The translations under genes and the position numbers were made by a program. Of a stretch of DNA of 52,895 bases, positions 1 to 52,895 are shown piece after piece. Source of the DNA: a virus; the IMG/VR virus record IMGVR_UViG_3300032050_000187, positions 1 through 52,895 of that record, one strand, 5' to 3'. The notes under the pieces were generated by a model that was not told the DNA's origin, made no database searches, and was given only the letters and a program-made list of their open reading frames with translations. How positions within the stretch are numbered: position 1 is the first letter of the stretch; each line of letters opens with the position of its first letter.

Positions 1-71
1 TTGATGAGGTTTACGCTGTCCATAGCGGCGCTGTAGTGCTGGGCGATTTGTTCTGCGGTGATTTCATTCAT
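1..71 (-). CDS. Partial small protein, N-terminus only
   Basis: The first 23 codons of a leftward gene that runs off the window edge; the protein begins MNEITAEQIAQHYSAAMDSV. Its ATG (69-71) overlaps the stop of the S74 fibre gene by 4 bases (ATGA), the usual junction in this genome, so it is the next late gene downstream. Short proteins of this kind often follow tail fibres in podophages. The visible part is too short to assign a function. Confidence 0.6.
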   Translation of the reverse strand, partial: MNEITAEQIAQHYSAAMDSVNLI

Positions 72-1459
72 GCTGATGCTCCGTTGAGTTGGGCTTTGAG
101 GCTGTCAACCTCTGCTTTGAGTGTCTGTATTGCTTTGAGCAACACCACAGTCAGGCGTTCATATTGGAAGCCTTCAACTTCACCATCTGCGCCATAGCTA
201 ACCAATTCTTTAATTCCAGCGGCATCGACTTCATCCGCAACAATACCAAAATGGTCTTTTGTTTGGTCATCGTGTTCAGACTTGGATTTGTATCGAACCC
301 CACGCAAAAGGTTGATGTCAACTTCTTCTATGTCACGAATGTCCTGTTTGTATTTCAAAGCAGATGTTGACCTTGCAATTGAACCGTTTGAAAGAACAAC
401 CATATTTGCCGCATTCGCACTTGTAACGCTATAAGCGGCTGGGCAAACAAGAGTAGGGCCATTATCAACATACAGCCTCGGATTCCCATCCCCATCAGAC
501 AGCACGATGTAGTTGCTTGCTGTGCGAATGTCTAAGCCGCCTTGGTTGCCGTTGTAGCCGCCAAGGATGGTGTTTTTAATGCCTGTAGTTACAGAATAGC
601 CAGCTTGAAAACCTACAAAACAGTTAAATGCGCCAATAGTGCCGCCAGTGTTGTGTGAATATCCAGCTTGAGTGCCAAGAAAGGTGTTATAGGACTGTGT
701 TGTTCCTGAATACCCCGCCTGATAACCTACAGCAGTGTTGTTTGAGGCTGTGGTGTTTGCTTGAAGGGCTCCTTGACCCATTGCGGTGTTGTTTGCGCCT
801 GTTGTGTTGTAATAAAGCGCACTCTCACCGAACGCAGAATTATTATTGGCGGTGCTATTTGTGTACAGTGCGCCATTGCCCACTGCTGTATTTTGTACCC
901 CACTTGTATTGCTGTACAAAGAAATTCTTCCAACAGCAGTGTTATTTGTGTTTCCACCCGCAGTGTGGCTATATAAAGCCTGATACCCCACAGCAGTGTT
1001 GTTGGAGGCTGTGGTGTTGCTCTCTAATGCAGAACGACCAATAGCTGTATTGCTACCACCAGTAGTATTTGAAAACATTGAAAACAAACCAAGCACGGAA
1101 TTTGAACTTCCTGTCGTATTTGCTTGTAAGCAATCAGCACCAACAGCGGTATTTTCAGTTCCTGTTGTATTTGCTTTTAATGCGGCCTTGCCAAAAGCAG
1201 TTTCTGAACTTCCTGTCGTATTAGCCGCCAAAGCACTTGCACCCACCGCAGTGTTGGTGGATACAGCACCTGCGCCACGGCCTACGGTAACCCCTTGAAC
1301 TGTGATGTCGCTTGTGGTGGTAAGGGTGGTGATCGTTCCGCCACCAACAGCCATGACCCCCGATGTGGAAGGCAAAGTCACAGTCACAGTACCAGCCACT
1401 GCTGGTGCGCTCAGAGTCACTGCCCCTGATGTATCTCCATTTACAACAATGCTTGCCAT
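68..1459 (-). CDS. Tail fibre with YadA-like repeats and S74 autoprocessing domain
   Basis: 463 aa. Residues about 68-300 hold some 14 copies of a short repeat of the form NTAVGxxALxxNTTG, as in trimeric adhesin heads, where each repeat forms one coil of a trimeric beta-roll. The last 98 residues match the peptidase S74 intramolecular chaperone. The motif SALKYKQDI supplies the expected Ser (about 366) and Lys (about 371) dyad, and GIVADEV and a C-terminal leucine coiled coil follow. In this family the C-terminal domain helps the fibre trimerise and then cleaves itself off just before the Ser. The likely role is a receptor-binding fibre. Good RBS (AAGGATTTAATATG). A distal tail gene at the end of the visible late operon. 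Confidence 0.88.
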   Translation of the reverse strand: MASIVVNGDTSGAVTLSAPAVAGTVTVTLPSTSGVMAVGGGTITTLTTTSDITVQGVTVGRGAGAVSTNTAVGASALAANTTGSSETAFGKAALKANTTGTENTAVGADCLQANTTGSSNSVLGLFSMFSNTTGGSNTAIGRSALESNTTASNNTAVGYQALYSHTAGGNTNNTAVGRISLYSNTSGVQNTAVGNGALYTNSTANNNSAFGESALYYNTTGANNTAMGQGALQANTTASNNTAVGYQAGYSGTTQSYNTFLGTQAGYSHNTGGTIGAFNCFVGFQAGYSVTTGIKNTILGGYNGNQGGLDIRTASNYIVLSDGDGNPRLYVDNGPTLVCPAAYSVTSANAANMVVLSNGSIARSTSALKYKQDIRDIEEVDINLLRGVRYKSKSEHDDQTKDHFGIVADEVDAAGIKELVSYGADGEVEGFQYERLTVVLLKAIQTLKAEVDSLKAQLNGASA

Positions 1460-1468
1460 ATTAAATCC

Positions 1469-2281
1469 TTAAACAATTACCCAACGACTGCCTGAACTGA
1501 CCGTTACCGCTTGCCCACTTGCCACAGCTACAGGCCCAGCAGACATAGCTGAATATCCCACCGCAATGGTGTAACTTGCAGACACCGTTTGGCTGTTCAC
1601 CACAAGCCCATTCAATGCAACTGGGACTGAAGCCTGCAACTCGCCTGTGCTTGGCTTGTAGAGCAGCTTGGCGTTGCCTGTGTACAAAGTGGAAGCGTTG
1701 CCAGTCGTGACGCTAGAGAACACCGGGTATAAGTTGCTTGCAGTGCTTGTGTCGTTGGAGATCACTGCCCCGCCCAAGAGCGTCCAGTTTGTGCCGTCAT
1801 ACCCCTCATACTGGGACAACGTGCTGTTCCAACGAATCTTGCCCACTGCACCCGTAGGCCGCTCACCTGTCGTACCCGCTGAGATTTTTAACGCACCCGT
1901 GGAGTTGAACGATGAGTCCCCCGAAGCGGCCAGGATGTTTACATCAACCGTAGTACCCGCAGAGTCTATGTACACCGCCCGTTCGGCAGGCTGTGTGACA
2001 AACACATCTTTTGATCCCGCAGCAAAATTTACCAACGCATTTGAGTTGCTGGAATTTAAGACAGTTGTACGAGAGAGTAGGTTACCCGCTGTGGTGTACG
2101 TGCCAATCCCCACCTCATACTCACCTGTGACTACGTTGGCAATGGTGTAGTAAGTGCTGTTACTGTTGCCAATACCAGCAAGAAAAGTCTGAAAGCCCGT
2201 GTACGCGCCACCTAGCGTTACAGAGCCAGTGCCTGTAGTGGTGGTAGTTTCACGGACTCGATCCGCGAGGACGAGTGCCAT
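1469..2281 (-). CDS. Tail/fibre-associated structural protein
   Basis: 270 aa. It begins MALVLADRVRETTTTTGTGS, a start I associate with virion proteins found beside tail fibres in aquatic phages. The sequence is rich in Thr, Ser, Gly and Asn with alternating beta-strand patterns, and has a central segment (GERPTGAVGKIRWNSTLSQYEGYDG) typical of fibre or hinge modules. It lies directly upstream of the S74 fibre and probably links it to the tail. No catalytic residues are seen. The exact virion position is inferred from context. Confidence 0.65.
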   Translation of the reverse strand: MALVLADRVRETTTTTGTGSVTLGGAYTGFQTFLAGIGNSNSTYYTIANVVTGEYEVGIGTYTTAGNLLSRTTVLNSSNSNALVNFAAGSKDVFVTQPAERAVYIDSAGTTVDVNILAASGDSSFNSTGALKISAGTTGERPTGAVGKIRWNSTLSQYEGYDGTNWTLLGGAVISNDTSTASNLYPVFSSVTTGNASTLYTGNAKLLYKPSTGELQASVPVALNGLVVNSQTVSASYTIAVGYSAMSAGPVAVASGQAVTVSSGSRWVIV

Positions 2282-2284
2282 AGA

Positions 2285-2464
2285 TCATGCTCCTGTCAGT
2301 TGAGACTCTTCAAACCAGCGTTGTTGAGTTGCTCCATCGGTATCCGTCCACTCGATCAGATACGACACTACACCTTCTTCGCTCATACGCAGTGCAAGCA
2401 CCGGGCCTTGGGGGATGACTGCGACAGCCTTAACAACGTCGCCTTTTTTGAAAGTTGTTGCCAT
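2285..2464 (-). CDS. Small conserved-looking phage protein
   Basis: 59 aa starting MATTFKKGDVVKAVAVIPQG. The ATG at 2464 has the RBS AAAAGG; an upstream in-frame TTG would add six residues but has none. The pattern KGDVVKA...YLIEWTDxDG...RWFxESQL suggests a small SH3-like beta-barrel. Function unknown. It sits between two tail-module genes, so it may be a virion or assembly factor. Confidence 0.6.
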   Translation of the reverse strand: MATTFKKGDVVKAVAVIPQGPVLALRMSEEGVVSYLIEWTDTDGATQQRWFEESQLTGA

Positions 2465-2478
2465 GATTTTCCTTTTAA

Positions 2479-3057
2479 TCAAGCAGCCAATGACAACGTG
2501 TACGTGACACTCAATGTATCGCCAGACACAACGGCGCGATCCCCAGGGGCACTGAAGTCTGCGGCTGAGTACAACGTACCAGTTGTGCCGCTTTTGGTGT
2601 TGTTGCTGGTCAAGAACGCACCGCCAACAGTCGTCGTGCCGTTGATGCTGAATGTGGCAGGAGAAGCTGAATTGGTGGCCACTGAGGGGTTGGCAGTCGT
2701 GGGGGTTCCAAACGTGCAGGCAGGGCGAGTGGCTTGGCTGTAGGCCACAACTTCAGTCCAACCAGCATGGGAAGACATGGTGTCACCAGCCGCAGGAGTG
2801 TTTGACGCCCCTGCGCCATAAAGACCAATGTACCAAGCTGCGGTGTATGCGCTGCCCGTGAAGTACTTGGCGTTCATGTCTTGTAGACCGACGTTGACCA
2901 CCAGATTAGGGGCTTCGTCTTCCCACTTCAGATTGCCGTCTTTGTCGTGGCACTGAATCTTGTACACGCCTTTTGCGCTTGCGCTATCAGCGGCGAAGCC
3001 ACCAGCAATCAAGCTGCTTGAGGCAACATCTTTGGATTTAACTTTATCGTTGAACAT
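2479..3057 (-). CDS. Putative virion structural protein
   Basis: 192 aa. Middle motifs include VYKIQCHDKDGNLKWEDEAPN and WYIGLYGAG, followed by a beta-rich, Thr/Ser-rich C-terminus ending in LSVTYTLSLAA. This fits a small beta-sandwich tail protein. Good RBS (AAGGAGCAATCATG) and 9 bp after the upstream gene. No catalytic motif is seen. The call rests on composition and position in the tail cluster. Confidence 0.6.
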   Translation of the reverse strand: MFNDKVKSKDVASSSLIAGGFAADSASAKGVYKIQCHDKDGNLKWEDEAPNLVVNVGLQDMNAKYFTGSAYTAAWYIGLYGAGASNTPAAGDTMSSHAGWTEVVAYSQATRPACTFGTPTTANPSVATNSASPATFSINGTTTVGGAFLTSNNTKSGTTGTLYSAADFSAPGDRAVVSGDTLSVTYTLSLAA

Positions 3058-3066
3058 GATTGCTCC

Positions 3067-3489
3067 TTAAACAAGCCGAATGAGTGCCGATGTGCTGGTG
3101 TTTGCAGGCATCGTCACGGGAAAAGTGTTGGTGGATGTTTTGTTACTGCCAAAGTCCAAGACGCACACAGCGCCATTGGCCCCGGCCTTGTAAATCAAAG
3201 CGCCCCTGGCAGTGATAACCCCCGTCCAAGACGGGGATGAAAAATTGATGAACACAATGCTTCCAGAAGAAGCCAACTCCGTGCCGATGGTTGCAGTAAT
3301 GATTTGACCGCCAGCGACGTAGTTGCCCCCAGACGCCTCATCAGCCGCAGTGTACGCCGTGGTGTTCTGGTCAAGTGTGGCCGCGTTGGTGTACAGCGCC
3401 AAGTAAAACGTGTCTGACGCAAAATTGATCGTGCCGTTTGCCAGCCCGGAGCGAAGTGTGTTGCAACTGTAGTTGCCAGTGAACGCCAT
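3067..3489 (-). CDS. Putative virion structural protein
   Basis: 140 aa starting MAFTGNYSCNTLRSGLANGT, with FYLALYTNAATLDQNTTAY. The pattern is an all-beta protein, probably head or tail. The ATG is chosen because it overlaps the upstream stop (TGATG); an in-frame TTG lies one codon earlier. Function inferred only from its place between an adaptor-like protein and tail proteins. Confidence 0.62.
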   Translation of the reverse strand: MAFTGNYSCNTLRSGLANGTINFASDTFYLALYTNAATLDQNTTAYTAADEASGGNYVAGGQIITATIGTELASSGSIVFINFSSPSWTGVITARGALIYKAGANGAVCVLDFGSNKTSTNTFPVTMPANTSTSALIRLV

Positions 3490-4202
3490 CAACGCACTCC
3501 GTTATTCTGCGGCAACGGCGCTTGCCGATACTGCCCGCTGCGGTATGCGTCGCTGCGCTCCAACCCGTCACCCAGACGCTGCGCCAGTGCAAGTGCTTCT
3601 TTGTACTTGGTTTCGTACATGGTGATGATGTCAACCTCACCCTTCATGAAGATGTACGCTTCCACCAAAGACCCGTACAACAGCACAGTATCAAAGTTGT
3701 CGCCCAGCCAAGTACGGCCATCAGCCGCAACAGTGATTGAGTCTGGGTAGAAGAAGTAGTGCAACTCCATGTTGTACACGGCATCAGGCGTGGGGCCAAG
3801 GATGAACGACAACTCGTCGCTGTTGCTGTATGACGGGCCAAAGAGCGCGTAGTACTTCGGGATGGCTGTGTCCGTTGGCTGTGGATACGCTTGACGGATG
3901 AAGTTCACATCCTTGTTCAACAGGTACTCGTATGAGCCGTCTGCGGCAATCACAGCCATTGAATACGAGGCCAAGAAGTCTGACGGGCACGCCAAGTACT
4001 TATTGCTTGTGGTTGTGAACCCGGTTACGTTTTTACGCAACGATGGGAACTGAACCGAGTTGTATATACGTTGTTCAGCCTGCGTGATGAAAATATTGAT
4101 CTGTGTCGTTGCAGACACAGTACCCCCACTCGCAAGGTACACATCGGGAAACTGGTTCTCGGTGTAGCTCTGAATTGTGTTGTACAACTCGGTGTAGTTC
4201 AT
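3489..4202 (-). CDS. Head-tail adaptor-like protein
   Basis: 237 aa, N-terminus MNYTELYNTIQSYTENQFPD. The helical start followed by ITQAEQRIYNSVQFPSLRKN and LYGSLVEAYIFMKGE resembles the adaptor/connector proteins found below podovirus portals. Such proteins form a dodecameric ring between portal and tail. Its start overlaps the end of the next upstream small gene by ATGA. The 312-aa gene at 5030-5968 looks related in role, so one could be the adaptor and the other a nozzle or tail tube protein. Confidence 0.65.
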   Translation of the reverse strand: MNYTELYNTIQSYTENQFPDVYLASGGTVSATTQINIFITQAEQRIYNSVQFPSLRKNVTGFTTTSNKYLACPSDFLASYSMAVIAADGSYEYLLNKDVNFIRQAYPQPTDTAIPKYYALFGPSYSNSDELSFILGPTPDAVYNMELHYFFYPDSITVAADGRTWLGDNFDTVLLYGSLVEAYIFMKGEVDIITMYETKYKEALALAQRLGDGLERSDAYRSGQYRQAPLPQNNGVR

Positions 4203-4399
4203 GCCATCGGACCTCTGGCCATCTTGCCTTTGGTCTGCGCTTTACCACCACGCACCACAATACCGGAGGTCTTCATGGGTGGGTAGTCTTGACTGCGTGT
4301 GTTGGCCACAGACACGTTTGCTTTGCGCATCGTCTCTTTGGCTGGCTCTTCGCCAACGATCACGTTGGCCACTTTGGTTGCTTGCTTGTAGGTCGCCAT
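4199..4399 (-). CDS. Small basic protein of the virion module
   Basis: 66 aa starting MATYKQATKVANVIVGEEPA and ending GGKAQTKGKMARGPMA. Lys-rich with a Gly-rich basic tail. The start is the ATG just after the upstream stop (TGATATG). One of a run of small basic proteins between tail and capsid genes. Function unknown; DNA binding or co-packaging is possible but unproven. Confidence 0.5.
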   Translation of the reverse strand: MATYKQATKVANVIVGEEPAKETMRKANVSVANTRSQDYPPMKTSGIVVRGGKAQTKGKMARGPMA

Positions 4400-4400
4400 A

Positions 4401-4592
4401 TCAGCCCCCACGACCAACGCTGCGCTGGTTCATGATTTTGGCTTTGTTGCGCCCGTATTTGAGCATGTCGCTGTTGGTCTTGCCGCCAGCTCTAAGCTTG
4501 GTCATTGGCTTGCCAGGGTGCAGCTTTTTCTCATGCTTATGCACCGCGCCTGCGATCATCTTCTTGTCTTGTGCCAAGTCTTTCTTGTCCAT
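4401..4592 (-). CDS. Small highly basic protein
   Basis: 63 aa, starting MDKKDLAQDKKMIAGAVHKH, with KLHPGKPMTKLRAGGKTN. About a third of the residues are Lys, Arg or His. Strong RBS (GGAGTTCAAAATG). No family recognised. Company and composition fit the other Lys/Gly-rich proteins of this cluster. Confidence 0.55.
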   Translation of the reverse strand: MDKKDLAQDKKMIAGAVHKHEKKLHPGKPMTKLRAGGKTNSDMLKYGRNKAKIMNQRSVGRGG

Positions 4593-4601
4593 TTTGAACT
4601 C

Positions 4602-5030
4602 CTAAGTTACGCTTACCGTGACTGTACCCAATTGCACGTTCAAAACCAAGTTATTTGGTGTCAAAGCGGCATCAAAAAATTCTGAACCCCCAACAGGTGT
4701 CCAGCCCCACTGAAAAATCCTGCTGCCCCCGCTGAGAATCCCCTGGGCATCAGCCGCCGAACTGTTGGTCAGCACGATCTGCAAACCTGTTCGACCGGAC
4801 ACTTTGTAGCTGATGTCAGGCCTGGGGTCTCTAATCCCTTGCGGGTCATCCACCGGGTACATGCCCAGTTGCAACTGCGGCTGATCCGGGTCCCAACACT
4901 GGGGGCACACCTTGAGATCATATACCTTGGTCTTGACAACTTCTTTGCGCAGCGTGGTCAATTTGAAGCGAAACCCACAACGGTCGCACTCCGCAATTGA
5001 GTTCTTGCCAGACGCAAACCTGTTACCCAT
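4602..5030 (-). CDS. Zinc-ribbon virion-module protein
   Basis: 142 aa. The N-terminus carries CDRCGFRF near residue 15 and CPQCW near residue 42, two CxxC pairs able to hold one zinc ion. The C-terminal half is beta-rich (VQLGTVTVSVT at the end). It overlaps the upstream adaptor-like gene by one base (TAATG), so translation is probably coupled. Likely a small head-tail or tail accessory protein; the exact role is not known. Confidence 0.6.
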   Translation of the reverse strand: MGNRFASGKNSIAECDRCGFRFKLTTLRKEVVKTKVYDLKVCPQCWDPDQPQLQLGMYPVDDPQGIRDPRPDISYKVSGRTGLQIVLTNSSAADAQGILSGGSRIFQWGWTPVGGSEFFDAALTPNNLVLNVQLGTVTVSVT

Positions 5031-5968
5031 TACGTACCCCCAATGAACATCTGCCTGGGCACAAGCCGCAGGGACGCACGTTCTTGGTCTTCATCCGCAG
5101 CCGACATCCAGGCTTCGTCATACTGTTGTTTGAGCACCCCCAGACGGTCTATGCCGCCAGGGATTTTGAGCGCAATGTAGTACGACAAGCCAGCCACCAT
5201 GCAGGGATAAAAGCGGAACGGCACATCCATGACGTTCACGCCACCGCCAGCATCTTGCACCCGGCGCATGCGCCAGTAGACAAACTGGTAGGTCTGGGAG
5301 CCATCAGGTGTGGGCCACACAGTGACACGGGGGGTGTTGTTGATGCGGATGGGGTTGCCCGCCGTAGGTGTCTGTTGGGTCGTGCCGTTTTGTGCACGAA
5401 ACACGTTACTTAGGGTATTCCCTGATATATAGTTGTAAAACACCGTCTCTGTGCCGCCTGTAGCCACGATGTCCACGTACCCAATGGCCGGGAGCCCGAC
5501 AACTGAGTTCAACGTAATTGTTGCGGCAGTCAAGTCTTGGGACACAAACGTCGAAGCGGTGGTGGCCACCTGCCCGTCCAGGCGCTGATACCAGACCTGA
5601 ATGGGACGGGCTTGGTTGAGCTTGTTGGGGATGGTTGCGTAGGTGGACACGCTGATGCGCGTGATGGTCAAGTCCGCTTGATTGGACAGGATGTTGGCGT
5701 TGGTGCGGATCACATGGTCCAGCAAATCAACGGTATCCGTTGGAATAGCGTAGGTGTTCAGTCCTTGTGTCAGGGTAATCGTGCCCTGCTCAAACGTCCA
5801 CATGTTGACGCCACGGTTGGCCCAGTCAGCAAACAGCAAGTTAAGGGACCGACGCGCAGTTCGCAGGTCATACCCCGTGCGCATCTCTGAACCCGCACGC
5901 TCAAACGCCTCTTCGACCACTTCAGTGAGGTCGAGGTTAAAGCCTGATTGTCCAGAGGTGACTGCCAT
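5030..5968 (-). CDS. Head-tail adaptor / tail tubular-like protein
   Basis: 312 aa. The N-terminal helical segment (VVEEAFERAGSEMRTGYDLR, then LNLLFADWANRG) and C-terminal helix (YYIALKIPGG...LKQQYDEAWMSA) bracket a beta-rich insert. This architecture is shared by podovirus gp4/gp11-like adaptors that sit under the portal. It overlaps the preceding gene by TAATG. Confidence is good for the adaptor class, lower for which ring of the tail it forms. Confidence 0.7.
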   Translation of the reverse strand: MAVTSGQSGFNLDLTEVVEEAFERAGSEMRTGYDLRTARRSLNLLFADWANRGVNMWTFEQGTITLTQGLNTYAIPTDTVDLLDHVIRTNANILSNQADLTITRISVSTYATIPNKLNQARPIQVWYQRLDGQVATTASTFVSQDLTAATITLNSVVGLPAIGYVDIVATGGTETVFYNYISGNTLSNVFRAQNGTTQQTPTAGNPIRINNTPRVTVWPTPDGSQTYQFVYWRMRRVQDAGGGVNVMDVPFRFYPCMVAGLSYYIALKIPGGIDRLGVLKQQYDEAWMSAADEDQERASLRLVPRQMFIGGT

Positions 5969-6201
5969 TATCTAAACCCTGCTGTTTTCTTCGCAATACT
6001 TTTGGGCTGGGCCACAAACTGTTTACCTGCCGCCTTACCTTGCCGCTTGGCTTTGGTGGTAGCCGCGTACTCAGCAGGAGACAAGGACTTGATTGCCGCT
6101 TCTGGAAGATACCGCTCCCCCGTCTTTGACGAAGGCTTCCCCGACTTGGTGCGCCACTTCTGGTCACCCCAGTTTTTAAGGGAAGTTTGCGGTGCTTTCA
6201 A
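5968..6201 (-). CDS. Small basic protein resembling DUF5872
   Basis: 77 aa, with KWRTKSGKPSSKTGERYLPE and KGKQ-like Lys stretches. The WRTKSGK...TGERYLP pattern resembles the DUF5872 type found in many phage genomes, whose function is unknown. It overlaps the upstream gene by ATGA and the next by TAATG. Strongly basic, so nucleic-acid binding is a reasonable guess only. Confidence 0.6.
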   Translation of the reverse strand: MKAPQTSLKNWGDQKWRTKSGKPSSKTGERYLPEAAIKSLSPAEYAATTKAKRQGKAAGKQFVAQPKSIAKKTAGFR

Positions 6202-6473
6202 TCGCGGTAGCCCCCGCCCGCAGCCTTGTACTTCTTGGCAACAAGCTGTGCTTTACGTGCTGACCATTGCCCCGCGCCCGTGCCATGAGTTGCTGCGGCT
6301 TTTACCTGAGACACAATTCGCTTGCGCAAACCGGGCTTGGTGTAATTGCCAGCAGCATTGACTTTCCCGCCTTCTTTGTACTGCTTGAAGTCGGTATCGT
6401 CACGGCGTTCTTTTCGAACGCCCTTGGGCATTTTGGATGGGCTGATGTCGCCCATCCCGCGTGAGGCCATCAT
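6198..6473 (-). CDS. Small basic phage protein with GQWSARKAQ motif
   Basis: 91 aa. The C-terminal half (KPGLRKRIVSQVKAAATHGT, then GAGQWSARKAQLVAKKYKAA and GGGYRD) is a pattern I have seen in many phage small proteins of unknown role. Two ATG codons stand together at the start; the first is used here. It lies in the basic-protein cluster directly after the DUF3008-like gene. Confidence 0.6.
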   Translation of the reverse strand: MMASRGMGDISPSKMPKGVRKERRDDTDFKQYKEGGKVNAAGNYTKPGLRKRIVSQVKAAATHGTGAGQWSARKAQLVAKKYKAAGGGYRD

Positions 6474-6474
6474 C

Positions 6475-6840
6475 TCAGCACTTGCCGCCAGACTTCATGC
6501 CCAGGGGCTTGGAGCCAGCCATCTTGACCATGGTGCCCTTGGTCTTGCCTTTGGTGGCAACGCCGTCACGGCTGGGTGCACCAGTCTTGACGCTGCCCAT
6601 TTTGGCGCTAGTGATACCACCAGAAGCCATCTTCTTCGTGCCCATTGCTTTTTTCTTAGCAATCATTTCCATGAAAGGGTTTGCTTTAGCCATATCACCA
6701 CCTCTTTTAAAAGACTTGCCTTTGTCGGCGTTTGAAAAATCTTTGCCCACAGACTGTGGGACCCCTACTTTCTTGGCGAACGATGGATTGTGGGCCACCG
6801 CAGCCATGAAATTGTGCTGTTTCTTACTTGTTGACGGCAT
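6475..6840 (-). CDS. DUF3008-like protein with basic Gly/Lys tail
   Basis: 121 aa from MPSTSKKQHNFMAAVAHNPS. This opening is the signature of DUF3008, a small phage and bacterial family of unknown function. After KVGVPQSVGKDFSNADKGKS the protein continues with a second part rich in Met, Gly and Lys, including MASGGITS and the end MKSGGKC. The start is taken at the MPST Met; an ATG two codons earlier is also possible. It overlaps the holin candidate upstream. Confidence 0.7.
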   Translation of the reverse strand: MPSTSKKQHNFMAAVAHNPSFAKKVGVPQSVGKDFSNADKGKSFKRGGDMAKANPFMEMIAKKKAMGTKKMASGGITSAKMGSVKTGAPSRDGVATKGKTKGTMVKMAGSKPLGMKSGGKC

Positions 6841-7036
6841 CGTCATCTTTCTTGTTCCAGGGGAGCAACTCAGAAAACGCTTTACCCGTGACCATCTCTG
6901 TGATGCGCATGGAAGTCCACACGATGGTCAACACGCCACCGACCAGAGCAACAACAGGTGTCACGACCCCGAGGAAGCCCCCGAGGCCTACCACAACTGC
7001 CGCGCCGTCAACCATGTTTTTGGTGTCGTGGTTCAT
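6824..7036 (-). CDS. Putative holin, small membrane protein
   Basis: 70 aa. After a short polar N-terminus (MNHDTKNMVDG) there are one or two hydrophobic stretches (AAVVVGLGGFLGVVTPVVAL and VGGVLTIVWTSM). A charged C-terminus follows (WNKKDDDAVNK). Size and topology match small class II-like holins, which open the inner membrane for endolysin. No endolysin is adjacent; the only muralytic domain in the window is in the 730-aa protein at 47688-49880. A membrane-bound assembly factor is the main alternative. Confidence 0.6.
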   Translation of the reverse strand: MNHDTKNMVDGAAVVVGLGGFLGVVTPVVALVGGVLTIVWTSMRITEMVTGKAFSELLPWNKKDDDAVNK

Positions 7037-7037
7037 G

Positions 7038-7292
7038 TCAGCACTTCCATGCTCTCAATGATTTATTGATCCGACTGTTTGGGTCTTTGGCTGTCTTCTC
7101 GGATGTGAGCTTTTTCTTCATCCCAGTCATCCTTGCACAGAAAGAGTCGCGCCTGCTGCCGCCCTCTGGCTGCGGTGCTTTCAACCCCGGCTTGCCGGGG
7201 TTGGCCTTGTTGTAGGAAGCCCGACCCTTGGCGTTCAAGCCGCCCTTCTCGGATTTGCCTTCCTTGCGTTGCCATGCAGGTGACTTAGCCAT
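7038..7292 (-). CDS. Small basic protein resembling DUF6321
   Basis: 84 aa from MAKSPAWQRKEGKSEKGGLN. The series AWQRKEGK, GGLNAKGRASYNKANPGK, RRDSFCARMTGMKKKL and SRINKSLRAWKC is typical of a phage family of unknown function (I recall DUF6321). The ATG is preferred over an upstream in-frame TTG. It overlaps the end of the previous gene by 8 bp. Strongly basic with two Cys near the C-terminal half. Confidence 0.65.
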   Translation of the reverse strand: MAKSPAWQRKEGKSEKGGLNAKGRASYNKANPGKPGLKAPQPEGGSRRDSFCARMTGMKKKLTSEKTAKDPNSRINKSLRAWKC

Positions 7293-7572
7293 AAACAATT
7301 GTCACGCCCGTGATGTTGGTCACATCAACGTAAACGCCCGTGGTAAACAAGATGCCTTCACCGGGGATAGGTAGAAGAAACGTGTTTGCTGTGCCTGCGG
7401 GGGTGTCCACATCAAGCAGCAAGTCGCCTGTGTTGTCTGTTCCGTTGTAGAACTTGACCGACCCTGCGCTTGCCCCTGCAAGCCCGTAGACGGTTTTTAC
7501 GCGAGTGCGGTACGCAACTGCTTGCCCGTCTGCCGTCAGCCGCGTTGATTTAACATCGGTTTGCATCGTCAT
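7285..7572 (-). CDS. Small beta-rich capsid-associated protein
   Basis: 95 aa. It begins MTMQTDVKSTRLTADGQAVA and has alternating beta motifs (VKFYNGTDNTGDLLLDVDTP, GVYVDVTNITGVTIVYG). The ATG follows AAAGGAG at good spacing. The gene sits two genes downstream of the capsid gene, behind a UUCG hairpin. A small head decoration or tail protein is likely; no homologue can be named. Confidence 0.6.
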   Translation of the reverse strand: MTMQTDVKSTRLTADGQAVAYRTRVKTVYGLAGASAGSVKFYNGTDNTGDLLLDVDTPAGTANTFLLPIPGEGILFTTGVYVDVTNITGVTIVYG

Positions 7573-7592
7573 AATCAAACTCCTTTAAAACA

Positions 7593-7606
7593 GGGGCCGA
7601 AGCCCC
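7593..7606 (-). terminator. UUCG-loop hairpin between late genes
   Basis: On the leftward strand GGGGC-TTCG-GCCCC, a 5-bp GC stem closed by a stable cUUCGg tetraloop, followed by TGTTTTAAAGGAG. It lies after the stop of the 7617-7925 gene and just before the next RBS. A weak terminator or an mRNA-stabilising hairpin. The same core occurs at 36321-36334 in the early operon. Confidence 0.55.
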
Positions 7607-7616
7607 GTTGGGTTGA

Positions 7617-7925
7617 TTAGCTCAGAGCAGCGCCAACAGCGGTAACCCAGGCAGAACCAGTAGAAATTACAAGGCAGTACTCGTTGTTGCCCGCGCCGTT
7701 GTCGCTAATCAAGCGAACTTGGCCAGCATTGGCAGCGGCTGCGGTAGGCAAAGCGGCGGTCAGGATAGCAGGCAGATCAACAAAAGAAGAGACCGTAACG
7801 CTGGCCACCGAGGTGGCAGTGCCAAAGGTTGCGTCAACAGTTACTGCGCCGGTGGTGGAATCAACAGAGATGGACTGAAAGCCATTCTGGGAACGAACTG
7901 GGCCGTTGAATGTGGTATTTGCCAT
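7617..7925 (-). CDS. Putative coat-associated protein
   Basis: 102 aa, MANTTFNGPVRSQNGFQSIS, then a Val/Thr/Ala-rich body and the end SAWVTAVGAALS. It resembles small structural proteins encoded next to phage capsid genes, with a beta-rich N-terminus often linked to surface decoration. Good RBS (AAGGAAACAATCATG). It lies beyond the terminator that follows the capsid gene, so it may be less expressed than the capsid. Confidence 0.6.
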   Translation of the reverse strand: MANTTFNGPVRSQNGFQSISVDSTTGAVTVDATFGTATSVASVTVSSFVDLPAILTAALPTAAAANAGQVRLISDNGAGNNEYCLVISTGSAWVTAVGAALS

Positions 7926-8029
7926 GATTGTTTCCTTACATGCAAGTGGGGCGTATCTGTCTGCATGTCGTCAGCCGGGACTGTCAGATACACCGGGAAG
8001 CCCGGAATGGGTGCAATATACACCAAAAG

Positions 8030-8054
8030 AAAAAGGGGCACAAGGCCCCTTTTT
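8030..8054 (-). terminator. Rho-independent terminator after capsid gene
   Basis: Leftward reading gives AAAAAGGGGC, a 5-nt loop and GCCCCTTTTT followed by CTTTT. The 10-bp stem has a GC core and A/U flanks, so it could also act rightward. It lies 10 bp beyond the stop of the major capsid gene. The likely role is partial termination that enriches capsid mRNA over tail mRNA. Confidence 0.85.
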
Positions 8055-8064
8055 CATAGACACA

Positions 8065-8994
8065 TTAAGCGCCTGCGGAACCCCACATGCCGAGGGGATC
8101 AGACCAGCCGAAGCTGTAACGCTCACGAGCCTTGTAACGGACGTTGCCGGTATCAAAGTCACCGTCCATCGAGTTAGCCAGGGGCATACGCTCGAAATGC
8201 TTCATACCGTTGGGAACGTCGGTAATCAAATACCAGCCATTCGAATCGGTCAAGAAGTGGTTGACGCAGTAGCCTTCAGGAATCGCACCCATCTGCTTCA
8301 ACGCGTTGATGTCGTTATCAGCAGTAGAGACACGCAGCTCAGTGTCAAGCAAACGCTTGGCAACGAACATCAGTGCTGGGGGGATGACCATCTTGCGGGG
8401 CTTGGCGGCAATCAACAGACCGCGCTCATCGGTCCATGCAGCGATTTGAATCACGGCATTTTCCAAGGAGGTCTCGTTCAAGTCCACGCCAGTGGTGGGG
8501 CTGTTGAAGTTAACAGCGCCATTAACCAAGGGGTGGCCAACACGAGTGCTGGAGCTGTTGTTACCGAACAAGGTCACGCCGTCACCACCCAAGTACGAAC
8601 CGTTGAAACCGTTGTTGATAACGGAGGCGGCTTTAACTTGCTTGGTGTAGGACATCGCACGGGCCAGGGCTTTGGTGTAACGAGCAGACAGTGAGTCATA
8701 CAAGTTATCTTCCACAGCTTCCTCGGTGATCGAGAAGCCCAGGGCGATGGTTTCGTGGTTGTAACGGGCGGTGAACGCTTCTTGTGCGTTGTCATACGCG
8801 ATGGCGGAGCCCTCGTTCTTGACAGGAGCAGCACCGAAACCAGCAAGCTTGGTCTCTTCTTCGAAGCTACGCTCTGATTTCTCAGTTTCGTAGATTTCTT
8901 TGTGCTCTTCGCCGTAGCGAGCGTATTCCAAACCGAACAAAGCGTTCAGACCAGGGAGCAACTCTTTAAGTAGTTGTGCGCGTGAAATTGCCAT
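8065..8994 (-). CDS. Major capsid protein
   Basis: 309 aa, starting MAISRAQLLKELLPGLNALF. The N-terminal helix, the segment KSERSFEEETKLAGFGAAPV (E-loop-like), the helical spine near ARYTKALARAMSYTKQVKAA, and the late segment LNETSLENAVIQIAAWTDER followed by KMVIPPALMFVAKRLL are what is expected of an HK97-fold coat protein. Very strong RBS (AAGGAGTAACTC) and its own downstream terminator fit a highly expressed gene. It follows portal and scaffold in the usual head order. Confidence 0.85.
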   Translation of the reverse strand: MAISRAQLLKELLPGLNALFGLEYARYGEEHKEIYETEKSERSFEEETKLAGFGAAPVKNEGSAIAYDNAQEAFTARYNHETIALGFSITEEAVEDNLYDSLSARYTKALARAMSYTKQVKAASVINNGFNGSYLGGDGVTLFGNNSSSTRVGHPLVNGAVNFNSPTTGVDLNETSLENAVIQIAAWTDERGLLIAAKPRKMVIPPALMFVAKRLLDTELRVSTADNDINALKQMGAIPEGYCVNHFLTDSNGWYLITDVPNGMKHFERMPLANSMDGDFDTGNVRYKARERYSFGWSDPLGMWGSAGA

Positions 8995-9007
8995 TTTGAG
9001 TTACTCC

Positions 9008-9634
9008 TTACAGACCAACTGCGTTGGTAAATGTGTGATAGCCGGGGTTGATCTTGACCAGGATGTCGGTGTAAGCGTCGCCCACAACCGAGAAACCTTG
9101 CATATTAACGAACCCAACAACACGGAATGCTGCGGTGGTGGTCACAGCCGAGGAACCTGCTACGACAGAAGCCGTAGAGTTACCAGTGGATGTGCTGCCA
9201 GTTGCCACAGCGCCAGTTGAGAAAAACACGTTTGCGCCCACGGCAGCTTGCGTGACAGAGCCAGCAGACTGAACTTGGAACACAACACCGGGATCATCCA
9301 CAACGTAAGCGTTAATCACGCCAGTGGTACCCGTGGGGTAGTACTGAGCGTAGATCACTTGGCCTTGTGCGTTGATGTAAGAACAGCCAACAAACACACC
9401 TACGATGCCCGTGTTAGCGGTACCGACAGGAAAGCCGTTGGTGGTCGCATCTGCGCCAGTTGCGGTGGCCACAGCCAGATAGCCAGACGCATTCACGTAC
9501 ACGGGCGAACCGTTGTAAATGTTTGCGGCAGTGCCTGCGGGGTCGATGAGATACGAACGGGTTGCACCTGCATATGGTGTGCCGCCCAGCTCATTCACGG
9601 GTTTTAGCCCGTAAGGGGATGCTACTGATGCCAT
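9008..9634 (-). CDS. Capsid-associated / coat-like protein
   Basis: 208 aa. It begins MASVASPYGLKPVNELGGTP and consists of beta-strand repeats rich in Ala, Val, Thr and Gly. MASxxxPYGLKPV is a start I know from phage coat or decoration proteins encoded just upstream of capsid genes. It probably binds the capsid surface or stabilises the lattice. Strong RBS (AAGGAGTCC). The role is inferred from position and composition. Confidence 0.65.
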   Translation of the reverse strand: MASVASPYGLKPVNELGGTPYAGATRSYLIDPAGTAANIYNGSPVYVNASGYLAVATATGADATTNGFPVGTANTGIVGVFVGCSYINAQGQVIYAQYYPTGTTGVINAYVVDDPGVVFQVQSAGSVTQAAVGANVFFSTGAVATGSTSTGNSTASVVAGSSAVTTTAAFRVVGFVNMQGFSVVGDAYTDILVKINPGYHTFTNAVGL

Positions 9635-9649
9635 TTAAGGACTCCTTGT

Positions 9650-10102
9650 TTACTTAGAACCTGAACCAAACCCCCTGCCGCCGCTGACTGTGGACTTGCG
9701 GTCCGCAAACAAAGGCATACGAGGATCATTGTTTCGCATGAAGTGGTTGTCCACCGATTCCATCTGGTTTTGTGCTTGTCGGTCGTAGTACTCGTCCCGA
9801 GCGCGTGCTCGTTCCGCCACCATCTTGCAAAGCATGAGTCCGCCAATTTCGACGTTCCCGGTCTTTGCATTACCTTCAATCATCAATTCTGGATGATCTT
9901 CTGCCTTGACAGGCTCCCAGCCGTCGCGCATCTTTCGAGACACGTTGGTGGGTTCAGCTTGCCCTAGTACGTGGGTGGCCACCCAGCGGTAAACATATCC
10001 TGGCTCCGGGGTCGGATCAGGCAGTGCCGAGGAAGGCGTATACACATAACGGGTTTGCTTGTCGCGTGACACGAGGTCACGGGGGGTACGGTTTTCAGCC
10101 AT
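9650..10102 (-). CDS. Head-module protein of unknown function
   Basis: 150 aa. It begins MAENRTPRDLVSRDKQTRYV and contains YRWVATHVLGQAEPTNVSRK followed by MRDGWEPV, then a helical stretch (MLCKMVAERARARDEYYDRQ) and a Gly/Ser-rich tail. It overlaps the scaffold gene by 8 bp and keeps a GGAG RBS. This gene is common between scaffold and capsid in related phages, to my knowledge without an assigned role. Confidence 0.6.
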   Translation of the reverse strand: MAENRTPRDLVSRDKQTRYVYTPSSALPDPTPEPGYVYRWVATHVLGQAEPTNVSRKMRDGWEPVKAEDHPELMIEGNAKTGNVEIGGLMLCKMVAERARARDEYYDRQAQNQMESVDNHFMRNNDPRMPLFADRKSTVSGGRGFGSGSK

Positions 10103-11054
10103 TTTGACTCTCCAATTTTGCTACTTGAGCAGCATACTGCTGCGGGGTTAATCCAAATTTCTTTGCCAGTGCGACCTGGGTCTGAGTGAGTTGGACTTTC
10201 TTGGCACCCGACGAACGGGTCGCGGGGGCTGCAACGGCAGCAGGTCGTCTTGGGGAATCACCCGACCTTGGCTTGTCTTCTGTATCACCGAAAACTTCGG
10301 GGAACTTGGACTTCACGCGAGCATCGATTTGCTCGAAATATTCATCAGTGCGGGGATCGACCCCGTTGTTGACTAGTTTTTGATGCAGCCCTAGTGCAAA
10401 GCTGGTGACTTCTTCGAACCCGTTGGAACCGAACCACTGGTTTTTTGCCTGCCAGCGCAGAGTTTTTTCGTCCGGTTGAGCCTGTTCAGGTTCGCTTTTC
10501 CGCGTTTGTACATCATATTCTTCGGTTTGTAAAGGGGGTGGGCGAAAACTTTTCGCTTGCTCCAACTTCCACTTGGCGTCAGTAAGTGCTTCCTGCGCTG
10601 CAATTATGGCGTCAGTGTCAAACGCTTCCTGGGCATCCTTGTACTGGCGGCGGGCTTTCTCCAGCTCGGCTTCCGCCGCTGTTTTGGCCATGGTGCCGTA
10701 CTGTTCTGACCCAGTTGAAACATACTGTTTTAACTGCTTGTTCTCGTTGATGAGCTGCTGTGCGAGACGCTCGAGTTCTTGCTTCTCGCGCATGGTGGCT
10801 TCTTTGGCCCGGCGCTCGTCGTGGCGTGCGTGGGTCAACTCCTTGATGCGCCCTTTGACTTTATCGGAGTAGTTCTCGATTTCGTCGTCCGTGGGGTCTT
10901 CCACCTCCCGGTCCAGGGGCTTGCGGCCTCTGTCTTGGATGGGGGTATCGTCAACGACTTCGACTTCTACGTCGCCGTCGTCCTCCACGGACACATTGAC
11001 CTGGGAGGTCTTTTCGTCATCCAGTTCGTCTGGGAACTTGTATTGTTCAGCCAT
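10095..11054 (-). CDS. Capsid scaffolding protein
   Basis: 319 aa. Very acidic N-terminus (residues 8-60), then a long charged coiled coil (about 75-180, with MREKQELERLAQQLINENKQ), a linker and a basic C-terminus (KKVQLTQTQVALAKKFGLTP, then QQYAAQVAKL). This layout is that of internal scaffold proteins: a helical rod with a basic C-terminal helix-turn-helix that binds coat protein. It sits between the portal/chaperonin genes and the capsid gene, as expected. Confidence 0.78.
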   Translation of the reverse strand: MAEQYKFPDELDDEKTSQVNVSVEDDGDVEVEVVDDTPIQDRGRKPLDREVEDPTDDEIENYSDKVKGRIKELTHARHDERRAKEATMREKQELERLAQQLINENKQLKQYVSTGSEQYGTMAKTAAEAELEKARRQYKDAQEAFDTDAIIAAQEALTDAKWKLEQAKSFRPPPLQTEEYDVQTRKSEPEQAQPDEKTLRWQAKNQWFGSNGFEEVTSFALGLHQKLVNNGVDPRTDEYFEQIDARVKSKFPEVFGDTEDKPRSGDSPRRPAAVAAPATRSSGAKKVQLTQTQVALAKKFGLTPQQYAAQVAKLESQNG

Positions 11055-11064
11055 ATCTACTCCA

Positions 11065-11499
11065 TCAAGCGCGGGTTAACCCGCGAGGGTCTTGCACAAC
11101 AGCATCGACTTGATCGTCGTTAATCAAGCGAAACTCTTTACCGAAAATTTTGAAGCGCGTACCCGAGTAGGTACGTACCAGCACAAAGTCACCTGCCTTG
11201 CACCACGCGCCTGCGGGGAACTTGGTAGTGTCTTTGTATGCGTCAGGGCCGACCTTGAGCACAAACAGAACAGTTGTGGCGTGTTCTTCTTGGCGCATGA
11301 CGGAGGACGCTTTCACCAGATCAAGCTCAGTGCCATCAATCTTTTCAGATATGTCGGGCACCGCACACAGCAGCTTCCAGCCTGTTGGCTCTGGCAGCAT
11401 GGTTGCTTTCTCATCGTTGTTTGCGTCTTCTGCCGGGGCATCGACGGGTTGGATTGCTTCAGGCAGGGCAAATTGCCCCGGTTCAAGTGCGAGTTCACT
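11065..11499 (-). CDS. GroES-like co-chaperonin
   Basis: 144 aa from MSELALEPGQFALPEAIQPV. The C-terminal 95 residues resemble the GroES beta-barrel: GWKLLCAVP at the start, VLKVGPDAYKD, CKAGDFVLVRTYSGTRFK, and EFRLINDDQVDAVV at the end. In GroES the segment after the first strand is the mobile loop that contacts GroEL; here it would be the DGTELDLVKASSVMRQ area. The start is chosen because it overlaps the upstream stop by ATGA; a longer frame upstream is the shadow of another gene. T4 gp31 is a precedent for phage co-chaperonins needed for capsid folding. Confidence 0.7.
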   Translation of the reverse strand, partial: SELALEPGQFALPEAIQPVDAPAEDANNDEKATMLPEPTGWKLLCAVPDISEKIDGTELDLVKASSVMRQEEHATTVLFVLKVGPDAYKDTTKFPAGAWCKAGDFVLVRTYSGTRFKIFGKEFRLINDDQVDAVVQDPRGLTRA

Positions 11500-11689
11500 C
11501 ATTGGCTTTTTCAACTTTCTCTGCAAGGTCGATGATGTAACGCTCTGCGATAGCCAGACCCTGAATGGTTCCGCAAAGTTTTTGGTACTCGTCAAAATTG
11601 CGACACGCACCACCAGCGCAGTCATCTGCGTAGTTGTTCATGTCGGTGCGTATTTGTTCGCGCAATACGCGTGCGAAATCTTGAATCAT
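11495..11689 (-). CDS. Small protein between portal and GroES-like gene
   Basis: 64 aa. It contains MNNYADDCAGGACRNFDEYQ, then KLCGTIQGLAIAERYIIDLA and a Lys/Glu-rich end. Three Cys lie in the first two thirds. It overlaps the portal stop (ATGA) and the next start (ATGA), so it is translationally coupled to both. A pattern seen in many aquatic phages at this spot; function unknown. Confidence 0.65.
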   Translation of the reverse strand: MIQDFARVLREQIRTDMNNYADDCAGGACRNFDEYQKLCGTIQGLAIAERYIIDLAEKVEKANE

Positions 11690-14178
11690 TCTTTAGGGTT
11701 TTCCTTTCGTGGTTGGTTTTCTCTGCGCTTAGCCAACTGTTCGTCAACCCGCAGCAGGGCATCTCCCAGTTTTTGCTGGTTGTTGAACTGTTGTTCTTTC
11801 TTGGACATTTCAAACTTGCCTGCGTTTTCTGCCGCTTTGAGTGCCTGATCTTCTTTGTCCATTCGGTACTTGCCCACCTTTGCCATGGCGTCGATTTTCA
11901 GTTTCTTCTCTTCGATGGCCAGCTTGCCAGTAACTTCCTTGTCCTTGATCTGCACTTCTTGTTGACGAATCTGCAACTCTTGCTGCTGCATCTTCAACAC
12001 TGGGTCTTGGGCTTGCTGCTGAGCCTGCTGCTGTGCGGCTTGCTGTTGGTTTTGCTGGAGCACTTGCTGTGCCGCCTGGGCCATCATCCCTGACAGCGCC
12101 ACCTCGATCTGCGGGGGCAGCTTCTCGTCTGCTGGGGGCAGTGGCATACCAAGCTGCTGCTCAATTTTTTGGCGGTACGCAAAGCCTACGTGCTCGGCAA
12201 CGTGCGCCATCATGGCTGCTTGAATCTGCGGTGCCTTGGGGTTTTGGCCGATCAACTGCATGACGATGGGGTCTTGCATGGCCATCATGTGCACCTTGAT
12301 GTGGGACTCGTGGTCTTGGTAGAAGAACGCTTTGAGCGGCTCCATCTTGAGCGCGGCCATGTTCTCAGACACGGGGTCTTTGGGCTTCTGGTCATCAGGC
12401 AGGGGCACGAGCTTGTCTGCGTCCTTGATACCCAGCACCTCCAGCATCTGGCGGTGCAACTGGGGCAAGTCGTAGATGTCCGGGGCCATCTGTGCCATCT
12501 GGATCACGGCTTGGTACTGCACAACCCGCTGGCTCATGGTGGCCGCGTTGGGGTCACTCACCGGGATGATGTCAACGTGGTTGTAGTCCTCTTGCTTGGC
12601 GCGTCGTGTGGACTTGTCTGGGTCGTAGTCGTACTCGGGGTCTGTGTAGTCCCGAATCAACCCGGCCAGCAGTTGTAGTTCTTGCTTGAAGCTGTAGTGC
12701 AACCGGGCCTGGACCGCCGACATCACCTTCAACTGACGCTCCAGCAGGGCCAGCGTGGTGCCCACGGGCGCTTGTGCGCTCATGTCCGAGACCTTCATGT
12801 CCGCCGTGGCGGCAAAGCGTCTGCCTTCCTCCACGATGGTGCCCAGCAACTGGTACAGAACGCCGCTTGGCTCTTTGTACGGCAGGGGCAGGATGTTGTC
12901 GCGCAGTGCCCCGGAGCCAATGTCTACGTCCCTGAACTCGCCGGGTTGAATCGGTGTGTCGTCACCCTTAATGCGAAGTCCACGAGATTTGAGACCTCCT
13001 GGGAGGTTCGACAGCGTTCCTGCATCGACAAGCTGACGCATGATGCTGGTGGCTGACTTGGCAAACCCGCCGATGAGGTGGAAGAGGCCAAAGCCGTAAG
13101 CCCCAAAGCCTGGGATGTATTGGTAGTGGACAAAGTGTTGTCGCTTGAGTCGGAGTTCATCGTCTTGCTTCCAGTTGCGGCGGATGGCCAACACATCGTT
13201 GGTCCCTTTTATAAGGGTAACTACGTATGGCAGCGCAATACCCGTCTCTTCTCCGTCACCGTCTTTGTCTTGGTAACCATCCAAGTCCAGGTCAACGTGG
13301 CACTCAAAAATAATGTAGCGCTCGTCGTTCAGGTCGCTGAACCCGGTCTCCTTGTCCTTGGCCTTCTGGATGTTGGTCTGCTCCCTGGATGGATCGGGCA
13401 ACTCAACGTCGCGGTAGAACCCAGCTTTCTGGAGCTTCACAATCTCATTCTTGGTCTTGCGCATCACATGGGTGACGCGGTAGCAGGTGTCCAAGTCCGT
13501 GGCCCCGTAGGGCAGGATGATGTCTTCTGCGGGAATGAACATCGACACCTGACGGCCCAGGCTTGGGTCGTAGTACACCTTTTTGAACGCGCTGCCAGTG
13601 GCTGGCAGGCTCCACAGCATGCGCTCATGTTCTGGTCTGAACTCACGCATCACCTCTGTCAGCTCGTAGTTCATGTCAAACTCAACGCGAACAGCGGCTT
13701 CTTGTTTCTGCGGGGTCTGCTTGCCCAGAATTTTGGTACGTACCGGGCCTTGCGCGGGGAAGGTCTCCGTGATCGTCTCAGACTGGAAGCGCACAACGGC
13801 TTCGGTAATCATCGGGTGGAACACGCCAGACGCGCCGTTCCACGGTTCTGTGCGCTCCTCGTACTGGAGGCCCAGCAGCTTTAACCCCTCTGTGTAGGCT
13901 TTCTCCCAGTCCTTGCGGGAGTTCTTGTCATTCTCAATGTCCCCTGACAAGTCCCCGGCCAGGGTCTCCAAGGCAGACTGGTCCATCTCCTCGGCCAAGT
14001 TCTCATTGAATGTGTCGTCTTCTTCGTCGCCTGGGCGGATGGACAACTCCAAGTCCCCGGCGTGGATATTGACTTCCTCGGGGTCGATGATCTCGATCTC
14101 CAGCGGCTCCTCTTGCTCTCCCAGTTCGTCGATGCCCTGGGGCTGTTGGTAAAGCGCTTTGTCGATATTGGTTGCCAT
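11686..14178 (-). CDS. Portal protein, P22-like
   Basis: 830 aa, the size of long podovirus portals. An acidic N-terminus is followed by the portal core (WEKAYTEGLKLLGLQYEERT, then EPWNGASGVFHPMITEAVVR), RRFAATADMKVSDMSAQAPV and GTTLALLERQLKV. A long C-terminal part from about residue 680 is rich in Gln and forms a coiled coil (QQNQQQAAQQQAQQQAQ). The core motifs identify the dodecameric DNA channel at the capsid vertex. The Gln-rich end would reach into the capsid as a barrel. Good RBS (AAGGACAGACATG) and 8 bp after the terminase. Confidence 0.88.
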   Translation of the reverse strand: MATNIDKALYQQPQGIDELGEQEEPLEIEIIDPEEVNIHAGDLELSIRPGDEEDDTFNENLAEEMDQSALETLAGDLSGDIENDKNSRKDWEKAYTEGLKLLGLQYEERTEPWNGASGVFHPMITEAVVRFQSETITETFPAQGPVRTKILGKQTPQKQEAAVRVEFDMNYELTEVMREFRPEHERMLWSLPATGSAFKKVYYDPSLGRQVSMFIPAEDIILPYGATDLDTCYRVTHVMRKTKNEIVKLQKAGFYRDVELPDPSREQTNIQKAKDKETGFSDLNDERYIIFECHVDLDLDGYQDKDGDGEETGIALPYVVTLIKGTNDVLAIRRNWKQDDELRLKRQHFVHYQYIPGFGAYGFGLFHLIGGFAKSATSIMRQLVDAGTLSNLPGGLKSRGLRIKGDDTPIQPGEFRDVDIGSGALRDNILPLPYKEPSGVLYQLLGTIVEEGRRFAATADMKVSDMSAQAPVGTTLALLERQLKVMSAVQARLHYSFKQELQLLAGLIRDYTDPEYDYDPDKSTRRAKQEDYNHVDIIPVSDPNAATMSQRVVQYQAVIQMAQMAPDIYDLPQLHRQMLEVLGIKDADKLVPLPDDQKPKDPVSENMAALKMEPLKAFFYQDHESHIKVHMMAMQDPIVMQLIGQNPKAPQIQAAMMAHVAEHVGFAYRQKIEQQLGMPLPPADEKLPPQIEVALSGMMAQAAQQVLQQNQQQAAQQQAQQQAQDPVLKMQQQELQIRQQEVQIKDKEVTGKLAIEEKKLKIDAMAKVGKYRMDKEDQALKAAENAGKFEMSKKEQQFNNQQKLGDALLRVDEQLAKRRENQPRKENPKE

Positions 14179-14186
14179 GTCTGTCC

Positions 14187-15722
14187 TTAGTAATACGCCG
14201 CCTTGCGGCGGAAGTAGATGGGGTCGTCTTTCTCGTCGGTGTCCAAACTGATGAACCCGCCTTGGCGAAACCGCAGCAACGCTTGGGAGGTCGTGTCCAC
14301 GTAGTCGTCATTCTCACCGTTGGGGAAGGACGCCACCTCCTCGATGACCTCCCTGGCCCAGCGTGTGTCTGGTGCCCAGACTGTACCTGAACTAAACAAG
14401 TCTGCAACGGCGTTCAGACGCACAACTTTGTCATTGCCCCTGGAGGGATTGGTCTCTTGCACAGGTATGCCCATCCTGCGCAGCTCTTGTATCAACGGCG
14501 CTCCTGCGGCCTTCTTCTCCACGATAAACGCGTCTGGCTCCCACTCGTTGTAGTGCTTAAGCGCCGTGGCCTTCAGCTCGGGGAACTGCATCCTGTCTTT
14601 GAACGCATCCAGCAGTATGACCTGCGCGGCATCGTGCTCTTCCTCGTTGTAGAACACCCCCCAGGTTGTGCACGCCGAATAGTCCGCGCTGGTCTTGGCT
14701 TCAAACGCCGTGTCCCAGGACTGGATGATGTACTCACAGGCGGGTGGCTCTTCGCCCTCCCAGATGCGCCAATTTTTTCTGGAGATGATGGCCGCGTTGT
14801 CGCTGGTGGGCTGCTGCATGTACTGCGCGTTCCAATACTGGGGGTCGATCGACGCTTTGGCCGACTTCAACGCAGCCAGGGGCCACTGCTCTGGCCACAG
14901 GGACTTCTCGTCGTCCGTACCTTCGTTCAGTATGGCGGGTAGCTCCACGATCTCCCAGGGCGGCGCTTCGGGGTTTTTGGTCTGGTAGTCGATCAGCCGC
15001 CCGGTCAGGTCCAGTTTGCCCCAGCGGGTCATCACCACAATGATTCCGCCCCCTGGCATCAATCGCTGGAGTGGGCCAGTCTGGAACCAACTCCACGCCG
15101 TGTCAAACGCTAGACGACTGTTGGCTTTTACGTCTTGTTCCGAGTGAGGATCATCAATAACGAACAGATCGGCACCACGGCCAGCCAGAGCACCGCCGAC
15201 ACCAGCAGCGTAATACTGACCCCCAGCGCCAGTACCCCACTTTCCAGCAGCTTTTTGGTCATCGGCAACAACAGTTCGGGGGAAAAGCTCACGGTAGTCC
15301 TCGCTTGCGATCAAATTGCGGACCTTGCGGCCAAAGTCTTCTGACAAAGACGCGGTGTGCGTCCCCATGATGATCTTCTTATTAGGGTAATTACCTAGAA
15401 AGAAGGCTGGAAACAGATAAGAGCTGAATTCTGACTTGCCCATACGGGGGGCGATGTTGATGATGACCCGGTTTTTGCGCCCCTCGATCACATCGGTGAA
15501 GATTTTGGCCAGTTTCCTGTGGTGCGGACCCACTTTAAACCCTGGATAGACCCGTTTGGCAAAGGAAATCATATCCTGGCGGGCTGCGGCCACCCCGTAG
15601 CGCTTCTCACGCTCTTCGAGCATGTCAAAAAGCTCCATCTTCTCCTTGAGAGAAAGAGTCGGGAGCGCCTTTTGGATGGCGGCAACCTCAGTTGGAGAGA
15701 GCGTCAGGTCGTTGAGCTTCAT
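14187..15722 (-). CDS. terL: Terminase large subunit
   Basis: 511 aa packaging motor. The ATPase shows Walker A APRMGKSE (91-98), Walker B LFVIDDP (186-192) and the motif MTRWG (231-235). The RNase H-like nuclease shows SWDTAF (Asp337), VEKKAAG (Glu402) and DDYVDTTSQALL (Asp473/476), the three acidic positions that hold metals. It cuts concatemers and drives DNA through the portal. Its start lies 35 bp inside the small subunit candidate with only a weak RBS, so it is probably translationally coupled. Confidence 0.93.
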   Translation of the reverse strand: MKLNDLTLSPTEVAAIQKALPTLSLKEKMELFDMLEEREKRYGVAAARQDMISFAKRVYPGFKVGPHHRKLAKIFTDVIEGRKNRVIINIAPRMGKSEFSSYLFPAFFLGNYPNKKIIMGTHTASLSEDFGRKVRNLIASEDYRELFPRTVVADDQKAAGKWGTGAGGQYYAAGVGGALAGRGADLFVIDDPHSEQDVKANSRLAFDTAWSWFQTGPLQRLMPGGGIIVVMTRWGKLDLTGRLIDYQTKNPEAPPWEIVELPAILNEGTDDEKSLWPEQWPLAALKSAKASIDPQYWNAQYMQQPTSDNAAIISRKNWRIWEGEEPPACEYIIQSWDTAFEAKTSADYSACTTWGVFYNEEEHDAAQVILLDAFKDRMQFPELKATALKHYNEWEPDAFIVEKKAAGAPLIQELRRMGIPVQETNPSRGNDKVVRLNAVADLFSSGTVWAPDTRWAREVIEEVASFPNGENDDYVDTTSQALLRFRQGGFISLDTDEKDDPIYFRRKAAYY

Positions 15723-16371
15723 CAGCCGCAGTTGTGGTGGATTCTTCTTGTGTGTGAGCGCTAACTTCTATGTCCTCGATTACGGATGCGTCGGTAACGC
15801 CCATGAACCTGTTGAGCTTGTCCTTGATCTTCTGGTCGATCTCGGTGTCAGACAGGTCAGCACGCTTGACCTCGATGCGTTCAGTGAACAGCCCGATCTC
15901 TGTGACCCGCCCGAGCATATCCAGCGCCTTGAGCCTGATCCGAGCGTCGGGGTGGTTTGTCTCCTCCAGTATCTTGGCCACAGCCATGCCGCGCAGCTCC
16001 TTGGCTTGCTCGACAAACTCCCAGTCGTAGGCCGAGAGCATGGTGACCAGATGGCGTACCGCCTCTGGCGTCTTGAGTTGGGTGAGTTGGTGTTTCGTTT
16101 CCGCAACAGGTTGTGCGGTGGCCAGCGCGGAGAACACTTTGCGTGCGGCGTTGGCCTGTGCTTGCTCGAGTACTTTCTGGTCGCTGTCAACCCCCATGCT
16201 CTCCAGCCACTCGGTGGTCTTGACCTGGGCGTTCAGGATTTCTTCAGGAGACGCCGCATCCAGCCCACGCACGGCTTTGCGTTCGTAGGAATCTACGGGG
16301 GGATGAAAATCTATTAAGTGATCCAGCATACGCGCATAAGCCCTTGAACCTGCGATGGGGCTAATGTACAC
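15688..16371 (-). CDS. Terminase small subunit candidate
   Basis: 227 aa. The position directly before terL and the helical, charged sequence (LKTPEAVRHLVTMLSAYDWE, RIRLKALDMLGRVTEIGLFT) fit a terminase small subunit, which recognises phage DNA and activates the motor. The acidic, Thr/Glu-rich end is also usual. The only upstream start in frame is a GTG (16369-16371) right after a TGA, without a Shine-Dalgarno; an ATG 14 codons later is an alternative. The call rests mainly on position. Confidence 0.6.
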   Translation of the reverse strand: MYISPIAGSRAYARMLDHLIDFHPPVDSYERKAVRGLDAASPEEILNAQVKTTEWLESMGVDSDQKVLEQAQANAARKVFSALATAQPVAETKHQLTQLKTPEAVRHLVTMLSAYDWEFVEQAKELRGMAVAKILEETNHPDARIRLKALDMLGRVTEIGLFTERIEVKRADLSDTEIDQKIKDKLNRFMGVTDASVIEDIEVSAHTQEESTTTAADEAQRPDALSN

Positions 16372-16395
16372 TCAATCCCGGTAGATGTGCAAGCA

Positions 16396-16502
16396 GTTGC
16401 CAGTTGGCCTACGGCCAATCAGCAAAAATGCTCATTTGCTTCTCCTCCGGGGGTTTGTGATTATCCCCCCTCTTCATCCCCTGACTGGCAACGGTCAGGG
16501 GA
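16396..16502. promoter_or_regulatory. Alternative pairing with terminator (attenuator-like)
   Basis: GTTGCCAGT (16396-16404) is perfectly complementary to ACTGGCAAC (16484-16492), and the pairing extends to 12 bp with two G-U pairs. The second segment is the loop and one stem edge of the hairpin at 16477-16502, and the first overlaps the hairpin TTGGCC-TAC-GGCCAA (16404-16418). The two folds exclude each other on either strand. This looks like a switch in the terminase leader or in a short rightward RNA. Confidence 0.45.
16409..16435 (-). other. Eight-codon mini-ORF with strong RBS in terminase leader
   Basis: MSIFADWP followed by TAG, preceded by GGAGGAG (complement of 16442-16448) with 6-nt spacing, the best RBS type in this genome. 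After the amber codon the same frame runs another 15 codons and stops just inside the small terminase gene. It may be a leader peptide, a decayed gene start or chance. Confidence 0.35.
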
Positions 16503-16508
16503 CTTTTT
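16477..16508 (+). terminator. Rightward-facing terminator
   Basis: TCCCCTGAC, an 8-nt loop, GTCAGGGGA, then CTTTTTCGTTTT. The 9-bp GC stem and T-tract mark a rho-independent terminator on the + strand. No + strand gene lies upstream, so it would end either antisense transcripts or a short RNA from about 16380. On the late mRNA the same stem is a plain leader hairpin without a T-tract. Confidence 0.7.
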
Positions 16509-16765
16509 CGTTTTGGGGGGTGTTGGCTGGTAGTTCCCCTTTTCCACTTGCGTGTGCCTACACGGCTCCTCATTTAAACCAAGCCTCTCTATTGGTCACC
16601 AACACGGCTGGGGACTGACAAGCCAGTTTCCGTTCCGGCAATCTCTCGATTTGTCTCAATCCCCATGCGTGATGGCTCCGGGTCGCCTTCCCCCAGATAC
16701 TTGGTCCCGAGTCCCACGGGCTTGGCCTACTCCACTACGAATAGTTACAGACCTCCGACCAGCGC

Positions 16766-16793
16766 AGTATACCACCTGTCAATCGTTGGACAA
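16766..16793 (-). promoter_or_regulatory. Leftward late promoter
   Basis: On the minus strand TTGTCC, 16-bp spacer, TATACT, with TGG before the -10 hexamer (extended -10). It would start RNA near 16759 and give the terminase mRNA a leader of about 390 nt. It overlaps the operator palindrome at 16773-16796. No other good sigma70-like site was seen on this strand in the gap. Confidence 0.6.
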
Positions 16794-16796
16794 GTG
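16773..16796. promoter_or_regulatory. Operator-like palindrome TGTC-N8-GACA, copy 1
   Basis: CACCTGTC, 8 bp, GACAAGTG: an inverted repeat over the spacer and -35 hexamer of the late promoter. Related copies lie at 24497-24520 and 34654-34677, and the three share TGTC-N8-GACA with a CCAAC core on one strand. A repressor bound here would block late transcription. Confidence 0.55.
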
Positions 16797-16992
16797 TTTT
16801 GTGGAATTTTTTAAAAAATTTATGGGGGTAGTGAAAAGGATTACAGGAAATTGGGATTATGGCTGGGGAACAGTGTTCATACATGGGCGGGGCTGTGCTG
16901 CCTATAAGGGTTGGTGGGGGTAGGGTGGGGTCTAAAGGTTTCAGTTATTGGGCCGCTTCGCCCTGCTCTGAGAGCTATCGTTCTACCCCTCG

Positions 16993-17001
16993 TGGTAAAA
17001 T
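16993..17001 (+). promoter_or_regulatory. Early rightward promoter, extended -10
   Basis: TGGTAAAAT: TG-G extension plus TAAAAT, 77 bp before the first early gene. The -35 region (AGCTAT) is poor, as is common with an extended -10. It points rightward, back to back with the late promoter. Transcription would start near 17008. Confidence 0.45.
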
Positions 17002-17009
17002 AGAGGCAT

Positions 17010-17056
17010 CGGTTGGGGGAACTCAACCGCTGTGTAGCCCCGCCACTCTGCGGGGC
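17010..17056 (+). promoter_or_regulatory. Two leader hairpins before first early gene
   Basis: CGGTTG/CAACCG (17010-17029) and GCCCCGC/GCGGGGC (17037-17056) fold in the short leader, followed by TTGGAGTATTCACCATG. There is no T-tract, so they more likely stabilise the message or control translation than end transcription. Confidence 0.5.
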
Positions 17057-17077
17057 ATCCTCATTGGAGTATTCACC

Positions 17078-17512
17078 ATGAAACAATCATTCAACGCTCT
17101 CTCACTTCGCACTGCACTCGGCATCACCGATGCCCAGTATCAAGCCGTGAAACCCACGCTCACACTCGCAGACAGTATGTCTGTGACCCTTGCGGCCAAG
17201 CTCATTGAGCTGGGCATTGCGGACAAGACCACGGCTCGGCCATTCGTGGTGTTCTACATCGCCGAGGTTCGCAAGGGTGCGATGGCCTTGATCTACGAGG
17301 GACAGCGTGGCGTGACCTTTGGCAACGGCAACAAGTACGAGCGACAAGTCACTCGGATTCTGAGCAAAATCTTTGACGATGTGCAAGCCGAGCGCAAGCC
17401 CATCAAGGCCAGTGGCAAGGCCGACAAGGTGTCCAAGCTGTTCGAGCAGTGGCAAGCCCTGTCTGCCGCTGAGAAGCGCCGCTTCACTACCCTTCAACTC
17501 AAAGCTGACTGA
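17078..17512 (+). CDS. First early gene, unknown function
   Basis: 144 aa from MKQSFNALSLRTALGITDAQ; the ATG follows TTGGAGTATTCACC, and the frame extends upstream without an RBS. The N-terminal half is helical, the middle has PFVVFYIAEVRKGAMALIYE, and the C-terminal half is basic and ends AEKRRFTTLQLKAD. No known domain recognised. It has its own promoter, leader hairpins and a strong terminator, so it is probably made early and at a high level. Host take-over or transcription control are guesses only. Confidence 0.65.
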   Translation: MKQSFNALSLRTALGITDAQYQAVKPTLTLADSMSVTLAAKLIELGIADKTTARPFVVFYIAEVRKGAMALIYEGQRGVTFGNGNKYERQVTRILSKIFDDVQAERKPIKASGKADKVSKLFEQWQALSAAEKRRFTTLQLKAD

Positions 17513-17576
17513 CAGACAGTTTGTCTGCGAGTTTTTCCCAGCGGCTTGCCCGAGAGGGTGTGCCGCTGTTTCTTTT
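17513..17576 (+). terminator. Tandem hairpins ending first early transcript
   Basis: CAGACA-GTT-TGTCTG (17513-17527) with TTTTT at 17532-17536, then the stronger stem CAGCGGC...GCCGCTG (17539-17568) containing CCC-GAGA-GGG and followed by TTTCTTTT. The second is a clear rho-independent terminator. The first shares GTCTG with the repeated hairpins at 18029 and 19191. Confidence 0.8.
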
Positions 17577-17587
17577 CCTGTCAAACC

Positions 17588-17602
17588 ATGCAAACTTTGC
17601 AT
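17588..17602. promoter_or_regulatory. Perfect 15-bp palindrome before second early gene
   Basis: ATGCAAA-C-TTTGCAT, exact in both arms, lies between the terminator and the RBS TAGGAGTTTCACC. Placement and symmetry suggest a protein-binding site, but no clear promoter hexamers are seen around it. Confidence 0.4.
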
Positions 17603-17620
17603 AACCCTAGGAGTTTCACC

Positions 17621-17770
17621 ATGACCAAGCACGACTGGATCATCGAACAGATGCGTCCCAAAACCCCCTTCGATTTCTACTGGGATTTGTTCTTTGGGGA
17701 CTGCGACCTCGATGACCTGCCCCCTCTGAGCGAAACCACCGCCATTGCCCAGGCGTTCGCCGACCTTTAA
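17621..17770 (+). CDS. Small acidic early protein
   Basis: 49 aa, MTKHDWIIEQMRPKTPFDFY then WDLFFGDCDLDDLPPLSETT. Start set by TAGGAG 6 nt before the ATG. Strongly acidic and aromatic. Small acidic early proteins in phages often act on host factors or mimic DNA; this one matches nothing I recognise. Confidence 0.6.
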   Translation: MTKHDWIIEQMRPKTPFDFYWDLFFGDCDLDDLPPLSETTAIAQAFADL

Positions 17771-17799
17771 CCCAACCCATTCAACTCAGGAGATTCACC

Positions 17800-18024
17800 A
17801 TGCGTTCAACCCACTTCCCCCTGCTCAAAGATCGTGGCACCCTCACCCTGCCCACTGGTCGCTGGCTCATTCAAGACTACTTCCCCCAATATCCCAAGCG
17901 GGACTTCCGCATCACCACTGTGCAGAACCGAGACACCCTGCGCTCTATGTCCTTTGCGTCAGACGCCGCCTTCGAGTCCTGGCTTGAGGTCAACTGCCAA
18001 CCAGTGCAACTTCCCCTGCTGTGA
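17800..18024 (+). CDS. Small early protein, unknown function
   Basis: 74 aa, beginning MRSTHFPLLKDRGTLTLPTG and ending NCQPVQLPLL. RBS AGGAGATTCACCATG. The pattern GTLTLPTGRWLIQDYFPQYP suggests a small beta-sheet protein. It ends 4 bp before the repeated hairpin at 18029. Unknown. Confidence 0.6.
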   Translation: MRSTHFPLLKDRGTLTLPTGRWLIQDYFPQYPKRDFRITTVQNRDTLRSMSFASDAAFESWLEVNCQPVQLPLL

Positions 18025-18028
18025 GAGC

Positions 18029-18055
18029 AACTTGCAGACGCAATGTCTGCAAGTT
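18029..18055 (+). terminator. Repeated hairpin, copy A
   Basis: AACTTGCAGAC, loop GCAAT, GTCTGCAAGTT: an exact 11-bp stem 4 bp after a stop codon, followed by TCTGTT. The same stem with a different loop is at 19191-19217. It resembles a bidirectional terminator, though the T-tract is short. Confidence 0.65.
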
Positions 18056-18090
18056 TCTGTTAAATAGCAAAAAGTAATACTAAAAAGTTC

Positions 18091-18384
18091 GTATCACCTA
18101 TTTAACAACTTGGACACGAGCACAGACACCTCCAAACCCGCATGGATACTAGCGTCCGCCTTCCCGGTGGCTATATATCTATATTTTTATTTATATTTAT
18201 ATATAGGGGAGTGGGTATGTATGGGTTTGCCCCCGCTTCCAGCCTTTGTCTTTTGTTTTTGCGGGCTTTGCTTTTTGCGAATACCAAAAACAACAGATAC
18301 CTTGCCACCAAATGGGCTAAACCCTTGATGGCATTGGCTTTTTCGCTGTCTTTGCTCGTGTCCATTTTGTTTAATAGGTGATAC
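18091..18384. repeat. 294-bp element with 38-bp terminal inverted repeats and A/T tract
   Basis: Arm 18091-18128 (GTATCACCTATTTAACAACT...) matches the reverse complement of 18347-18384 at 34 of 38 positions. The repeats face inward around 218 bp that include 18172-18205, a 34-bp run with a single G/C base. TTC stands just outside both ends, a possible 3-bp target duplication. No transposase is present and no coding frame has an RBS. A replication origin with an unwinding tract, or a MITE-like insertion, are the two readings. It fills most of the 437-bp gap between 18025 and 18461. Confidence 0.65.
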
Positions 18385-18398
18385 TTCCGGATAGCACC

Positions 18399-18427
18399 TT
18401 ACAAAAACATGATAAATAGCGTATACT
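18399..18427 (+). promoter_or_regulatory. Early promoter TTACAA-N17-TATACT
   Basis: Near-consensus sigma70 site with ideal 17-bp spacing, 35 bp before the gene at 18462. Start near 18434. It lies just outside the right arm of the inverted-repeat element. It would restart transcription after the hairpin at 18029 and may drive the small-gene string. Confidence 0.75.
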
Positions 18428-18461
18428 TCAAGCCCCACTCACACACGAAAGGCCCACAGCC

Positions 18462-19190
18462 ATGTTTGAAAACAAAAACACCCGCCTTGTGCGACTACCC
18501 CCGCGCCTGTTGTTGGCCGAAGCCAACCGCCTGACCAAAGGGGTGCCGTACCTGCAAGGCACGCTATTTAACGCAGTAATGCAGAAGAAGAAACTGGCCC
18601 GCAGTCAACGCAACAAGAAGGCAGCACACGCCCGCTTGTGGAAACCCATCATCAACACCGCTAAATACGAGCGCCGAAATGTGCGCGTGATGCACGATTA
18701 CCAAGCCCGCTTGCCCGAACCGACCCCTCGCCTTGAAGCATTGGGTTTGTATCTGGTGGTACTGGATAAGGTAATCGAGCAACTCGAAGCGCACATTACC
18801 TTGGGGGAATACACGCCAGCGCAGTATGCAAAGGAACACAACCTGCCCAATGTGGGGGTGCACTGGTCTGACTGGGTGAAGGAATCCCACAAGCGCAACC
18901 TGACCGCAGTCTTTGCCGCACTCCCCCGAACAGGGCGCAAGAACAAGCACCCCTTTGCCCGCACAGTACCCAAGCCCATCTTCGAGAAGCAACACGCCCA
19001 ACTTGTCAAACGCACAACCAGCGACCTGGACAACGAGCGCAAGCGCTTGGCCGATGACCCGAACGACGGTAACTCATTCAAAAGAATAAAACAGATGATG
19101 CGGGTGCTGGCCGTGCTCAAAGATATGAAAGAACCCCAAGCCCTGCCCAACACATGGCATGGGCTGGCCCACCAGAAGGATGAGGAATAA
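18462..19190 (+). CDS. Basic early protein, unknown function
   Basis: 242 aa from MFENKNTRLVRLPPRLLLAE. Highly basic, with many Lys/Arg/His; KKKLARSQRNKKAAHARLWK in the first third, a central helical part (LVVLDKVIEQLEAHITLGEY), and NWHG-like aromatic residues near the end. No known fold recognised. Weak but present RBS (GAAAGG). Nucleic-acid binding would suit its charge. It has its own promoter, and a hairpin follows one base after its stop. Confidence 0.6.
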   Translation: MFENKNTRLVRLPPRLLLAEANRLTKGVPYLQGTLFNAVMQKKKLARSQRNKKAAHARLWKPIINTAKYERRNVRVMHDYQARLPEPTPRLEALGLYLVVLDKVIEQLEAHITLGEYTPAQYAKEHNLPNVGVHWSDWVKESHKRNLTAVFAALPRTGRKNKHPFARTVPKPIFEKQHAQLVKRTTSDLDNERKRLADDPNDGNSFKRIKQMMRVLAVLKDMKEPQALPNTWHGLAHQKDEE

Positions 19191-19246
19191 AACTTGCAGA
19201 CACGGTGTCTGCAAGTTTCCGGTCTGCCGCCTGCCGACTCAGGCGG
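19191..19246 (+). terminator. Repeated hairpin, copy B, plus second hairpin
   Basis: AACTTGCAGAC, loop ACGGT, GTCTGCAAGTT (19191-19217), flanked by AAA and TTCC, identical in stem to the copy at 18029. A second stem CCGCCTG/CAGGCGG (19227-19246) follows, then TACTTTAAGGAG. Together they separate the 242-aa gene from the small-gene string. Confidence 0.65.
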
Positions 19247-19265
19247 TACTTTAAGGAGAAGTGAG

Positions 19266-19502
19266 ATGAAGAACTATTGGTATTTGCGTATCGGCACCGA
19301 CACACTTGAGGAAGCCCAGCGCTTTTCTAAAAAGAGCGATGCGATTAACGCATACAAATGTGTGGCCAAAGAGTTGGCGTTTTATGGGCAGGCCATTGAC
19401 GCTTCGATTCACATTGCGCCCACTCGTGCCGAGGTCGTGGAGTATCCCGACTATGTGCTGTCGTTGAACGAAAACGGCAGAGTTGTAACTGAGCAAGCAT
19501 AA
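19266..19502 (+). CDS. Small early protein 1 of the string
   Basis: 78 aa from MKNYWYLRIGTDTLEEAQRF. Start set by AAGGAGAAGTGAG; the frame extends upstream into the hairpins without an RBS. Predicted alpha/beta with a segment SDAINAYKCVAKELAFYGQA. Similar short proteins of the form YYLRIGTDTxEEAxxFSxKxxA occur in other phages, as I recall, without a known role. Confidence 0.6.
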   Translation: MKNYWYLRIGTDTLEEAQRFSKKSDAINAYKCVAKELAFYGQAIDASIHIAPTRAEVVEYPDYVLSLNENGRVVTEQA

Positions 19503-19513
19503 GGAGAAGAGAA

Positions 19514-19786
19514 ATGAAGATGCACAACATTTATTTTGTGGAAGTTACCGACACCTACGGAGGCGAAGCCAACTACTCGTGGGTCAAGCGGTTCAAAGTA
19601 CACGCCAACACCGAGCGAGGGGCCATGCGCAAGGTAGCCCGCCACATGGGGTATGGCGGCGGGACATCCCGAGACTGGGACACGGGCGACATAGCACGCT
19701 GGGTGTGGAAGCACGCCTGTGTCTGTGCGTTCGTGCAAGGGTACGAAGACCAAGCCGAGCACTTCATGTATGTCGAGTCAATTTAA
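19514..19786 (+). CDS. Small early protein 2
   Basis: 90 aa, MKMHNIYFVEVTDTYGGEAN then YSWVKRFKVHANTERGAMRK. Aromatic-rich, with a Gly-rich turn (GYGGGTSRDWDTGD) and a Cys pair (ACVCAF). RBS AGGAGAAGAGAAATG. The first 45 residues look like a single beta-sheet unit; unknown function. Confidence 0.6.
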   Translation: MKMHNIYFVEVTDTYGGEANYSWVKRFKVHANTERGAMRKVARHMGYGGGTSRDWDTGDIARWVWKHACVCAFVQGYEDQAEHFMYVESI

Positions 19787-19803
19787 ACCAAAGGAGAAAG
19801 CAA

Positions 19804-19947
19804 ATGAACGAAGTCAAAGCAACAACTGCCCAAGTGGTGTGGGAAATCCTCAACGCCGCACTGTATGACCTGACCAAAGGCAACCCAGCCGATGGCATCG
19901 CCGCCATTGAGGAAGCGATTCAACTGTTGGAAGGAGAAAGCAAATGA
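19804..19947 (+). CDS. Small early protein 3
   Basis: 47 aa, MNEVKATTAQVVWEILNAAL then YDLTKGNPADGIAAIEEAIQ. Helical and acidic, like one TPR-type helix pair. It ends LLEGESK because the RBS of the next gene lies inside its last codons. Confidence 0.6.
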   Translation: MNEVKATTAQVVWEILNAALYDLTKGNPADGIAAIEEAIQLLEGESK

Positions 19948-20129
19948 ACCAAGGCACAAACGCCCCAACCAAACCCCAGTTCGAGGGGCAGATAGTCAAG
20001 TTCAAGTCACCCCATGCAGATGTGGTGCTGTACGACATAGCCAAGCGCAACGCCAAGTATGGCCACCTTGAGTGGTGGGCGCTGAACGACCCAACGAGTG
20101 AGCAGATAACCAAAGGAGAGCAAGCATGA
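19944..20129 (+). CDS. Small early protein 4
   Basis: 61 aa, MNQGTNAPTKPQFEGQIVKF, then KSPHADVVLYDIAKRNAKYG. ATGA overlap with the previous gene. Unknown; the central segment may be a small beta-hairpin-helix unit. Confidence 0.58.
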   Translation: MNQGTNAPTKPQFEGQIVKFKSPHADVVLYDIAKRNAKYGHLEWWALNDPTSEQITKGEQA

Positions 20130-20260
20130 CTGCAATGGAACTGTACGAACTGCTGAACAAAGCAGAGATTGATTACGAAATCATTGAGATATTCGAGGGT
20201 GCGCGGTTCATCCGCATCGAGGTAGAGGAAGAAGACACAACCGAAGGAGAAAGCAAATGA
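20126..20260 (+). CDS. Small early protein 5
   Basis: 44 aa, MTAMELYELLNKAEIDYEII then EIFEGARFIRIEVEEED. ATGA overlap on both sides and RBS AAAGGAGAGCAAGC. Predicted helix followed by two beta strands. It ends TTEGESK, the same junction-coded tail as genes 3 and 6. Confidence 0.58.
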   Translation: MTAMELYELLNKAEIDYEIIEIFEGARFIRIEVEEEDTTEGESK

Positions 20261-20532
20261 GTGCAATAGACCTGGACTACGCCATGCTGCACAAGGCAGC
20301 GCAACAGATGGAGAAGGAAGGCGGCAGCTTCGCCAAGCACATAGCACAAGCGTTCTATGTGGCAGACAGCACCAACATGGAGACGCTAGTGCGTGCGTTC
20401 GACAGCCTGTTCAGTGAGTACTACCGCAAGTACCGCAGAGCACAAATCATAAGCATCAGGGAAGACTACGAGAACGCATGCGACCGCCCGTACACAAGAG
20501 GAATGTTTACAAACGAAGGAGAAAGCAAATGA
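20257..20532 (+). CDS. Small early protein 6
   Basis: 91 aa, MSAIDLDYAMLHKAAQQMEK then EGGSFAKHIAQAFYVADSTN. Helical; KEGGSFAKHIAxAFYxAD is a pattern I recall from other phage small proteins. ATGA junctions on both sides; ends TNEGESK. Unknown function. Confidence 0.62.
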   Translation: MSAIDLDYAMLHKAAQQMEKEGGSFAKHIAQAFYVADSTNMETLVRAFDSLFSEYYRKYRRAQIISIREDYENACDRPYTRGMFTNEGESK

Positions 20533-20756
20533 GAGAACCACAACAACACTTCTACGCATCCAGCGTATCGCAGTGGGCAACGACCAACGACAAGCGCGAC
20601 CTGCGCCAGTTGTTGAGACTCATGGACAAGGACGGGTATCCCTACAACCTGTTCCTCGTGCCGCTGGATCACACCGCCAGCTACGACATCAAGATGTACC
20701 AACCCCAAGTCGAGGGCACACAGTGGCTTGGCTTTTTTGAACCAAAGGAGAAGTGA
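20529..20756 (+). CDS. Small early protein 7
   Basis: 75 aa, MREPQQHFYASSVSQWATTN then DKRDLRQLLRLMDKDGYPYN. The start is the ATG after GAAGGAGAAAGCAA. The C-terminal half (YNLFLVPLDHTASYDIKMYQ) suggests a small alpha/beta fold. Unknown. Confidence 0.6.
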   Translation: MREPQQHFYASSVSQWATTNDKRDLRQLLRLMDKDGYPYNLFLVPLDHTASYDIKMYQPQVEGTQWLGFFEPKEK

Positions 20757-20757
20757 G

Positions 20758-21018
20758 ATGAAACATCAATGGAACACAGGCAGACAGTACGACGAGCACG
20801 GCCAACGCATGGTGGCCGAGGTACACAAGGAAACCCTAACGAACGACCCGCGCATTTACTTCAGCGACCTGTCACGCCACATCAATGGCTATGTACCGCT
20901 GGGTATGTGGGCACAGACAGGGGACAAGTACGCCATCGAGACGCTGGTCATGACCAACTATGACTTTGGCAACTACTCACCGAGCAACATAACTCTTGAA
21001 TGGAAGGAAACGAAATGA
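20758..21018 (+). CDS. Small early protein 8
   Basis: 86 aa, MKHQWNTGRQYDEHGQRMVA, then IYFSDLSRHINGYVPLGMWA. RBS AAAGGAGAAGTGAG, the same 18-bp junction as before the gene at 19266. The N-terminus with MVAEVHKETLTNDPRIYFSD suggests a small beta-sheet protein. Unknown. Confidence 0.62.
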   Translation: MKHQWNTGRQYDEHGQRMVAEVHKETLTNDPRIYFSDLSRHINGYVPLGMWAQTGDKYAIETLVMTNYDFGNYSPSNITLEWKETK

Positions 21019-21326
21019 AGATCAAGACAAGTGAATTAACAGGAGCCGCCCTTGATTGGGCGGTGGCAAAGTGTGAAGGCAACGAAATATCTATTCCTAA
21101 AGGATACCTTTGGATTCCAACAGAATGCTATGCAACCTATTGGCAACAAGGTGGCCCCATCATTGAGCGTGAGGGGATTGCCCTCTATCTGTACGGCGGC
21201 TCCGAATGGAATGCCCATGTTGGCGGTCGTGAGTCGGTCGGCCCCACACCATTAATCGCCGCTATGCGGTGCTATGTGGCGGCTAAGTGGAACCATGAGG
21301 TAGAGATACCAGAGGAGTTGAAATGA
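21015..21326 (+). CDS. DUF2591 / NinX-like protein
   Basis: 103 aa starting MKIKTSELTGAALDWAVAKC, the hallmark of DUF2591, which includes P22 NinX. Further agreement: the aromatic middle and the late motif PTPLIAAMRCYVAAKWNHEV. The role is unknown in the family; NinX is encoded in the lambdoid nin region. The ATG after GGAAGGAAACGAA is chosen; an ATG 15 bases earlier would add five residues. Confidence 0.85.
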   Translation: MKIKTSELTGAALDWAVAKCEGNEISIPKGYLWIPTECYATYWQQGGPIIEREGIALYLYGGSEWNAHVGGRESVGPTPLIAAMRCYVAAKWNHEVEIPEELK

Positions 21327-21526
21327 ACGGACTTGACGCATACCACGATGCCCTGCTCGACAGGCATCTAGACCGACTCGACACAGAGGACACACGCTCT
21401 GCACTGGCTGACGCTGAACGCGAACGACTGCTCGACTTGGTTATCCAAGCGCAGGTTGCACTGTCGAGGGACGACAAGGAGATTGCCATGTGCATCTTGA
21501 ATGAAATCGAAAAGGAACTGGAATAA
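21323..21526 (+). CDS. Small helical acidic protein
   Basis: 67 aa, MNGLDAYHDALLDRHLDRLD then TEDTRSALADAERERLLDLV. Almost all helix, with a charged heptad pattern that may form a helical hairpin. ATGA overlap with the NinX-like gene. Unknown function. Confidence 0.6.
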   Translation: MNGLDAYHDALLDRHLDRLDTEDTRSALADAERERLLDLVIQAQVALSRDDKEIAMCILNEIEKELE

Positions 21527-21595
21527 ACACGAGTATGGGTTAGCGGTGTGCCCTCTCACACCGCGCTTTCAATTAGTAAAAACTGGAGAAGCAAA

Positions 21596-22930
21596 ATGAA
21601 ATTATTGTTTAGCACATTCATGATGGCCGCTGATGTTGTGTACTGCCACCGCGCATGGTTCAGGCGTGAGACCCGCAAGTACAAACTGCACCCTGTTGTT
21701 GAGGCCGCGCTCGATGTGTGCCGCCCTGATGACTGGCATCAGTTGTTGCTTGAGTGGCCGCACATATCCGAGGGTGACCCATCCCGCTTGGCATACACAC
21801 GAGACGAGCGTGCAGGCGAGGCCGACAGACAGACTGTCACGACCATCGGCAAGTATCTGTTCAGGCACTTCAGCGATATGCCCGACCACAAGATGCGTGA
21901 CTTGGCCGCGCTGTATGGCTCCAATGGCGAGTGCAGGTTCGTGCACACCATGGCTGAGATGCTGCACCACTTGAAGCGTGGGCCGTCATCTTGTATGACT
22001 GGCGACAGGGACTACCACTGTGTCGATGGCGTGTTGCGCCATGCCTATGAGGTGTATGACCCGAGCCTTGGCTGGCACATGGCCGTGCGCTTGGAGTTCG
22101 GCAAGACTGTGGGTCGTGCGCTGTGCTGTGGCAAGACCTATGTGCGCTCTTACAAGTACAACCCGAATGGAGGTGGCTCACCCACTGACGAGACGCTTGA
22201 AGCGTGGCTTGAGCAGCAGGGGTACGACAAGGAGTGCACATGGGGTGGCTTGAAGATCATGCACTACGAGACACGATGCGGCGACACACTGGCACCCTTC
22301 ATTGACGGCGAGGACAAGTACGCTACCAAGAAGGGCGACTACTTGGTCATCACGGATGACAGCGATGCCGAGTATCAGTGCGACAACACAGGCGGCACAG
22401 CCAGTGAGAACCGAGGCACACCATGCGAGGACTGCGGCGACCGCGTGGACGATGGCGATGGGTACTGGGTCGGCCCACACGAGGAGACGATGGTGTGCCA
22501 GAGTTGTTGCAACCACCACTACACATATGCGTACAGCAGGCGCAGGCATCAGGCGTACATCGGCAATGACTTTGTGGTGTATGTCGAGTCGCAAGACCAG
22601 CACTATGACGAGGACTATCTCGACGACAACGACATCGTGTTGCTTGAGAACGGCGACTACGAGCACACCGACAACGCTGTGGAGATTGACGGCGAGTGGT
22701 TCCACATCGAGGACGAGAACATTGTCTGTGACCACAACGGCGACTACCAACTGCTCAACAACTGCGTGAAGTTGGAGGACGGCGAGTACGCCCTGGCCGA
22801 GGAGGCGTGGCTGTGCGCCGGGTCTGCCGACTGGTACCTGAGCGATGATGTTGACCCTGTGGTTGTGGATGGCGAGACCTATCATCCCGACTATGCACCC
22901 GAGCAAGAAACCGAAGAAGAAGGAGAATGA
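21596..22930 (+). CDS. Large zinc-finger protein with acidic C-terminal repeats
   Basis: 444 aa. The ATG follows ACTGGAGAAGC; the frame extends 16 codons further up without an RBS. The N-terminal 270 residues hold scattered Cys and His. CEDC (277-280) and CQSC (301-304) form a likely zinc ribbon. From about 350 to 435 come six degenerate repeats of about 15 residues (NGDYEHTDNAVEID, GEWFHIEDENIVCDHN, GDYQLLNNCVKLED, GEYALAEEAWLCAG and so on). The protein is very acidic and ends in a run of Glu. Its stop overlaps the peptidase gene, so the two are probably made together. I know similar tails in other aquatic phages but no function. Confidence 0.7.
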   Translation: MKLLFSTFMMAADVVYCHRAWFRRETRKYKLHPVVEAALDVCRPDDWHQLLLEWPHISEGDPSRLAYTRDERAGEADRQTVTTIGKYLFRHFSDMPDHKMRDLAALYGSNGECRFVHTMAEMLHHLKRGPSSCMTGDRDYHCVDGVLRHAYEVYDPSLGWHMAVRLEFGKTVGRALCCGKTYVRSYKYNPNGGGSPTDETLEAWLEQQGYDKECTWGGLKIMHYETRCGDTLAPFIDGEDKYATKKGDYLVITDDSDAEYQCDNTGGTASENRGTPCEDCGDRVDDGDGYWVGPHEETMVCQSCCNHHYTYAYSRRRHQAYIGNDFVVYVESQDQHYDEDYLDDNDIVLLENGDYEHTDNAVEIDGEWFHIEDENIVCDHNGDYQLLNNCVKLEDGEYALAEEAWLCAGSADWYLSDDVDPVVVDGETYHPDYAPEQETEEEGE

Positions 22931-22932
22931 GT

Positions 22933-24024
22933 ATGAACAAGAAATCAATTCTGTATAAGACCCTGGCCCGTGCGTTGTCGCTCAAGCGTCCGCATGGTGG
23001 CGCGACTGTGGCGGGCTTCACGCAGTGGCTGGTCTCTCGCCTGCCTGACTTGGCCGAGGTGTTCACCGATGCTGCTGGCAATGTGCACATTGATATGCGT
23101 AGTAGTGACGACCACCGCACGCTGTTCGTGGCCCATGTGGACACTGTGCACAAGGACGAGGGAGCCAACAAGTTCCGCAAGACACAGTACAAGTGGTACG
23201 CGGATGGCTCTCAGCTTGGCGCGGATGATGGTGCGGGTTGTGCGATGCTCATGCACCTGATGCACAGCGGTGTGCCTGGGTATTACATCTTCACGCAAGG
23301 CGAGGAGCGTGGGGGTATCGGTGCCAAGCACATATCCAAAACATACGCAAACCTACTCAGTCAGTTCCAGCGTGCCATTGCGTTCGACCGCAGGGGCGTG
23401 GATAGCGTCATCACGCACCAAGGCTGGGGTCGCTGCTGTTCGGATGTGTTCGGCCTTGCCCTGGCTGATGCGCTCAATGTCGATGAGCGCTTGATGTACA
23501 TGCCTGACGACACCGGGGTGTATACCGACACTGCCGAGTTCACCGACATCATCCCCGAGTGCACCAACATCAGCGTGGGCTATGACTTCGAGCACAGCGA
23601 CCGCGAGGAGCTTGATGTGTTTCACTTCAACCTGTTGGCCCAGCGTTGCGCGTTGATCGACTGGGACGGCCTGCCCTCTGAGCGTGACCCCACTGTGCCT
23701 GACCTCAAGGACATCCACGACACAGGCTGGAGCAAGGGCTGGTGGACCCAGTACGACAAGGAGATGGACAAGTACGACTACGCTGACATGGTGGCTGACA
23801 GCTTCAGTGAGGCCATCGAGGAGGCGCGTGCTGGGTACCCTGAGTACCTGCTTGACCTGATCGCCGAGGCGGCGTACCCCGAGGATGTTGACTTGGCCTT
23901 GCGGTTCCTCGACAAGCGGCGTGTGACCAAGGACTTGGTGGACGAGATAGACCGCATGGCCAAAGCATACGACCCCGACACGGCCTTGCTCAATGCGTTC
24001 GATGCCCTGTACGCAGAGGCTTGA
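22933..24024 (+). CDS. M20/M28-like zinc aminopeptidase
   Basis: 363 aa from MNKKSILYKTLARALSLKRP. Numbering here counts an ATG two codons earlier as residue 1; the chosen start has the better RBS spacing (GGAG, 7 nt). All metal and catalytic motifs of M20/M28/M42 peptidases are in order: HVDT (His70, Asp72), GADDG (Asp100/101), GEERGG (Glu126/127), FDRRG (Asp154) and EHSDREELDV (His223). These enzymes use two zinc ions to remove N-terminal residues or cut small peptides. The C-terminal 120 residues are acidic and not of the usual family. A cytoplasmic peptidase in a phage early region is uncommon. Substrate unknown. Confidence 0.8.
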   Translation: MNKKSILYKTLARALSLKRPHGGATVAGFTQWLVSRLPDLAEVFTDAAGNVHIDMRSSDDHRTLFVAHVDTVHKDEGANKFRKTQYKWYADGSQLGADDGAGCAMLMHLMHSGVPGYYIFTQGEERGGIGAKHISKTYANLLSQFQRAIAFDRRGVDSVITHQGWGRCCSDVFGLALADALNVDERLMYMPDDTGVYTDTAEFTDIIPECTNISVGYDFEHSDREELDVFHFNLLAQRCALIDWDGLPSERDPTVPDLKDIHDTGWSKGWWTQYDKEMDKYDYADMVADSFSEAIEEARAGYPEYLLDLIAEAAYPEDVDLALRFLDKRRVTKDLVDEIDRMAKAYDPDTALLNAFDALYAEA

Positions 24025-24034
24025 CGGGTGTCAT

Positions 24035-24051
24035 CCCCCCTCCCCGGGGGG
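24035..24051 (+). terminator. GC hairpin after peptidase gene
   Basis: CCCCCC-TCCCC-GGGGGG, 10 bp after the peptidase stop and before ACTACTATAAAC. Strong stem but no T-tract; a pause or processing site rather than a full terminator. Confidence 0.45.
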
Positions 24052-24075
24052 ACTACTATAAACAAAGGAACATTC

Positions 24076-24219
24076 ATGTTTGAAGAACTTTATTGCGTGT
24101 ACTGCTTGACCCCCAAGGGGGACAGCTTCTCTTGTTGCCAAGAGAACCATTTCGTGCCGTTCGATGATCTTTATCCCGAAGATCAGGCGGCTTTACTAGA
24201 GGAGATGAAAGATGAATGA
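24076..24219 (+). CDS. Small Cys-rich protein
   Basis: 47 aa, MFEELYCVYCLTPKGDSFSC. CVYC and SCC plus a downstream His form a possible zinc knuckle; the second half is acidic. RBS AAAGGAAC. It overlaps the next gene by 8 bp. Unknown. Confidence 0.6.
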   Translation: MFEELYCVYCLTPKGDSFSCCQENHFVPFDDLYPEDQAALLEEMKDE

Positions 24220-24514
24220 CAAGACCTACAACGGCTGGACGAACTACGCCACATGGCGTGTGAACCTGGAGATATTCGATGACGCGGACAAAGCCGAACT
24301 GTTCGATCTATCCTTGCCTGTTGAACAACTGCGCCATGTGCTGCAAGATTATGTGGAGGGGCACATCTACGAGGCAGGCGGGGGCGAAGGCAATATTGCT
24401 GTGGACTACGCGTTGGCATTTCTGTCGGATGTGAACTGGTACGAGATCGCCAAGCACATGATTGACGATGCAAAGGCAAAGGCCGAAGCACCCACTAACT
24501 TGTCCAACACTTGA
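24212..24514 (+). CDS. Conserved phage protein with NGWTNYATWRVNLE motif
   Basis: 100 aa. MNDKTYNGWTNYATWRVNLE is a recurring start in phage small proteins (I recall DUF7249), function unknown. The rest is helical: LRHVLQDYVEGHIYEAGGGE and NWYEIAKHMIDDAKAKAEAP. RBS GAGGAGATGAAAG. Its stop codon lies inside the -35 hexamer of the promoter at 24511, so a new transcript begins right behind it. Confidence 0.7.
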   Translation: MNDKTYNGWTNYATWRVNLEIFDDADKAELFDLSLPVEQLRHVLQDYVEGHIYEAGGGEGNIAVDYALAFLSDVNWYEIAKHMIDDAKAKAEAPTNLSNT

Positions 24515-24520
24515 CAGAAG
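24497..24520. promoter_or_regulatory. Operator-like palindrome TGTC-N8-GACA, copy 2
   Basis: AACTTGTCCAACACTTGACA then GAAG. The palindrome TGTC-N8-GACA covers the -35 box of the promoter at 24511-24539. It shares CTTGTCCAAC and TTGACAG with the copy in the late promoter. Confidence 0.55.
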
Positions 24521-24539
24521 TTTAATTGCGAGGTACATT
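24511..24539 (+). promoter_or_regulatory. Sigma70-like promoter TTGACA-N17-TACATT
   Basis: A consensus -35 box, ideal spacing and a four-of-six -10 box. Start near 24546, just before the RBS (CGGAGAAGC) of the gene at 24562. The -35 box is part of the palindrome at 24497-24520, so a bound protein would block it. This is probably a second early or middle promoter feeding the DNA metabolism genes. Confidence 0.75.
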
Positions 24540-24561
24540 TTCAAAAAACGGAGAAGCACAA

Positions 24562-24780
24562 ATGCACTACCACACACCGCCCTACGACACGGGCAAAGTA
24601 AAGATCGGTCTGCTGTACAACGGCAGGCCCAGCACCATGACGCGAGACGAAGAGCTTATCCAGGCTGCACTGCTTGGCATACGCCCTGATTGGTGCTACT
24701 TCATCGAGAGCGCATTGATCTATGTCGCTGTCGTATTCACCCTTTTATCCGCCATCTTTTTTCTGTTAGCCAAGGACTAA
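24562..24780 (+). CDS. Small membrane protein
   Basis: 72 aa. A soluble N-terminal part (MHYHTPPYDTGKVKIGLLYN) is followed by a single membrane segment near the C-terminus (YFIESALIYVAVVFTLLSAI, then FFLLAKD). First gene behind the promoter at 24511. The topology leaves most of the protein in the cytoplasm. Unknown role. Confidence 0.65.
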   Translation: MHYHTPPYDTGKVKIGLLYNGRPSTMTRDEELIQAALLGIRPDWCYFIESALIYVAVVFTLLSAIFFLLAKD

Positions 24781-24782
24781 AA

Positions 24783-25436
24783 ATGCCCGACTTACAAACC
24801 GCACTCACCACTGCAATCAAGCACCAAGTTTTAACAACAACCATCAACGAATGGGACAAAGAGGAGCAGCAGACCATGCAAGCACAAACACAACCACAGA
24901 TACAACCCATGCAAACACAAACTCAGATCAACGGCAACAGCAAACTCACCCTCACGGGCAACCTATCCAAAGACATCTTCGTCTACATCAGAGACAACCC
25001 TGGCTGCTTACGCGCCGATGTACGAAAGGTGTTTATGGCGGCGGGTTTTAAGGAGGCTTCAATAGGCTCTCTTGTTTCGCAGATGGTGCGCAACAAAATG
25101 GTGAGCATCAACGAGGTAGGCAACCTCGAAGCAAAACGCGTTTACTACAAGCCCCTGATTAGCGGGGCCAAGAGAAAAGAGATGAACAAAAAGCTGGGCA
25201 TAGCACGCGACAAGCCCGCATCAAAGCCCGCAAAGCCCAAGGCGCAAGGCATAGCCGCGCTGGCTCCCGAGCCTACCCAGAGTGCAGACAAAGGCCAGGA
25301 AGCGCTGGATAAGGTGCTGGCCAAGCCTGTGCGTGAAGCGCGTGCTGTCTACGATGCGATGTGCATACTGCGTGACCTGGATGTGGGCGAGGCGCGGTAT
25401 GTGTACGCCGAGTTGCACAAACTGTTCGGAGGTTGA
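24783..25436 (+). CDS. Putative winged-helix DNA-binding protein
   Basis: 217 aa. A Gln-rich linker (residues about 33-50) separates a short N-terminus from LTGNLSKDIFVYIRDNPGCL, RADVRKVFMAAGFKEASIGS and LVSQMVRNKMVSINEVGN, then KRVYYKP. That is the three-helix plus wing pattern of small winged-helix domains. A Lys/Pro-rich linker and a helical C-terminal part (LRDLDVGEARYVYAELHKLF) follow. It may regulate phage transcription. The start follows the previous stop by two bases. Confidence 0.6.
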   Translation: MPDLQTALTTAIKHQVLTTTINEWDKEEQQTMQAQTQPQIQPMQTQTQINGNSKLTLTGNLSKDIFVYIRDNPGCLRADVRKVFMAAGFKEASIGSLVSQMVRNKMVSINEVGNLEAKRVYYKPLISGAKRKEMNKKLGIARDKPASKPAKPKAQGIAALAPEPTQSADKGQEALDKVLAKPVREARAVYDAMCILRDLDVGEARYVYAELHKLFGG

Positions 25437-25559
25437 ATGGAAACAGTACTGACCACGATTATTTTGGGCGGCATAGGGTTCATTGTCTGCGGCCTTGTGC
25501 TGGTAGCACTGATGCGCTTGTGGTTCTGGATGGATGAAAACGAGAGGGGGGATAGATGA
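25437..25559 (+). CDS. 40-aa single-pass membrane protein
   Basis: METVLTTIILGGIGFIVCGL continues with VLVALMRLWFWMDENERGDR. One membrane helix, short charged end. The ATG directly follows the previous stop (TGAATG). It overlaps the next gene by ATGA. Short, but junctions on both sides support it. Confidence 0.55.
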   Translation: METVLTTIILGGIGFIVCGLVLVALMRLWFWMDENERGDR

Positions 25560-25717
25560 TTTGGAAAGTGCCGTATATAACACCATTTTTCCGCGCACTG
25601 TTTAACGGCACAACAAAGGCGCAAGAAATCAACATAGACCGAGGCGCACCAGATGAATACTGGGCGTGTGTTGGAGTAGACAAAACAAAACTGCCTTGGC
25701 TGAAGGAGAAAGCATGA
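25556..25717 (+). CDS. Small protein starting MIWK, first of two
   Basis: 53 aa, MIWKVPYITPFFRALFNGTT then KAQEINIDRGAPDEYWACVG. The gene overlaps its neighbours by ATGA at both ends. It and the following gene open with the same 12 bases after the start, a small repeat. Unknown function. Confidence 0.52.
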   Translation: MIWKVPYITPFFRALFNGTTKAQEINIDRGAPDEYWACVGVDKTKLPWLKEKA

Positions 25718-25911
25718 TTTGGAAAAAGTTTTGCTATTGGTTGTATGTCAAGTCAGGTCTACGCAAACGAGATGAGGACAACTGGTGGAAAGGCGCTTGC
25801 CATGCACACAGCGTTCACGCGCTACATGCAAGGATTCAGTGGACTATGAAGATGCGCCCTGAGTGGACATGGGAACAGGCAAGAGAACGTGTAACAAATC
25901 CAAAGTGGTAG
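25714..25911 (+). CDS. Small basic aromatic protein starting MIWK
   Basis: 65 aa, MIWKKFCYWLYVKSGLRKRD then a Trp/His-rich body (NWWKGACHAHSVHALHARIQ). RBS GAAGGAGAAAGC. The only gene I noted that ends with TAG. Unknown. Confidence 0.55.
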   Translation: MIWKKFCYWLYVKSGLRKRDEDNWWKGACHAHSVHALHARIQWTMKMRPEWTWEQARERVTNPKW

Positions 25912-25919
25912 GAGAGAAC

Positions 25920-26177
25920 ATGAAAGACCCGGAAGACGAAGCATTTGAGCAGTTGGCCTTGAAGCAGGGCCAATGGGAACACACCAGCGGCAACCGCAAA
26001 CGCCAGATCATGCGCCAGATTGAGCAGGATTTTGCCGACATTGATGATGCAAACAACCGCAAGCGCAATCACACTTTGGAAGAGGTGGCTGTGGAGTTGG
26101 AGACAAAGTTCACTTTGCCATTTGGCCGTGACACGATGCAGAGTTTTACAGCATTTATAAGGAGTATGAAGCGATGA
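25920..26177 (+). CDS. Small charged helical protein
   Basis: 85 aa, MKDPEDEAFEQLALKQGQWE then HTSGNRKRQIMRQIEQDFAD. RBS GGAGAGAAC. Highly charged, helical, possibly a coiled-coil dimer. ATGA overlap with the next gene. Unknown function. Confidence 0.6.
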   Translation: MKDPEDEAFEQLALKQGQWEHTSGNRKRQIMRQIEQDFADIDDANNRKRNHTLEEVAVELETKFTLPFGRDTMQSFTAFIRSMKR

Positions 26178-26440
26178 CTGAGACACAACTGAAAGTTACT
26201 GAAAAGACAAGCGCGGGGCTTTGTGATGCCTTGTTCTATGAATTCGATTTACTCCGAAATGGTTTGAGCGATGCTCACAGGGCATCGGCAGTGGCTAAGT
26301 TGGCCGTTCAAATTATTAACACCAAGAAGCTGGAGATTGAAGCCGCCGCCTTCCACAAAGCTGGCCTACGCTTTGTCCCTCTTGCTTTGACGGCCAACGG
26401 CATTCCTATTGGGAAAGAAAATGCTGAAACAGGCGCTTGA
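26174..26440 (+). CDS. Small protein, unknown function
   Basis: 88 aa, MTETQLKVTEKTSAGLCDAL and a helical middle (HRASAVAKLAVQIINTKKLE). It overlaps the next gene by 20 bp, whose start lies within its end. The late segment IEAAAFHKAGLRFVPLALTA fits a small phage regulator or accessory protein; no family named. Confidence 0.6.
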   Translation: MTETQLKVTEKTSAGLCDALFYEFDLLRNGLSDAHRASAVAKLAVQIINTKKLEIEAAAFHKAGLRFVPLALTANGIPIGKENAETGA

Positions 26441-26873
26441 TTTCATGCAACAAACTGAGCGGCCCCATGTACACGGCGAAGTCCGATTAAAGATACTTTC
26501 TTTGGTAAAAGAGATTGAGGCTGTGTACAAGCAACACGCACGAAAACCAACAGGCAAGTTCTGCGACATTTGCGGCAAAGGCGACATCAGTGACATTCAT
26601 AAAGTCAAAGACGTCATCAAAGGGTATGAACACCGAGAGCACACGTCACCTTGGCTTTGCTACGGGCATGCAAGTGGGTGGAGCATTTCATACATGCGCT
26701 TTGAGGAGGCCAGAAAGATGCGTTTACTTGGTTTAAACAAAACCACTTTTGAAGACAAATTGGAATCAAGAAGAACAGTGTTCAGTGAACCCGTACTACT
26801 GGACGAAGAAGTTGATCTGCATTTTGCGCAATACCTTGCAAAACAGTTACATAAAAGGAGTATGAAGAAATGA
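26421..26873 (+). CDS. Zinc-binding protein, HNH-like remnant possible
   Basis: 150 aa from MLKQALDFMQQTERPHVHGE (ATG; a TTG four codons earlier is also possible). FCDICGKGDISDIHKVKDVI (residues about 48-67), followed by YEHREHTSPWLCYGHASGW, forms a Cys/His cluster that may bind zinc as in small HNH-type proteins. No complete active site can be asserted. The C-terminus is charged and helical. It overlaps the next gene by ATGA. Confidence 0.6.
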   Translation: MLKQALDFMQQTERPHVHGEVRLKILSLVKEIEAVYKQHARKPTGKFCDICGKGDISDIHKVKDVIKGYEHREHTSPWLCYGHASGWSISYMRFEEARKMRLLGLNKTTFEDKLESRRTVFSEPVLLDEEVDLHFAQYLAKQLHKRSMKK

Positions 26874-27064
26874 ACAACGAACAAGCATTCCCCAACCCAC
26901 ACCGCACCGACATGACAGGCATGACCCTGCGCGTTTATTTTGCGGCCAAGGCTATGCAAGGACTGTTGTCAGACCCTGGCTGGCGGCATGACATGGACTT
27001 TGAAGAAACGGCCCACGCCGCATACAAACAAGCAGACGCAATGCTGAAAGCGAGGGAAGCATGA
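26870..27064 (+). CDS. Conserved small phage protein (TGMTLRVYFAAKAMQG)
   Basis: 64 aa. The motif GMTLRVYFAAKAMQGLLSDP is frequent in small proteins of phages and prophages, where the role is unknown. It continues into a helix with YKQADAMLKAREA. ATGA overlaps at both ends. Confidence 0.72.
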   Translation: MNNEQAFPNPHRTDMTGMTLRVYFAAKAMQGLLSDPGWRHDMDFEETAHAAYKQADAMLKAREA

Positions 27065-27327
27065 AATACAGAAAGAAGCCCGTGGTCATTGAGGCCACCC
27101 AATGGTTCAAGATGGGTGATCATCCATTGGTTCACAAGCCCACATCCTCTGTGAATTTGGAATGGGAAAGGAGGCAGGGGCTTCCAAAAGGGTCGATTGG
27201 CGAAATCCGCATTCTTGAAGGCTGGATGTTGGTAACTCCCGGTGACTACATCATCACTGGCGTGAAGGGCGAACACTACCCTTGCAAGCCCGACATTTTT
27301 GAGATGACTTATGAGGTGGCTGAATGA
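27061..27327 (+). CDS. Conserved phage protein with PGDYIITGVKGEHYPCKPDIF
   Basis: 88 aa starting MKYRKKPVVIEATQWF and holding TPGDYIITGVKGEHYPCKPD followed by IFEMTYE. Both halves recur together in many phage proteins of this length; I know no function. Probably one compact beta domain. ATGA overlap on both sides. Confidence 0.8.
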   Translation: MKYRKKPVVIEATQWFKMGDHPLVHKPTSSVNLEWERRQGLPKGSIGEIRILEGWMLVTPGDYIITGVKGEHYPCKPDIFEMTYEVAE

Positions 27328-27527
27328 CACCGCCCGTGAAAAACTATGTTCCTCTTGTGCCAGACCACAGACTGGTGGAAGTCATTCGAGGGTATATATC
27401 AGAACGCTCGGACGAAACAACCCGGCCCGATCTCAACAATGAACACCGCTTATTGGAATTGGCAAGGCTGATTACCGATGAGTGCCAAGCAAGAATCCCA
27501 TTGTGGGAATTGGAGAAAAAAGCATGA
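27324..27527 (+). CDS. Small helical protein
   Basis: 67 aa, MTPPVKNYVPLVPDHRLVEV, with a helical C-terminal half (NEHRLLELARLITDECQARI). ATGA overlaps on both sides. Unknown. Confidence 0.58.
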   Translation: MTPPVKNYVPLVPDHRLVEVIRGYISERSDETTRPDLNNEHRLLELARLITDECQARIPLWELEKKA

Positions 27528-27736
27528 CACCAACACCAAAACTGCGCTTTATTGAGCGCGTAGTGCCCGCACCTGAACACGGCGAAAACATTGGAAAAAC
27601 TGTTCGCATCCTCCAGCAATGGTGGGAGGACAAAAACATAGTGCTGGCAGTACACATAACCGACAAAGACGGAAACACTTTGCCATCACCCAATCGTGGC
27701 GAATGGCGTGATGTACCACTGGAGACAGAAGCATGA
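27524..27736 (+). CDS. Small protein with basic aromatic core
   Basis: 70 aa, MTPTPKLRFIERVVPAPEHG, with TVRILQQWWEDKNIVLAVHI. The RBS GGAGAAAAAAGC lies in the previous gene. Similar LRFxxR...LQQWW patterns occur in phage early proteins; role unknown. Confidence 0.62.
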   Translation: MTPTPKLRFIERVVPAPEHGENIGKTVRILQQWWEDKNIVLAVHITDKDGNTLPSPNRGEWRDVPLETEA

Positions 27737-27903
27737 ACGAATTTAAGTCTGGCTTTGGCCTAGCGCCAATCAAGAAGGAAGGCAGCATTGCTGACCCCGA
27801 TGAATTTACCTGGGAGTGTGACTGCGAAGCCTGTGCGCTCAAGTACCAGAAGTGGAAAGAACGGTTTGACATTCAACAGAAAGAACTGCGAGGTGAGAAA
27901 TGA
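27733..27903 (+). CDS. Small Cys-containing protein
   Basis: 56 aa, MNEFKSGFGLAPIKKEGSIA with WECDCEACALKYQKW. The three close Cys may bind a metal. Junctions: ATGA before, ATGA after. Unknown. Confidence 0.52.
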   Translation: MNEFKSGFGLAPIKKEGSIADPDEFTWECDCEACALKYQKWKERFDIQQKELRGEK

Positions 27904-28271
27904 AAATAGAAAAAGAATGGACAACGAAAGCGGGGTTCAAAGCCGAGGTGATTGCCACCGACATGGGGCATCGCTGTGGGTATGTGTCCGTGCCAAAGGA
28001 TCACCCATGGCATGGCAAGACCTACAACGATGTTGACCTTGATGTGCATGGCGGGTTGACCTACGCTGGCATGGAGGATGGCGATTGGTGGTTTGGGTAT
28101 GACTGCGCCCATCTTGGGGATGCCCGTGACCCCGAATTGATGAGCGACGAATACAAAAATGTTTTGCTGGGGAGGAAGCTGAACTTTGATGGCGACACCG
28201 TGAAGACGCTGGACTTCTGTGTAAACGAATGCGAATCAATGGCATGGCAATTGAAGGAGGTGAACACATGA
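27900..28271 (+). CDS. Conserved phage protein (CGYV, VHGGLTYAG, WWFGYDCAH)
   Basis: 123 aa. The series RCGYVSVPKDHPWHGKTYND, DVHGGLTYAG, DWWFGYDCAHLGDARDP and VNECESMAWQL recurs in many phage and prophage proteins. It has conserved Cys, His and Asp, which hints at a metal site or enzyme, but the function is not known to me. ATGA overlap on both sides. One of the best conserved members of this string. Confidence 0.78.
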   Translation: MKIEKEWTTKAGFKAEVIATDMGHRCGYVSVPKDHPWHGKTYNDVDLDVHGGLTYAGMEDGDWWFGYDCAHLGDARDPELMSDEYKNVLLGRKLNFDGDTVKTLDFCVNECESMAWQLKEVNT

Positions 28272-28462
28272 CCGCAAAAGAAGAACTTACCAAGCTGCTC
28301 ATGGAAAGCTATGACCAAGGGGTTAAAGACGGGCTTCAAACAATCCTGCAACTCATCAAGGAACTGCGCCCTGCGATCAATCCGCTGGATGGCATGGGCA
28401 AAGGCAAGACCACGCATGAGTGGTTCGACATTTTGGTCAAAGACATTGAGGAGAAGATATGA
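28268..28462 (+). CDS. Small helical protein
   Basis: 64 aa, MTAKEELTKLLMESYDQGVK, then DGLQTILQLIKELRPAINPL. Start set by GGAGGTGAACAC before ATG. Amphipathic helices and a GKGKTTHEWFDIL end. Unknown. Confidence 0.6.
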   Translation: MTAKEELTKLLMESYDQGVKDGLQTILQLIKELRPAINPLDGMGKGKTTHEWFDILVKDIEEKI

Positions 28463-28722
28463 AAACCTGCGAAACCTGCTCACATTGGGAGCGATGGAAT
28501 AAAGATGAATATGAATTTAAGGTGGGTATGGGCGAGTGCATGATGGTTGTGCTGTGGTGGGATGCGTCTGAATGGGACGGGGACAAAAACGGCTACAACC
28601 GAATCATTTCACCAAAATACAAAGACCAAAAAGCATTCACGCAAGATGGCAGTGATTATTCTGCCGCGCTGTACACACGAAAAGATTTTGGGTGTGTTGA
28701 ACACAAGGAGAAGAACACATGA
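28459..28722 (+). CDS. Small Cys-rich protein
   Basis: 87 aa. CETCSHWERW at residues 4-13, further Cys at about 27 and 79 and an acidic middle. The MxTCxTCxHW opening is common among phage proteins, where these cysteines probably bind zinc. Function not known. ATGA overlap with the HTH gene. Confidence 0.68.
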   Translation: MKTCETCSHWERWNKDEYEFKVGMGECMMVVLWWDASEWDGDKNGYNRIISPKYKDQKAFTQDGSDYSAALYTRKDFGCVEHKEKNT

Positions 28723-28937
28723 AAGGTGGAGCAAGACCGGGCAGTGGGCGCAAGCCCACATTGATTGACGAGCGTAGAGCGTTGAGCCTACACAAGCAGG
28801 GCGTATCCATGCGGGAGATTGCCGAGCGGTTTGGTGTTAGCCTACAGGTCATCAAATACTTTTTTAGAAAGCGCAGGAAACAAAATGGCAATGACCCCCG
28901 AAGCACTTGTAAAAAAGAAAGTCAAGCAGTTGCTTGA
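28719..28937 (+). CDS. Small helix-turn-helix DNA-binding protein
   Basis: 72 aa. An AT-hook-like start (MKGGARPGSGRKPTL) is followed by an HTH of the resolvase/transposase type: RALSLHKQGVSMREIAERFG then VSLQVIKYFFRKRR. Proteins of this kind often precede a nuclease or regulate small operons. It overlaps the VRR-NUC gene by 53 bp in another frame. One of the candidate binders of the TGTC-N8-GACA sites. Confidence 0.7.
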   Translation: MKGGARPGSGRKPTLIDERRALSLHKQGVSMREIAERFGVSLQVIKYFFRKRRKQNGNDPRSTCKKESQAVA

Positions 28938-29184
28938 CGCCAACGCGGTGTACCACTTCTCGCCTGTGCAAAACGGCATGGGCAGGGCTGGCATACCAGA
29001 CATCATCTGCTGTTACTTTGGCACGTTCATCGCCATCGAGTGCAAGGCGGGCAAGGGCAAGACCACCGCGCTGCAAGACATGGAGTTGGCCAAGATACAG
29101 CAGGCCGGGGGGACGGCACTGGTTATCAACGAGGAGAACATTGAATTGGTAAAACAAACTTTAAAGGAACTGCTATGCGAATAA
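28885..29184 (+). CDS. VRR-NUC family nuclease
   Basis: 99 aa from MAMTPEALVKKKVKQLLDAN, the whole of a minimal VRR-NUC domain. PD-(D/E)xK residues are present: GIPD (Asp39), then IECK (Glu52, Lys54) and Gln64. GMGRAGIPDII is the typical family signature. Stand-alone viral members are structure-selective nucleases, proposed to resolve replication or recombination intermediates. It lies just before the polymerase gene, as expected for this role. Confidence 0.85.
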   Translation: MAMTPEALVKKKVKQLLDANAVYHFSPVQNGMGRAGIPDIICCYFGTFIAIECKAGKGKTTALQDMELAKIQQAGGTALVINEENIELVKQTLKELLCE

Positions 29185-29450
29185 CACAAGAGGACATAGA
29201 ACGCCGAGTGGCATCCATGACCGATGCCCAGAGAGACCACTTCAAAACGCTGGTGTACGCACTGCTCCAGTGCTACGCCGAGGACAAGCACGCTGCTGTC
29301 ATTGTGCTGGGCGACTTGAGCGATGAGAGCGCCAGCGTGGTCACAGTCAACTGCAACGAGATGGATGCCGCCACGCTGCTGCTGGCAGCGGACAACTTCT
29401 TTAACTACATCAACATGCGTGAAGCACCACCCAAAGAGGCCATGAATTGA
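29175..29450 (+). CDS. Small protein preceding DNA polymerase
   Basis: 91 aa, MRITQEDIERRVASMTDAQR, with AAVIVLGDLSDESASVVTVN and a helical end (DAATLLLAADNFFNYINMRE). Overlaps the nuclease gene by 10 bp and the polymerase by 4 bp. I recall similar proteins at this place in other phages; function unknown. Confidence 0.62.
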   Translation: MRITQEDIERRVASMTDAQRDHFKTLVYALLQCYAEDKHAAVIVLGDLSDESASVVTVNCNEMDAATLLLAADNFFNYINMREAPPKEAMN

Positions 29451-31423
29451 GTAAACCATTTGAACGCGCCATCGTGCTGGACTTTGAAACTGCCTGGGGG
29501 CGCGGCGTGAAGCTGGGCTTTTCTTGCCAGACCATGGAGGAGTACATACGCGACCCCCGCTTCAAGGCGTGGGGAGTGTCTTGGAAAGAGCTTGGCGGCG
29601 AAGCACCCGCAGTATGGGTTAGACGCAGGGACTTGCCCGAGTTCTTCAAGTCAATCGACTGGAGCACCACCGCGGTCATGGCACAAAACGCAGGGTTCGA
29701 TGTGTCGATCATGGAGTGGCACTACAACGCACACCCAGCGTTCATCATGGACACGCTGTCTATGGGCCGGGCACTGCGCGGTGTGGAGGTGGGCAACAGC
29801 TTGGCCAAGCTGGCCAAAGACCTGGGCCTGCCGCCCAAGGGGGACGGGCTGTCGCCATCAGAGAACATACTGGACGAATTGCCTGCGAATGTGGAGGTCA
29901 CGCTGGCTGAGTACTGCTGCCATGACACATGGCTGTGTGAACAAATTTTCTTTGGGCTTGGTGGCTGGGACTACCCCACAAAAGAACTCAAACTCATTGA
30001 CATGACGCTCAAGATGTACACACGCCCAGTGTTGCAGCTTGACCAGCAGATGTTGATACAAGCATTAACAGAGGAAGGAAACATACGTGAAGCGCTCCTA
30101 CAACGTCTTAACATCGATGAGTCTGAGCTGGCGTCAAACCCTAAGTTTGCGCAGATTCTTACAGGCCTTGGCGTTACACCCCCGACAAAAATCAGTAAGA
30201 CCACAGGCAAACAAACGCTTGCCCTGGCAAAAAACGATGCACTCTTCCAAGCCCTCCTCAATGGTTCGAATGAGGATGTTGCGCTCCTTTGCGAAGCGCG
30301 GCTCAAGGTCAAGTCAACAACCGAACGGACAAGGGCACAGCGGTTCTTGGACATCAGCCAGCGTGGTGCGCTCCCGGTTCCGCTTTCGTACTACGGTGCT
30401 CAGACTGGGCGATGGACGGCAGCTAAGGGGTCAGCCATCAACATGCAAAACCTCAAGCGCGGTTCGTTCTTACGTAAAGCGATTATGGCTCCCGATGGCT
30501 ACCAACTCGTTGTCGGCGACCTCTCGCAGATTGAGCCGCGAGTACTCGCGTGGCTGGCTGACTACGACGATATGCTCGACATCTTCCGGGCTGGAGGTGA
30601 CCCTTACGCGGCATTCGGAAGTCAGATGTTCAACATACCCGGCCTTACTAAAGAGTCTCATCCTGACCTGCGGCAATCTGCGAAGAGCGCGTTACTGGGC
30701 TGCGGCTATGGGCTGGGCTGGTCATCGTTCGCGTCACAGCTTCTTACGGGGTTCCTTGGGGCTCCCCCAGTTCGCTACTCGAAAGAGTTTGCTAAAGCAC
30801 TGGGCGTGGACGGAGAATATGCACAACGCTTCCTAGACTGGGATGAGAACGTCAAGAAGCTGGAGGAAATCCCCCACACCTGCACCACGCAAGAGTTGCT
30901 GGTGCACTGCCTTGCGGCCAAGAAGATCATCGACATCTACCGCGCCACTGCGGCCCCTGTCGTGGACTTATGGGGGATGTTTGGCCAGCTTATTGAGAGC
31001 AGCCTGTACAACGGCAAGGAGTACACGCACAAGTGCCTGACCTTCAAGAAGGGGGAGATCGTCTTGCCAAGCGGCATGAGCTTGTTGTATCCTGACTTGA
31101 AGCCCATCAAGGATGACAAGGGCCGGGTGCAGTGGGTTTACGGCCCCGACCAGACCAAGCTATATGCTGGTAAGATAACGAACAACGTCACGCAGGGCGT
31201 AGCAAGATGCGTGATGACAGACGGGATGCTTCGCGTAGCAAAACAGTATCCAGTCAAAGGGACAGTGCATGACGAGCTGATTGCCGTTGTGCCTGACGAT
31301 GAAGTAGCCACCGCTAAGACATGGGTCTTGGCGCAGATGACTATGGAGCCGAAGTATTTGCCGGGGATACCCCTGGCCGCTGACGGTGGTGCGCACCGTC
31401 GTTATGGGTTAGCAAAAAATTAA
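29447..31423 (+). CDS. Family A DNA polymerase with 3'-5' exonuclease
   Basis: 658 aa. Exonuclease motifs: LDFET (Asp12, Glu14), NAGFD (Asp85), YCCHD (Asp160). Polymerase motif A is GDLSQIEPR (Asp358), motif B R409-x3-K413-x7-Y421-G, motif C HDE (608-610). The position that equals Phe762 of E. coli Pol I is Leu417. The start is a TTG (29447-29449); no in-frame ATG comes early enough to keep the exonuclease motif. The gene begins with a 4-bp overlap with its neighbour. It replicates the phage genome. No DNA ligase or separate clamp is seen. Confidence 0.93.
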   Translation: MSKPFERAIVLDFETAWGRGVKLGFSCQTMEEYIRDPRFKAWGVSWKELGGEAPAVWVRRRDLPEFFKSIDWSTTAVMAQNAGFDVSIMEWHYNAHPAFIMDTLSMGRALRGVEVGNSLAKLAKDLGLPPKGDGLSPSENILDELPANVEVTLAEYCCHDTWLCEQIFFGLGGWDYPTKELKLIDMTLKMYTRPVLQLDQQMLIQALTEEGNIREALLQRLNIDESELASNPKFAQILTGLGVTPPTKISKTTGKQTLALAKNDALFQALLNGSNEDVALLCEARLKVKSTTERTRAQRFLDISQRGALPVPLSYYGAQTGRWTAAKGSAINMQNLKRGSFLRKAIMAPDGYQLVVGDLSQIEPRVLAWLADYDDMLDIFRAGGDPYAAFGSQMFNIPGLTKESHPDLRQSAKSALLGCGYGLGWSSFASQLLTGFLGAPPVRYSKEFAKALGVDGEYAQRFLDWDENVKKLEEIPHTCTTQELLVHCLAAKKIIDIYRATAAPVVDLWGMFGQLIESSLYNGKEYTHKCLTFKKGEIVLPSGMSLLYPDLKPIKDDKGRVQWVYGPDQTKLYAGKITNNVTQGVARCVMTDGMLRVAKQYPVKGTVHDELIAVVPDDEVATAKTWVLAQMTMEPKYLPGIPLAADGGAHRRYGLAKN

Positions 31424-31433
31424 GGAGTAAGCA

Positions 31434-31751
31434 ATGACAGTTAGACACAGACCACTGCCACACAAGCTGCGTGTGGGCAACAAGACATACTCGGTTGAGG
31501 TTGTCGAAGCGATGATCGAGAAGAACCTGATGGGGCGCACGTATTACCCCGACAGAAACATCAAGATCGGACTCAAGAGCAACCGCACCGGGCGTGTGTA
31601 CAAGCCCGCTGAAATCCACGACACCTTCTGGCACGAGGTGGTGCACGCCATACTGCACGACATGGACGAGGACCGCTTGAACAGAGACGAGCGCTTTGTT
31701 ACCCGGTTCGCCAACCGCTTGGCCAAAGCAATCGAGACTGCGAGATTTTGA
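31434..31751 (+). CDS. Small HExxH zincin-like protein
   Basis: 105 aa. FWHEVVHAILHDMDED (HExxH at 67-71) is a zinc peptidase signature, preceded by a beta-sheet N-terminus and followed by a helix with FANRLAKAIE. Compact size and the motif recall ImmA/IrrE-like or SprT-like proteins. Phages carry such proteins in replication clusters, perhaps to clear proteins from DNA, which is inference. It overlaps the nuclease gene by one base (TGATG). Confidence 0.72.
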   Translation: MTVRHRPLPHKLRVGNKTYSVEVVEAMIEKNLMGRTYYPDRNIKIGLKSNRTGRVYKPAEIHDTFWHEVVHAILHDMDEDRLNRDERFVTRFANRLAKAIETARF

Positions 31752-32416
31752 TGAATCAAGTCACATGGAGCCATAGCGCTCTCAAGGACTTCGAGGGGTG
31801 CGCACGCAGGCACTACGAAGTCAAGGTGCTTAATAACTACCCGTTCCAAGAAACGGAGGCCACGCGCTACGGCACAAGCTTTCACACAGCAGCCGAGGTC
31901 TACATTCGGGACGGCACACCGCTGCCCCCTGAGTTTGAGTACGCCACGGCTGTGTTAGATGCGCTCCTGGCCAAGCCGGGGAGGAAGCTGTGCGAGTACG
32001 AGATGGGCATCACCCCGGACTTGCAGCCGTGTGACTTCAACGAACCCAAGCGCTGGGTCAGGGGTATCGCTGACTTGCTCATCATTGACGACGACAACCT
32101 GACCGCCTCGGTGCTGGACTACAAGACGGGCAACAACAAGTACCCAGACCGTGACCAGCTAAAGCTGATGTCCCTCATGGTGTTCAAGCACTTCCCCCAT
32201 ATCCGCAAGGTGCGTTCAGCGCTGCTGTTCGTGGTCAAGAACGATATGGTCAAGCACACCATGACCGTGGACGAAGCCGATGCTGAGTGGTGGCGCTATC
32301 GTGAGCGTGTGGCCAAGCTGGAAGCCTGCTATGCCACAGGCGTTTGGAACCCCACCCGCACCCCGCTGTGCGGCTGGTGCCCTGTGAGATCATGTGAGTT
32401 CAATCCTAAACACTGA
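31751..32416 (+). CDS. Cas4/RecB-like PD-(D/E)xK exonuclease with Fe-S cysteines
   Basis: 221 aa. GTSFH (His45), GIAD (Asp108), LDYKTG (Asp123, Lys125) and Gln136 are the RecB-type active site. Cys17 plus CGWC and RSC at the end (207, 210, 215) match the four cysteines that hold an [4Fe-4S] cluster in AddB and Cas4. Such enzymes chew DNA ends for recombination; with the SSB-like gene it suggests a phage recombination pathway. No CRISPR genes are near. Start at ATG after TTG. Confidence 0.8.
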   Translation: MNQVTWSHSALKDFEGCARRHYEVKVLNNYPFQETEATRYGTSFHTAAEVYIRDGTPLPPEFEYATAVLDALLAKPGRKLCEYEMGITPDLQPCDFNEPKRWVRGIADLLIIDDDNLTASVLDYKTGNNKYPDRDQLKLMSLMVFKHFPHIRKVRSALLFVVKNDMVKHTMTVDEADAEWWRYRERVAKLEACYATGVWNPTRTPLCGWCPVRSCEFNPKH

Positions 32417-32425
32417 AAGGAATGT

Positions 32426-32725
32426 ATGTCAACCATAGAACCTAACGCCCCGGCTTTTGGCTGCGCCACCTTGTGCCACGTATGCCGCAAACCTGTAGAT
32501 ATGTCCGATTTTGCTGTCGAACACGACGGCCATGTAGGGGTGCGCAACCAATCATTTACCGTTGAAGGTTACGGGAATATCATCATGCACGCAGAGTGTG
32601 CGACCGTGTTGGCGATGCGGTTAATTCACGATGTAATGAAACAAAAAGAGCGCACCGCTCAAACCCCGCTGCGTGTTGTAGAAGCACTTGGCAAACTCAG
32701 AAAGGCAAATCATGGCAACTCGTAA
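32426..32725 (+). CDS. Small zinc-finger-like protein
   Basis: 99 aa. CHVCRKPVDMSDFAVEHDGH and a later His/Cys (MHAEC) form a possible zinc site. RBS AAAGGAATGT. The end (KAQTPL-RVVEALGKLRKA type) is helical. It overlaps the HNH gene by 14 bp. Unknown. Confidence 0.6.
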   Translation: MSTIEPNAPAFGCATLCHVCRKPVDMSDFAVEHDGHVGVRNQSFTVEGYGNIIMHAECATVLAMRLIHDVMKQKERTAQTPLRVVEALGKLRKANHGNS

Positions 32726-32945
32726 CTACGCAAAAGAATACGCAAACTATCAGGGCAAGCCCGAACAGATTGCAAAGACAGGCGAACGCGTGAAGGCGCG
32801 GCGCATGATGGTTAAAGCTGGCAAGGCCAGCAAGGGGGACGGCAAAGACGTAGACCACGTTAAGCCCATCCGCAGCGGGGGGACAACTACTATAAACAAT
32901 CTTCGTATGCGCAATCGCAGTTCAAACCGAGGAGACAACAAATGA
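32712..32945 (+). CDS. HNH endonuclease-like protein
   Basis: 77 aa. DVDHVKPIRSGGTTTINNLR then MRNRSSNRGDNK is the DHxxP...N..N core of the HNH nuclease motif. The N-terminal half is basic and lacks the usual CxxC zinc pairs, so this is a minimal form. Roles for small phage HNH proteins include packaging nicks and homing; this one is inside the replication cluster, away from terminase. The start ATG lies in the overlap with the preceding gene. Confidence 0.75.
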   Translation: MATRNYAKEYANYQGKPEQIAKTGERVKARRMMVKAGKASKGDGKDVDHVKPIRSGGTTTINNLRMRNRSSNRGDNK

Positions 32946-33052
32946 CCTTTGATGATTGGTGGAAGACCCTCACGGTCTCAGAGCAAAAGCTCATAGGCTA
33001 CAACGTAGCCCGCTTTGTTTGGGAACAAGCGCTGGCGTTAGGAAAAAAATAA
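32942..33052 (+). CDS. 36-aa protein before helicase
   Basis: MTFDDWWKTLTVSEQKLIGY continues with NVARFVWEQALALGKK. ATGA overlap with the HNH gene, aromatic and helical. Its stop lies 12 bp before the helicase start. The FDxWWxxxTxxExKxxGxNVARFVWEQA form recurs in other phages as I recall. Unknown function. Confidence 0.58.
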   Translation: MTFDDWWKTLTVSEQKLIGYNVARFVWEQALALGKK

Positions 33053-33064
33053 ACCGAGAAGCAA

Positions 33065-34624
33065 ATGGAAATCATAGACAACAAAGCACTGCTGTTCACT
33101 ACCCGCAACCCCAACAAATACTGCATCATCCCAAAGCACAAAGTCATGCCCCGCACAGATGGCGGCTTTGATGTTGCAGTCTACTGGGGGTTGGACGAGG
33201 CGCGTGTGTTGAAGAACCTTGGTGTCAAAGACGTACCCTCGCCCATTGTGAGGAAGTACCCCTGGCCTGGGCGCTACAAACCCATGGCCCACCAAGTCGA
33301 GACCGCTGCCTTCCTGACACTCAACCGCCGTGCATTTGTGTTCTCGGAACCCGGCACAGGCAAGACGCTATCGGCACTGTGGGCAGCGGACTACTTGATG
33401 CAGCGCGGTGAAGTGCGCCGTGTGTTGATACTGTGCCCCCTGTCGATCATGCAGTCAGCGTGGGTGGGAGACATCAGCAACAGCATCATCCACCGCTCGG
33501 CCATAGTTGCGCACCACCCTCAAGCTAGCCGCCGCATTGAGATGCTTCAGCAGAACTACGAGATCGTCATCACTAACTACGAAGGGCTAAACCTGATAGC
33601 CGATGAGATCAACGCCAACGGCAAGTTCGATCTGGTCATTGTCGATGAGGCCAACGCATACAAGACGGCCACCACACGGCGCTGGAAGGCGCTGGCATCC
33701 ATCATCAAGCCCAACACCTTTCTGTGGATGATGACAGGCACGCCTGCATCGCAGTCGCCTGTCGATGCCTATGGTCTGGCCAAGCTGGTCAACCCGGACG
33801 GTGTGCCCAAGTTCTTCACAGCATGGCGCGACAAGGTGATGAACAAAGTGACCATGTTTAAGTGGGCACCCAAGGCAGATGCTAAGGACACCGTGCATGA
33901 GGCGCTACAGCCCGCCATTCGCTTCACCAAAGAGCAGTGCTTGGACTTGCCCCCTGTCGTGACAACCACACGCGAAGTGCCGCTGACCCCACAGCAGGCC
34001 AAGTACTACAACATGCTCAAAGAGCGCATGGTGGTGCAAGCCGCAGGAGAAACGATCAGCGCGGTCAATGCTGCCGCTGGTGTGTCCAAGCTCTTGCAGA
34101 TCAGTTGCGGTGCGGCGTACACCGATGACAAGGAAGTGGTTGAGTTCGATGCTGCGCCCCGCCTGGGCGTGCTGGAAGAAATTCTGGAGGAGACCAGCCG
34201 CAAGGTGCTGATCTTCGCGCTGTTTCGCTCAAGCATTGACGGCATCCATACGCACCTGCTCAAGAAGGGCATCGCCGCTGAGTGCATCCATGGTGGCGTG
34301 ACGGCCAGCAAACGCGCTGACATCATCCGCCGCTTCCAAGATACGCCCGACCCCCGTGTGCTGGTCATGCAGCCCCAGGCTACAGCGCATGGCATTACCC
34401 TGACCGCTGCCGACACTGTGGTGTTCTACGGCCCGCTGATGAGCGTGGAGCAATACATCCAGTGCATAGCCCGTGCAGACCGCAAGGGGCAGAACTCAGA
34501 CAAGGTGACCGTCATCCACATCGAGGGTAGCCCCATCGAGAAGAAGATGTTCAAAGCCCTTGGCGGCAAAGTGAGCGACAACTCACTGCTGACCGACATG
34601 TTCACCCACGAAATTAAATCTTGA
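33065..34624 (+). CDS. SNF2-like superfamily 2 helicase
   Basis: 519 aa. Walker A SEPGTGKT (94-101), DEAN box (194-197), TGTPA (224-228) and a C-terminal helicase domain with the arginine-finger motif QCIARADRKGQ. The order and short length fit phage DEAD/SNF2-like ATPases that move on double-stranded DNA or remodel replication complexes. RBS GAGAAGC. In context it is a replication or recombination helicase. Confidence 0.88.
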   Translation: MEIIDNKALLFTTRNPNKYCIIPKHKVMPRTDGGFDVAVYWGLDEARVLKNLGVKDVPSPIVRKYPWPGRYKPMAHQVETAAFLTLNRRAFVFSEPGTGKTLSALWAADYLMQRGEVRRVLILCPLSIMQSAWVGDISNSIIHRSAIVAHHPQASRRIEMLQQNYEIVITNYEGLNLIADEINANGKFDLVIVDEANAYKTATTRRWKALASIIKPNTFLWMMTGTPASQSPVDAYGLAKLVNPDGVPKFFTAWRDKVMNKVTMFKWAPKADAKDTVHEALQPAIRFTKEQCLDLPPVVTTTREVPLTPQQAKYYNMLKERMVVQAAGETISAVNAAAGVSKLLQISCGAAYTDDKEVVEFDAAPRLGVLEEILEETSRKVLIFALFRSSIDGIHTHLLKKGIAAECIHGGVTASKRADIIRRFQDTPDPRVLVMQPQATAHGITLTAADTVVFYGPLMSVEQYIQCIARADRKGQNSDKVTVIHIEGSPIEKKMFKALGGKVSDNSLLTDMFTHEIKS

Positions 34625-34653
34625 AAGGAGTTGCAAAGCCAAAAAATATGTGT

Positions 34654-34677
34654 AACATGTCCAACCTTAGACAAAAC
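34654..34677. promoter_or_regulatory. Operator-like palindrome TGTC-N8-GACA, copy 3
   Basis: AACATGTCCAACCTTAGACA then AAAC, in the 68-bp gap before the gene at 34693, the longest gap between two genes in the replication block. It matches copy 2 at 18 of 24 positions. A possible promoter TTGCAA-N16-TAACAT (34631-34658) abuts it. Confidence 0.5.
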
Positions 34678-34692
34678 AAAAAGGAGAAGTAG

Positions 34693-35097
34693 ATGAGTGA
34701 TGAAGCAGTACCCCTCGACAAATTGGCGAAGGTCTACCGCAAGATTCGTGACCGCATCGCTGTGCTGACACAGGAGTACGACACCCAAGTCGAACAACTG
34801 AAGGCGCAGCAAGATGAGGTCAAGAACGCAATGAAAGAGCACCTCAAGGCGCTCGGCGCAAGCTCAGTCAACACGCCGCAAGGCACAGTGATTATGGGCA
34901 CCAAGACACGGTATTCGACAGACGACTGGGATTCGTTCAAGGAGTTTGTCAAGACCGAAGACGCTCTCGACTTGTTCGAGCGGCGCATCCATCAAGGCAA
35001 CATGAAACTGTTCCTTGAAGACAACCCCGGCAAGCTCCCGCCTGGACTCAACTCCATGCAAGAGTACGACATTTCCGTTCGCAAGCCTTCCAAGTAA
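34693..35097 (+). CDS. Conserved protein paired with SSB, coiled coil
   Basis: 134 aa. The N-terminal 50 residues are a coiled coil (LAKVYRKIRDRIAVLTQEYD then TQVEQLKAQQDEVKNAMKEH); then GTVIMGTKTRYSTDDWDSFK and a C-terminal LPPGLNSMQEYDISVRKP. I recall this family beside single-strand binding protein genes in T7-like and related phages, without an agreed function. A nuclease inhibitor or SSB partner is conceivable. RBS AAAGGAGAAGTAG. Confidence 0.68.
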   Translation: MSDEAVPLDKLAKVYRKIRDRIAVLTQEYDTQVEQLKAQQDEVKNAMKEHLKALGASSVNTPQGTVIMGTKTRYSTDDWDSFKEFVKTEDALDLFERRIHQGNMKLFLEDNPGKLPPGLNSMQEYDISVRKPSK

Positions 35098-35112
35098 CCC
35101 CAGGAGAAACCT

Positions 35113-36078
35113 ATGAGCAACGTAGCTCTTTTTAACCCTTCCCAAGTCCCCGCCTTTGCACGCAAAGGTGAGTTGTCCGATGTCGCCAAAGCCCTTGCAG
35201 GCGGCGGTGCTGGCCAGTCAGGTGAGCGCATCTCCATCAAAGGCGGTGTGTTTCGTTTGTTGTCAGGCGGTAAAGAAATCGCTGCCATTGAGGAGCGCTA
35301 CCTCGATGTGGTGATCGTCAAAGCCGCGCCCAAAGTCGCACGTACCTTCTACATGAAGAAGTATGACGGCGAGACCGCAGCGTCCCCCGACTGTTGGAGC
35401 AATGACGGCGAGACCCCAGACGCCAAGTCCAAGAACCCCCAGGCCGACACCTGCAACGGCTGCACCCAAAACATCGCGGGTTCAGGCACAGGCAACAGCC
35501 GCGCCTGCCGCTACCAACAGCGTCTGGCTGTGGTGCTGGCCAGCGACATCGAGGGTTCAGTCAAGCAGTTGGCCCTGCCTGCCACCTCCTTGTTCGGCAA
35601 GGAAGTCGGCGAAGACCGCCCATTGCAGGCGTATGCCCGCTGGTTGGTGGCCCAGGGTGTTGACCCCAGCACCGTTGTGACCCGCATGAAGTTCGACACC
35701 AAGGCCGAAGCGCCCAAGTTGTTCTTCAAAGCCATGCGCTGGCTGACCGATGAGGAGTACGCCGAGGCCACCAAGCAAGGCGAGACCGAAGATGCCAAGC
35801 GTGCAGTGGTGATGAACGTGGCTGCTCAAGACAGCGTGCCTCCTGCCAACCCCCTGGGCGGCACACCGCCCAAAGCGGCCAAGGCCGCGCCTGCTCCCGT
35901 TGCTGAAGAAGAGGACGAAGCACCTGCTCCCGCCCCCAAGGCCAGCAAGAAGCCCAAGACCGAGCCTGTGGCTGACGCGGACGAGGAGCCGACCGTGAAG
36001 AAAGAAGAGAAGAAGCCCAGCGCTGTGCCCGGTAAGAAAGACTTGGCATCTGTTGTGGCCGATTGGGACGACGAGTGA
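35113..36078 (+). CDS. Single-stranded DNA-binding protein candidate
   Basis: 321 aa. A central part with Cys94, Cys114, Cys117 and Cys132 may hold zinc, as in T4 gp32. The C-terminal 110 residues are a Pro/Ala/Glu/Lys linker that ends in an acidic tip (LASVVADWDDE), which in SSBs recruits partner proteins. Core residues suit an OB-fold, but I see no decisive motif. Between helicase and primase, this fits the replication SSB. RBS AGGAGAAACC. Confidence 0.72.
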   Translation: MSNVALFNPSQVPAFARKGELSDVAKALAGGGAGQSGERISIKGGVFRLLSGGKEIAAIEERYLDVVIVKAAPKVARTFYMKKYDGETAASPDCWSNDGETPDAKSKNPQADTCNGCTQNIAGSGTGNSRACRYQQRLAVVLASDIEGSVKQLALPATSLFGKEVGEDRPLQAYARWLVAQGVDPSTVVTRMKFDTKAEAPKLFFKAMRWLTDEEYAEATKQGETEDAKRAVVMNVAAQDSVPPANPLGGTPPKAAKAAPAPVAEEEDEAPAPAPKASKKPKTEPVADADEEPTVKKEEKKPSAVPGKKDLASVVADWDDE

Positions 36079-36085
36079 GGCCAAC

Positions 36086-36313
36086 ATGAAAGACAACAAA
36101 GAAGAAACCTTCATGCAGACGGTGTATGTGCTTAACGGCATCACCTATGTGCCGCACTACCGCAACCCCTCGGTCTTTGTCGGCCCAGGCTACCCGCGCT
36201 TCACACGCCAGCGTTACTCAGACACCGAACTGCGCAACGCAGGTGCGCAGCAAGGGGGCTTCCCGTTGTGGAAGCGCAGTAACTATGGCGTTGTGACAGA
36301 CCAGCAACCTTGA
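36086..36313 (+). CDS. Small protein, unknown function
   Basis: 75 aa from MKDNKEETFMQTVYVLNGIT; the internal Met at 10 is an alternative start. Aromatic, Gly/Pro-rich and basic (GPGYPRFTRQRYSDTELRNA). It is followed by a UUCG hairpin. Unknown. Confidence 0.52.
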   Translation: MKDNKEETFMQTVYVLNGITYVPHYRNPSVFVGPGYPRFTRQRYSDTELRNAGAQQGGFPLWKRSNYGVVTDQQP

Positions 36314-36317
36314 ACCA

Positions 36318-36337
36318 GCGGGGGCTTCGGCCCCTGC
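36318..36337 (+). terminator. UUCG-loop hairpin in early operon
   Basis: GCGGGGGC-TTCG-GCCCCTGC, 8 bp with one G-T pair, followed by ATTTAGGAGAATC and the next gene. The core is the same as at 7593-7606. Weak T content, so more likely to protect or process mRNA than to stop transcription fully. Confidence 0.5.
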
Positions 36338-36352
36338 ATTTAGGAGAATCAA

Positions 36353-36571
36353 ATGCATAGCGAACAGAAATTTTGGATTTGTATGTGGGGCATGGTGGTG
36401 ACGTTTTTGATAACGGTGATGGTGTGCCTCACCCTGTCAGGGTTTGACCGCCGCGACAAGTGGGACAAGGCAGTGAGCAACGGCGCTGACCCGATGGTGG
36501 CTACCTGTGCTTTGTACAGCGCGGACACGAGCACCGCCATCTGCACAATCTTGGCGCAGAACCGCAAGTGA
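36353..36571 (+). CDS. Small membrane protein
   Basis: 72 aa. MHSEQKFWICMWGMVVTFLI continues TVMVCLTLSG, one membrane helix, then a soluble domain of 40 residues with two Cys. RBS TTAGGAGAATC. Could be a membrane-anchored early protein. Unknown. Confidence 0.6.
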   Translation: MHSEQKFWICMWGMVVTFLITVMVCLTLSGFDRRDKWDKAVSNGADPMVATCALYSADTSTAICTILAQNRK

Positions 36572-36572
36572 C

Positions 36573-36851
36573 ATGGCCTACTCAGAAAAAACAATCAACG
36601 CGATCATGCGTGCGCCCAAGACGCTGGGGAACCAGCTAGGTCGATGGGCCGCGCACCACAACTTCTCGGTCGTGCGCATCTCCAAAGCTTTGGGTGTGTC
36701 CCGCCAGACTGTCTACAACTGGTTTGAAGGTGGCGACATCTTCCCCGCCTATGAGTTTCGGGTCGAGACCATGTTGAAATTCCTACAAACCGCCCACTCA
36801 GCCGATGACGCCTGGAGAAAAATATGCGCACACTACAACCTCGAACCCTGA
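36573..36851 (+). CDS. HTH DNA-binding protein
   Basis: 92 aa from MAYSEKTINAIMRAPKTLGN. Residues 31-57 (FSVVRISKALGVSRQTVYNW then FEGG) are a clear helix-turn-helix of the Cro/XRE or YdaS type; the rest is helical. Start chosen to follow the previous stop directly (TGACATG). It may be a phage repressor, or a primase or ori cofactor, since it is two genes before the primase-helicase. It overlaps the next gene by 28 bp. Confidence 0.7.
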   Translation: MAYSEKTINAIMRAPKTLGNQLGRWAAHHNFSVVRISKALGVSRQTVYNWFEGGDIFPAYEFRVETMLKFLQTAHSADDAWRKICAHYNLEP

Positions 36852-37009
36852 CTAACAGCGAACTCATTCGCATTGCGGCAGACGAACTGGACTCACACGA
36901 CAACATGCCCCGCGAATGGCAGCTTGAATTGCTACGCCGCTTCACAGCGCTGGCCCCCAGCGACGAGTACCCGCCCAAAGACCCACAGCAAATCGACCTG
37001 TTTAAATAA
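36824..37009 (+). CDS. Small helical protein before primase
   Basis: 61 aa, MRTLQPRTLTNSELIRIAAD then ELDSHDNMPREWQLELLRRF. RBS TGGAGAAAAAT. Overlaps the HTH gene by 28 bp in another frame. Charged and helical; unknown. Confidence 0.55.
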   Translation: MRTLQPRTLTNSELIRIAADELDSHDNMPREWQLELLRRFTALAPSDEYPPKDPQQIDLFK

Positions 37010-37023
37010 GCCGAAGGACATCC

Positions 37024-39918
37024 ATGACCCCGCTTGAATTTCTAGCGGTCGTTTTGCCGTCCCCGGAATACGGGTACTACTGTGCGGCAGAGCTATCAAC
37101 AAAACAAAAGGAGCACATCTATGTCACAGCGCTTGAGGAGTTTTACCCCACCGTAGATCGTTGGGTCGATGAGGAGAAGAACGTCTTCTTCGCCCTGGCC
37201 ACGTTTGAGAACAACACCAGCCGCAAGGCTGAGAACGCCGCCTTCGTTAAGTCCTTGTTCATCGACATGGACGGCTACGCATCCAAGCGGCAAGCGGCCC
37301 TGGCACTGCACGCCTTTCTGGTGGAGACCGGGCTTGAGGAACTGGGCATGCCCTGGGTGGTGGCATCTGGCGGTGGTCTGCACTGCTACTGGCCCTTCAC
37401 CAAGGCGCTGCCCAAGGATGAGTGGAAGCTGATCGCTGAGAGCTTCAAGCGGCTGTGCAAGCAGTGCAAACTCAACATCGACATGACCGTCACAGCGGAC
37501 GCTGCCAGGGTGCTGCGCATCCCAGGCACACGCAACTTCAAAGAGAAGTACCCAGCCCCTCGGGAAGTCAAGCTGATGACCGAAGGCGCTGTGTTCGACC
37601 CTGAGATTCTGTCCGACTTGATAGTCAGCAAACTGGCCATTCAGCCTGTGCAGCCCGCCAAGCTGGACTTGCCGGGGAAGCGCCCCGATGCCGCCCCAGT
37701 ACCGACAGCGACCACGGCCAAGATGTTTGAGAACAGCGTGACCAAGTTCAAGAACATTCTGGTCAAGACCAAGGCAGGCAACGGCTGCGCCCAGCTCAAG
37801 CACTTTGTGGAGAACGCCGAGGAAGACGGCATGGAGCCGCTGTGGCGTGGGTGGCTGAGCATTGCCCAGAAGTGTGAGGACGGCGGCAAGGCATCGGCGT
37901 GGCTGTCAAGCCTGCACCCCTACCCCCAAGAGCGCATGGAGCAAAAGCTGCGTGAGATCAAGGGGCCGTACCCATGCGTCAAGTTCGACAGCGAGAACCC
38001 AGGGGTCTGTGACGGGTGTCAGTTCTTTTCCAAAATCACCAACCCACTTGCGCTTGGGCGCGAAACAAAGCTTGAGACCCAGGCCAAAGAGATCGAAGTG
38101 GTCATGCCTGCCGAAGCCAGCGGCATTGCGGCTGAAGTAAAAAAAGTCCTGCGCCCCACGCCGCCACGGGGCTACTCATACGGGACCAAGGGCGGCGTAT
38201 ACATTGACAAGGAGATCGAAGACGCTGAAGGCAACAAGGTAAAGAAGCCTGTACTCATCCTGCCATACGACTTGTTCGTGGTGGACATCCTCAACAACGG
38301 CGGTGAACACATTGTTCACATGCTTGCACTCAGGCCAGACGGGCCTGCAACCATCACCATGGCACAAAAGGCTGTGGTGAGCAAAGACGAAACTGTCAAA
38401 GCCCTAGCCACCCAGAACATCATTGCGGCGTTCGGTTCGGGCAATGACGCAAACCTATTTTCATATGTGAGAGCCGCCGTGGAAGAATCCAGCACAGGAA
38501 AAGCAGCAGTCAAAGTCCCCGCCAACTACGGCTGGCAAGACGACAACACCATCGTGTACGCAGGCAAGATTTACTCCACGGGCACGCCCATCTCGGTGCC
38601 CATGCCAGGGCTTGAGAACATCGTGGCCAATACCAAGCCGACCGGGACGATTGAAGCGTGGCGCAATTTTGTGAACCTGCTCATCCAAAAGGAGATGTAC
38701 GACCACTTGGCCATCATGCTTGCGGGTATTGGAGCGCCACTCATGCGCTTCACGGGCATGTACGGAATGACCTACCACTGCGGCTCTACTGAGTCAGGTA
38801 CGGGTAAGACGCTGGCGCTGGAAGCAGCCGCCTCAGTCTGGGGCCACCCCACCCACTACCGCACAGGTAAGAGCACATCGCCTGTGGCCATGCAGCAGCG
38901 CCTGGGTCTGCTCAACAGCTTCGCCCTGATAACGGACGAGATCACCGCCAAGAACCGCAAAGACTTCGAGTGGTTCCCTGAGTTCTTGCTGGACATGACC
39001 GAGGGCCGGGGCAAGGAGCGTATGGAGTCTGGCTCCAACAAGGAGCGCTTGAACCTGTCCACCTGGATGACCAACGCCATCATGTCGTCCAACACCCACG
39101 CCGTGGACATGCTGACCGGGGCACGCAAGCACGCATCCGAAGGTGAGCTGCGCCGCCTGTTGGAGTTCATCATGGACCAGCCCCTGACCTGGGAGCCGCA
39201 CGAGATTGAGATCGTCAAGTCCTTGCAGCACAACTACGGCGTGGCTGGGCACATCATCGTGGACTACATGGCCAAGAACGTGGACTTCCTGGCCAAACTC
39301 GTGCCCGACACTGTGCGCACCGCATACAAGGAGTTCAGCGCCACCAATGACGAGCGCTTCTGGATGGCTGGCATCGGCACCATCATCGCTGCCGGGGTCA
39401 TGATTAACAGCAAGCACGCGGGTGTGATCGACATTCCCATGATAAAAATCATTGAGCGCTTGCACAAGGTGATCGACACCATGCGCGGCAACGTCAAGGG
39501 CAACGCCCGCACCGCAGAGGATGTGCTCAACGCCTATACCCGCGACAACTATGGCAAGTTCATCATCGTCAAGCAAATTGAGCGTGGTCGTATCCTGGCA
39601 GAACTGGGCAACGGCAAGGAGGTGGACGAGTCCATCACGCGCTCAAGCGTCATGGGCCGGGTCGAGCACGGCTTCACGCCGGGGTACATCGACTACTACA
39701 TTGAGGAGAGTATGCTCAAGGCTTGCTGCGCCAGCATGAGCTACGGCTACGCCGACTTCAAGCGCAAGCTGGGGATGGAGTGTGCAGTCACTCCCATGCC
39801 GAAGAAGGACTTGACTGCAAAAACCCGTGGGCCTCAGATGCGCGTATCAGTGCTCAAGATCAGCAGACCCATAACCGATCTGGAAGATGACGATCCACTA
39901 TCCGTGGCAGCAGCTTGA
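37024..39918 (+). CDS. Primase-helicase: AEP-like primase fused to DUF927-like ATPase
   Basis: 964 aa. The N-terminal domain has the archaeo-eukaryotic primase pattern: FIDMDGY (Asp81, Asp83), SGGGLHCYWPF (His120) and RVLRIPGTRNFK (163-173). A middle part with Cys318, Cys329 and Cys332 may bind zinc. The ATPase has Walker A GSTESGTGKT (587-596), Walker B FALITDEI (633-640) and a helical C-terminus. Primer synthesis and DNA unwinding in one chain fit a replicative primase-helicase for the family A polymerase. RBS AAGGACATCC. Confidence 0.82.
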   Translation: MTPLEFLAVVLPSPEYGYYCAAELSTKQKEHIYVTALEEFYPTVDRWVDEEKNVFFALATFENNTSRKAENAAFVKSLFIDMDGYASKRQAALALHAFLVETGLEELGMPWVVASGGGLHCYWPFTKALPKDEWKLIAESFKRLCKQCKLNIDMTVTADAARVLRIPGTRNFKEKYPAPREVKLMTEGAVFDPEILSDLIVSKLAIQPVQPAKLDLPGKRPDAAPVPTATTAKMFENSVTKFKNILVKTKAGNGCAQLKHFVENAEEDGMEPLWRGWLSIAQKCEDGGKASAWLSSLHPYPQERMEQKLREIKGPYPCVKFDSENPGVCDGCQFFSKITNPLALGRETKLETQAKEIEVVMPAEASGIAAEVKKVLRPTPPRGYSYGTKGGVYIDKEIEDAEGNKVKKPVLILPYDLFVVDILNNGGEHIVHMLALRPDGPATITMAQKAVVSKDETVKALATQNIIAAFGSGNDANLFSYVRAAVEESSTGKAAVKVPANYGWQDDNTIVYAGKIYSTGTPISVPMPGLENIVANTKPTGTIEAWRNFVNLLIQKEMYDHLAIMLAGIGAPLMRFTGMYGMTYHCGSTESGTGKTLALEAAASVWGHPTHYRTGKSTSPVAMQQRLGLLNSFALITDEITAKNRKDFEWFPEFLLDMTEGRGKERMESGSNKERLNLSTWMTNAIMSSNTHAVDMLTGARKHASEGELRRLLEFIMDQPLTWEPHEIEIVKSLQHNYGVAGHIIVDYMAKNVDFLAKLVPDTVRTAYKEFSATNDERFWMAGIGTIIAAGVMINSKHAGVIDIPMIKIIERLHKVIDTMRGNVKGNARTAEDVLNAYTRDNYGKFIIVKQIERGRILAELGNGKEVDESITRSSVMGRVEHGFTPGYIDYYIEESMLKACCASMSYGYADFKRKLGMECAVTPMPKKDLTAKTRGPQMRVSVLKISRPITDLEDDDPLSVAAA

Positions 39919-40093
39919 GAGGGGGCAGGGGTTCTTTGTCCCCTGCCTCGATGTGGAACGCACCCGCGAGGAAGGGCTGCGCGAAGCGGTTAAGTGCAGA
40001 TTGAAGGATGCCCGCGCTGTGGTTGGCATCCACCGGGGTTTGATCGGCGTTGTGTTCAGCCGAGGTAACCTCGGGCACTCTCCGCCAGCTTGA
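39887..40093 (+). CDS. Last early gene, small conserved-type protein
   Basis: 68 aa, MTIHYPWQQLERGQGFFVPC then LDVERTREEGLREAVKCRLK. The form YPWxxLxRGxGFFVPCLDxxRxREEGLRxAxxCRLxDARA recurs in other phages as I recall. It starts 32 bp inside the end of the primase gene and runs 38 bp into the giant late gene on the other strand, so the two arms collide here. A stem GGCAGGGG/CCCCTGCC (39924-39947) lies in its coding region. Confidence 0.6.
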   Translation: MTIHYPWQQLERGQGFFVPCLDVERTREEGLREAVKCRLKDARAVVGIHRGLIGVVFSRGNLGHSPPA

Positions 40094-43000
40094 TGCGCAG
40101 TTGCTGCAACTTGTCCAGCTCTTCGCGCTTCTTGTCTGGTGTCAGGTTAGACGCTTTGATGGCGTTCATGGCCTTCGTGATGGTGCTCAACTGCTCTTGG
40201 ATGTTGCCCGCCACAGCCCCAGCAGCAATCTCTTTGGAGTTCTTTTGCAAGAACTCTCGGGCCTCAGACATGCGCCCGTCCTTGACCATATCCTTGAACG
40301 TCTTGTCGATCTGCTGAACTTCCTGCATGCGGTCGTATGTGGCACTCACAATACCAGCGGCATCGTTGGGCTGGAACATGGAGCCGATCACAGGCGTATC
40401 GGACAACCGCTTGGTAGCCTGCTCTGGCGTGCCCTTGGGCGGTGAGGGCATGGCAAAGTTTAAGGACTGCGCCAACGCAAGGCCCATTGTCCCGGTGTAA
40501 CCGCGAACCAAGTTTTCAATCTTGAGCGGGGATGTGCCTGTCAGCATACCAATTTGCTTGGCTACTTCAGAAGTGTTGTCGCGGAAGCGGTACTCAGGCA
40601 ACATCTGTTGCTCGGCCCTGGACTCGAGTGGGCGCTCGGTAAAGAACGAGTAGTTGGCCACGTTCTCAATGATGGGCTTGGCCAAGGCAGGCATCAGCAA
40701 GGATGTGCCGCCAGGGATGGTCTGTATGGCGATGCTCTTGAACGCTTTATACGCTTCTTCTGCGCCGCGCTCATTGGCCATGCTGTTGACCAGCGCCTCT
40801 GGGATGCCCTTAAAGATGTAACCAATCTCAAACGGCACCGGGATGCGCAATGGCTCATCCAAGCCTGGGATGCGCACAAAGAAGTTGCCGTACTTTTGCT
40901 CGGGCGTGGCGTTTTTGTACGCTTCATCGTCTTGCATCAGCATGGCGTAGGCTATCGCCGTGCCAGACAAAAGCGCTCCTCGGCGCAGCAACTTGCCCTG
41001 GATGTCCAGGCGCTCGTTCAATGGCATCTTGCCTGTCAAAGCGCGGTAGAGCACATCCAAACTCTGCACCTGTGCGTTGAAGAATGGGATGGCCGTGGAC
41101 AAGAACCGTGCCGATGGTGACAGCCCCTTGCGGTTGAAGTTCATGGATTCCAACGACATGAGCGTGGCTTCCATCTCCGACAAGCCCTGGTTGATGTAGG
41201 AGTTGTACTGGGCGCGGCGGGTTGCCGCGTCTGCCTCCATTGCAATACCTTCGGCACGGGCCACCAGTTGGCTCAAGCCCAGCTTGCCGTCTTGGAAATC
41301 TTTGAGGATGCGGGTCAGGTCTTCGTTGGTGCCCGTGAACACTTGCCCACCCGTGATACCCCTGGCTTCCAGCTTCTCTTTGGTGGCCGAACCGCCCAAC
41401 TGACGGATAGCGCCCATGATTGGGGTGAAGTTTGCGCCAGACAGTATGGGCGCAGCCACTGAGTCGCGGAACAACTGCCTGACTGGGTACAACGGACTGA
41501 GCATGACACCCTTGCGCACCATCGTGGCTGCGTAGCCCATGGCCCGGACAATTGCAGAGTTGTTGACGGGGATACCCGCCATGCCCTTGACCAGCAAATC
41601 CGCTGGGATACCTGTCTTGTCGGTCTCCACCAGCACGTACTTGTCTTCGCCCTTGAGTTTGAAGCTGACCACATCAGGGCCAGAAGTCGGGCTGATGAAG
41701 CGCCCCAAGCCCATGTCCACCAGATCAATCATGGTGTTTTTGGTAGCTTGGTTGCGCAGCGCAGCGTCCAGCAGCACCGATGTGTTCTGCACAGAACTGG
41801 TCAGGAAGTCGTAGATTTTCTGGTCGCCGCCAATCAACTGCTGCAACTGGGGCTGGTCTTTCAGGTTGCCCACCTTGAACGTGCCCTCGCCGCCAATCAC
41901 CAGTTCAGCGTTGCCGTTGCGCTCTCGGTAGTACGGGATGTAGTCGTTGGTTGCGGCCAGACGCTTGGCTTCCTCTGGGGAGAGAGCGCCTGTGTCTTCC
42001 ATGAACTTCATCAAGGAGCGGTTGTACTCGTTGTACTGCTTACGCGCCTTTTCAAACACGGCCTTGACTTCCGGATTGCTGTCGATCTGGCTTGCCGCAC
42101 GCTGGATTTGCTCTTTGGAGATGCCGTAGTTGAGCTTGTCGTAGCCCACGTTGGGGTTCTCTGCGCGTTTGTTGGCCAGATACAGCGTGAACAAGCGGTT
42201 GGCTGCTTCGGCATTCATGCCAGGAGCGCCCTTGAGGGTCTCGACAACGCCTGCCAGATTCGGTCCTTCCACGCTTTCAATGAGCTTTTCAATCTGCCCA
42301 TCAGCCCGCTTGTGGTCAACCAACTGGGGCACACCACGGGCCACCGACTGCTGCACAAACGACATCTTCTGGTCGGCCATGCGCAGGTAGTACATCATGC
42401 GCGTACCCTTGAATGGGTCGGCCATCTCACGGGCAATCTTCTCCAGCGGAGCCAAACGGTCAAGCCATTGTGTGCGCCCAGCCAACCCCAGGTTGGACTG
42501 TATCTGCTGCCCGATGCTCTTAGGTTTGGCAATCAGTTGGTCGGTTGTGGCCAACGCGTCTTCAAAGCCGGGAGCCTTGGCGGTGCGGTACGTGGCTTCG
42601 CCTGTGGCAGCTTCGCCGCCTAATGCTCCCACACCTTCTTGCACATACTTCCGAGCGTTGGCCACGATCTGGCGTACCTCGTTGTCAGTAACGCCTTTGA
42701 CACCAAATGTGTTGCTGAACCACTGCTTGATGGTTTCAAACAAACGACGCAACGCACTGCGACTGTCTGCGGTAGGTTCGGCACCTGTCTCGGCCATGTC
42801 GGCCAGCACTTCCTCAACGGCCACTTCGCGGGACAAATTCTTGTTGGCCCCCATCTTGGCATCAGCTTCACGGCGCACCGTGACGTTGCCGTCGTACAAA
42901 GAGTTCATGGTCTTGGCGTATGTACCGCCAAGCATCTCGCGCAGGCCGAAGTGGCCAGCCACTTCGTGCGCAATCGTCAAACCAACGTCATTGCCTGTGT

Positions 43001-46000
43001 GCAAGTTGGATGCCACTAAATACACGGTCTTGGTGTTGGGGTCGTACACGCCGGGGATGCGCCCAGTAACGCCGTCCTTGGCGGCTTGGTCTTGAATTCG
43101 CTGTGGCAGCTCCGACTCGTTCTCAACAACACTGACTTCAGGCGTAATGGCCCAGTCACTTAAGATGCGGTCAACCAAGCGCTTGACTTGTTGCGACTGC
43201 ATGCCGGGGCCAGCCTGGATGGAAGTGCGGAACACGCCCTTGCGTTCTGCTTTAAGTTCCAAGTTTTCTTCAGCTTCTTTGGCCTTGGTGTATGTCAGCG
43301 TAGCGGCTTTGGCTGCGCCTGTCACCTTGGATTGCCGTTGCCGCAAAGCACTGAGCGTGCCTTTGAGCGTGGCTTCTTTGGCTTCCAAGTCTTTCATCAA
43401 CGGCGTGAGTTTGCCCTTGACCTTGGCTTTGCCTGTACTGCGCAGGAACTGCATGCGCCGTTGAACGTCTGCCAAATCTGTGTTGACCTTCATCAAACGG
43501 TTGGTCACCGCAACGCCAACTTCTTCCAACGACACCTGTGGGCGTGGCTGTGTAACGCGAGACCCCAAAACTTCTTTTACCAGCGACGCTTGCTTAACAG
43601 GCTTGAGCTTGGGGGCTTTCTCGCCTTTGGCTTTGCGCCGCCTTGCGGCCACCACGGCTTCTGCCGCAGCGCGTCTGTCTTCGGTGTCTCTGCGTGCTTC
43701 TTCATCTTCCCGCGTCCGCAATTCAGTCTTGACCAACGGCGCGTTCTGGAACACGTTTTCCAGTTTGCTTTCTTGATCGGCAATCTTTTGCCGCAGCTCT
43801 GCCTTGGTGTCTTCGTTTGTGGCCTTGTCCAGTTGATCGTTCAAGCTGCCAATAGCGCGGCGAATCTTGGACATCTCCTGGCGCATCTGCGTGGTGTCTT
43901 TCTCCAACCGCACGCCTTCCAGCCCCAGTCCCTCACGCCCACGCTGCGCAGCTTGGCGCAACCGGGTTTCTTCTGCCGTGGCTTCTTGTTCGGCTCTGCG
44001 CTTTTCAGCTTCTGCCCCGGCCTTCTCAACACGTTCAGCCTCACGCTTTTCTTGCGTAACCTTATCCAGCTCAGCTTTGGCTTCGTCCGCTTCTACCTGG
44101 GCCTTCTCAAACTCTTTAAGTGCGGGCTGAGCAATATCGGTGTACGCTTTAATCTCTGCGCCAATCTGTGCCGCCAAATCTTCCAGCGGAGTAACAACGG
44201 CTTCTAGGTCAGCTAGTTTTTTACGCAGTGCAGGTTCTTGCGCCAACAGGTTGTTGATCTTCAACAACGTGCGCATGTCTGACGGCTCTTGCAAAACTGC
44301 CGCTTTTACGTCATCAATTTCCCGCAACGCTTGCTGCAAAGGAACAATGTGTTCGTTGCGTGCATCTTGGGCTTCTTGACGAACCGCTTCCAGATCGGAG
44401 CGCATCTCGTCTTTCCAACCCAACGCCAGAGCGCCTGTTTCCCGCGCCTTCTTGACCTGCTTGTCGTGCTTGGTTTTGGCGGCGTTGTATCGGTTTGTGA
44501 TGGTTGGCAGCGCTTTACCAACGGACTGCAATGCGGCCAAGTTGTCTGCGCGTTGTTTTTGAATGGCATCGCGCATGCCCTGAACGTCTTTGGAGTCCAG
44601 CAGCTTTTGAAAATTCGACGGCGTGGCACGCGCCACTTGTGCCCCGGCTTCGGGGAACATCTCAAGCTGTGGCTGGGCTTCTGTGTTCTTTGTGCGGGTC
44701 TTGCCTTCTAAGTCAGTGAAGGTTAACTTCTCACCCCTGGCAACCGCAGCGGTCTCTTCTTTTGACAACGGCGCTGCCGCGCTGCGTCCCGACACTTCCT
44801 GCGCCTTGAGCATCTCGCCCAGGTCACGCACAGCAAACGGGTTGGGCAGGTTGCCTTCGGCCACCATGGTGGCTTGCTCCCGTGCCAAGGAGATGAACTC
44901 GGGGTCGTTGGTGGTCTCCAACGCATCCCGCAACCGGGTCAACAAATCAACGGTGGCAGCGTCTGCTTTGGTTGGAGTGCCTGTTGCAAGAAAGCCAGGG
45001 TTGGTGTTGCCCGACACTTTGGCAGCTGCTAATATTTTGGCCAAGTCCGCCAGAGTGTTTGCTTCTTGTTTCTCTAAAACAGGTGCCGCACGGGTGCGCG
45101 TCTCGGCACTGCGCAACACCATCTCAATCACATTCAACGCACGTTGCTTCTCAGTCTTGGCTTCGCGTGGTTCTCCGCGCAGCGTCAGCTCATCAGGCGC
45201 AGCAATCCGTGGCCCCGCACCGCTGGGCTTCTTGGTCTTGCCTTCAAGATCGACTTGGCCCTGCTCTAACATCCGCGTAGCGGCATTTTGCAAGTTCTGG
45301 TAGACGGCATCCCGTGTTTGACCTTGCAGCACTTTGACGGCTTGGGCTGGCGCACCAAATGTGCCGTAGCGGCTTTCCAACTCATTGAGCGCTTCCAAAG
45401 AACGGGCACGGGCTTCGGCCTTTTCCCAGTCGGCCATCTCAGGCAAACCAAACGCTTTGCGTCGCGCTTCAATCTCGGCGGCATGCGCAACTACAAAGGC
45501 TTCTTTGGCTGCGCTGATCTGTGCTTCACGTTTGGCAGGCAAAACCAGTTTGCCAGTGCGTGCCGTATCCAGTGTCTTAATCAGCCCAAGCAACTGTATG
45601 CGCTGGGTGTCAGCATGCTGATCGGCAGCGGCTTCTTGTGCCCGCTCTTCAGGCAGCATGCCTTCTTGTAATTCACGCGTAAGTTTTCCACGACCTTCCA
45701 CAGCCCCTTGCTCTTTGGCTGTGCGCATCTCCGTGAGCAACGCTTCTTGCGTTTTACGGTCCCTTGTGATGCGTGCAATCTGAAATTGCGTCTGCAAGTC
45801 TTTAAGGTTCTGGGATGGCGATGCGCCAACACCTTCAACAACCCGCCCAGGGGTAATGCGCCCATTGGTCAACGGCAGCGTCTGAATTAACTGGTCAACC
45901 AGGGGCATTTCTTCTGGTTTCTCGGGCGTCTCAATGATTTCCTGCTGCTTCGACGGGAACCGCTCAGACAGCAGCTTTCCAGTATCACTGGCATAACCAC

Positions 46001-47675
46001 CTTCGGGCAACACCACACGACCCGGCTCCTGGCCCAAACGCTGGATGCCCAGACGCTCAGGGGCCACACGACGCGCAATTTCTGCGTCTTGTGCAATGCG
46101 CTCTTCTTCGGCTCGTTGGGCTTCCAACGCTGCTTGCTCTTCATCCTCAACCGTTTCTAAGCGAACTTCTTTGGCTGCGGTGGTGGCTGCGGCCCCTGCT
46201 TGTTTGCTTTGCTTGAGGCTGGCGTTGACCTTAAGCTTGAGCTTGTTGTACAGCGCGTCGGTTTTTGTGTCGCTCAAACCGGGGATGGGCGGGCGCTCTT
46301 CAACCAGCTTGCTGGCCTGCGCCGTATCGCGCATCAAGTACCCTAGCACATCCTCTGTGGTGAACCCATACGGGCGGTTCTGCGCGGCTTGAATCTGCGA
46401 CACAGCGTACTGCTGCAACGGTGACAGAGGCTTTTCCGTCTCGGTCGGACCTTCGCCCAGGCGGTTGATGAAGAACTCTTCAGCGCTTGGCTGGGGTCTT
46501 TCTGCGGGGATTTTGGCCCCTTGCTGGTCAAGGAAGAACTCCTCGGGAGTCATTGCCTTGACGCGCTCGTACTCTGCCTGTGCCTTGGCACGCTCCTCGG
46601 CTTGCGCTTCGTACTGCTTCAAAAACGCCGCCTGCTCCTTGGCCAGCCGTGCGGCTTGGTCCTTGGCTGCTTTGGCTTGCTTTGCAGCTTCTCGCTTGGT
46701 TGGCTCTGCAACCGCTTCCTCTTCTTCAGGCGCTACTCCTGGCACACGCAAGGTGGGTTCGGGAATGGCCTCGGCTTCGCCAAGGGCGGGAGGAACAAAG
46801 GCTTCGGGGGTTTGTGCAGTTGGCTGCGCCGCTACTGCGCCAGCAGCGGCTGGGCCTTTGGCACGGCGACCAATGGCCATGTCAAGCAGACCTTGAACCA
46901 ACGCGCCAGTAGCACCGCCGTATGCAGCGGACTCGCCCACCTGCTCAATGATTGCTTGCTCTGGTTTGTAGATGCCTTTGGCAATCAAGTTCTGGGCAAC
47001 TTGTGATGCGGCTTCTTGTGCAGCTTCCTCGCCACCTGCCGTCAGTGCTCGTTTAACCGCAGCAACAGCACCTGCTTGTACGGGAGCCGCCAAACGTCCA
47101 AGAATCCTGGCCGGGGCAAACATCTCTGTTAAACCCACCGCACTGCCAAGACCAGTAGCTAAAGACCGTTGATCTGCGCTTGCTTCGCCTTGTTCAGCCC
47201 TTACTCTGGCCTCACCCGCGCCAGCACCGACACCCAGCCCGGCCATGCCCACACGCCCTGCAACACCCAACGGCCCCATGGCCAAAAATGGCGCAACAGA
47301 ACCAACCGATTCGCCGAGCTTTCGCCCGACAGTCTCTTCGTACCCAGGAGCGGCAGCAAACGGTTCGCGTGCCGAAGCCGCCAAACTGCTGATTGTTTTG
47401 CGTGCAGAACGTTCTTGCTCGTCGGGCAGCAGCGCGGACAGACCCGTGCCAGCCGACTCTGCCAAACCAATAGCGCCAGGGACAAGACCCTTGGCAAACT
47501 CTTTGATCTGGCCCCCAACGGTTGGGGTTTCTTTGGGTTTTTCTTTTTTGGTGTCGTCTAGCGTATCGCCTTCGGCGATCATGCCCCTAGCAATTTGAGC
47601 CAAGCGTTTTGCTGCTTCGGTGTCTCCAGCAGCATCGGCATTGCGGAGTGCTTGAAAAACTTGGCTCAGTTCCAT
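40056..47675 (-). CDS. Giant 2539-aa virion/ejection protein with zincin domain
   Basis: A single 7.6-kb gene. The N-terminus is followed by Gly/Ala-rich, partly hydrophobic segments (residues about 60-280). A very long Ala/Glu/Lys coiled-coil part spans about 300-1450. A zinc metallopeptidase domain has AHEVAGHFG (His1570, Glu1571, His1574) and a later VEEVLADMAE as third ligand. The C-terminal 800 residues (FIGURE-like helices with MLSPLYPVRQLFRDSVAAPI, MNFNRKGLSPSARFL) match the LPD38-type region of large polyvalent proteins. These are packed in the capsid and ejected with DNA; the peptidase and other domains act in the host. RBS weak. Confidence 0.78.
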   Translation of the reverse strand: MELSQVFQALRNADAAGDTEAAKRLAQIARGMIAEGDTLDDTKKEKPKETPTVGGQIKEFAKGLVPGAIGLAESAGTGLSALLPDEQERSARKTISSLAASAREPFAAAPGYEETVGRKLGESVGSVAPFLAMGPLGVAGRVGMAGLGVGAGAGEARVRAEQGEASADQRSLATGLGSAVGLTEMFAPARILGRLAAPVQAGAVAAVKRALTAGGEEAAQEAASQVAQNLIAKGIYKPEQAIIEQVGESAAYGGATGALVQGLLDMAIGRRAKGPAAAGAVAAQPTAQTPEAFVPPALGEAEAIPEPTLRVPGVAPEEEEAVAEPTKREAAKQAKAAKDQAARLAKEQAAFLKQYEAQAEERAKAQAEYERVKAMTPEEFFLDQQGAKIPAERPQPSAEEFFINRLGEGPTETEKPLSPLQQYAVSQIQAAQNRPYGFTTEDVLGYLMRDTAQASKLVEERPPIPGLSDTKTDALYNKLKLKVNASLKQSKQAGAAATTAAKEVRLETVEDEEQAALEAQRAEEERIAQDAEIARRVAPERLGIQRLGQEPGRVVLPEGGYASDTGKLLSERFPSKQQEIIETPEKPEEMPLVDQLIQTLPLTNGRITPGRVVEGVGASPSQNLKDLQTQFQIARITRDRKTQEALLTEMRTAKEQGAVEGRGKLTRELQEGMLPEERAQEAAADQHADTQRIQLLGLIKTLDTARTGKLVLPAKREAQISAAKEAFVVAHAAEIEARRKAFGLPEMADWEKAEARARSLEALNELESRYGTFGAPAQAVKVLQGQTRDAVYQNLQNAATRMLEQGQVDLEGKTKKPSGAGPRIAAPDELTLRGEPREAKTEKQRALNVIEMVLRSAETRTRAAPVLEKQEANTLADLAKILAAAKVSGNTNPGFLATGTPTKADAATVDLLTRLRDALETTNDPEFISLAREQATMVAEGNLPNPFAVRDLGEMLKAQEVSGRSAAAPLSKEETAAVARGEKLTFTDLEGKTRTKNTEAQPQLEMFPEAGAQVARATPSNFQKLLDSKDVQGMRDAIQKQRADNLAALQSVGKALPTITNRYNAAKTKHDKQVKKARETGALALGWKDEMRSDLEAVRQEAQDARNEHIVPLQQALREIDDVKAAVLQEPSDMRTLLKINNLLAQEPALRKKLADLEAVVTPLEDLAAQIGAEIKAYTDIAQPALKEFEKAQVEADEAKAELDKVTQEKREAERVEKAGAEAEKRRAEQEATAEETRLRQAAQRGREGLGLEGVRLEKDTTQMRQEMSKIRRAIGSLNDQLDKATNEDTKAELRQKIADQESKLENVFQNAPLVKTELRTREDEEARRDTEDRRAAAEAVVAARRRKAKGEKAPKLKPVKQASLVKEVLGSRVTQPRPQVSLEEVGVAVTNRLMKVNTDLADVQRRMQFLRSTGKAKVKGKLTPLMKDLEAKEATLKGTLSALRQRQSKVTGAAKAATLTYTKAKEAEENLELKAERKGVFRTSIQAGPGMQSQQVKRLVDRILSDWAITPEVSVVENESELPQRIQDQAAKDGVTGRIPGVYDPNTKTVYLVASNLHTGNDVGLTIAHEVAGHFGLREMLGGTYAKTMNSLYDGNVTVRREADAKMGANKNLSREVAVEEVLADMAETGAEPTADSRSALRRLFETIKQWFSNTFGVKGVTDNEVRQIVANARKYVQEGVGALGGEAATGEATYRTAKAPGFEDALATTDQLIAKPKSIGQQIQSNLGLAGRTQWLDRLAPLEKIAREMADPFKGTRMMYYLRMADQKMSFVQQSVARGVPQLVDHKRADGQIEKLIESVEGPNLAGVVETLKGAPGMNAEAANRLFTLYLANKRAENPNVGYDKLNYGISKEQIQRAASQIDSNPEVKAVFEKARKQYNEYNRSLMKFMEDTGALSPEEAKRLAATNDYIPYYRERNGNAELVIGGEGTFKVGNLKDQPQLQQLIGGDQKIYDFLTSSVQNTSVLLDAALRNQATKNTMIDLVDMGLGRFISPTSGPDVVSFKLKGEDKYVLVETDKTGIPADLLVKGMAGIPVNNSAIVRAMGYAATMVRKGVMLSPLYPVRQLFRDSVAAPILSGANFTPIMGAIRQLGGSATKEKLEARGITGGQVFTGTNEDLTRILKDFQDGKLGLSQLVARAEGIAMEADAATRRAQYNSYINQGLSEMEATLMSLESMNFNRKGLSPSARFLSTAIPFFNAQVQSLDVLYRALTGKMPLNERLDIQGKLLRRGALLSGTAIAYAMLMQDDEAYKNATPEQKYGNFFVRIPGLDEPLRIPVPFEIGYIFKGIPEALVNSMANERGAEEAYKAFKSIAIQTIPGGTSLLMPALAKPIIENVANYSFFTERPLESRAEQQMLPEYRFRDNTSEVAKQIGMLTGTSPLKIENLVRGYTGTMGLALAQSLNFAMPSPPKGTPEQATKRLSDTPVIGSMFQPNDAAGIVSATYDRMQEVQQIDKTFKDMVKDGRMSEAREFLQKNSKEIAAGAVAGNIQEQLSTITKAMNAIKASNLTPDKKREELDKLQQLRIKLAESARGYLG

Positions 47676-47687
47676 TTTTGCTAATTT

Positions 47688-49880
47688 TTAGTTTTTGGCG
47701 TACTTATCAACAAGGGCCATGTCAGCGGGAGAGTACTTGTTACCCGCCCCTCCAAGGATTGTAGGCGAAATCCCATACTGTGCAAACTTCTCCATGCGCA
47801 AGCGGTTGTACAGCTTGGCACGCTCTTCTGGATTGGTCATCAAGAACACGTTGTCTTTTGCCATGGCCGTAAACGCATCGTGCGCAGACTTCTCTGCGGC
47901 CCCGATCAGGTCTTTGTCTTTGGCCCCGCGCTCGATAGCTTCTGTCCCGGCAGCGTAGTACTTGCTCATGGCATCGCGGTATGCGGCTTCGGCCTCATTC
48001 TTACGCCCAGCTTGCACCATCTGCAATCCTTTGAGACCGCCTTCGCCAATGTTGGTGAGCGCGTTGGGCGACTGCCCGCTCAGTATGCCCAGACCAATCA
48101 TCAGGAAGTCTTCGCCCGACATACCTTTGCGTTCGCTCTTGGGCGTGGCTTCCTTGCCAATTTCTTTGACCTCCTTGGGAGACGGCGGTTCCGCAGGCAT
48201 CTGCCCGGTGTTTTCACCAAACTCTCTAAAAGAAACGGGCGTTGCGCCTGTAATAACGTTGGGGCCGTCATCCATGTTGCCAAGCGCCGTTGAACCAGCG
48301 GCAAGTGTGGCCAACCCTGTTTTAGCAGCCTGACCTTGACTGGCAGCAGCGCCCACTTGGGCAGCGTGTTCGGCTTCTCTTGCAATGGATGCGGCTTGGA
48401 TTTTCTCTGCCGCGCTGGCAGGCCCGGCTTGTTGCGCAAATCGTTCTGCTGCTTGCACAGGTTGTACGGCTGCTGCGCCATCGCCCACTGCCCCTTGCGC
48501 TTTTCTCAGTTTCTCCAGGTTCGATGCTTGGGCCATCTTCTCCAGGCGGGAAGCGTCTTCCGCCACGGGAACCATCCGAGCGCCGGGTGCTACCAAGTCC
48601 GTGATGCCTTGGCCTGCGGGAGTGACAGGGGTAGTTGGCCCTGGCAGTTTGGCTTGCGGCCCGGTGAGCAGTCTCTGCTCTTGTCCGCCAGTACGCGCAG
48701 CCGCAGCCATCTCTGCCTTGGCCGCAGCGATTTGTGCCTCAGTCATGTTCTTGCCGGGAGCAATTTTGCCGTACAGCTTCTCGCCCAGATTGGCTAAGCC
48801 GCCAAGAACACCAGGGCCAGTTTTGGGCACCATGCTGGCAGGGGCCAGCGGTGTCGGAGCCATGAGCGTGGTGTATGCCTGACGCCCAACATCTTGTGGC
48901 AACCCCACAGACGTAGCCCCGCGCTGGAAACTTTCAGAAGACAAGAACCCGCCCTCTGGTGCTTTGGGTGGTGCTTTAGCCGTTTGGCCAGGAATGAGGC
49001 TGGCTAAACCCTCGTCAGTTTTGCGGGGGAGTTCCGCCGCCGCCGCAGAGGGGAACACAGAAGTTGCCAAGTCCGCCAAACGGGACTGCCACCCGGATTT
49101 ATACGGCGCAAATTTCTCTGGGTCTTTTTTAATCAATGCGGCGTAGTGTTGCTCTCGCGCTGCCAGAATTTTTGAAGGTTCTCCGCCAGACTGTTCTACC
49201 AGTCTATTTGCAGGAGTAACGCCCATATTGACAGCAGTATCAAACGCAACCGTAGCAAGCGCGGGGTTCTTTTTGGCCAGTTCGTCACCACCAATTTTGT
49301 CCCAGTACCGTTCTCGGTAAATGCGTTTGGCGTCTTTTTCTGTCAGCTTGGCAATATCAAGGTCAGGATTTGCGTCTTTGTTAATGCCAAATTTAGACGG
49401 CCCTTTGCCTGCGTCATTGGCAACATACCCGCCCTCGTACCGCATAACACGGCGAAACGCCTCATCAAACGGATCAGACCCAGTAAAGACGCCGCCTGCA
49501 TACCCAGGAACTTCCCCGCCTTCTTCAAACGCAACAATGCCACCCCCGGCCATACCTTGCATATTAGGCGCTGGGAGTTGGCCAATACCACTGTCTTCTG
49601 GAAGCTGTTGGGGCGGCATACCTTGTGGCATACCTTGTGGCATACCTTGTGGGGGCATGGCAGGCGCGCCCATCTGTGCCACTTCTTGGTCAACCACTTT
49701 GGGTTGCGGTTGCGGTTGCTGTTGCATCTGCGCAGCTTGGCGCATCTGTTTGCGGCGGTTGGACTCGGACAGCGCCAGTGACAGCGTGTAAGGGTCGGTC
49801 TTGTGCATGGCTGCAAACTGTTGCAGCGCTTGATCGGGCATCCGGGCCAGTTGCGCGGTGATTTGGTTGACGTTAATCAT
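47688..49880 (-). CDS. Virion protein with GH108-type lysozyme domain
   Basis: 730 aa. A Gln/Pro/Met-rich stretch with GMPQ repeats (about 75-92) and the motif GMAGGGIVAFEEGGEVPGYA precede the glycoside hydrolase 108 domain (about 138-275): RYEGGYVAND with Glu149 as the likely catalytic acid, KFGINKDANPDLDIAKLT and RIYRERYWDKIGG. These enzymes cut the glycan chain of peptidoglycan. The rest is Ala/Gly/Lys-rich with coiled coils. Size and neighbours (Gln-rich internal protein, giant protein) suggest a virion-borne enzyme that opens the wall on entry, perhaps also the endolysin. RBS AAGGAACATCC. Confidence 0.8.
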   Translation of the reverse strand: MINVNQITAQLARMPDQALQQFAAMHKTDPYTLSLALSESNRRKQMRQAAQMQQQPQPQPKVVDQEVAQMGAPAMPPQGMPQGMPQGMPPQQLPEDSGIGQLPAPNMQGMAGGGIVAFEEGGEVPGYAGGVFTGSDPFDEAFRRVMRYEGGYVANDAGKGPSKFGINKDANPDLDIAKLTEKDAKRIYRERYWDKIGGDELAKKNPALATVAFDTAVNMGVTPANRLVEQSGGEPSKILAAREQHYAALIKKDPEKFAPYKSGWQSRLADLATSVFPSAAAAELPRKTDEGLASLIPGQTAKAPPKAPEGGFLSSESFQRGATSVGLPQDVGRQAYTTLMAPTPLAPASMVPKTGPGVLGGLANLGEKLYGKIAPGKNMTEAQIAAAKAEMAAAARTGGQEQRLLTGPQAKLPGPTTPVTPAGQGITDLVAPGARMVPVAEDASRLEKMAQASNLEKLRKAQGAVGDGAAAVQPVQAAERFAQQAGPASAAEKIQAASIAREAEHAAQVGAAASQGQAAKTGLATLAAGSTALGNMDDGPNVITGATPVSFREFGENTGQMPAEPPSPKEVKEIGKEATPKSERKGMSGEDFLMIGLGILSGQSPNALTNIGEGGLKGLQMVQAGRKNEAEAAYRDAMSKYYAAGTEAIERGAKDKDLIGAAEKSAHDAFTAMAKDNVFLMTNPEERAKLYNRLRMEKFAQYGISPTILGGAGNKYSPADMALVDKYAKN

Positions 49881-49889
49881 GGATGTTCC

Positions 49890-51236
49890 TTACGCCATTT
49901 TGGAGAGTGCCAGCTCGGCCAGACCTGCTGGGCGCTGCTCGGCTTTAACTTTGCCGCCCTTTTTCATACCCGCCATTCTGCTCAAGCCGTAGCCTGCCAT
50001 GCCCAGACCTGCCAGTTGCGACACATTGCTGGGAGCAGCTTGGTACATATTGGTGCTGGTGGACTGCATCGGCAAGCCGCGCAGCATGTTGCTCATAAAG
50101 GCCAACTGCTGCTGGGGGTACTGCTGCGCCATGGCGTAGTTCTGAATCTGCTGGTTCAGGATGCCTTGCTGCTGCGCTTGTTGCTGAGCGCCCATTTGGT
50201 TTTGCAAGTTGATGTTGCCAAGCTGTTGACCATACTGCGTCTGGCCCAACTGGCCCAACTGACCAGCGGCTTGCAGCCCGGTCTGCATCCCTTGCATCCC
50301 GTAGCCTGCACCGTACTGCTTGGACTGCTCCGCAGCTTGTTGCGCCGCCAAATTTGCTTGTTGATTGGCCAGTTGCGCTTGCATGTTTTGGCCCGCGCCA
50401 AGCTGCTGAATGCCCAGTTGTGCGTTGAGGTTTTGACTGCCAACTTGCAGCCCCGCCCCCTGATTGGCCATCTGTGCTTGCAGGTTGGCTTGCTGTTGTT
50501 GATTGAACTGTTGCTGCGCGTTCTGGAACGCCGCGTTCTGCCCCTGCGCTTGGATGTCCCCCTTCTGGGTAGCCAAGTTACGCGCGGCTTCTGCTTCCAT
50601 CAACCCCGCACGGGAGCCGCCAAATGCGCCAGAGCGCACGGCCTGACCAGCACGCTGGGTGCCTGCAATATCGGCTTGGCGCTGGGCTTCGCGTTGCTGA
50701 ATGTCCACCACATTTTGCATGTAGGGGTTCATGTACTGGCTGACGTTTGAGCCCGTGTAATCCTGCGTGCCAACTTGCTGTGCTGGCCCCATCTGGTACT
50801 GTTGCAACTGAGGCGCGGTTGCTTGCTGGGCGTTGAATTGCGTGGGGTCGTACTGGGACCCCATGGCGCGTTGGCCTGCCAAGCCTGCCAGCCCGGATGC
50901 CGTGTCCAACTGAGGCGAAGTGCCCATATTGGCCGCGCCCTTGAATGACTGCTCCTGCATGGGGCTAAACCCTGCAACGTACTTGGACGGGTCTTCGCTA
51001 AAAGGCGTGTAGCCCTTTATGCTGGTGGCAAACTTCTGCCCCGTAGCCGGGTCAGTCTCGTAGTTGTACAACTGCTGCTGGGTTGTGCCCAACATCGTTT
51101 CTACATACGGACGCGCATATTCAGGAATATTGGTGTTGGCAACAGTGGTTTGCGTAGGAGCTTGTTGCCCGCCCCCTCCGCCCACATACAGGCGTGGCCC
51201 CATGAAAAAGTCAAGTATGTCGGTAAATTTGAACAT
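49890..51236 (-). CDS. Gln-rich internal virion protein
   Basis: 448 aa from MFKFTDILDFFMGPRLYVGG; the ATG after GAGGGCATTGTG is preferred to an ATG nine codons earlier that overlaps the GNAT gene. Residues 70-430 are Gln, Ala, Gly and Asn-rich with long helical repeats (NAQQQFNQQQQANLQAQMAN). The end holds RMAGMKKGGKVKAEQRP. This layout fits podovirus internal proteins (gp14-like), which form the periplasmic tunnel for ejection. Inferred from composition and position. Confidence 0.68.
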   Translation of the reverse strand: MFKFTDILDFFMGPRLYVGGGGGQQAPTQTTVANTNIPEYARPYVETMLGTTQQQLYNYETDPATGQKFATSIKGYTPFSEDPSKYVAGFSPMQEQSFKGAANMGTSPQLDTASGLAGLAGQRAMGSQYDPTQFNAQQATAPQLQQYQMGPAQQVGTQDYTGSNVSQYMNPYMQNVVDIQQREAQRQADIAGTQRAGQAVRSGAFGGSRAGLMEAEAARNLATQKGDIQAQGQNAAFQNAQQQFNQQQQANLQAQMANQGAGLQVGSQNLNAQLGIQQLGAGQNMQAQLANQQANLAAQQAAEQSKQYGAGYGMQGMQTGLQAAGQLGQLGQTQYGQQLGNINLQNQMGAQQQAQQQGILNQQIQNYAMAQQYPQQQLAFMSNMLRGLPMQSTSTNMYQAAPSNVSQLAGLGMAGYGLSRMAGMKKGGKVKAEQRPAGLAELALSKMA

Positions 51237-51246
51237 CACAATGCCC

Positions 51247-51660
51247 TCATATTTTTGTTTCAACCACGGTATAGCGCCGTGTAAATCCCTGGCTCTCCAA
51301 GAGACGCACCATGGCTGGACGCCCTCCTGCTTGAATCTTGGTAGCGCCCATGCCGCGCAACACCGCTTTTAACTGGTCCAGTACTGGCTCGTTGACAATC
51401 CCGGCACCCCCGGCGCTGGTCACAAACGCCACCCGATCATTGGGGTAGTTTTGAAAAGCAATTGTCATCGCCCCGTTAACTTGATTGTCTTCGTCAGTAG
51501 CCACTAACAAAGTCCAGTGTCCCAACGTGACGTACATTTTGATCTGCTCAAGCGAGTAGTCGTCTTCGCCAAACTTTTCTGTTGCAGCAATGAATTTCTC
51601 CACCAGCGGCCAAGTCTGGGCAGCGTACTGTTGCGGAACATGCTGGACAGTGAGCGTCAT
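51247..51660 (-). CDS. GNAT-like acetyltransferase of the virion module
   Basis: 137 aa. The segments WTLLVATDEDNQVNGAMTIA, AFVTSAGGAGIV and KIQAGGRPAMVRLLESQGFT (with the final FTRRYTVVE) follow the GNAT order of strands and helices; the middle part gives the acetyl-CoA loop. Small GNAT-like proteins recur between internal virion genes of podophages, where the substrate is unknown. ATGA overlap with the upstream gene. Confidence 0.68.
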   Translation of the reverse strand: MTLTVQHVPQQYAAQTWPLVEKFIAATEKFGEDDYSLEQIKMYVTLGHWTLLVATDEDNQVNGAMTIAFQNYPNDRVAFVTSAGGAGIVNEPVLDQLKAVLRGMGATKIQAGGRPAMVRLLESQGFTRRYTVVETKI

Positions 51661-52652
51661 GCTGGCATGTACTTGGTCGGGTTGATCTGCTTGGCTTGAG
51701 CCTTTTTGCCTGTCCTGGCGGCGCGAACCCGGTCCATCATCTTGTACAACTGCTTGGCCCCAGCGTCCGATGAGCCGTTACCCAAGCCCGACACCACATC
51801 GGCAGAAACCACAAACTCGTCGTTGGCCAACCGGGCGGGTTGCTTGCCTGCAATGGTGGCAGGGATGCTGTCACTCATGCCGTCTCCTGGGCCTTTGAGC
51901 ATGCGCCCACCACCTGCGTAGTCCGCGTAATCACCAAGGTCAGCCAAACCGCCGCCAGCCATGTTGCGGTAGTCTTTGTACACCGGGGTGTAGGGGGTAG
52001 GCGGCTTGACCTCAAGTGGCTGGTAGCGGTTGGGGTCGTACTTAAGTTGATTTAGCGGGCCGTCATACGGGGTTTGGCCGGGAGGAGCGCCCTTGCGATC
52101 TGCGTACATAGCAGCGGCGGCAAGCGGGATGCCATATTTGGCTACGGTAGGGAGTTTTCCGTATGCGGTAGTGGCTTGGTCAAACAGACTTGGAAGGCCG
52201 GGAGTAGGAGTGGGTGCGGCAGTACTCGCGCCTGCATTAGCAACAAGATCAGGACCGCCCATAGGAACCGCGCCGGGAGCCGCCCCCGGCACAGGAACAG
52301 GAGTTGCCGTTGTAACAGGAACCGCCGCACCTTCTCCGCCAGACATTGCATCTAACCCAATCGCTGAGTCGTACCCGCCAGTAGGGGTGGGGGTGGCAAA
52401 TGCGGAAGCACCAGCAGCGCCAAGTGAAGCGCCAGCGTAACCTTGAAGACCGTAATTTATGCCTTCGCTAATGCTGCCTTTGTCAATTGCCCGGCCAGCC
52501 CCAAGAATTGCTCCCATTTCAACAGGCGACAAAGGCACGCCAAAATAAGTAGCAGTCGCAGAAGCGATCAACGGCGCATTCTGTGAAAGACTCAAATCTT
52601 TATCAAGTTGGGCAAGCTCTTTGCCGGGGTCGAATCCGCCGCCACCGCTCAT
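51657..52652 (-). CDS. Gly-rich virion protein with conserved C-terminus
   Basis: 331 aa. N-terminal half rich in Ala, Gly and Pro with hydrophobic stretches. The last 100 residues form a conserved block that I know from virion proteins of aquatic podophages: MAGGGLADLGDYADYAGGGR, DGMSDSIPATIAGKQPARLA, NDEFVVSADVVSGLGNG, and KQLYKMMDRVRAARTGKKAQ with NPTKYMPA. Role unknown; likely an ejection or head-interior protein. RBS CAGGAGTACGCTATG. Confidence 0.68.
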   Translation of the reverse strand: MSGGGGFDPGKELAQLDKDLSLSQNAPLIASATATYFGVPLSPVEMGAILGAGRAIDKGSISEGINYGLQGYAGASLGAAGASAFATPTPTGGYDSAIGLDAMSGGEGAAVPVTTATPVPVPGAAPGAVPMGGPDLVANAGASTAAPTPTPGLPSLFDQATTAYGKLPTVAKYGIPLAAAAMYADRKGAPPGQTPYDGPLNQLKYDPNRYQPLEVKPPTPYTPVYKDYRNMAGGGLADLGDYADYAGGGRMLKGPGDGMSDSIPATIAGKQPARLANDEFVVSADVVSGLGNGSSDAGAKQLYKMMDRVRAARTGKKAQAKQINPTKYMPA

Positions 52653-52683
52653 AGCGTACTCCTGGTTAATTGTTCAAATGGTA

Positions 52684-52895
52684 TCATGTTGAGAGCGCCG
52701 AGACAAATGAAAGCGTTGCTACGACGGACTGGGTTGACGGCTTGGTTGGAGTTCCAGATGCAGCGAGGTGCTGGATACTTACAGCGGTATTAGTTACAGA
52801 CCAGTAAATCTCAACGTAGTCGCTTGCCTGCATCTCGACAAAATAATTCCAGCCAACAATTGAATGCCCGTCTGTTCCAGCGTGCCTGTTTGGAA
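52684..52895 (-). CDS. Partial structural protein, C-terminus only
   Basis: The last 70 codons of a leftward gene cut by the window edge: it ends SVVATLSFVSALST. Earlier residues GTDGHSIVGWNYFVEMQASD and YVEIYWSVTNTAVSIQHLAA show strongly beta-rich, fibre- or coat-like sequence. No start is visible. It lies 31 bp before the Gly-rich virion gene. Confidence 0.62.
   Translation of the reverse strand, partial: PNRHAGTDGHSIVGWNYFVEMQASDYVEIYWSVTNTAVSIQHLAASGTPTKPSTQSVVATLSFVSALST

Follow-up and report, generated by a model that had tools for sequence, protein, structure and literature searches.

Identification of the Palindrome

The virus record IMGVR_UViG_3300032050_000187 from IMG/VR contains three copies of the palindrome TGTC-N8-GACA, which raises the question of whether these are operators and, if so, which protein reads them. 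The window analyzed here is the whole record of 52,895 bases. Exact matches were found at 16777–16792, 24501–24516 and 34658–34673 and nowhere else in the record, confirming the three copies of the original prediction; a near-miss at 15101 within the terminase gene was taken as chance. Copy 1, TGTCAATCGTTGGACA, is located in the divergent gap that separates the rightward block from the leftward block of packaging and virion genes. Since this copy reads TGTCCAACGATTGACA on the minus strand, the same-strand readings of copies 1, 2 and 3 are TGTCCAACGATTGACA, TGTCCAACACTTGACA and TGTCCAACCTTAGACA, and all of them open with TGTCCAAC. All three had been placed in gaps between genes. A hand-made gene list leaves about 5% of the record as non-coding DNA. 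Sites 1 and 3 fall wholly inside it, but 14 of the 16 bases of site 2 lie within the last codons of the ORF 24212–24514. An Rfam search of the window gave no match. Shuffling yielded a mean of 1.09 TGTC-N8-GACA occurrences per shuffle, with three or more in 5 of 100 shuffles, so the evidence from the window by itself is marginal.

Conservation in Relatives

The large terminase gene was used as query, giving 80 IMG/VR loci, which were reduced to 47 regions after dereplication at 88% identity. In the orthologous gap, 600–1300 bp upstream of the terminase, TGTC-N8-GACA is present in 33 of the 47. A scan of all spacers from N0 to N24 at this site found any spacer other than N8 in at most one region, which rules out a chance origin and, despite the marginal statistics of the window, settles the motif as real. 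Site 3 was followed with the HTH gene at 36573 as the starting query in 85 loci that encode distinct HTH proteins and extend 1.9 kb or more upstream. In 72 of these loci, the strict motif, mostly as TGTCCAACCTTAGACA, precedes the HTH gene by 1.4–2.5 kb, the intervening genes being on the same strand; in 13, it is absent. It is kept down to 51% identity of the HTH protein, while N7 and N9 controls match few loci. In L291 and L292, bacterial bins with the most distant HTH relatives found (47% identity), the DNA examined contains no site. The persistence in relatives that the original prediction had called for was thus obtained at both places. Orthologues of site 2, found in L112–L114, L121, L122, L023, L053, L056 and L011, precede relatives of the protein encoded at 24783.

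The consensus from 57 pooled sites is TGTC-[ACT]-A-N4-T-[AGT]-GACA, that is, TGTCHA-N4-TDGACA, with a preferred AC..GT center. Although only the arms were required for collection, A6 and T11 are invariant in all 57. Conservation of a plain −35 box was rejected as the cause, since the left arm is as well kept as the right one and TAGACA or TGGACA is the ending of many sites. The motif-bearing relatives are dozens of uncultured freshwater phages, and the HTH family likewise comes mostly from freshwater phages. Overall, it is very probable that the palindrome is a true operator. The proposal that one regulator would serve the three promoter regions is well supported, because relatives keep the motif at these three positions and the DNA around it diverges.

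In a further subgroup (L115–L119, L123 and L124), the motif was found between the −35 and −10 boxes of promoters of VWA-type (MSFEKMTLNQ...) or MoxR-like AAA genes, both names being read from the sequence. This suggests that the regulon may have been rewired between subgroups.

Predicted Promoters and Neighboring Genes

At site 2, the right arm of the operator forms the −35 box of a plus-strand promoter, TTGACA-17-TACATT (24511–24539), which matches the consensus at 10 of 12 positions and is kept in relatives. The overlap with the −35 box of a near-consensus promoter, as originally described, is therefore correct.

Site 3, like site 2, lies on the rightward replication block. A promoter-like pair, TTGCAA-16-TAACAT (34631–34658, plus strand), precedes the Gam-like, SSB-like and HTH genes. 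It is kept in relatives, either as TTGCAA-16-TACACT or with a −10 box reaching TATGAT; in the window, no promoter passed the consensus scan at copy 3, and this pair was not reported by it. The palindrome begins at the last base of the TAACAT −10 box and occupies about −7 to +9 of this promoter. The site is flanked by an SNF2-type helicase gene and the Gam-like gene, and relatives share the order helicase, site, Gam-like, SSB-like, HTH. The first gene after the site (34693–35097, plus strand) belongs to phrog_13900 and weakly resembles Mu Gam and Pam3 gp33, and the next one (35113–36078, plus strand) encodes an SSB-like/Gp3-like protein with a weak Pfam match, assigned to phrog_27714. Elsewhere in the window, the minus-strand gene at 40056–47675 encodes a 2539-aa protein whose sole matches are PHROGs of unknown function, in its C-terminal part.

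Site 1 had been assigned to the late promoter, and this holds in part. A leftward promoter-like pair, TTGTCC-16-TATACT (16766–16793, minus strand; 9 of 12 positions, TG before the −10), does share the operator, but outside the window only a few close relatives, mainly the closest, show it clearly. Better conserved among relatives is a rightward promoter, T[T/A/G]GACA-18-TATAAA. In the window (16787–16816, plus strand), its −35 box is TGGACA, the right arm of copy 1, followed by an 18-bp spacer and an AT-rich −10 region, which is weak here (TTAAAA) and reads TATAAA in most relatives. A hairpin with a T run resembling an intrinsic terminator (16477–16510, plus strand) usually precedes this rightward promoter in relatives and in most of them directly adjoins the operator.

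To the right of site 1, a long non-coding stretch at 16820–17020 is also conserved in relatives. Within it are a palindrome rich in A and T (AATTTTTATAAAATTT), the conserved element GGGGAAYAGTGTTCA, a block rich in G and, at 16993–17001, TGGTAAAAT, which resembles an extended −10 box. This stretch may serve as a leader, as an origin or in packaging.

Relative to the predicted promoters, the site centers are near −37.5, −25.5 and +1. Which element the operator covers depends on the promoter: −35 box, spacer or −10/+1 region.

Candidate Regulator

Two helix-turn-helix (HTH) proteins, encoded at 36573 and 28719, had been named as alternative regulators. The latter is effectively excluded, since it is present in only 2 of 26 records, the two closest relatives. 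The former, a 92-aa protein (36573–36851, plus strand), is strongly favored. Within the same terminase/HTH group, 32 relatives of 40 kb or more were searched; all of them encode it and all carry the motif, against 1 of 10 in an HTH-less comparison set made up of six IMG/VR records of at least 40 kb and four named phages; these are clade-level counts, and the 32 relatives are not 32 independent events. The four named phages, the distant relatives DSL-LC04, 023Pt_psg01, HTVC027P and Pag-Yong1, have neither the HTH protein nor the strict motif, so there is no annotated phage with the pair among them.

The AlphaFold model of the protein has six helices and a mean pLDDT of 91.7. Its best viral structure matches, in BFVD, are proteins named HTH_XRE from uncultured phages; one has 65% identity (E 6e-9). 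A fold search of the PDB gave XRE folds (HipB, lambda CI, 434 Cro), all weak, with E values of 0.3 or worse, and a sequence search of solved structures gave nothing convincing. In profile searches, generic HTH families match, but HTH_3 does so in only 3 of 29 members and P22_Cro in 1 of 29; the window protein itself is below the Pfam cut-off for HTH_3/XRE, and there is no CRP family among its profile matches. No relative was detected by tblastn against 50,697 phage records. The recognition-helix region, [S/T]RQ[T/S][V/A]YNW, is nearly invariant, like the operator. With its gene downstream in the apparent site-3 operon and its distribution shared with the motif, the protein at 36573 is the best candidate and probably reads the operator.

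In four loci (L101, L103, L104 and L105), the left arm of site 3 is degenerate (TGTA or TGTT) and the −10 box is consensus-like (TATGAT), and their HTH protein carries SRQS instead of [S/T]RQT, which is a possible specificity change. SRQS also occurs in L110 and L286, yet the full site is kept there.

Proposed Regulatory Circuit and Alternatives

The reading that we favor, and consider reasonably likely, is that a single repressor encoded by the phage, the 92-aa HTH protein, has all three palindromes as its operators and acts with negative feedback. Since the half-sites are one turn apart, a dimer is suggested, which would read two TGTCHA half-sites separated by one helical turn and block the host RNA polymerase. 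The protein would cover the −35 box of two promoters, that of site 2 and the rightward one of site 1; it would fill the −35 box and the spacer of the leftward site-1 promoter; and at site 3, it would lie over the −10 box and the start site. Such different positions relative to the core promoter fit a steric repressor, while an activator usually does not tolerate this range. Feedback is proposed because site 3 heads the gene run leading to the HTH gene, provided that those genes form one transcript. Once the rightward genes are on, the repressor would accumulate and damp its own run, the transcript from site 2 and the divergent promoters of site 1. The sites, their conservation and their places on the predicted promoters are observed, as are the conservation and location of the HTH gene; binding, dimerization, the sign of regulation, the single transcript and the timing are what we infer.

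A search for tyrosine integrases alone, with the profile PF00589, found no match in the window record, and the control search was positive in 14 genomes. With no detectable tyrosine integrase, a Cro-like role in the lytic programme is more likely than one in lysogeny. A search for a T7-type RNA polymerase found nothing, but the control set was likewise negative. The early/late switch of the original prediction is plausible on this gene layout. A wider version, in which an undescribed HTH repressor family reads a CooA-like operator and one feedback loop sets both arms of the divergent promoter region of a virulent phage as an early-shutoff/late-release switch, is put forward tentatively and is rather doubtful.

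Sites of the CRP family have the same 16-bp geometry as the palindrome, so the sites might instead bind a host CRP/FNR-type regulator of the CooA kind, borrowed by the phage. This alternative is a real one, since the arms and the spacer are identical to the published CooA consensus, TGTC-N8-GACA, given in the one paper that a full-text search for the motif yielded (PMC7306483). Nevertheless, the site centers are not at the activator positions −41.5 or −61.5 and the motif tracks the phage HTH gene across phages, which makes a host regulator improbable. Moreover, C never precedes GACA in the 57 sites, in contrast to the CGACA of the CooA sites of R. rubrum. The regulator could also be the 217-aa protein encoded downstream of site 2 (24783–25436, plus strand), possibly a winged-helix protein by reading, whose own promoter would carry that site. 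It follows site 2 in the window and several relatives and is present in 17 of 19 long relatives; Pfam, PHROGs and NCBIfam gave no match for it. However, it evolves fast, its identity in relatives being about 30% against a nearly invariant operator, and it was not detected in two motif-bearing records, G028 and G031, with three and one sites, respectively. It is thus a weaker candidate than the HTH protein at 36573 and an unlikely regulator.

Even with the HTH protein as the binder, activation is conceivable, at least at site 2 and the rightward promoter of site 1, as lambda CI activates at PRM. At both promoters, the operator lies on the upstream side of the −35 box and ends within it, but it covers that box fully, and the operator of site 3 over the −10/+1 region is in an unexpected place for an activator, so this possibility is a slight one. 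A role of the palindromes in replication, packaging or recombination rather than transcription is very improbable. Site 1 does lie beside the terminase genes, an AT-rich palindrome and the long conserved non-coding stretch, but sites 2 and 3 have no such neighbors and are placed on promoter elements, and the subgroup with the motif in VWA-type or MoxR-like gene promoters also argues against it.

Comparison with Known Systems

No report of transcription control was found in the literature for this uncultured phage group. The repressor reading gives this widespread group a predicted regulator–operator pair with a precise consensus, which can be used for finding binding sites in metagenomic phages. 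It also makes of an otherwise unremarkable HTH gene part of a circuit open to testing with short synthetic DNA in a heterologous laboratory host.

The TGTC-N8-GACA arms are shared with the operators of CooA, a member of the CRP/FNR family (PMC7306483). The phage HTH protein differs in having no CRP-type match, and its proposed sites are at repressor positions instead of −41.5 or −61.5. Palindromic operator-like sites overlapping predicted promoters in the phage genome, a trait of Cro/CI (XRE) repressors, were found here. The proposed circuit resembles those of lambda, 434 and P22 in its small HTH protein, in palindromic operators over promoters with half-sites one turn apart and, as we infer, in a repressor gene within a controlled operon. 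Unlike the tripartite clusters of those phages, the operators here are single and dispersed, no tyrosine integrase was found, and the HTH sequence is not recognizably related to theirs. A further parallel is TgrL (gp216) of the virulent Caulobacter phage phiCbK, an early XRE regulator that represses transcription and acts on host genes (PMC10688885). Both systems would have an XRE-type regulator encoded by a virulent phage, but the TgrL-related motif pairs a strong half-site with a weak one and the targets are host genes (PMC10688885), whereas the sites described here are full palindromes within the phage genome.

Follow-up and report, generated by a model that had tools for sequence, protein, structure and literature searches.

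A predicted two-metal peptidase and its upstream partner, a recurrent gene pair of proteobacterial phages and plasmids

What use does a tailed phage make of a peptidase gene, placed directly after a large gene and ahead of its replication genes? Few early genes of KP34-like and PhiM1-like phages have been given a name, the peptidase being among them, and the large gene preceding it is "hypothetical" in the reference records examined. The window analysed here, 52,895 bases long, corresponds to one virus record; the phage is tailed, its terminase and portal genes being on the minus strand. The window contains such a pair, indicated below as P1 (the partner protein) and P2 (the peptidase).

Gene arrangement and the peptidase P2

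P1 and P2 are real, adjacent genes, found where a sequence-only reading of the window had located them (Table 1). They belong to a plus-strand block, starting at about 18.4 kb, where small genes are followed by P1, P2, more small genes and replication genes, the last matching DNA polymerase, exonuclease, helicase and primase/helicase families. The pair is therefore ahead of the replication genes and in the opposite orientation to terminase and portal; from this position, we infer that both genes are expressed early.

The earlier reading had described the start of P2 as overlapping the stop of P1. An ATGA is present at 22927-22930, but a second ATG, at 22933, two nucleotides past the P1 stop, is the likelier start, because the spacing from the AAGGAG signal fits better (7 nt, versus 1 nt for the ATG at 22927); with this start there is no overlap. 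P2 is 363 aa long from the ATG at 22933, 365 aa from that at 22927. Since AAGGAG lies within the end of P1, the acidic C-terminus of P1 is in part the start signal of P2. The two genes are probably translationally coupled.

Table 1. Features of the P1-P2 locus, in window coordinates. P2 residues are counted from the ATG at 22927.
Feature	Position	Strand	Basis
GGAG, likely ribosome-binding site of P1	21585..21588	+	sequence
P1, partner protein, 444 aa	21596..22930	+	ORF; homologues; dN/dS 0.27-0.44 vs four relatives
P1 residues 111-217, core part GNAT-like in model	21926..22246	+	AlphaFold2 model; VIA-align; Foldseek; profiles not confirming
P1 Cys133-Met134, invariant pair	21992..21997	+	62/62 homologues; 20/20 diverse homologues
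P1 residues 234-238, P-[YF]-x-D-G motif closing the core	22295..22309	+	P234 and D237 invariant in 20/20
P1 residues 277-304, C-x2-C ... C-x2-C, putative zinc ribbon	22424..22507	+	sequence; C277, C280, C304 invariant in 62
P1 residues 331-430, acidic repeats	22586..22885	+	self-similarity; short successive strands in model
AAGGAG, likely ribosome-binding site of P2, within P1 3' end	22920..22925	+	sequence
P2, lidless PepT/M28-like two-metal peptidase (predicted)	22933..24024	+	Pfam M28, phrog_4191, model
P2 His70-x-Asp72, metal ligands	23134..23142	+	family alignment
P2 Asp100-Asp101, bridging-ligand site	23224..23229	+	family alignment; aligned with same motif in 3rza, 3gb0
P2 Glu126-Glu127	23302..23307	+	family alignment
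P2 Asp154	23386..23388	+	family alignment
P2 His223, last metal ligand	23593..23595	+	family alignment; 69 residues past Asp154

All the peptidase motifs named by the sequence-only reading are present in P2, and the metal ligands, whose loss on alignment would have counted against that reading, are retained in the family. Over the 89 aligned rows, which include the query, H70, D72, D100, E126, E127 and D154 are identical in 88 (one gap), D101 in 86 (one gap) and H223 in 86 (two gaps): at the level of sequence, the complete two-metal site is retained. The roles of these residues are taken over from the PepT family; on this basis Glu126-Glu127 would provide the general base and a metal ligand, and Asp154 presumably a further metal ligand.

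P2 is a clear member of phrog_4191, annotated 'peptidase' (KP34p11, PhiM1_10, PPWS1 gp07), with E 1.2e-66 in a profile search; the genes of this family, in the reference records examined, are placed like P2, with a large early gene on one side and the primase region on the other. Being a member of a known phage family, the P2 gene alone is not new. The match, from residue 11, stops at residue 286 of 365, and the window P2 adds a C-terminal part (about 285-361), mostly helical in the model. P2 relatives are found in 368 of 50,697 phage records, and the conserved-gene tables of PhiM1-like and KP34-like phages (PMC6115819, PMC4411677) include the peptidase, along with the "hypothetical" gene before it. 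The earlier view, that a soluble exopeptidase is rare among early phage genes, does not hold for these two groups.

In Pfam, P2 scores 25.4 bits against Peptidase_M28, above the gathering cut-off of 21.3, and 17.1 against M20, below the cut-off of 24.6; its relative in phage Pasto, with 20.3 bits, falls just under the M28 cut-off. The nearest solved structures are PepT-like instead. The P2 model (mean pLDDT 87.5) matches 3rza with Z 25.8 (rmsd 2.6, 239 residues) and 3gb0 with Z 25.2; structural matches span approximately residues 1-250, and the HxD, DD, EE and final His motifs align, with 23% identity across the common core. M20 enzymes have a lid domain, used in dimerisation, inserted between the last ligands, while M28 peptidases are lidless. 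In P2 only 69 residues separate the fifth and sixth ligands, Asp154 and His223, leaving no room for such a domain. The model thus supports a catalytic domain of PepT/M28 type that lacks the M20 lid, and P2 is not filed as an M20 member.

Pairing in phages and on plasmids

The sequence-only reading had made the coupling of the two proteins depend on their co-occurrence in other phages; the pair is found in many phages and in a few plasmids. Seeded loci were taken from the best 80 of 88 and the best 80 of 311 relatives, some contigs being in both sets, and the profiles used to scan neighbours for P1 and P2 were built from part of these loci. Among the best-ranked relatives, P1 lies upstream, within 600 bases, in 77 of the 80 viral loci seeded by P2; the other three lack room, so that it is present in 77 of 77 where room exists. 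For loci seeded by P1, again the best-ranked, P2 is adjoining and downstream in 82 of 82 (81 viral, plus one Burkholderiales MAG contig).

The same arrangement is seen in reference phages: in all seven analyzed (SFN6B, SU552A, VP93, PPWS1, Ep4, Pasto, BDU-MI-1) the "hypothetical" gene ahead of the peptidase encodes a homologue of the P1 core, with 96.0-99.8% profile probability, while 15 of 15 controls (eight other phage proteins and seven reversed sequences) score at most 0.8%. Numbers of records for P2 and its partner, compared by organism name and not record by record, in seven groups and with two partner queries (P0001, P0002), are 230 and 231 for Klebsiella, 42 and 42 for Vibrio, 10 and 10 for Escherichia, 4 and 4 for Shigella; with the second query, 51 and 51 for Pectobacterium, 3 and 3 for Dickeya, and likewise 3 and 3 for Pseudomonas. 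Among predicted viral structures, proteins of Shigella phage Buco and Pseudomonas phage YMC11/06/C171_PPU_BP match both models, and Podoviridae ctwV53 matches the P1 model weakly. Judged by sequence similarity, P1 and P2 go together in nearly all the proteobacterial carriers examined. A scan of genome contigs for P1 gave one locus; chromosomal homologues were found in one of 398 genomes of the phylum, the seed genome itself.

Four plasmid records contain a P2 relative, and in all four a P1-core gene is directly upstream. In Limnohabitans pTEGF4 a relaxase gene is about 4.5 kb from P2, with N-6 methylase and toxin-antitoxin genes nearby. In the conjugative Sphingopyxis plasmid pMC4, the pair is located between genes annotated as ParB-like and DUF2958 on one side and a series of genes (toprim, DUF2493, HEPN, Abi) on the other. 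Methylobacterium pVL1_2 carries two sets of the pair, and in Shinella it is found on an unannotated 4.6-Mb record, classed as a plasmid. On a Bradyrhizobium plasmid there is a P1-core gene, and the 12 kb viewed contain no peptidase match. A paper on plasmid leading regions gives no direct support, since the word "peptidase" is absent from its main text (PMC11541004).

The distribution bears on a virion or head maturation protease with its helper, a role suggested by some phage peptidases which process virion proteins (PMC7824862). Such a role is highly improbable for the pair: the genes are ahead of the replication genes and opposite to terminase and portal, and around the plasmid copies the annotations, over the 45-49 kb viewed, include no virion genes.

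Outside the proteobacterial carriers, stretches of 8.5-45 kb each gave no P1-core match, either near the P2 relatives in Thermus G20c, Brevibacillus Jenst, Lactococcus P087, Bacillus FADO and vB_BcoS-136 or around the one P2 place examined, of four, in the huge phage LR756502. As far as looked, within the carriers examined, the P1 partner thus appears tied to the proteobacterial branch. As some P2 relatives have no P1-core match nearby, P2 can presumably work without P1. A candidate pair in Lactococcus P087 was rejected: the peptidase, gp23, is far from gp45, whose possible remote similarity is to the P1 tail only (34 columns, 62%) and is absent in the HMM search.

These relatives without a nearby P1 core, in Gram-positive and Thermus phages, are in favour of peptide salvage, where a tripeptidase-like P2 would break down host peptides and so supply amino acids for making phage proteins, P1 being its regulator or scaffold; so is the fact that the nearest solved structures are PepT-type peptidases. 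Salvage is the strongest rival to the role proposed below, and we consider it somewhat unlikely: it leaves unexplained both the retention, in proteobacterial carriers, of a partner with an invariant Cys-Met pair and the carriage of the two genes by plasmids.

The P1-P2 pair was not found as a subject of open-licence PMC papers, as judged from titles and the starts of abstracts among the matches listed. Among the matches listed, this literature showed neither the pairing, nor the conserved core of P1 with its model, nor the plasmid copies.

The partner protein P1

By sequence, P1 has no match in Pfam or NCBIfam, nor to a solved structure at E up to 1, and its best PHROG match is weak (E 0.059). 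Pfam analysis of 62 P1 proteins gave scattered weak matches, none common to more than five members. The sequence-only reading had put emphasis on repeats and on a zinc ribbon. Both are present, but both are variable, and the part that comparison indicates as constant across carriers is the Cys-Met core, not the acidic tail: C133, M134, Y154, R174, P234, D237 and C277 are invariant across 20 very diverse homologues.

The cysteine pairs reported for the ribbon do exist (C277-x2-C280 and C301-x2-C304), and the ribbon is putative. A strict pattern detects two C-x2-C pairs in 52 of 70 close relatives; it has no match in BDU-MI-1, Ep4, PPWS1 and two Methylobacterium copies. As for the six repeats of about 15 residues, repetition is beyond chance (self-alignment score 71, versus 30.6 +/- 7.0 for shuffled sequences, with none of 200 shuffles reaching it), but a simple pattern finds five units; in the model, the region forms a row of short strands.

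Purifying selection is likely on both genes: each compared with four relatives, dN/dS is as in Table 1 for P1 and 0.15-0.29 for P2, with dS above 1 in two of the four. P1 evolves faster than P2, and in three of three comparisons its residues 261-330, the ribbon region, have the highest dN among its four parts, which would suit a part contacting a target.

Residues 331-444 contain 38 acidic residues (D/E) and a single basic one (K/R). Such a tail could be a DNA mimic, blocking restriction or another DNA-binding defence enzyme, with P2 trimming P1 or acting apart; in phage Pasto an ArdA-like antirestriction gene adjoins the pair. The tail charge, though, is not constant, basic residues outnumbering acidic ones in BDU-MI-1 (29 acidic, 33 basic) and in one Methylobacterium copy (20 and 30), and the peptidase would be left unexplained. 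DNA mimicry is therefore decidedly unlikely.

A zinc ribbon together with acidic character is reminiscent of LysW, and may be counted in favour of a carrier scheme: the acidic, ribbon-containing part of P1 would carry an amino acid or small acyl group, to be released by P2, as by the M20 enzyme LysK. LysK is among the structural matches of P2 (5xoy, Z 22.5), and the PPWS1 peptidase weakly matches the profile of [LysW]-lysine hydrolase (E 0.013). Yet, a LysX-type ligase is absent among annotated neighbours in the records examined (annotations only), and a C-terminus of the type acidic-(any)-Gly-Glu is present in just 13 of 84 P1 proteins, not conserved as in LysW; for the window P1, the purine-rich end is already explained by the P2 start signal. 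The scheme is very unlikely.

The fold of P1 was addressed by modelling. The AlphaFold2 model has a per-residue pLDDT of 89.4, the overall arrangement being less sure (pTM 0.53). Foldseek against PDB found none better than E 0.001: Sba18 (0.044) and FemX 1xe4 (0.047, prob 0.91) rank first, followed by acetyltransferases and LF-transferase. VIA-align matched residues from about 110 to 217, with 50 of 444 chains listed at Z at least 2 and a best Z of 7.7, in the range (below 8) where, by the aligner's own caution, a match may be merely a common arrangement. By title, about 38 of the 50 listed rows are acetyltransferases, and most of the others, FemX, MprF, A-PGS, RibT and Eis among them, are GNAT-fold proteins. 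For 3i9s, 3frm, 1z4e and 3ld2 the title does not give the identity.

A GNAT origin was also tried by sequence profile, without support. The P1 core scores 2.0% with LF-transferase, at most 0.2% with FemAB-like proteins and at most 0.6% with acetyltransferases, reversed controls reaching 0.5% at most; in this comparison two of three positive controls worked (FemAB/acetyltransferase 52.0%, FemAB/LF-transferase 65.3%, LF-transferase/acetyltransferase 0.5%). In 9 of 12 divergent homologues R-x-Y-G follows the fourth strand, and the GNAT loop Q/R-x-x-G-x-G/A between strand 4 and helix 3 is found in three of the 12 (SFN6B, SU552A, BDU-MI-1); the remaining 37 matches of the loop pattern, among 84 P1 proteins, are elsewhere in the protein. 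In the window P1, this acetyl-CoA loop pattern is absent at the expected place.

P1 thus weakly resembles, in its model, GNAT-fold aminoacyl- and acetyltransferases (FemX, LF-transferase, Sba18, RimI), from which it differs by its extras: the invariant Cys-Met pair, the ribbon and the acidic repeats. Because profiles gave no support, our estimate for a GNAT-like core was lowered, and such a fold is now only slightly favoured; P1 is not filed as a GNAT member.

Possible roles of the pair

Tentatively, and with less than even confidence, we prefer to see P1 and P2 as one early, host-directed module of invading DNA, both acting on one target. The reading of the pair as transferase and peptidase derives from the structure models, the host-directed one from gene position and distribution; sharing between phages and conjugative elements would be expected of genes with an entry-stage, host-directed role. 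The ArdA-like gene adjoining the pair in phage Pasto may also be counted in favour of this view. The two proteins would be made soon after phage or plasmid DNA enters the cell and would share the same target. P1 may add or bind an acyl or aminoacyl group, or recruit the target via its tail; P2 may remove from it an N-terminal residue or an amide-linked group. As an outcome, a host protein or peptide-like signal would be shifted from its defensive or normal state, while the invader begins replication. Exopeptidases usually act on small peptides; this fits salvage too, and counts against a host-directed module.

A more specific form would be a portable 'write and erase' pair, in which P1 would be an acyl- or aminoacyltransferase of divergent GNAT fold and P2 a dedicated, lidless amidohydrolase of PepT-like type. 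Together they would install, edit or strip an acyl or aminoacyl mark, carried by a host protein or a signal molecule, and lytic phages and conjugative plasmids would share them as a system acting against the host at entry. In this full form the proposal is unlikely.

Rac of phiKMV-like phages provides a precedent, as an early GNAT with a link to host-protein proteolysis (PMC7552054). Rac differs from P1 in being a predicted canonical GNAT, with host proteases as its presumed means of action. Neither the P1 core nor P2 has a match in the first 12 kb of phiKMV. A PADLOC search with P1, P2 and seven other proteins found no family (E up to 1); PADLOC-DB collects defence systems, and says little on counter-defence.

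As a conserved module, plasmids included, the pair gives the unnamed P1 family a partner, a tentative fold and an invariant Cys-Met site, and offers a testable idea of the first acts of invading DNA in the cell.

Genes for glutamyl/glutaminyl-type tRNA synthetases are located near P2 in a huge phage and near the pair in the Methylobacterium plasmid. They would suit a P1 using aminoacyl-tRNA; this observation was given no weight.

The pair and its parts in other genomes

Plasmid pVL1_2 of Methylobacterium carries two consecutive sets of genes related to those for the window's 444-aa partner protein (P1) and the PepT/M28-like peptidase that follows it (P2): the first set is composed of two P1 homologues and P2, the second of another P1 and P2. 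About 2.8 kb beyond these sets, a class I Glu/Gln-tRNA synthetase-like gene is found. A0A6M5CDE3 (534 aa) is matched by the P1 model as well as by the P2 model, and may therefore unite a P1-type part with the peptidase in a single fusion protein. The P1 model is further matched by a phage protein labelled "amidoligase" and by a protein labelled "LIM domain".

The 642-kb uncultured phage genome LR756502 features four P2-like places; the one viewed has no P1, and is flanked on one side by a tRNA synthetase gene of the glutamyl type and on the other by a gene resembling CTP transferases. In Lactococcus phage P087, gp45 is reminiscent of P1 in its S-C motif and cysteine-rich tail; the same genome also carries a PepT-like gene, unlinked to gp45.

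Genes recurring around the pair

Two window genes, neither matched in Pfam, have relatives around the pair in many of the 157 environmental loci (see table). Downstream of P2, an AAA-ATPase-like gene, which scores under the Pfam cut-offs and which we would guess to be of the MoxR type, is present in 16 of the 157 (median distance 2.1 kb), and a DUF3150 gene in 17 (1.3 kb). In a Thermus phage, genes annotated as Lon/chaperone and vWA lie near the peptidase gene.

Features of the window and of related loci
Feature	Location	Strand	Remark
Gene	window 18462-19190	+	relatives in 94/157 loci
Gene	window 24738-25436	+	relatives in 86/157 loci
2,539-aa protein	window 40056-47675	-	LPD38, E 8.4e-31
AAA-ATPase-like gene, example	L151 (relative's locus):5790-6860		below Pfam cut-offs
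DUF3150 gene, example	L153 (relative's locus):4045-4914		
Two P1/P2 sets	L179 (pVL1_2):1905-11150		
gp45	L277 (P087):24178-25140		

A large polyvalent protein

Large polyvalent proteins are thought to enter the host by delivery. The 2,539-aa protein of the window, judged by its Pfam LPD38 domain, is one of them.
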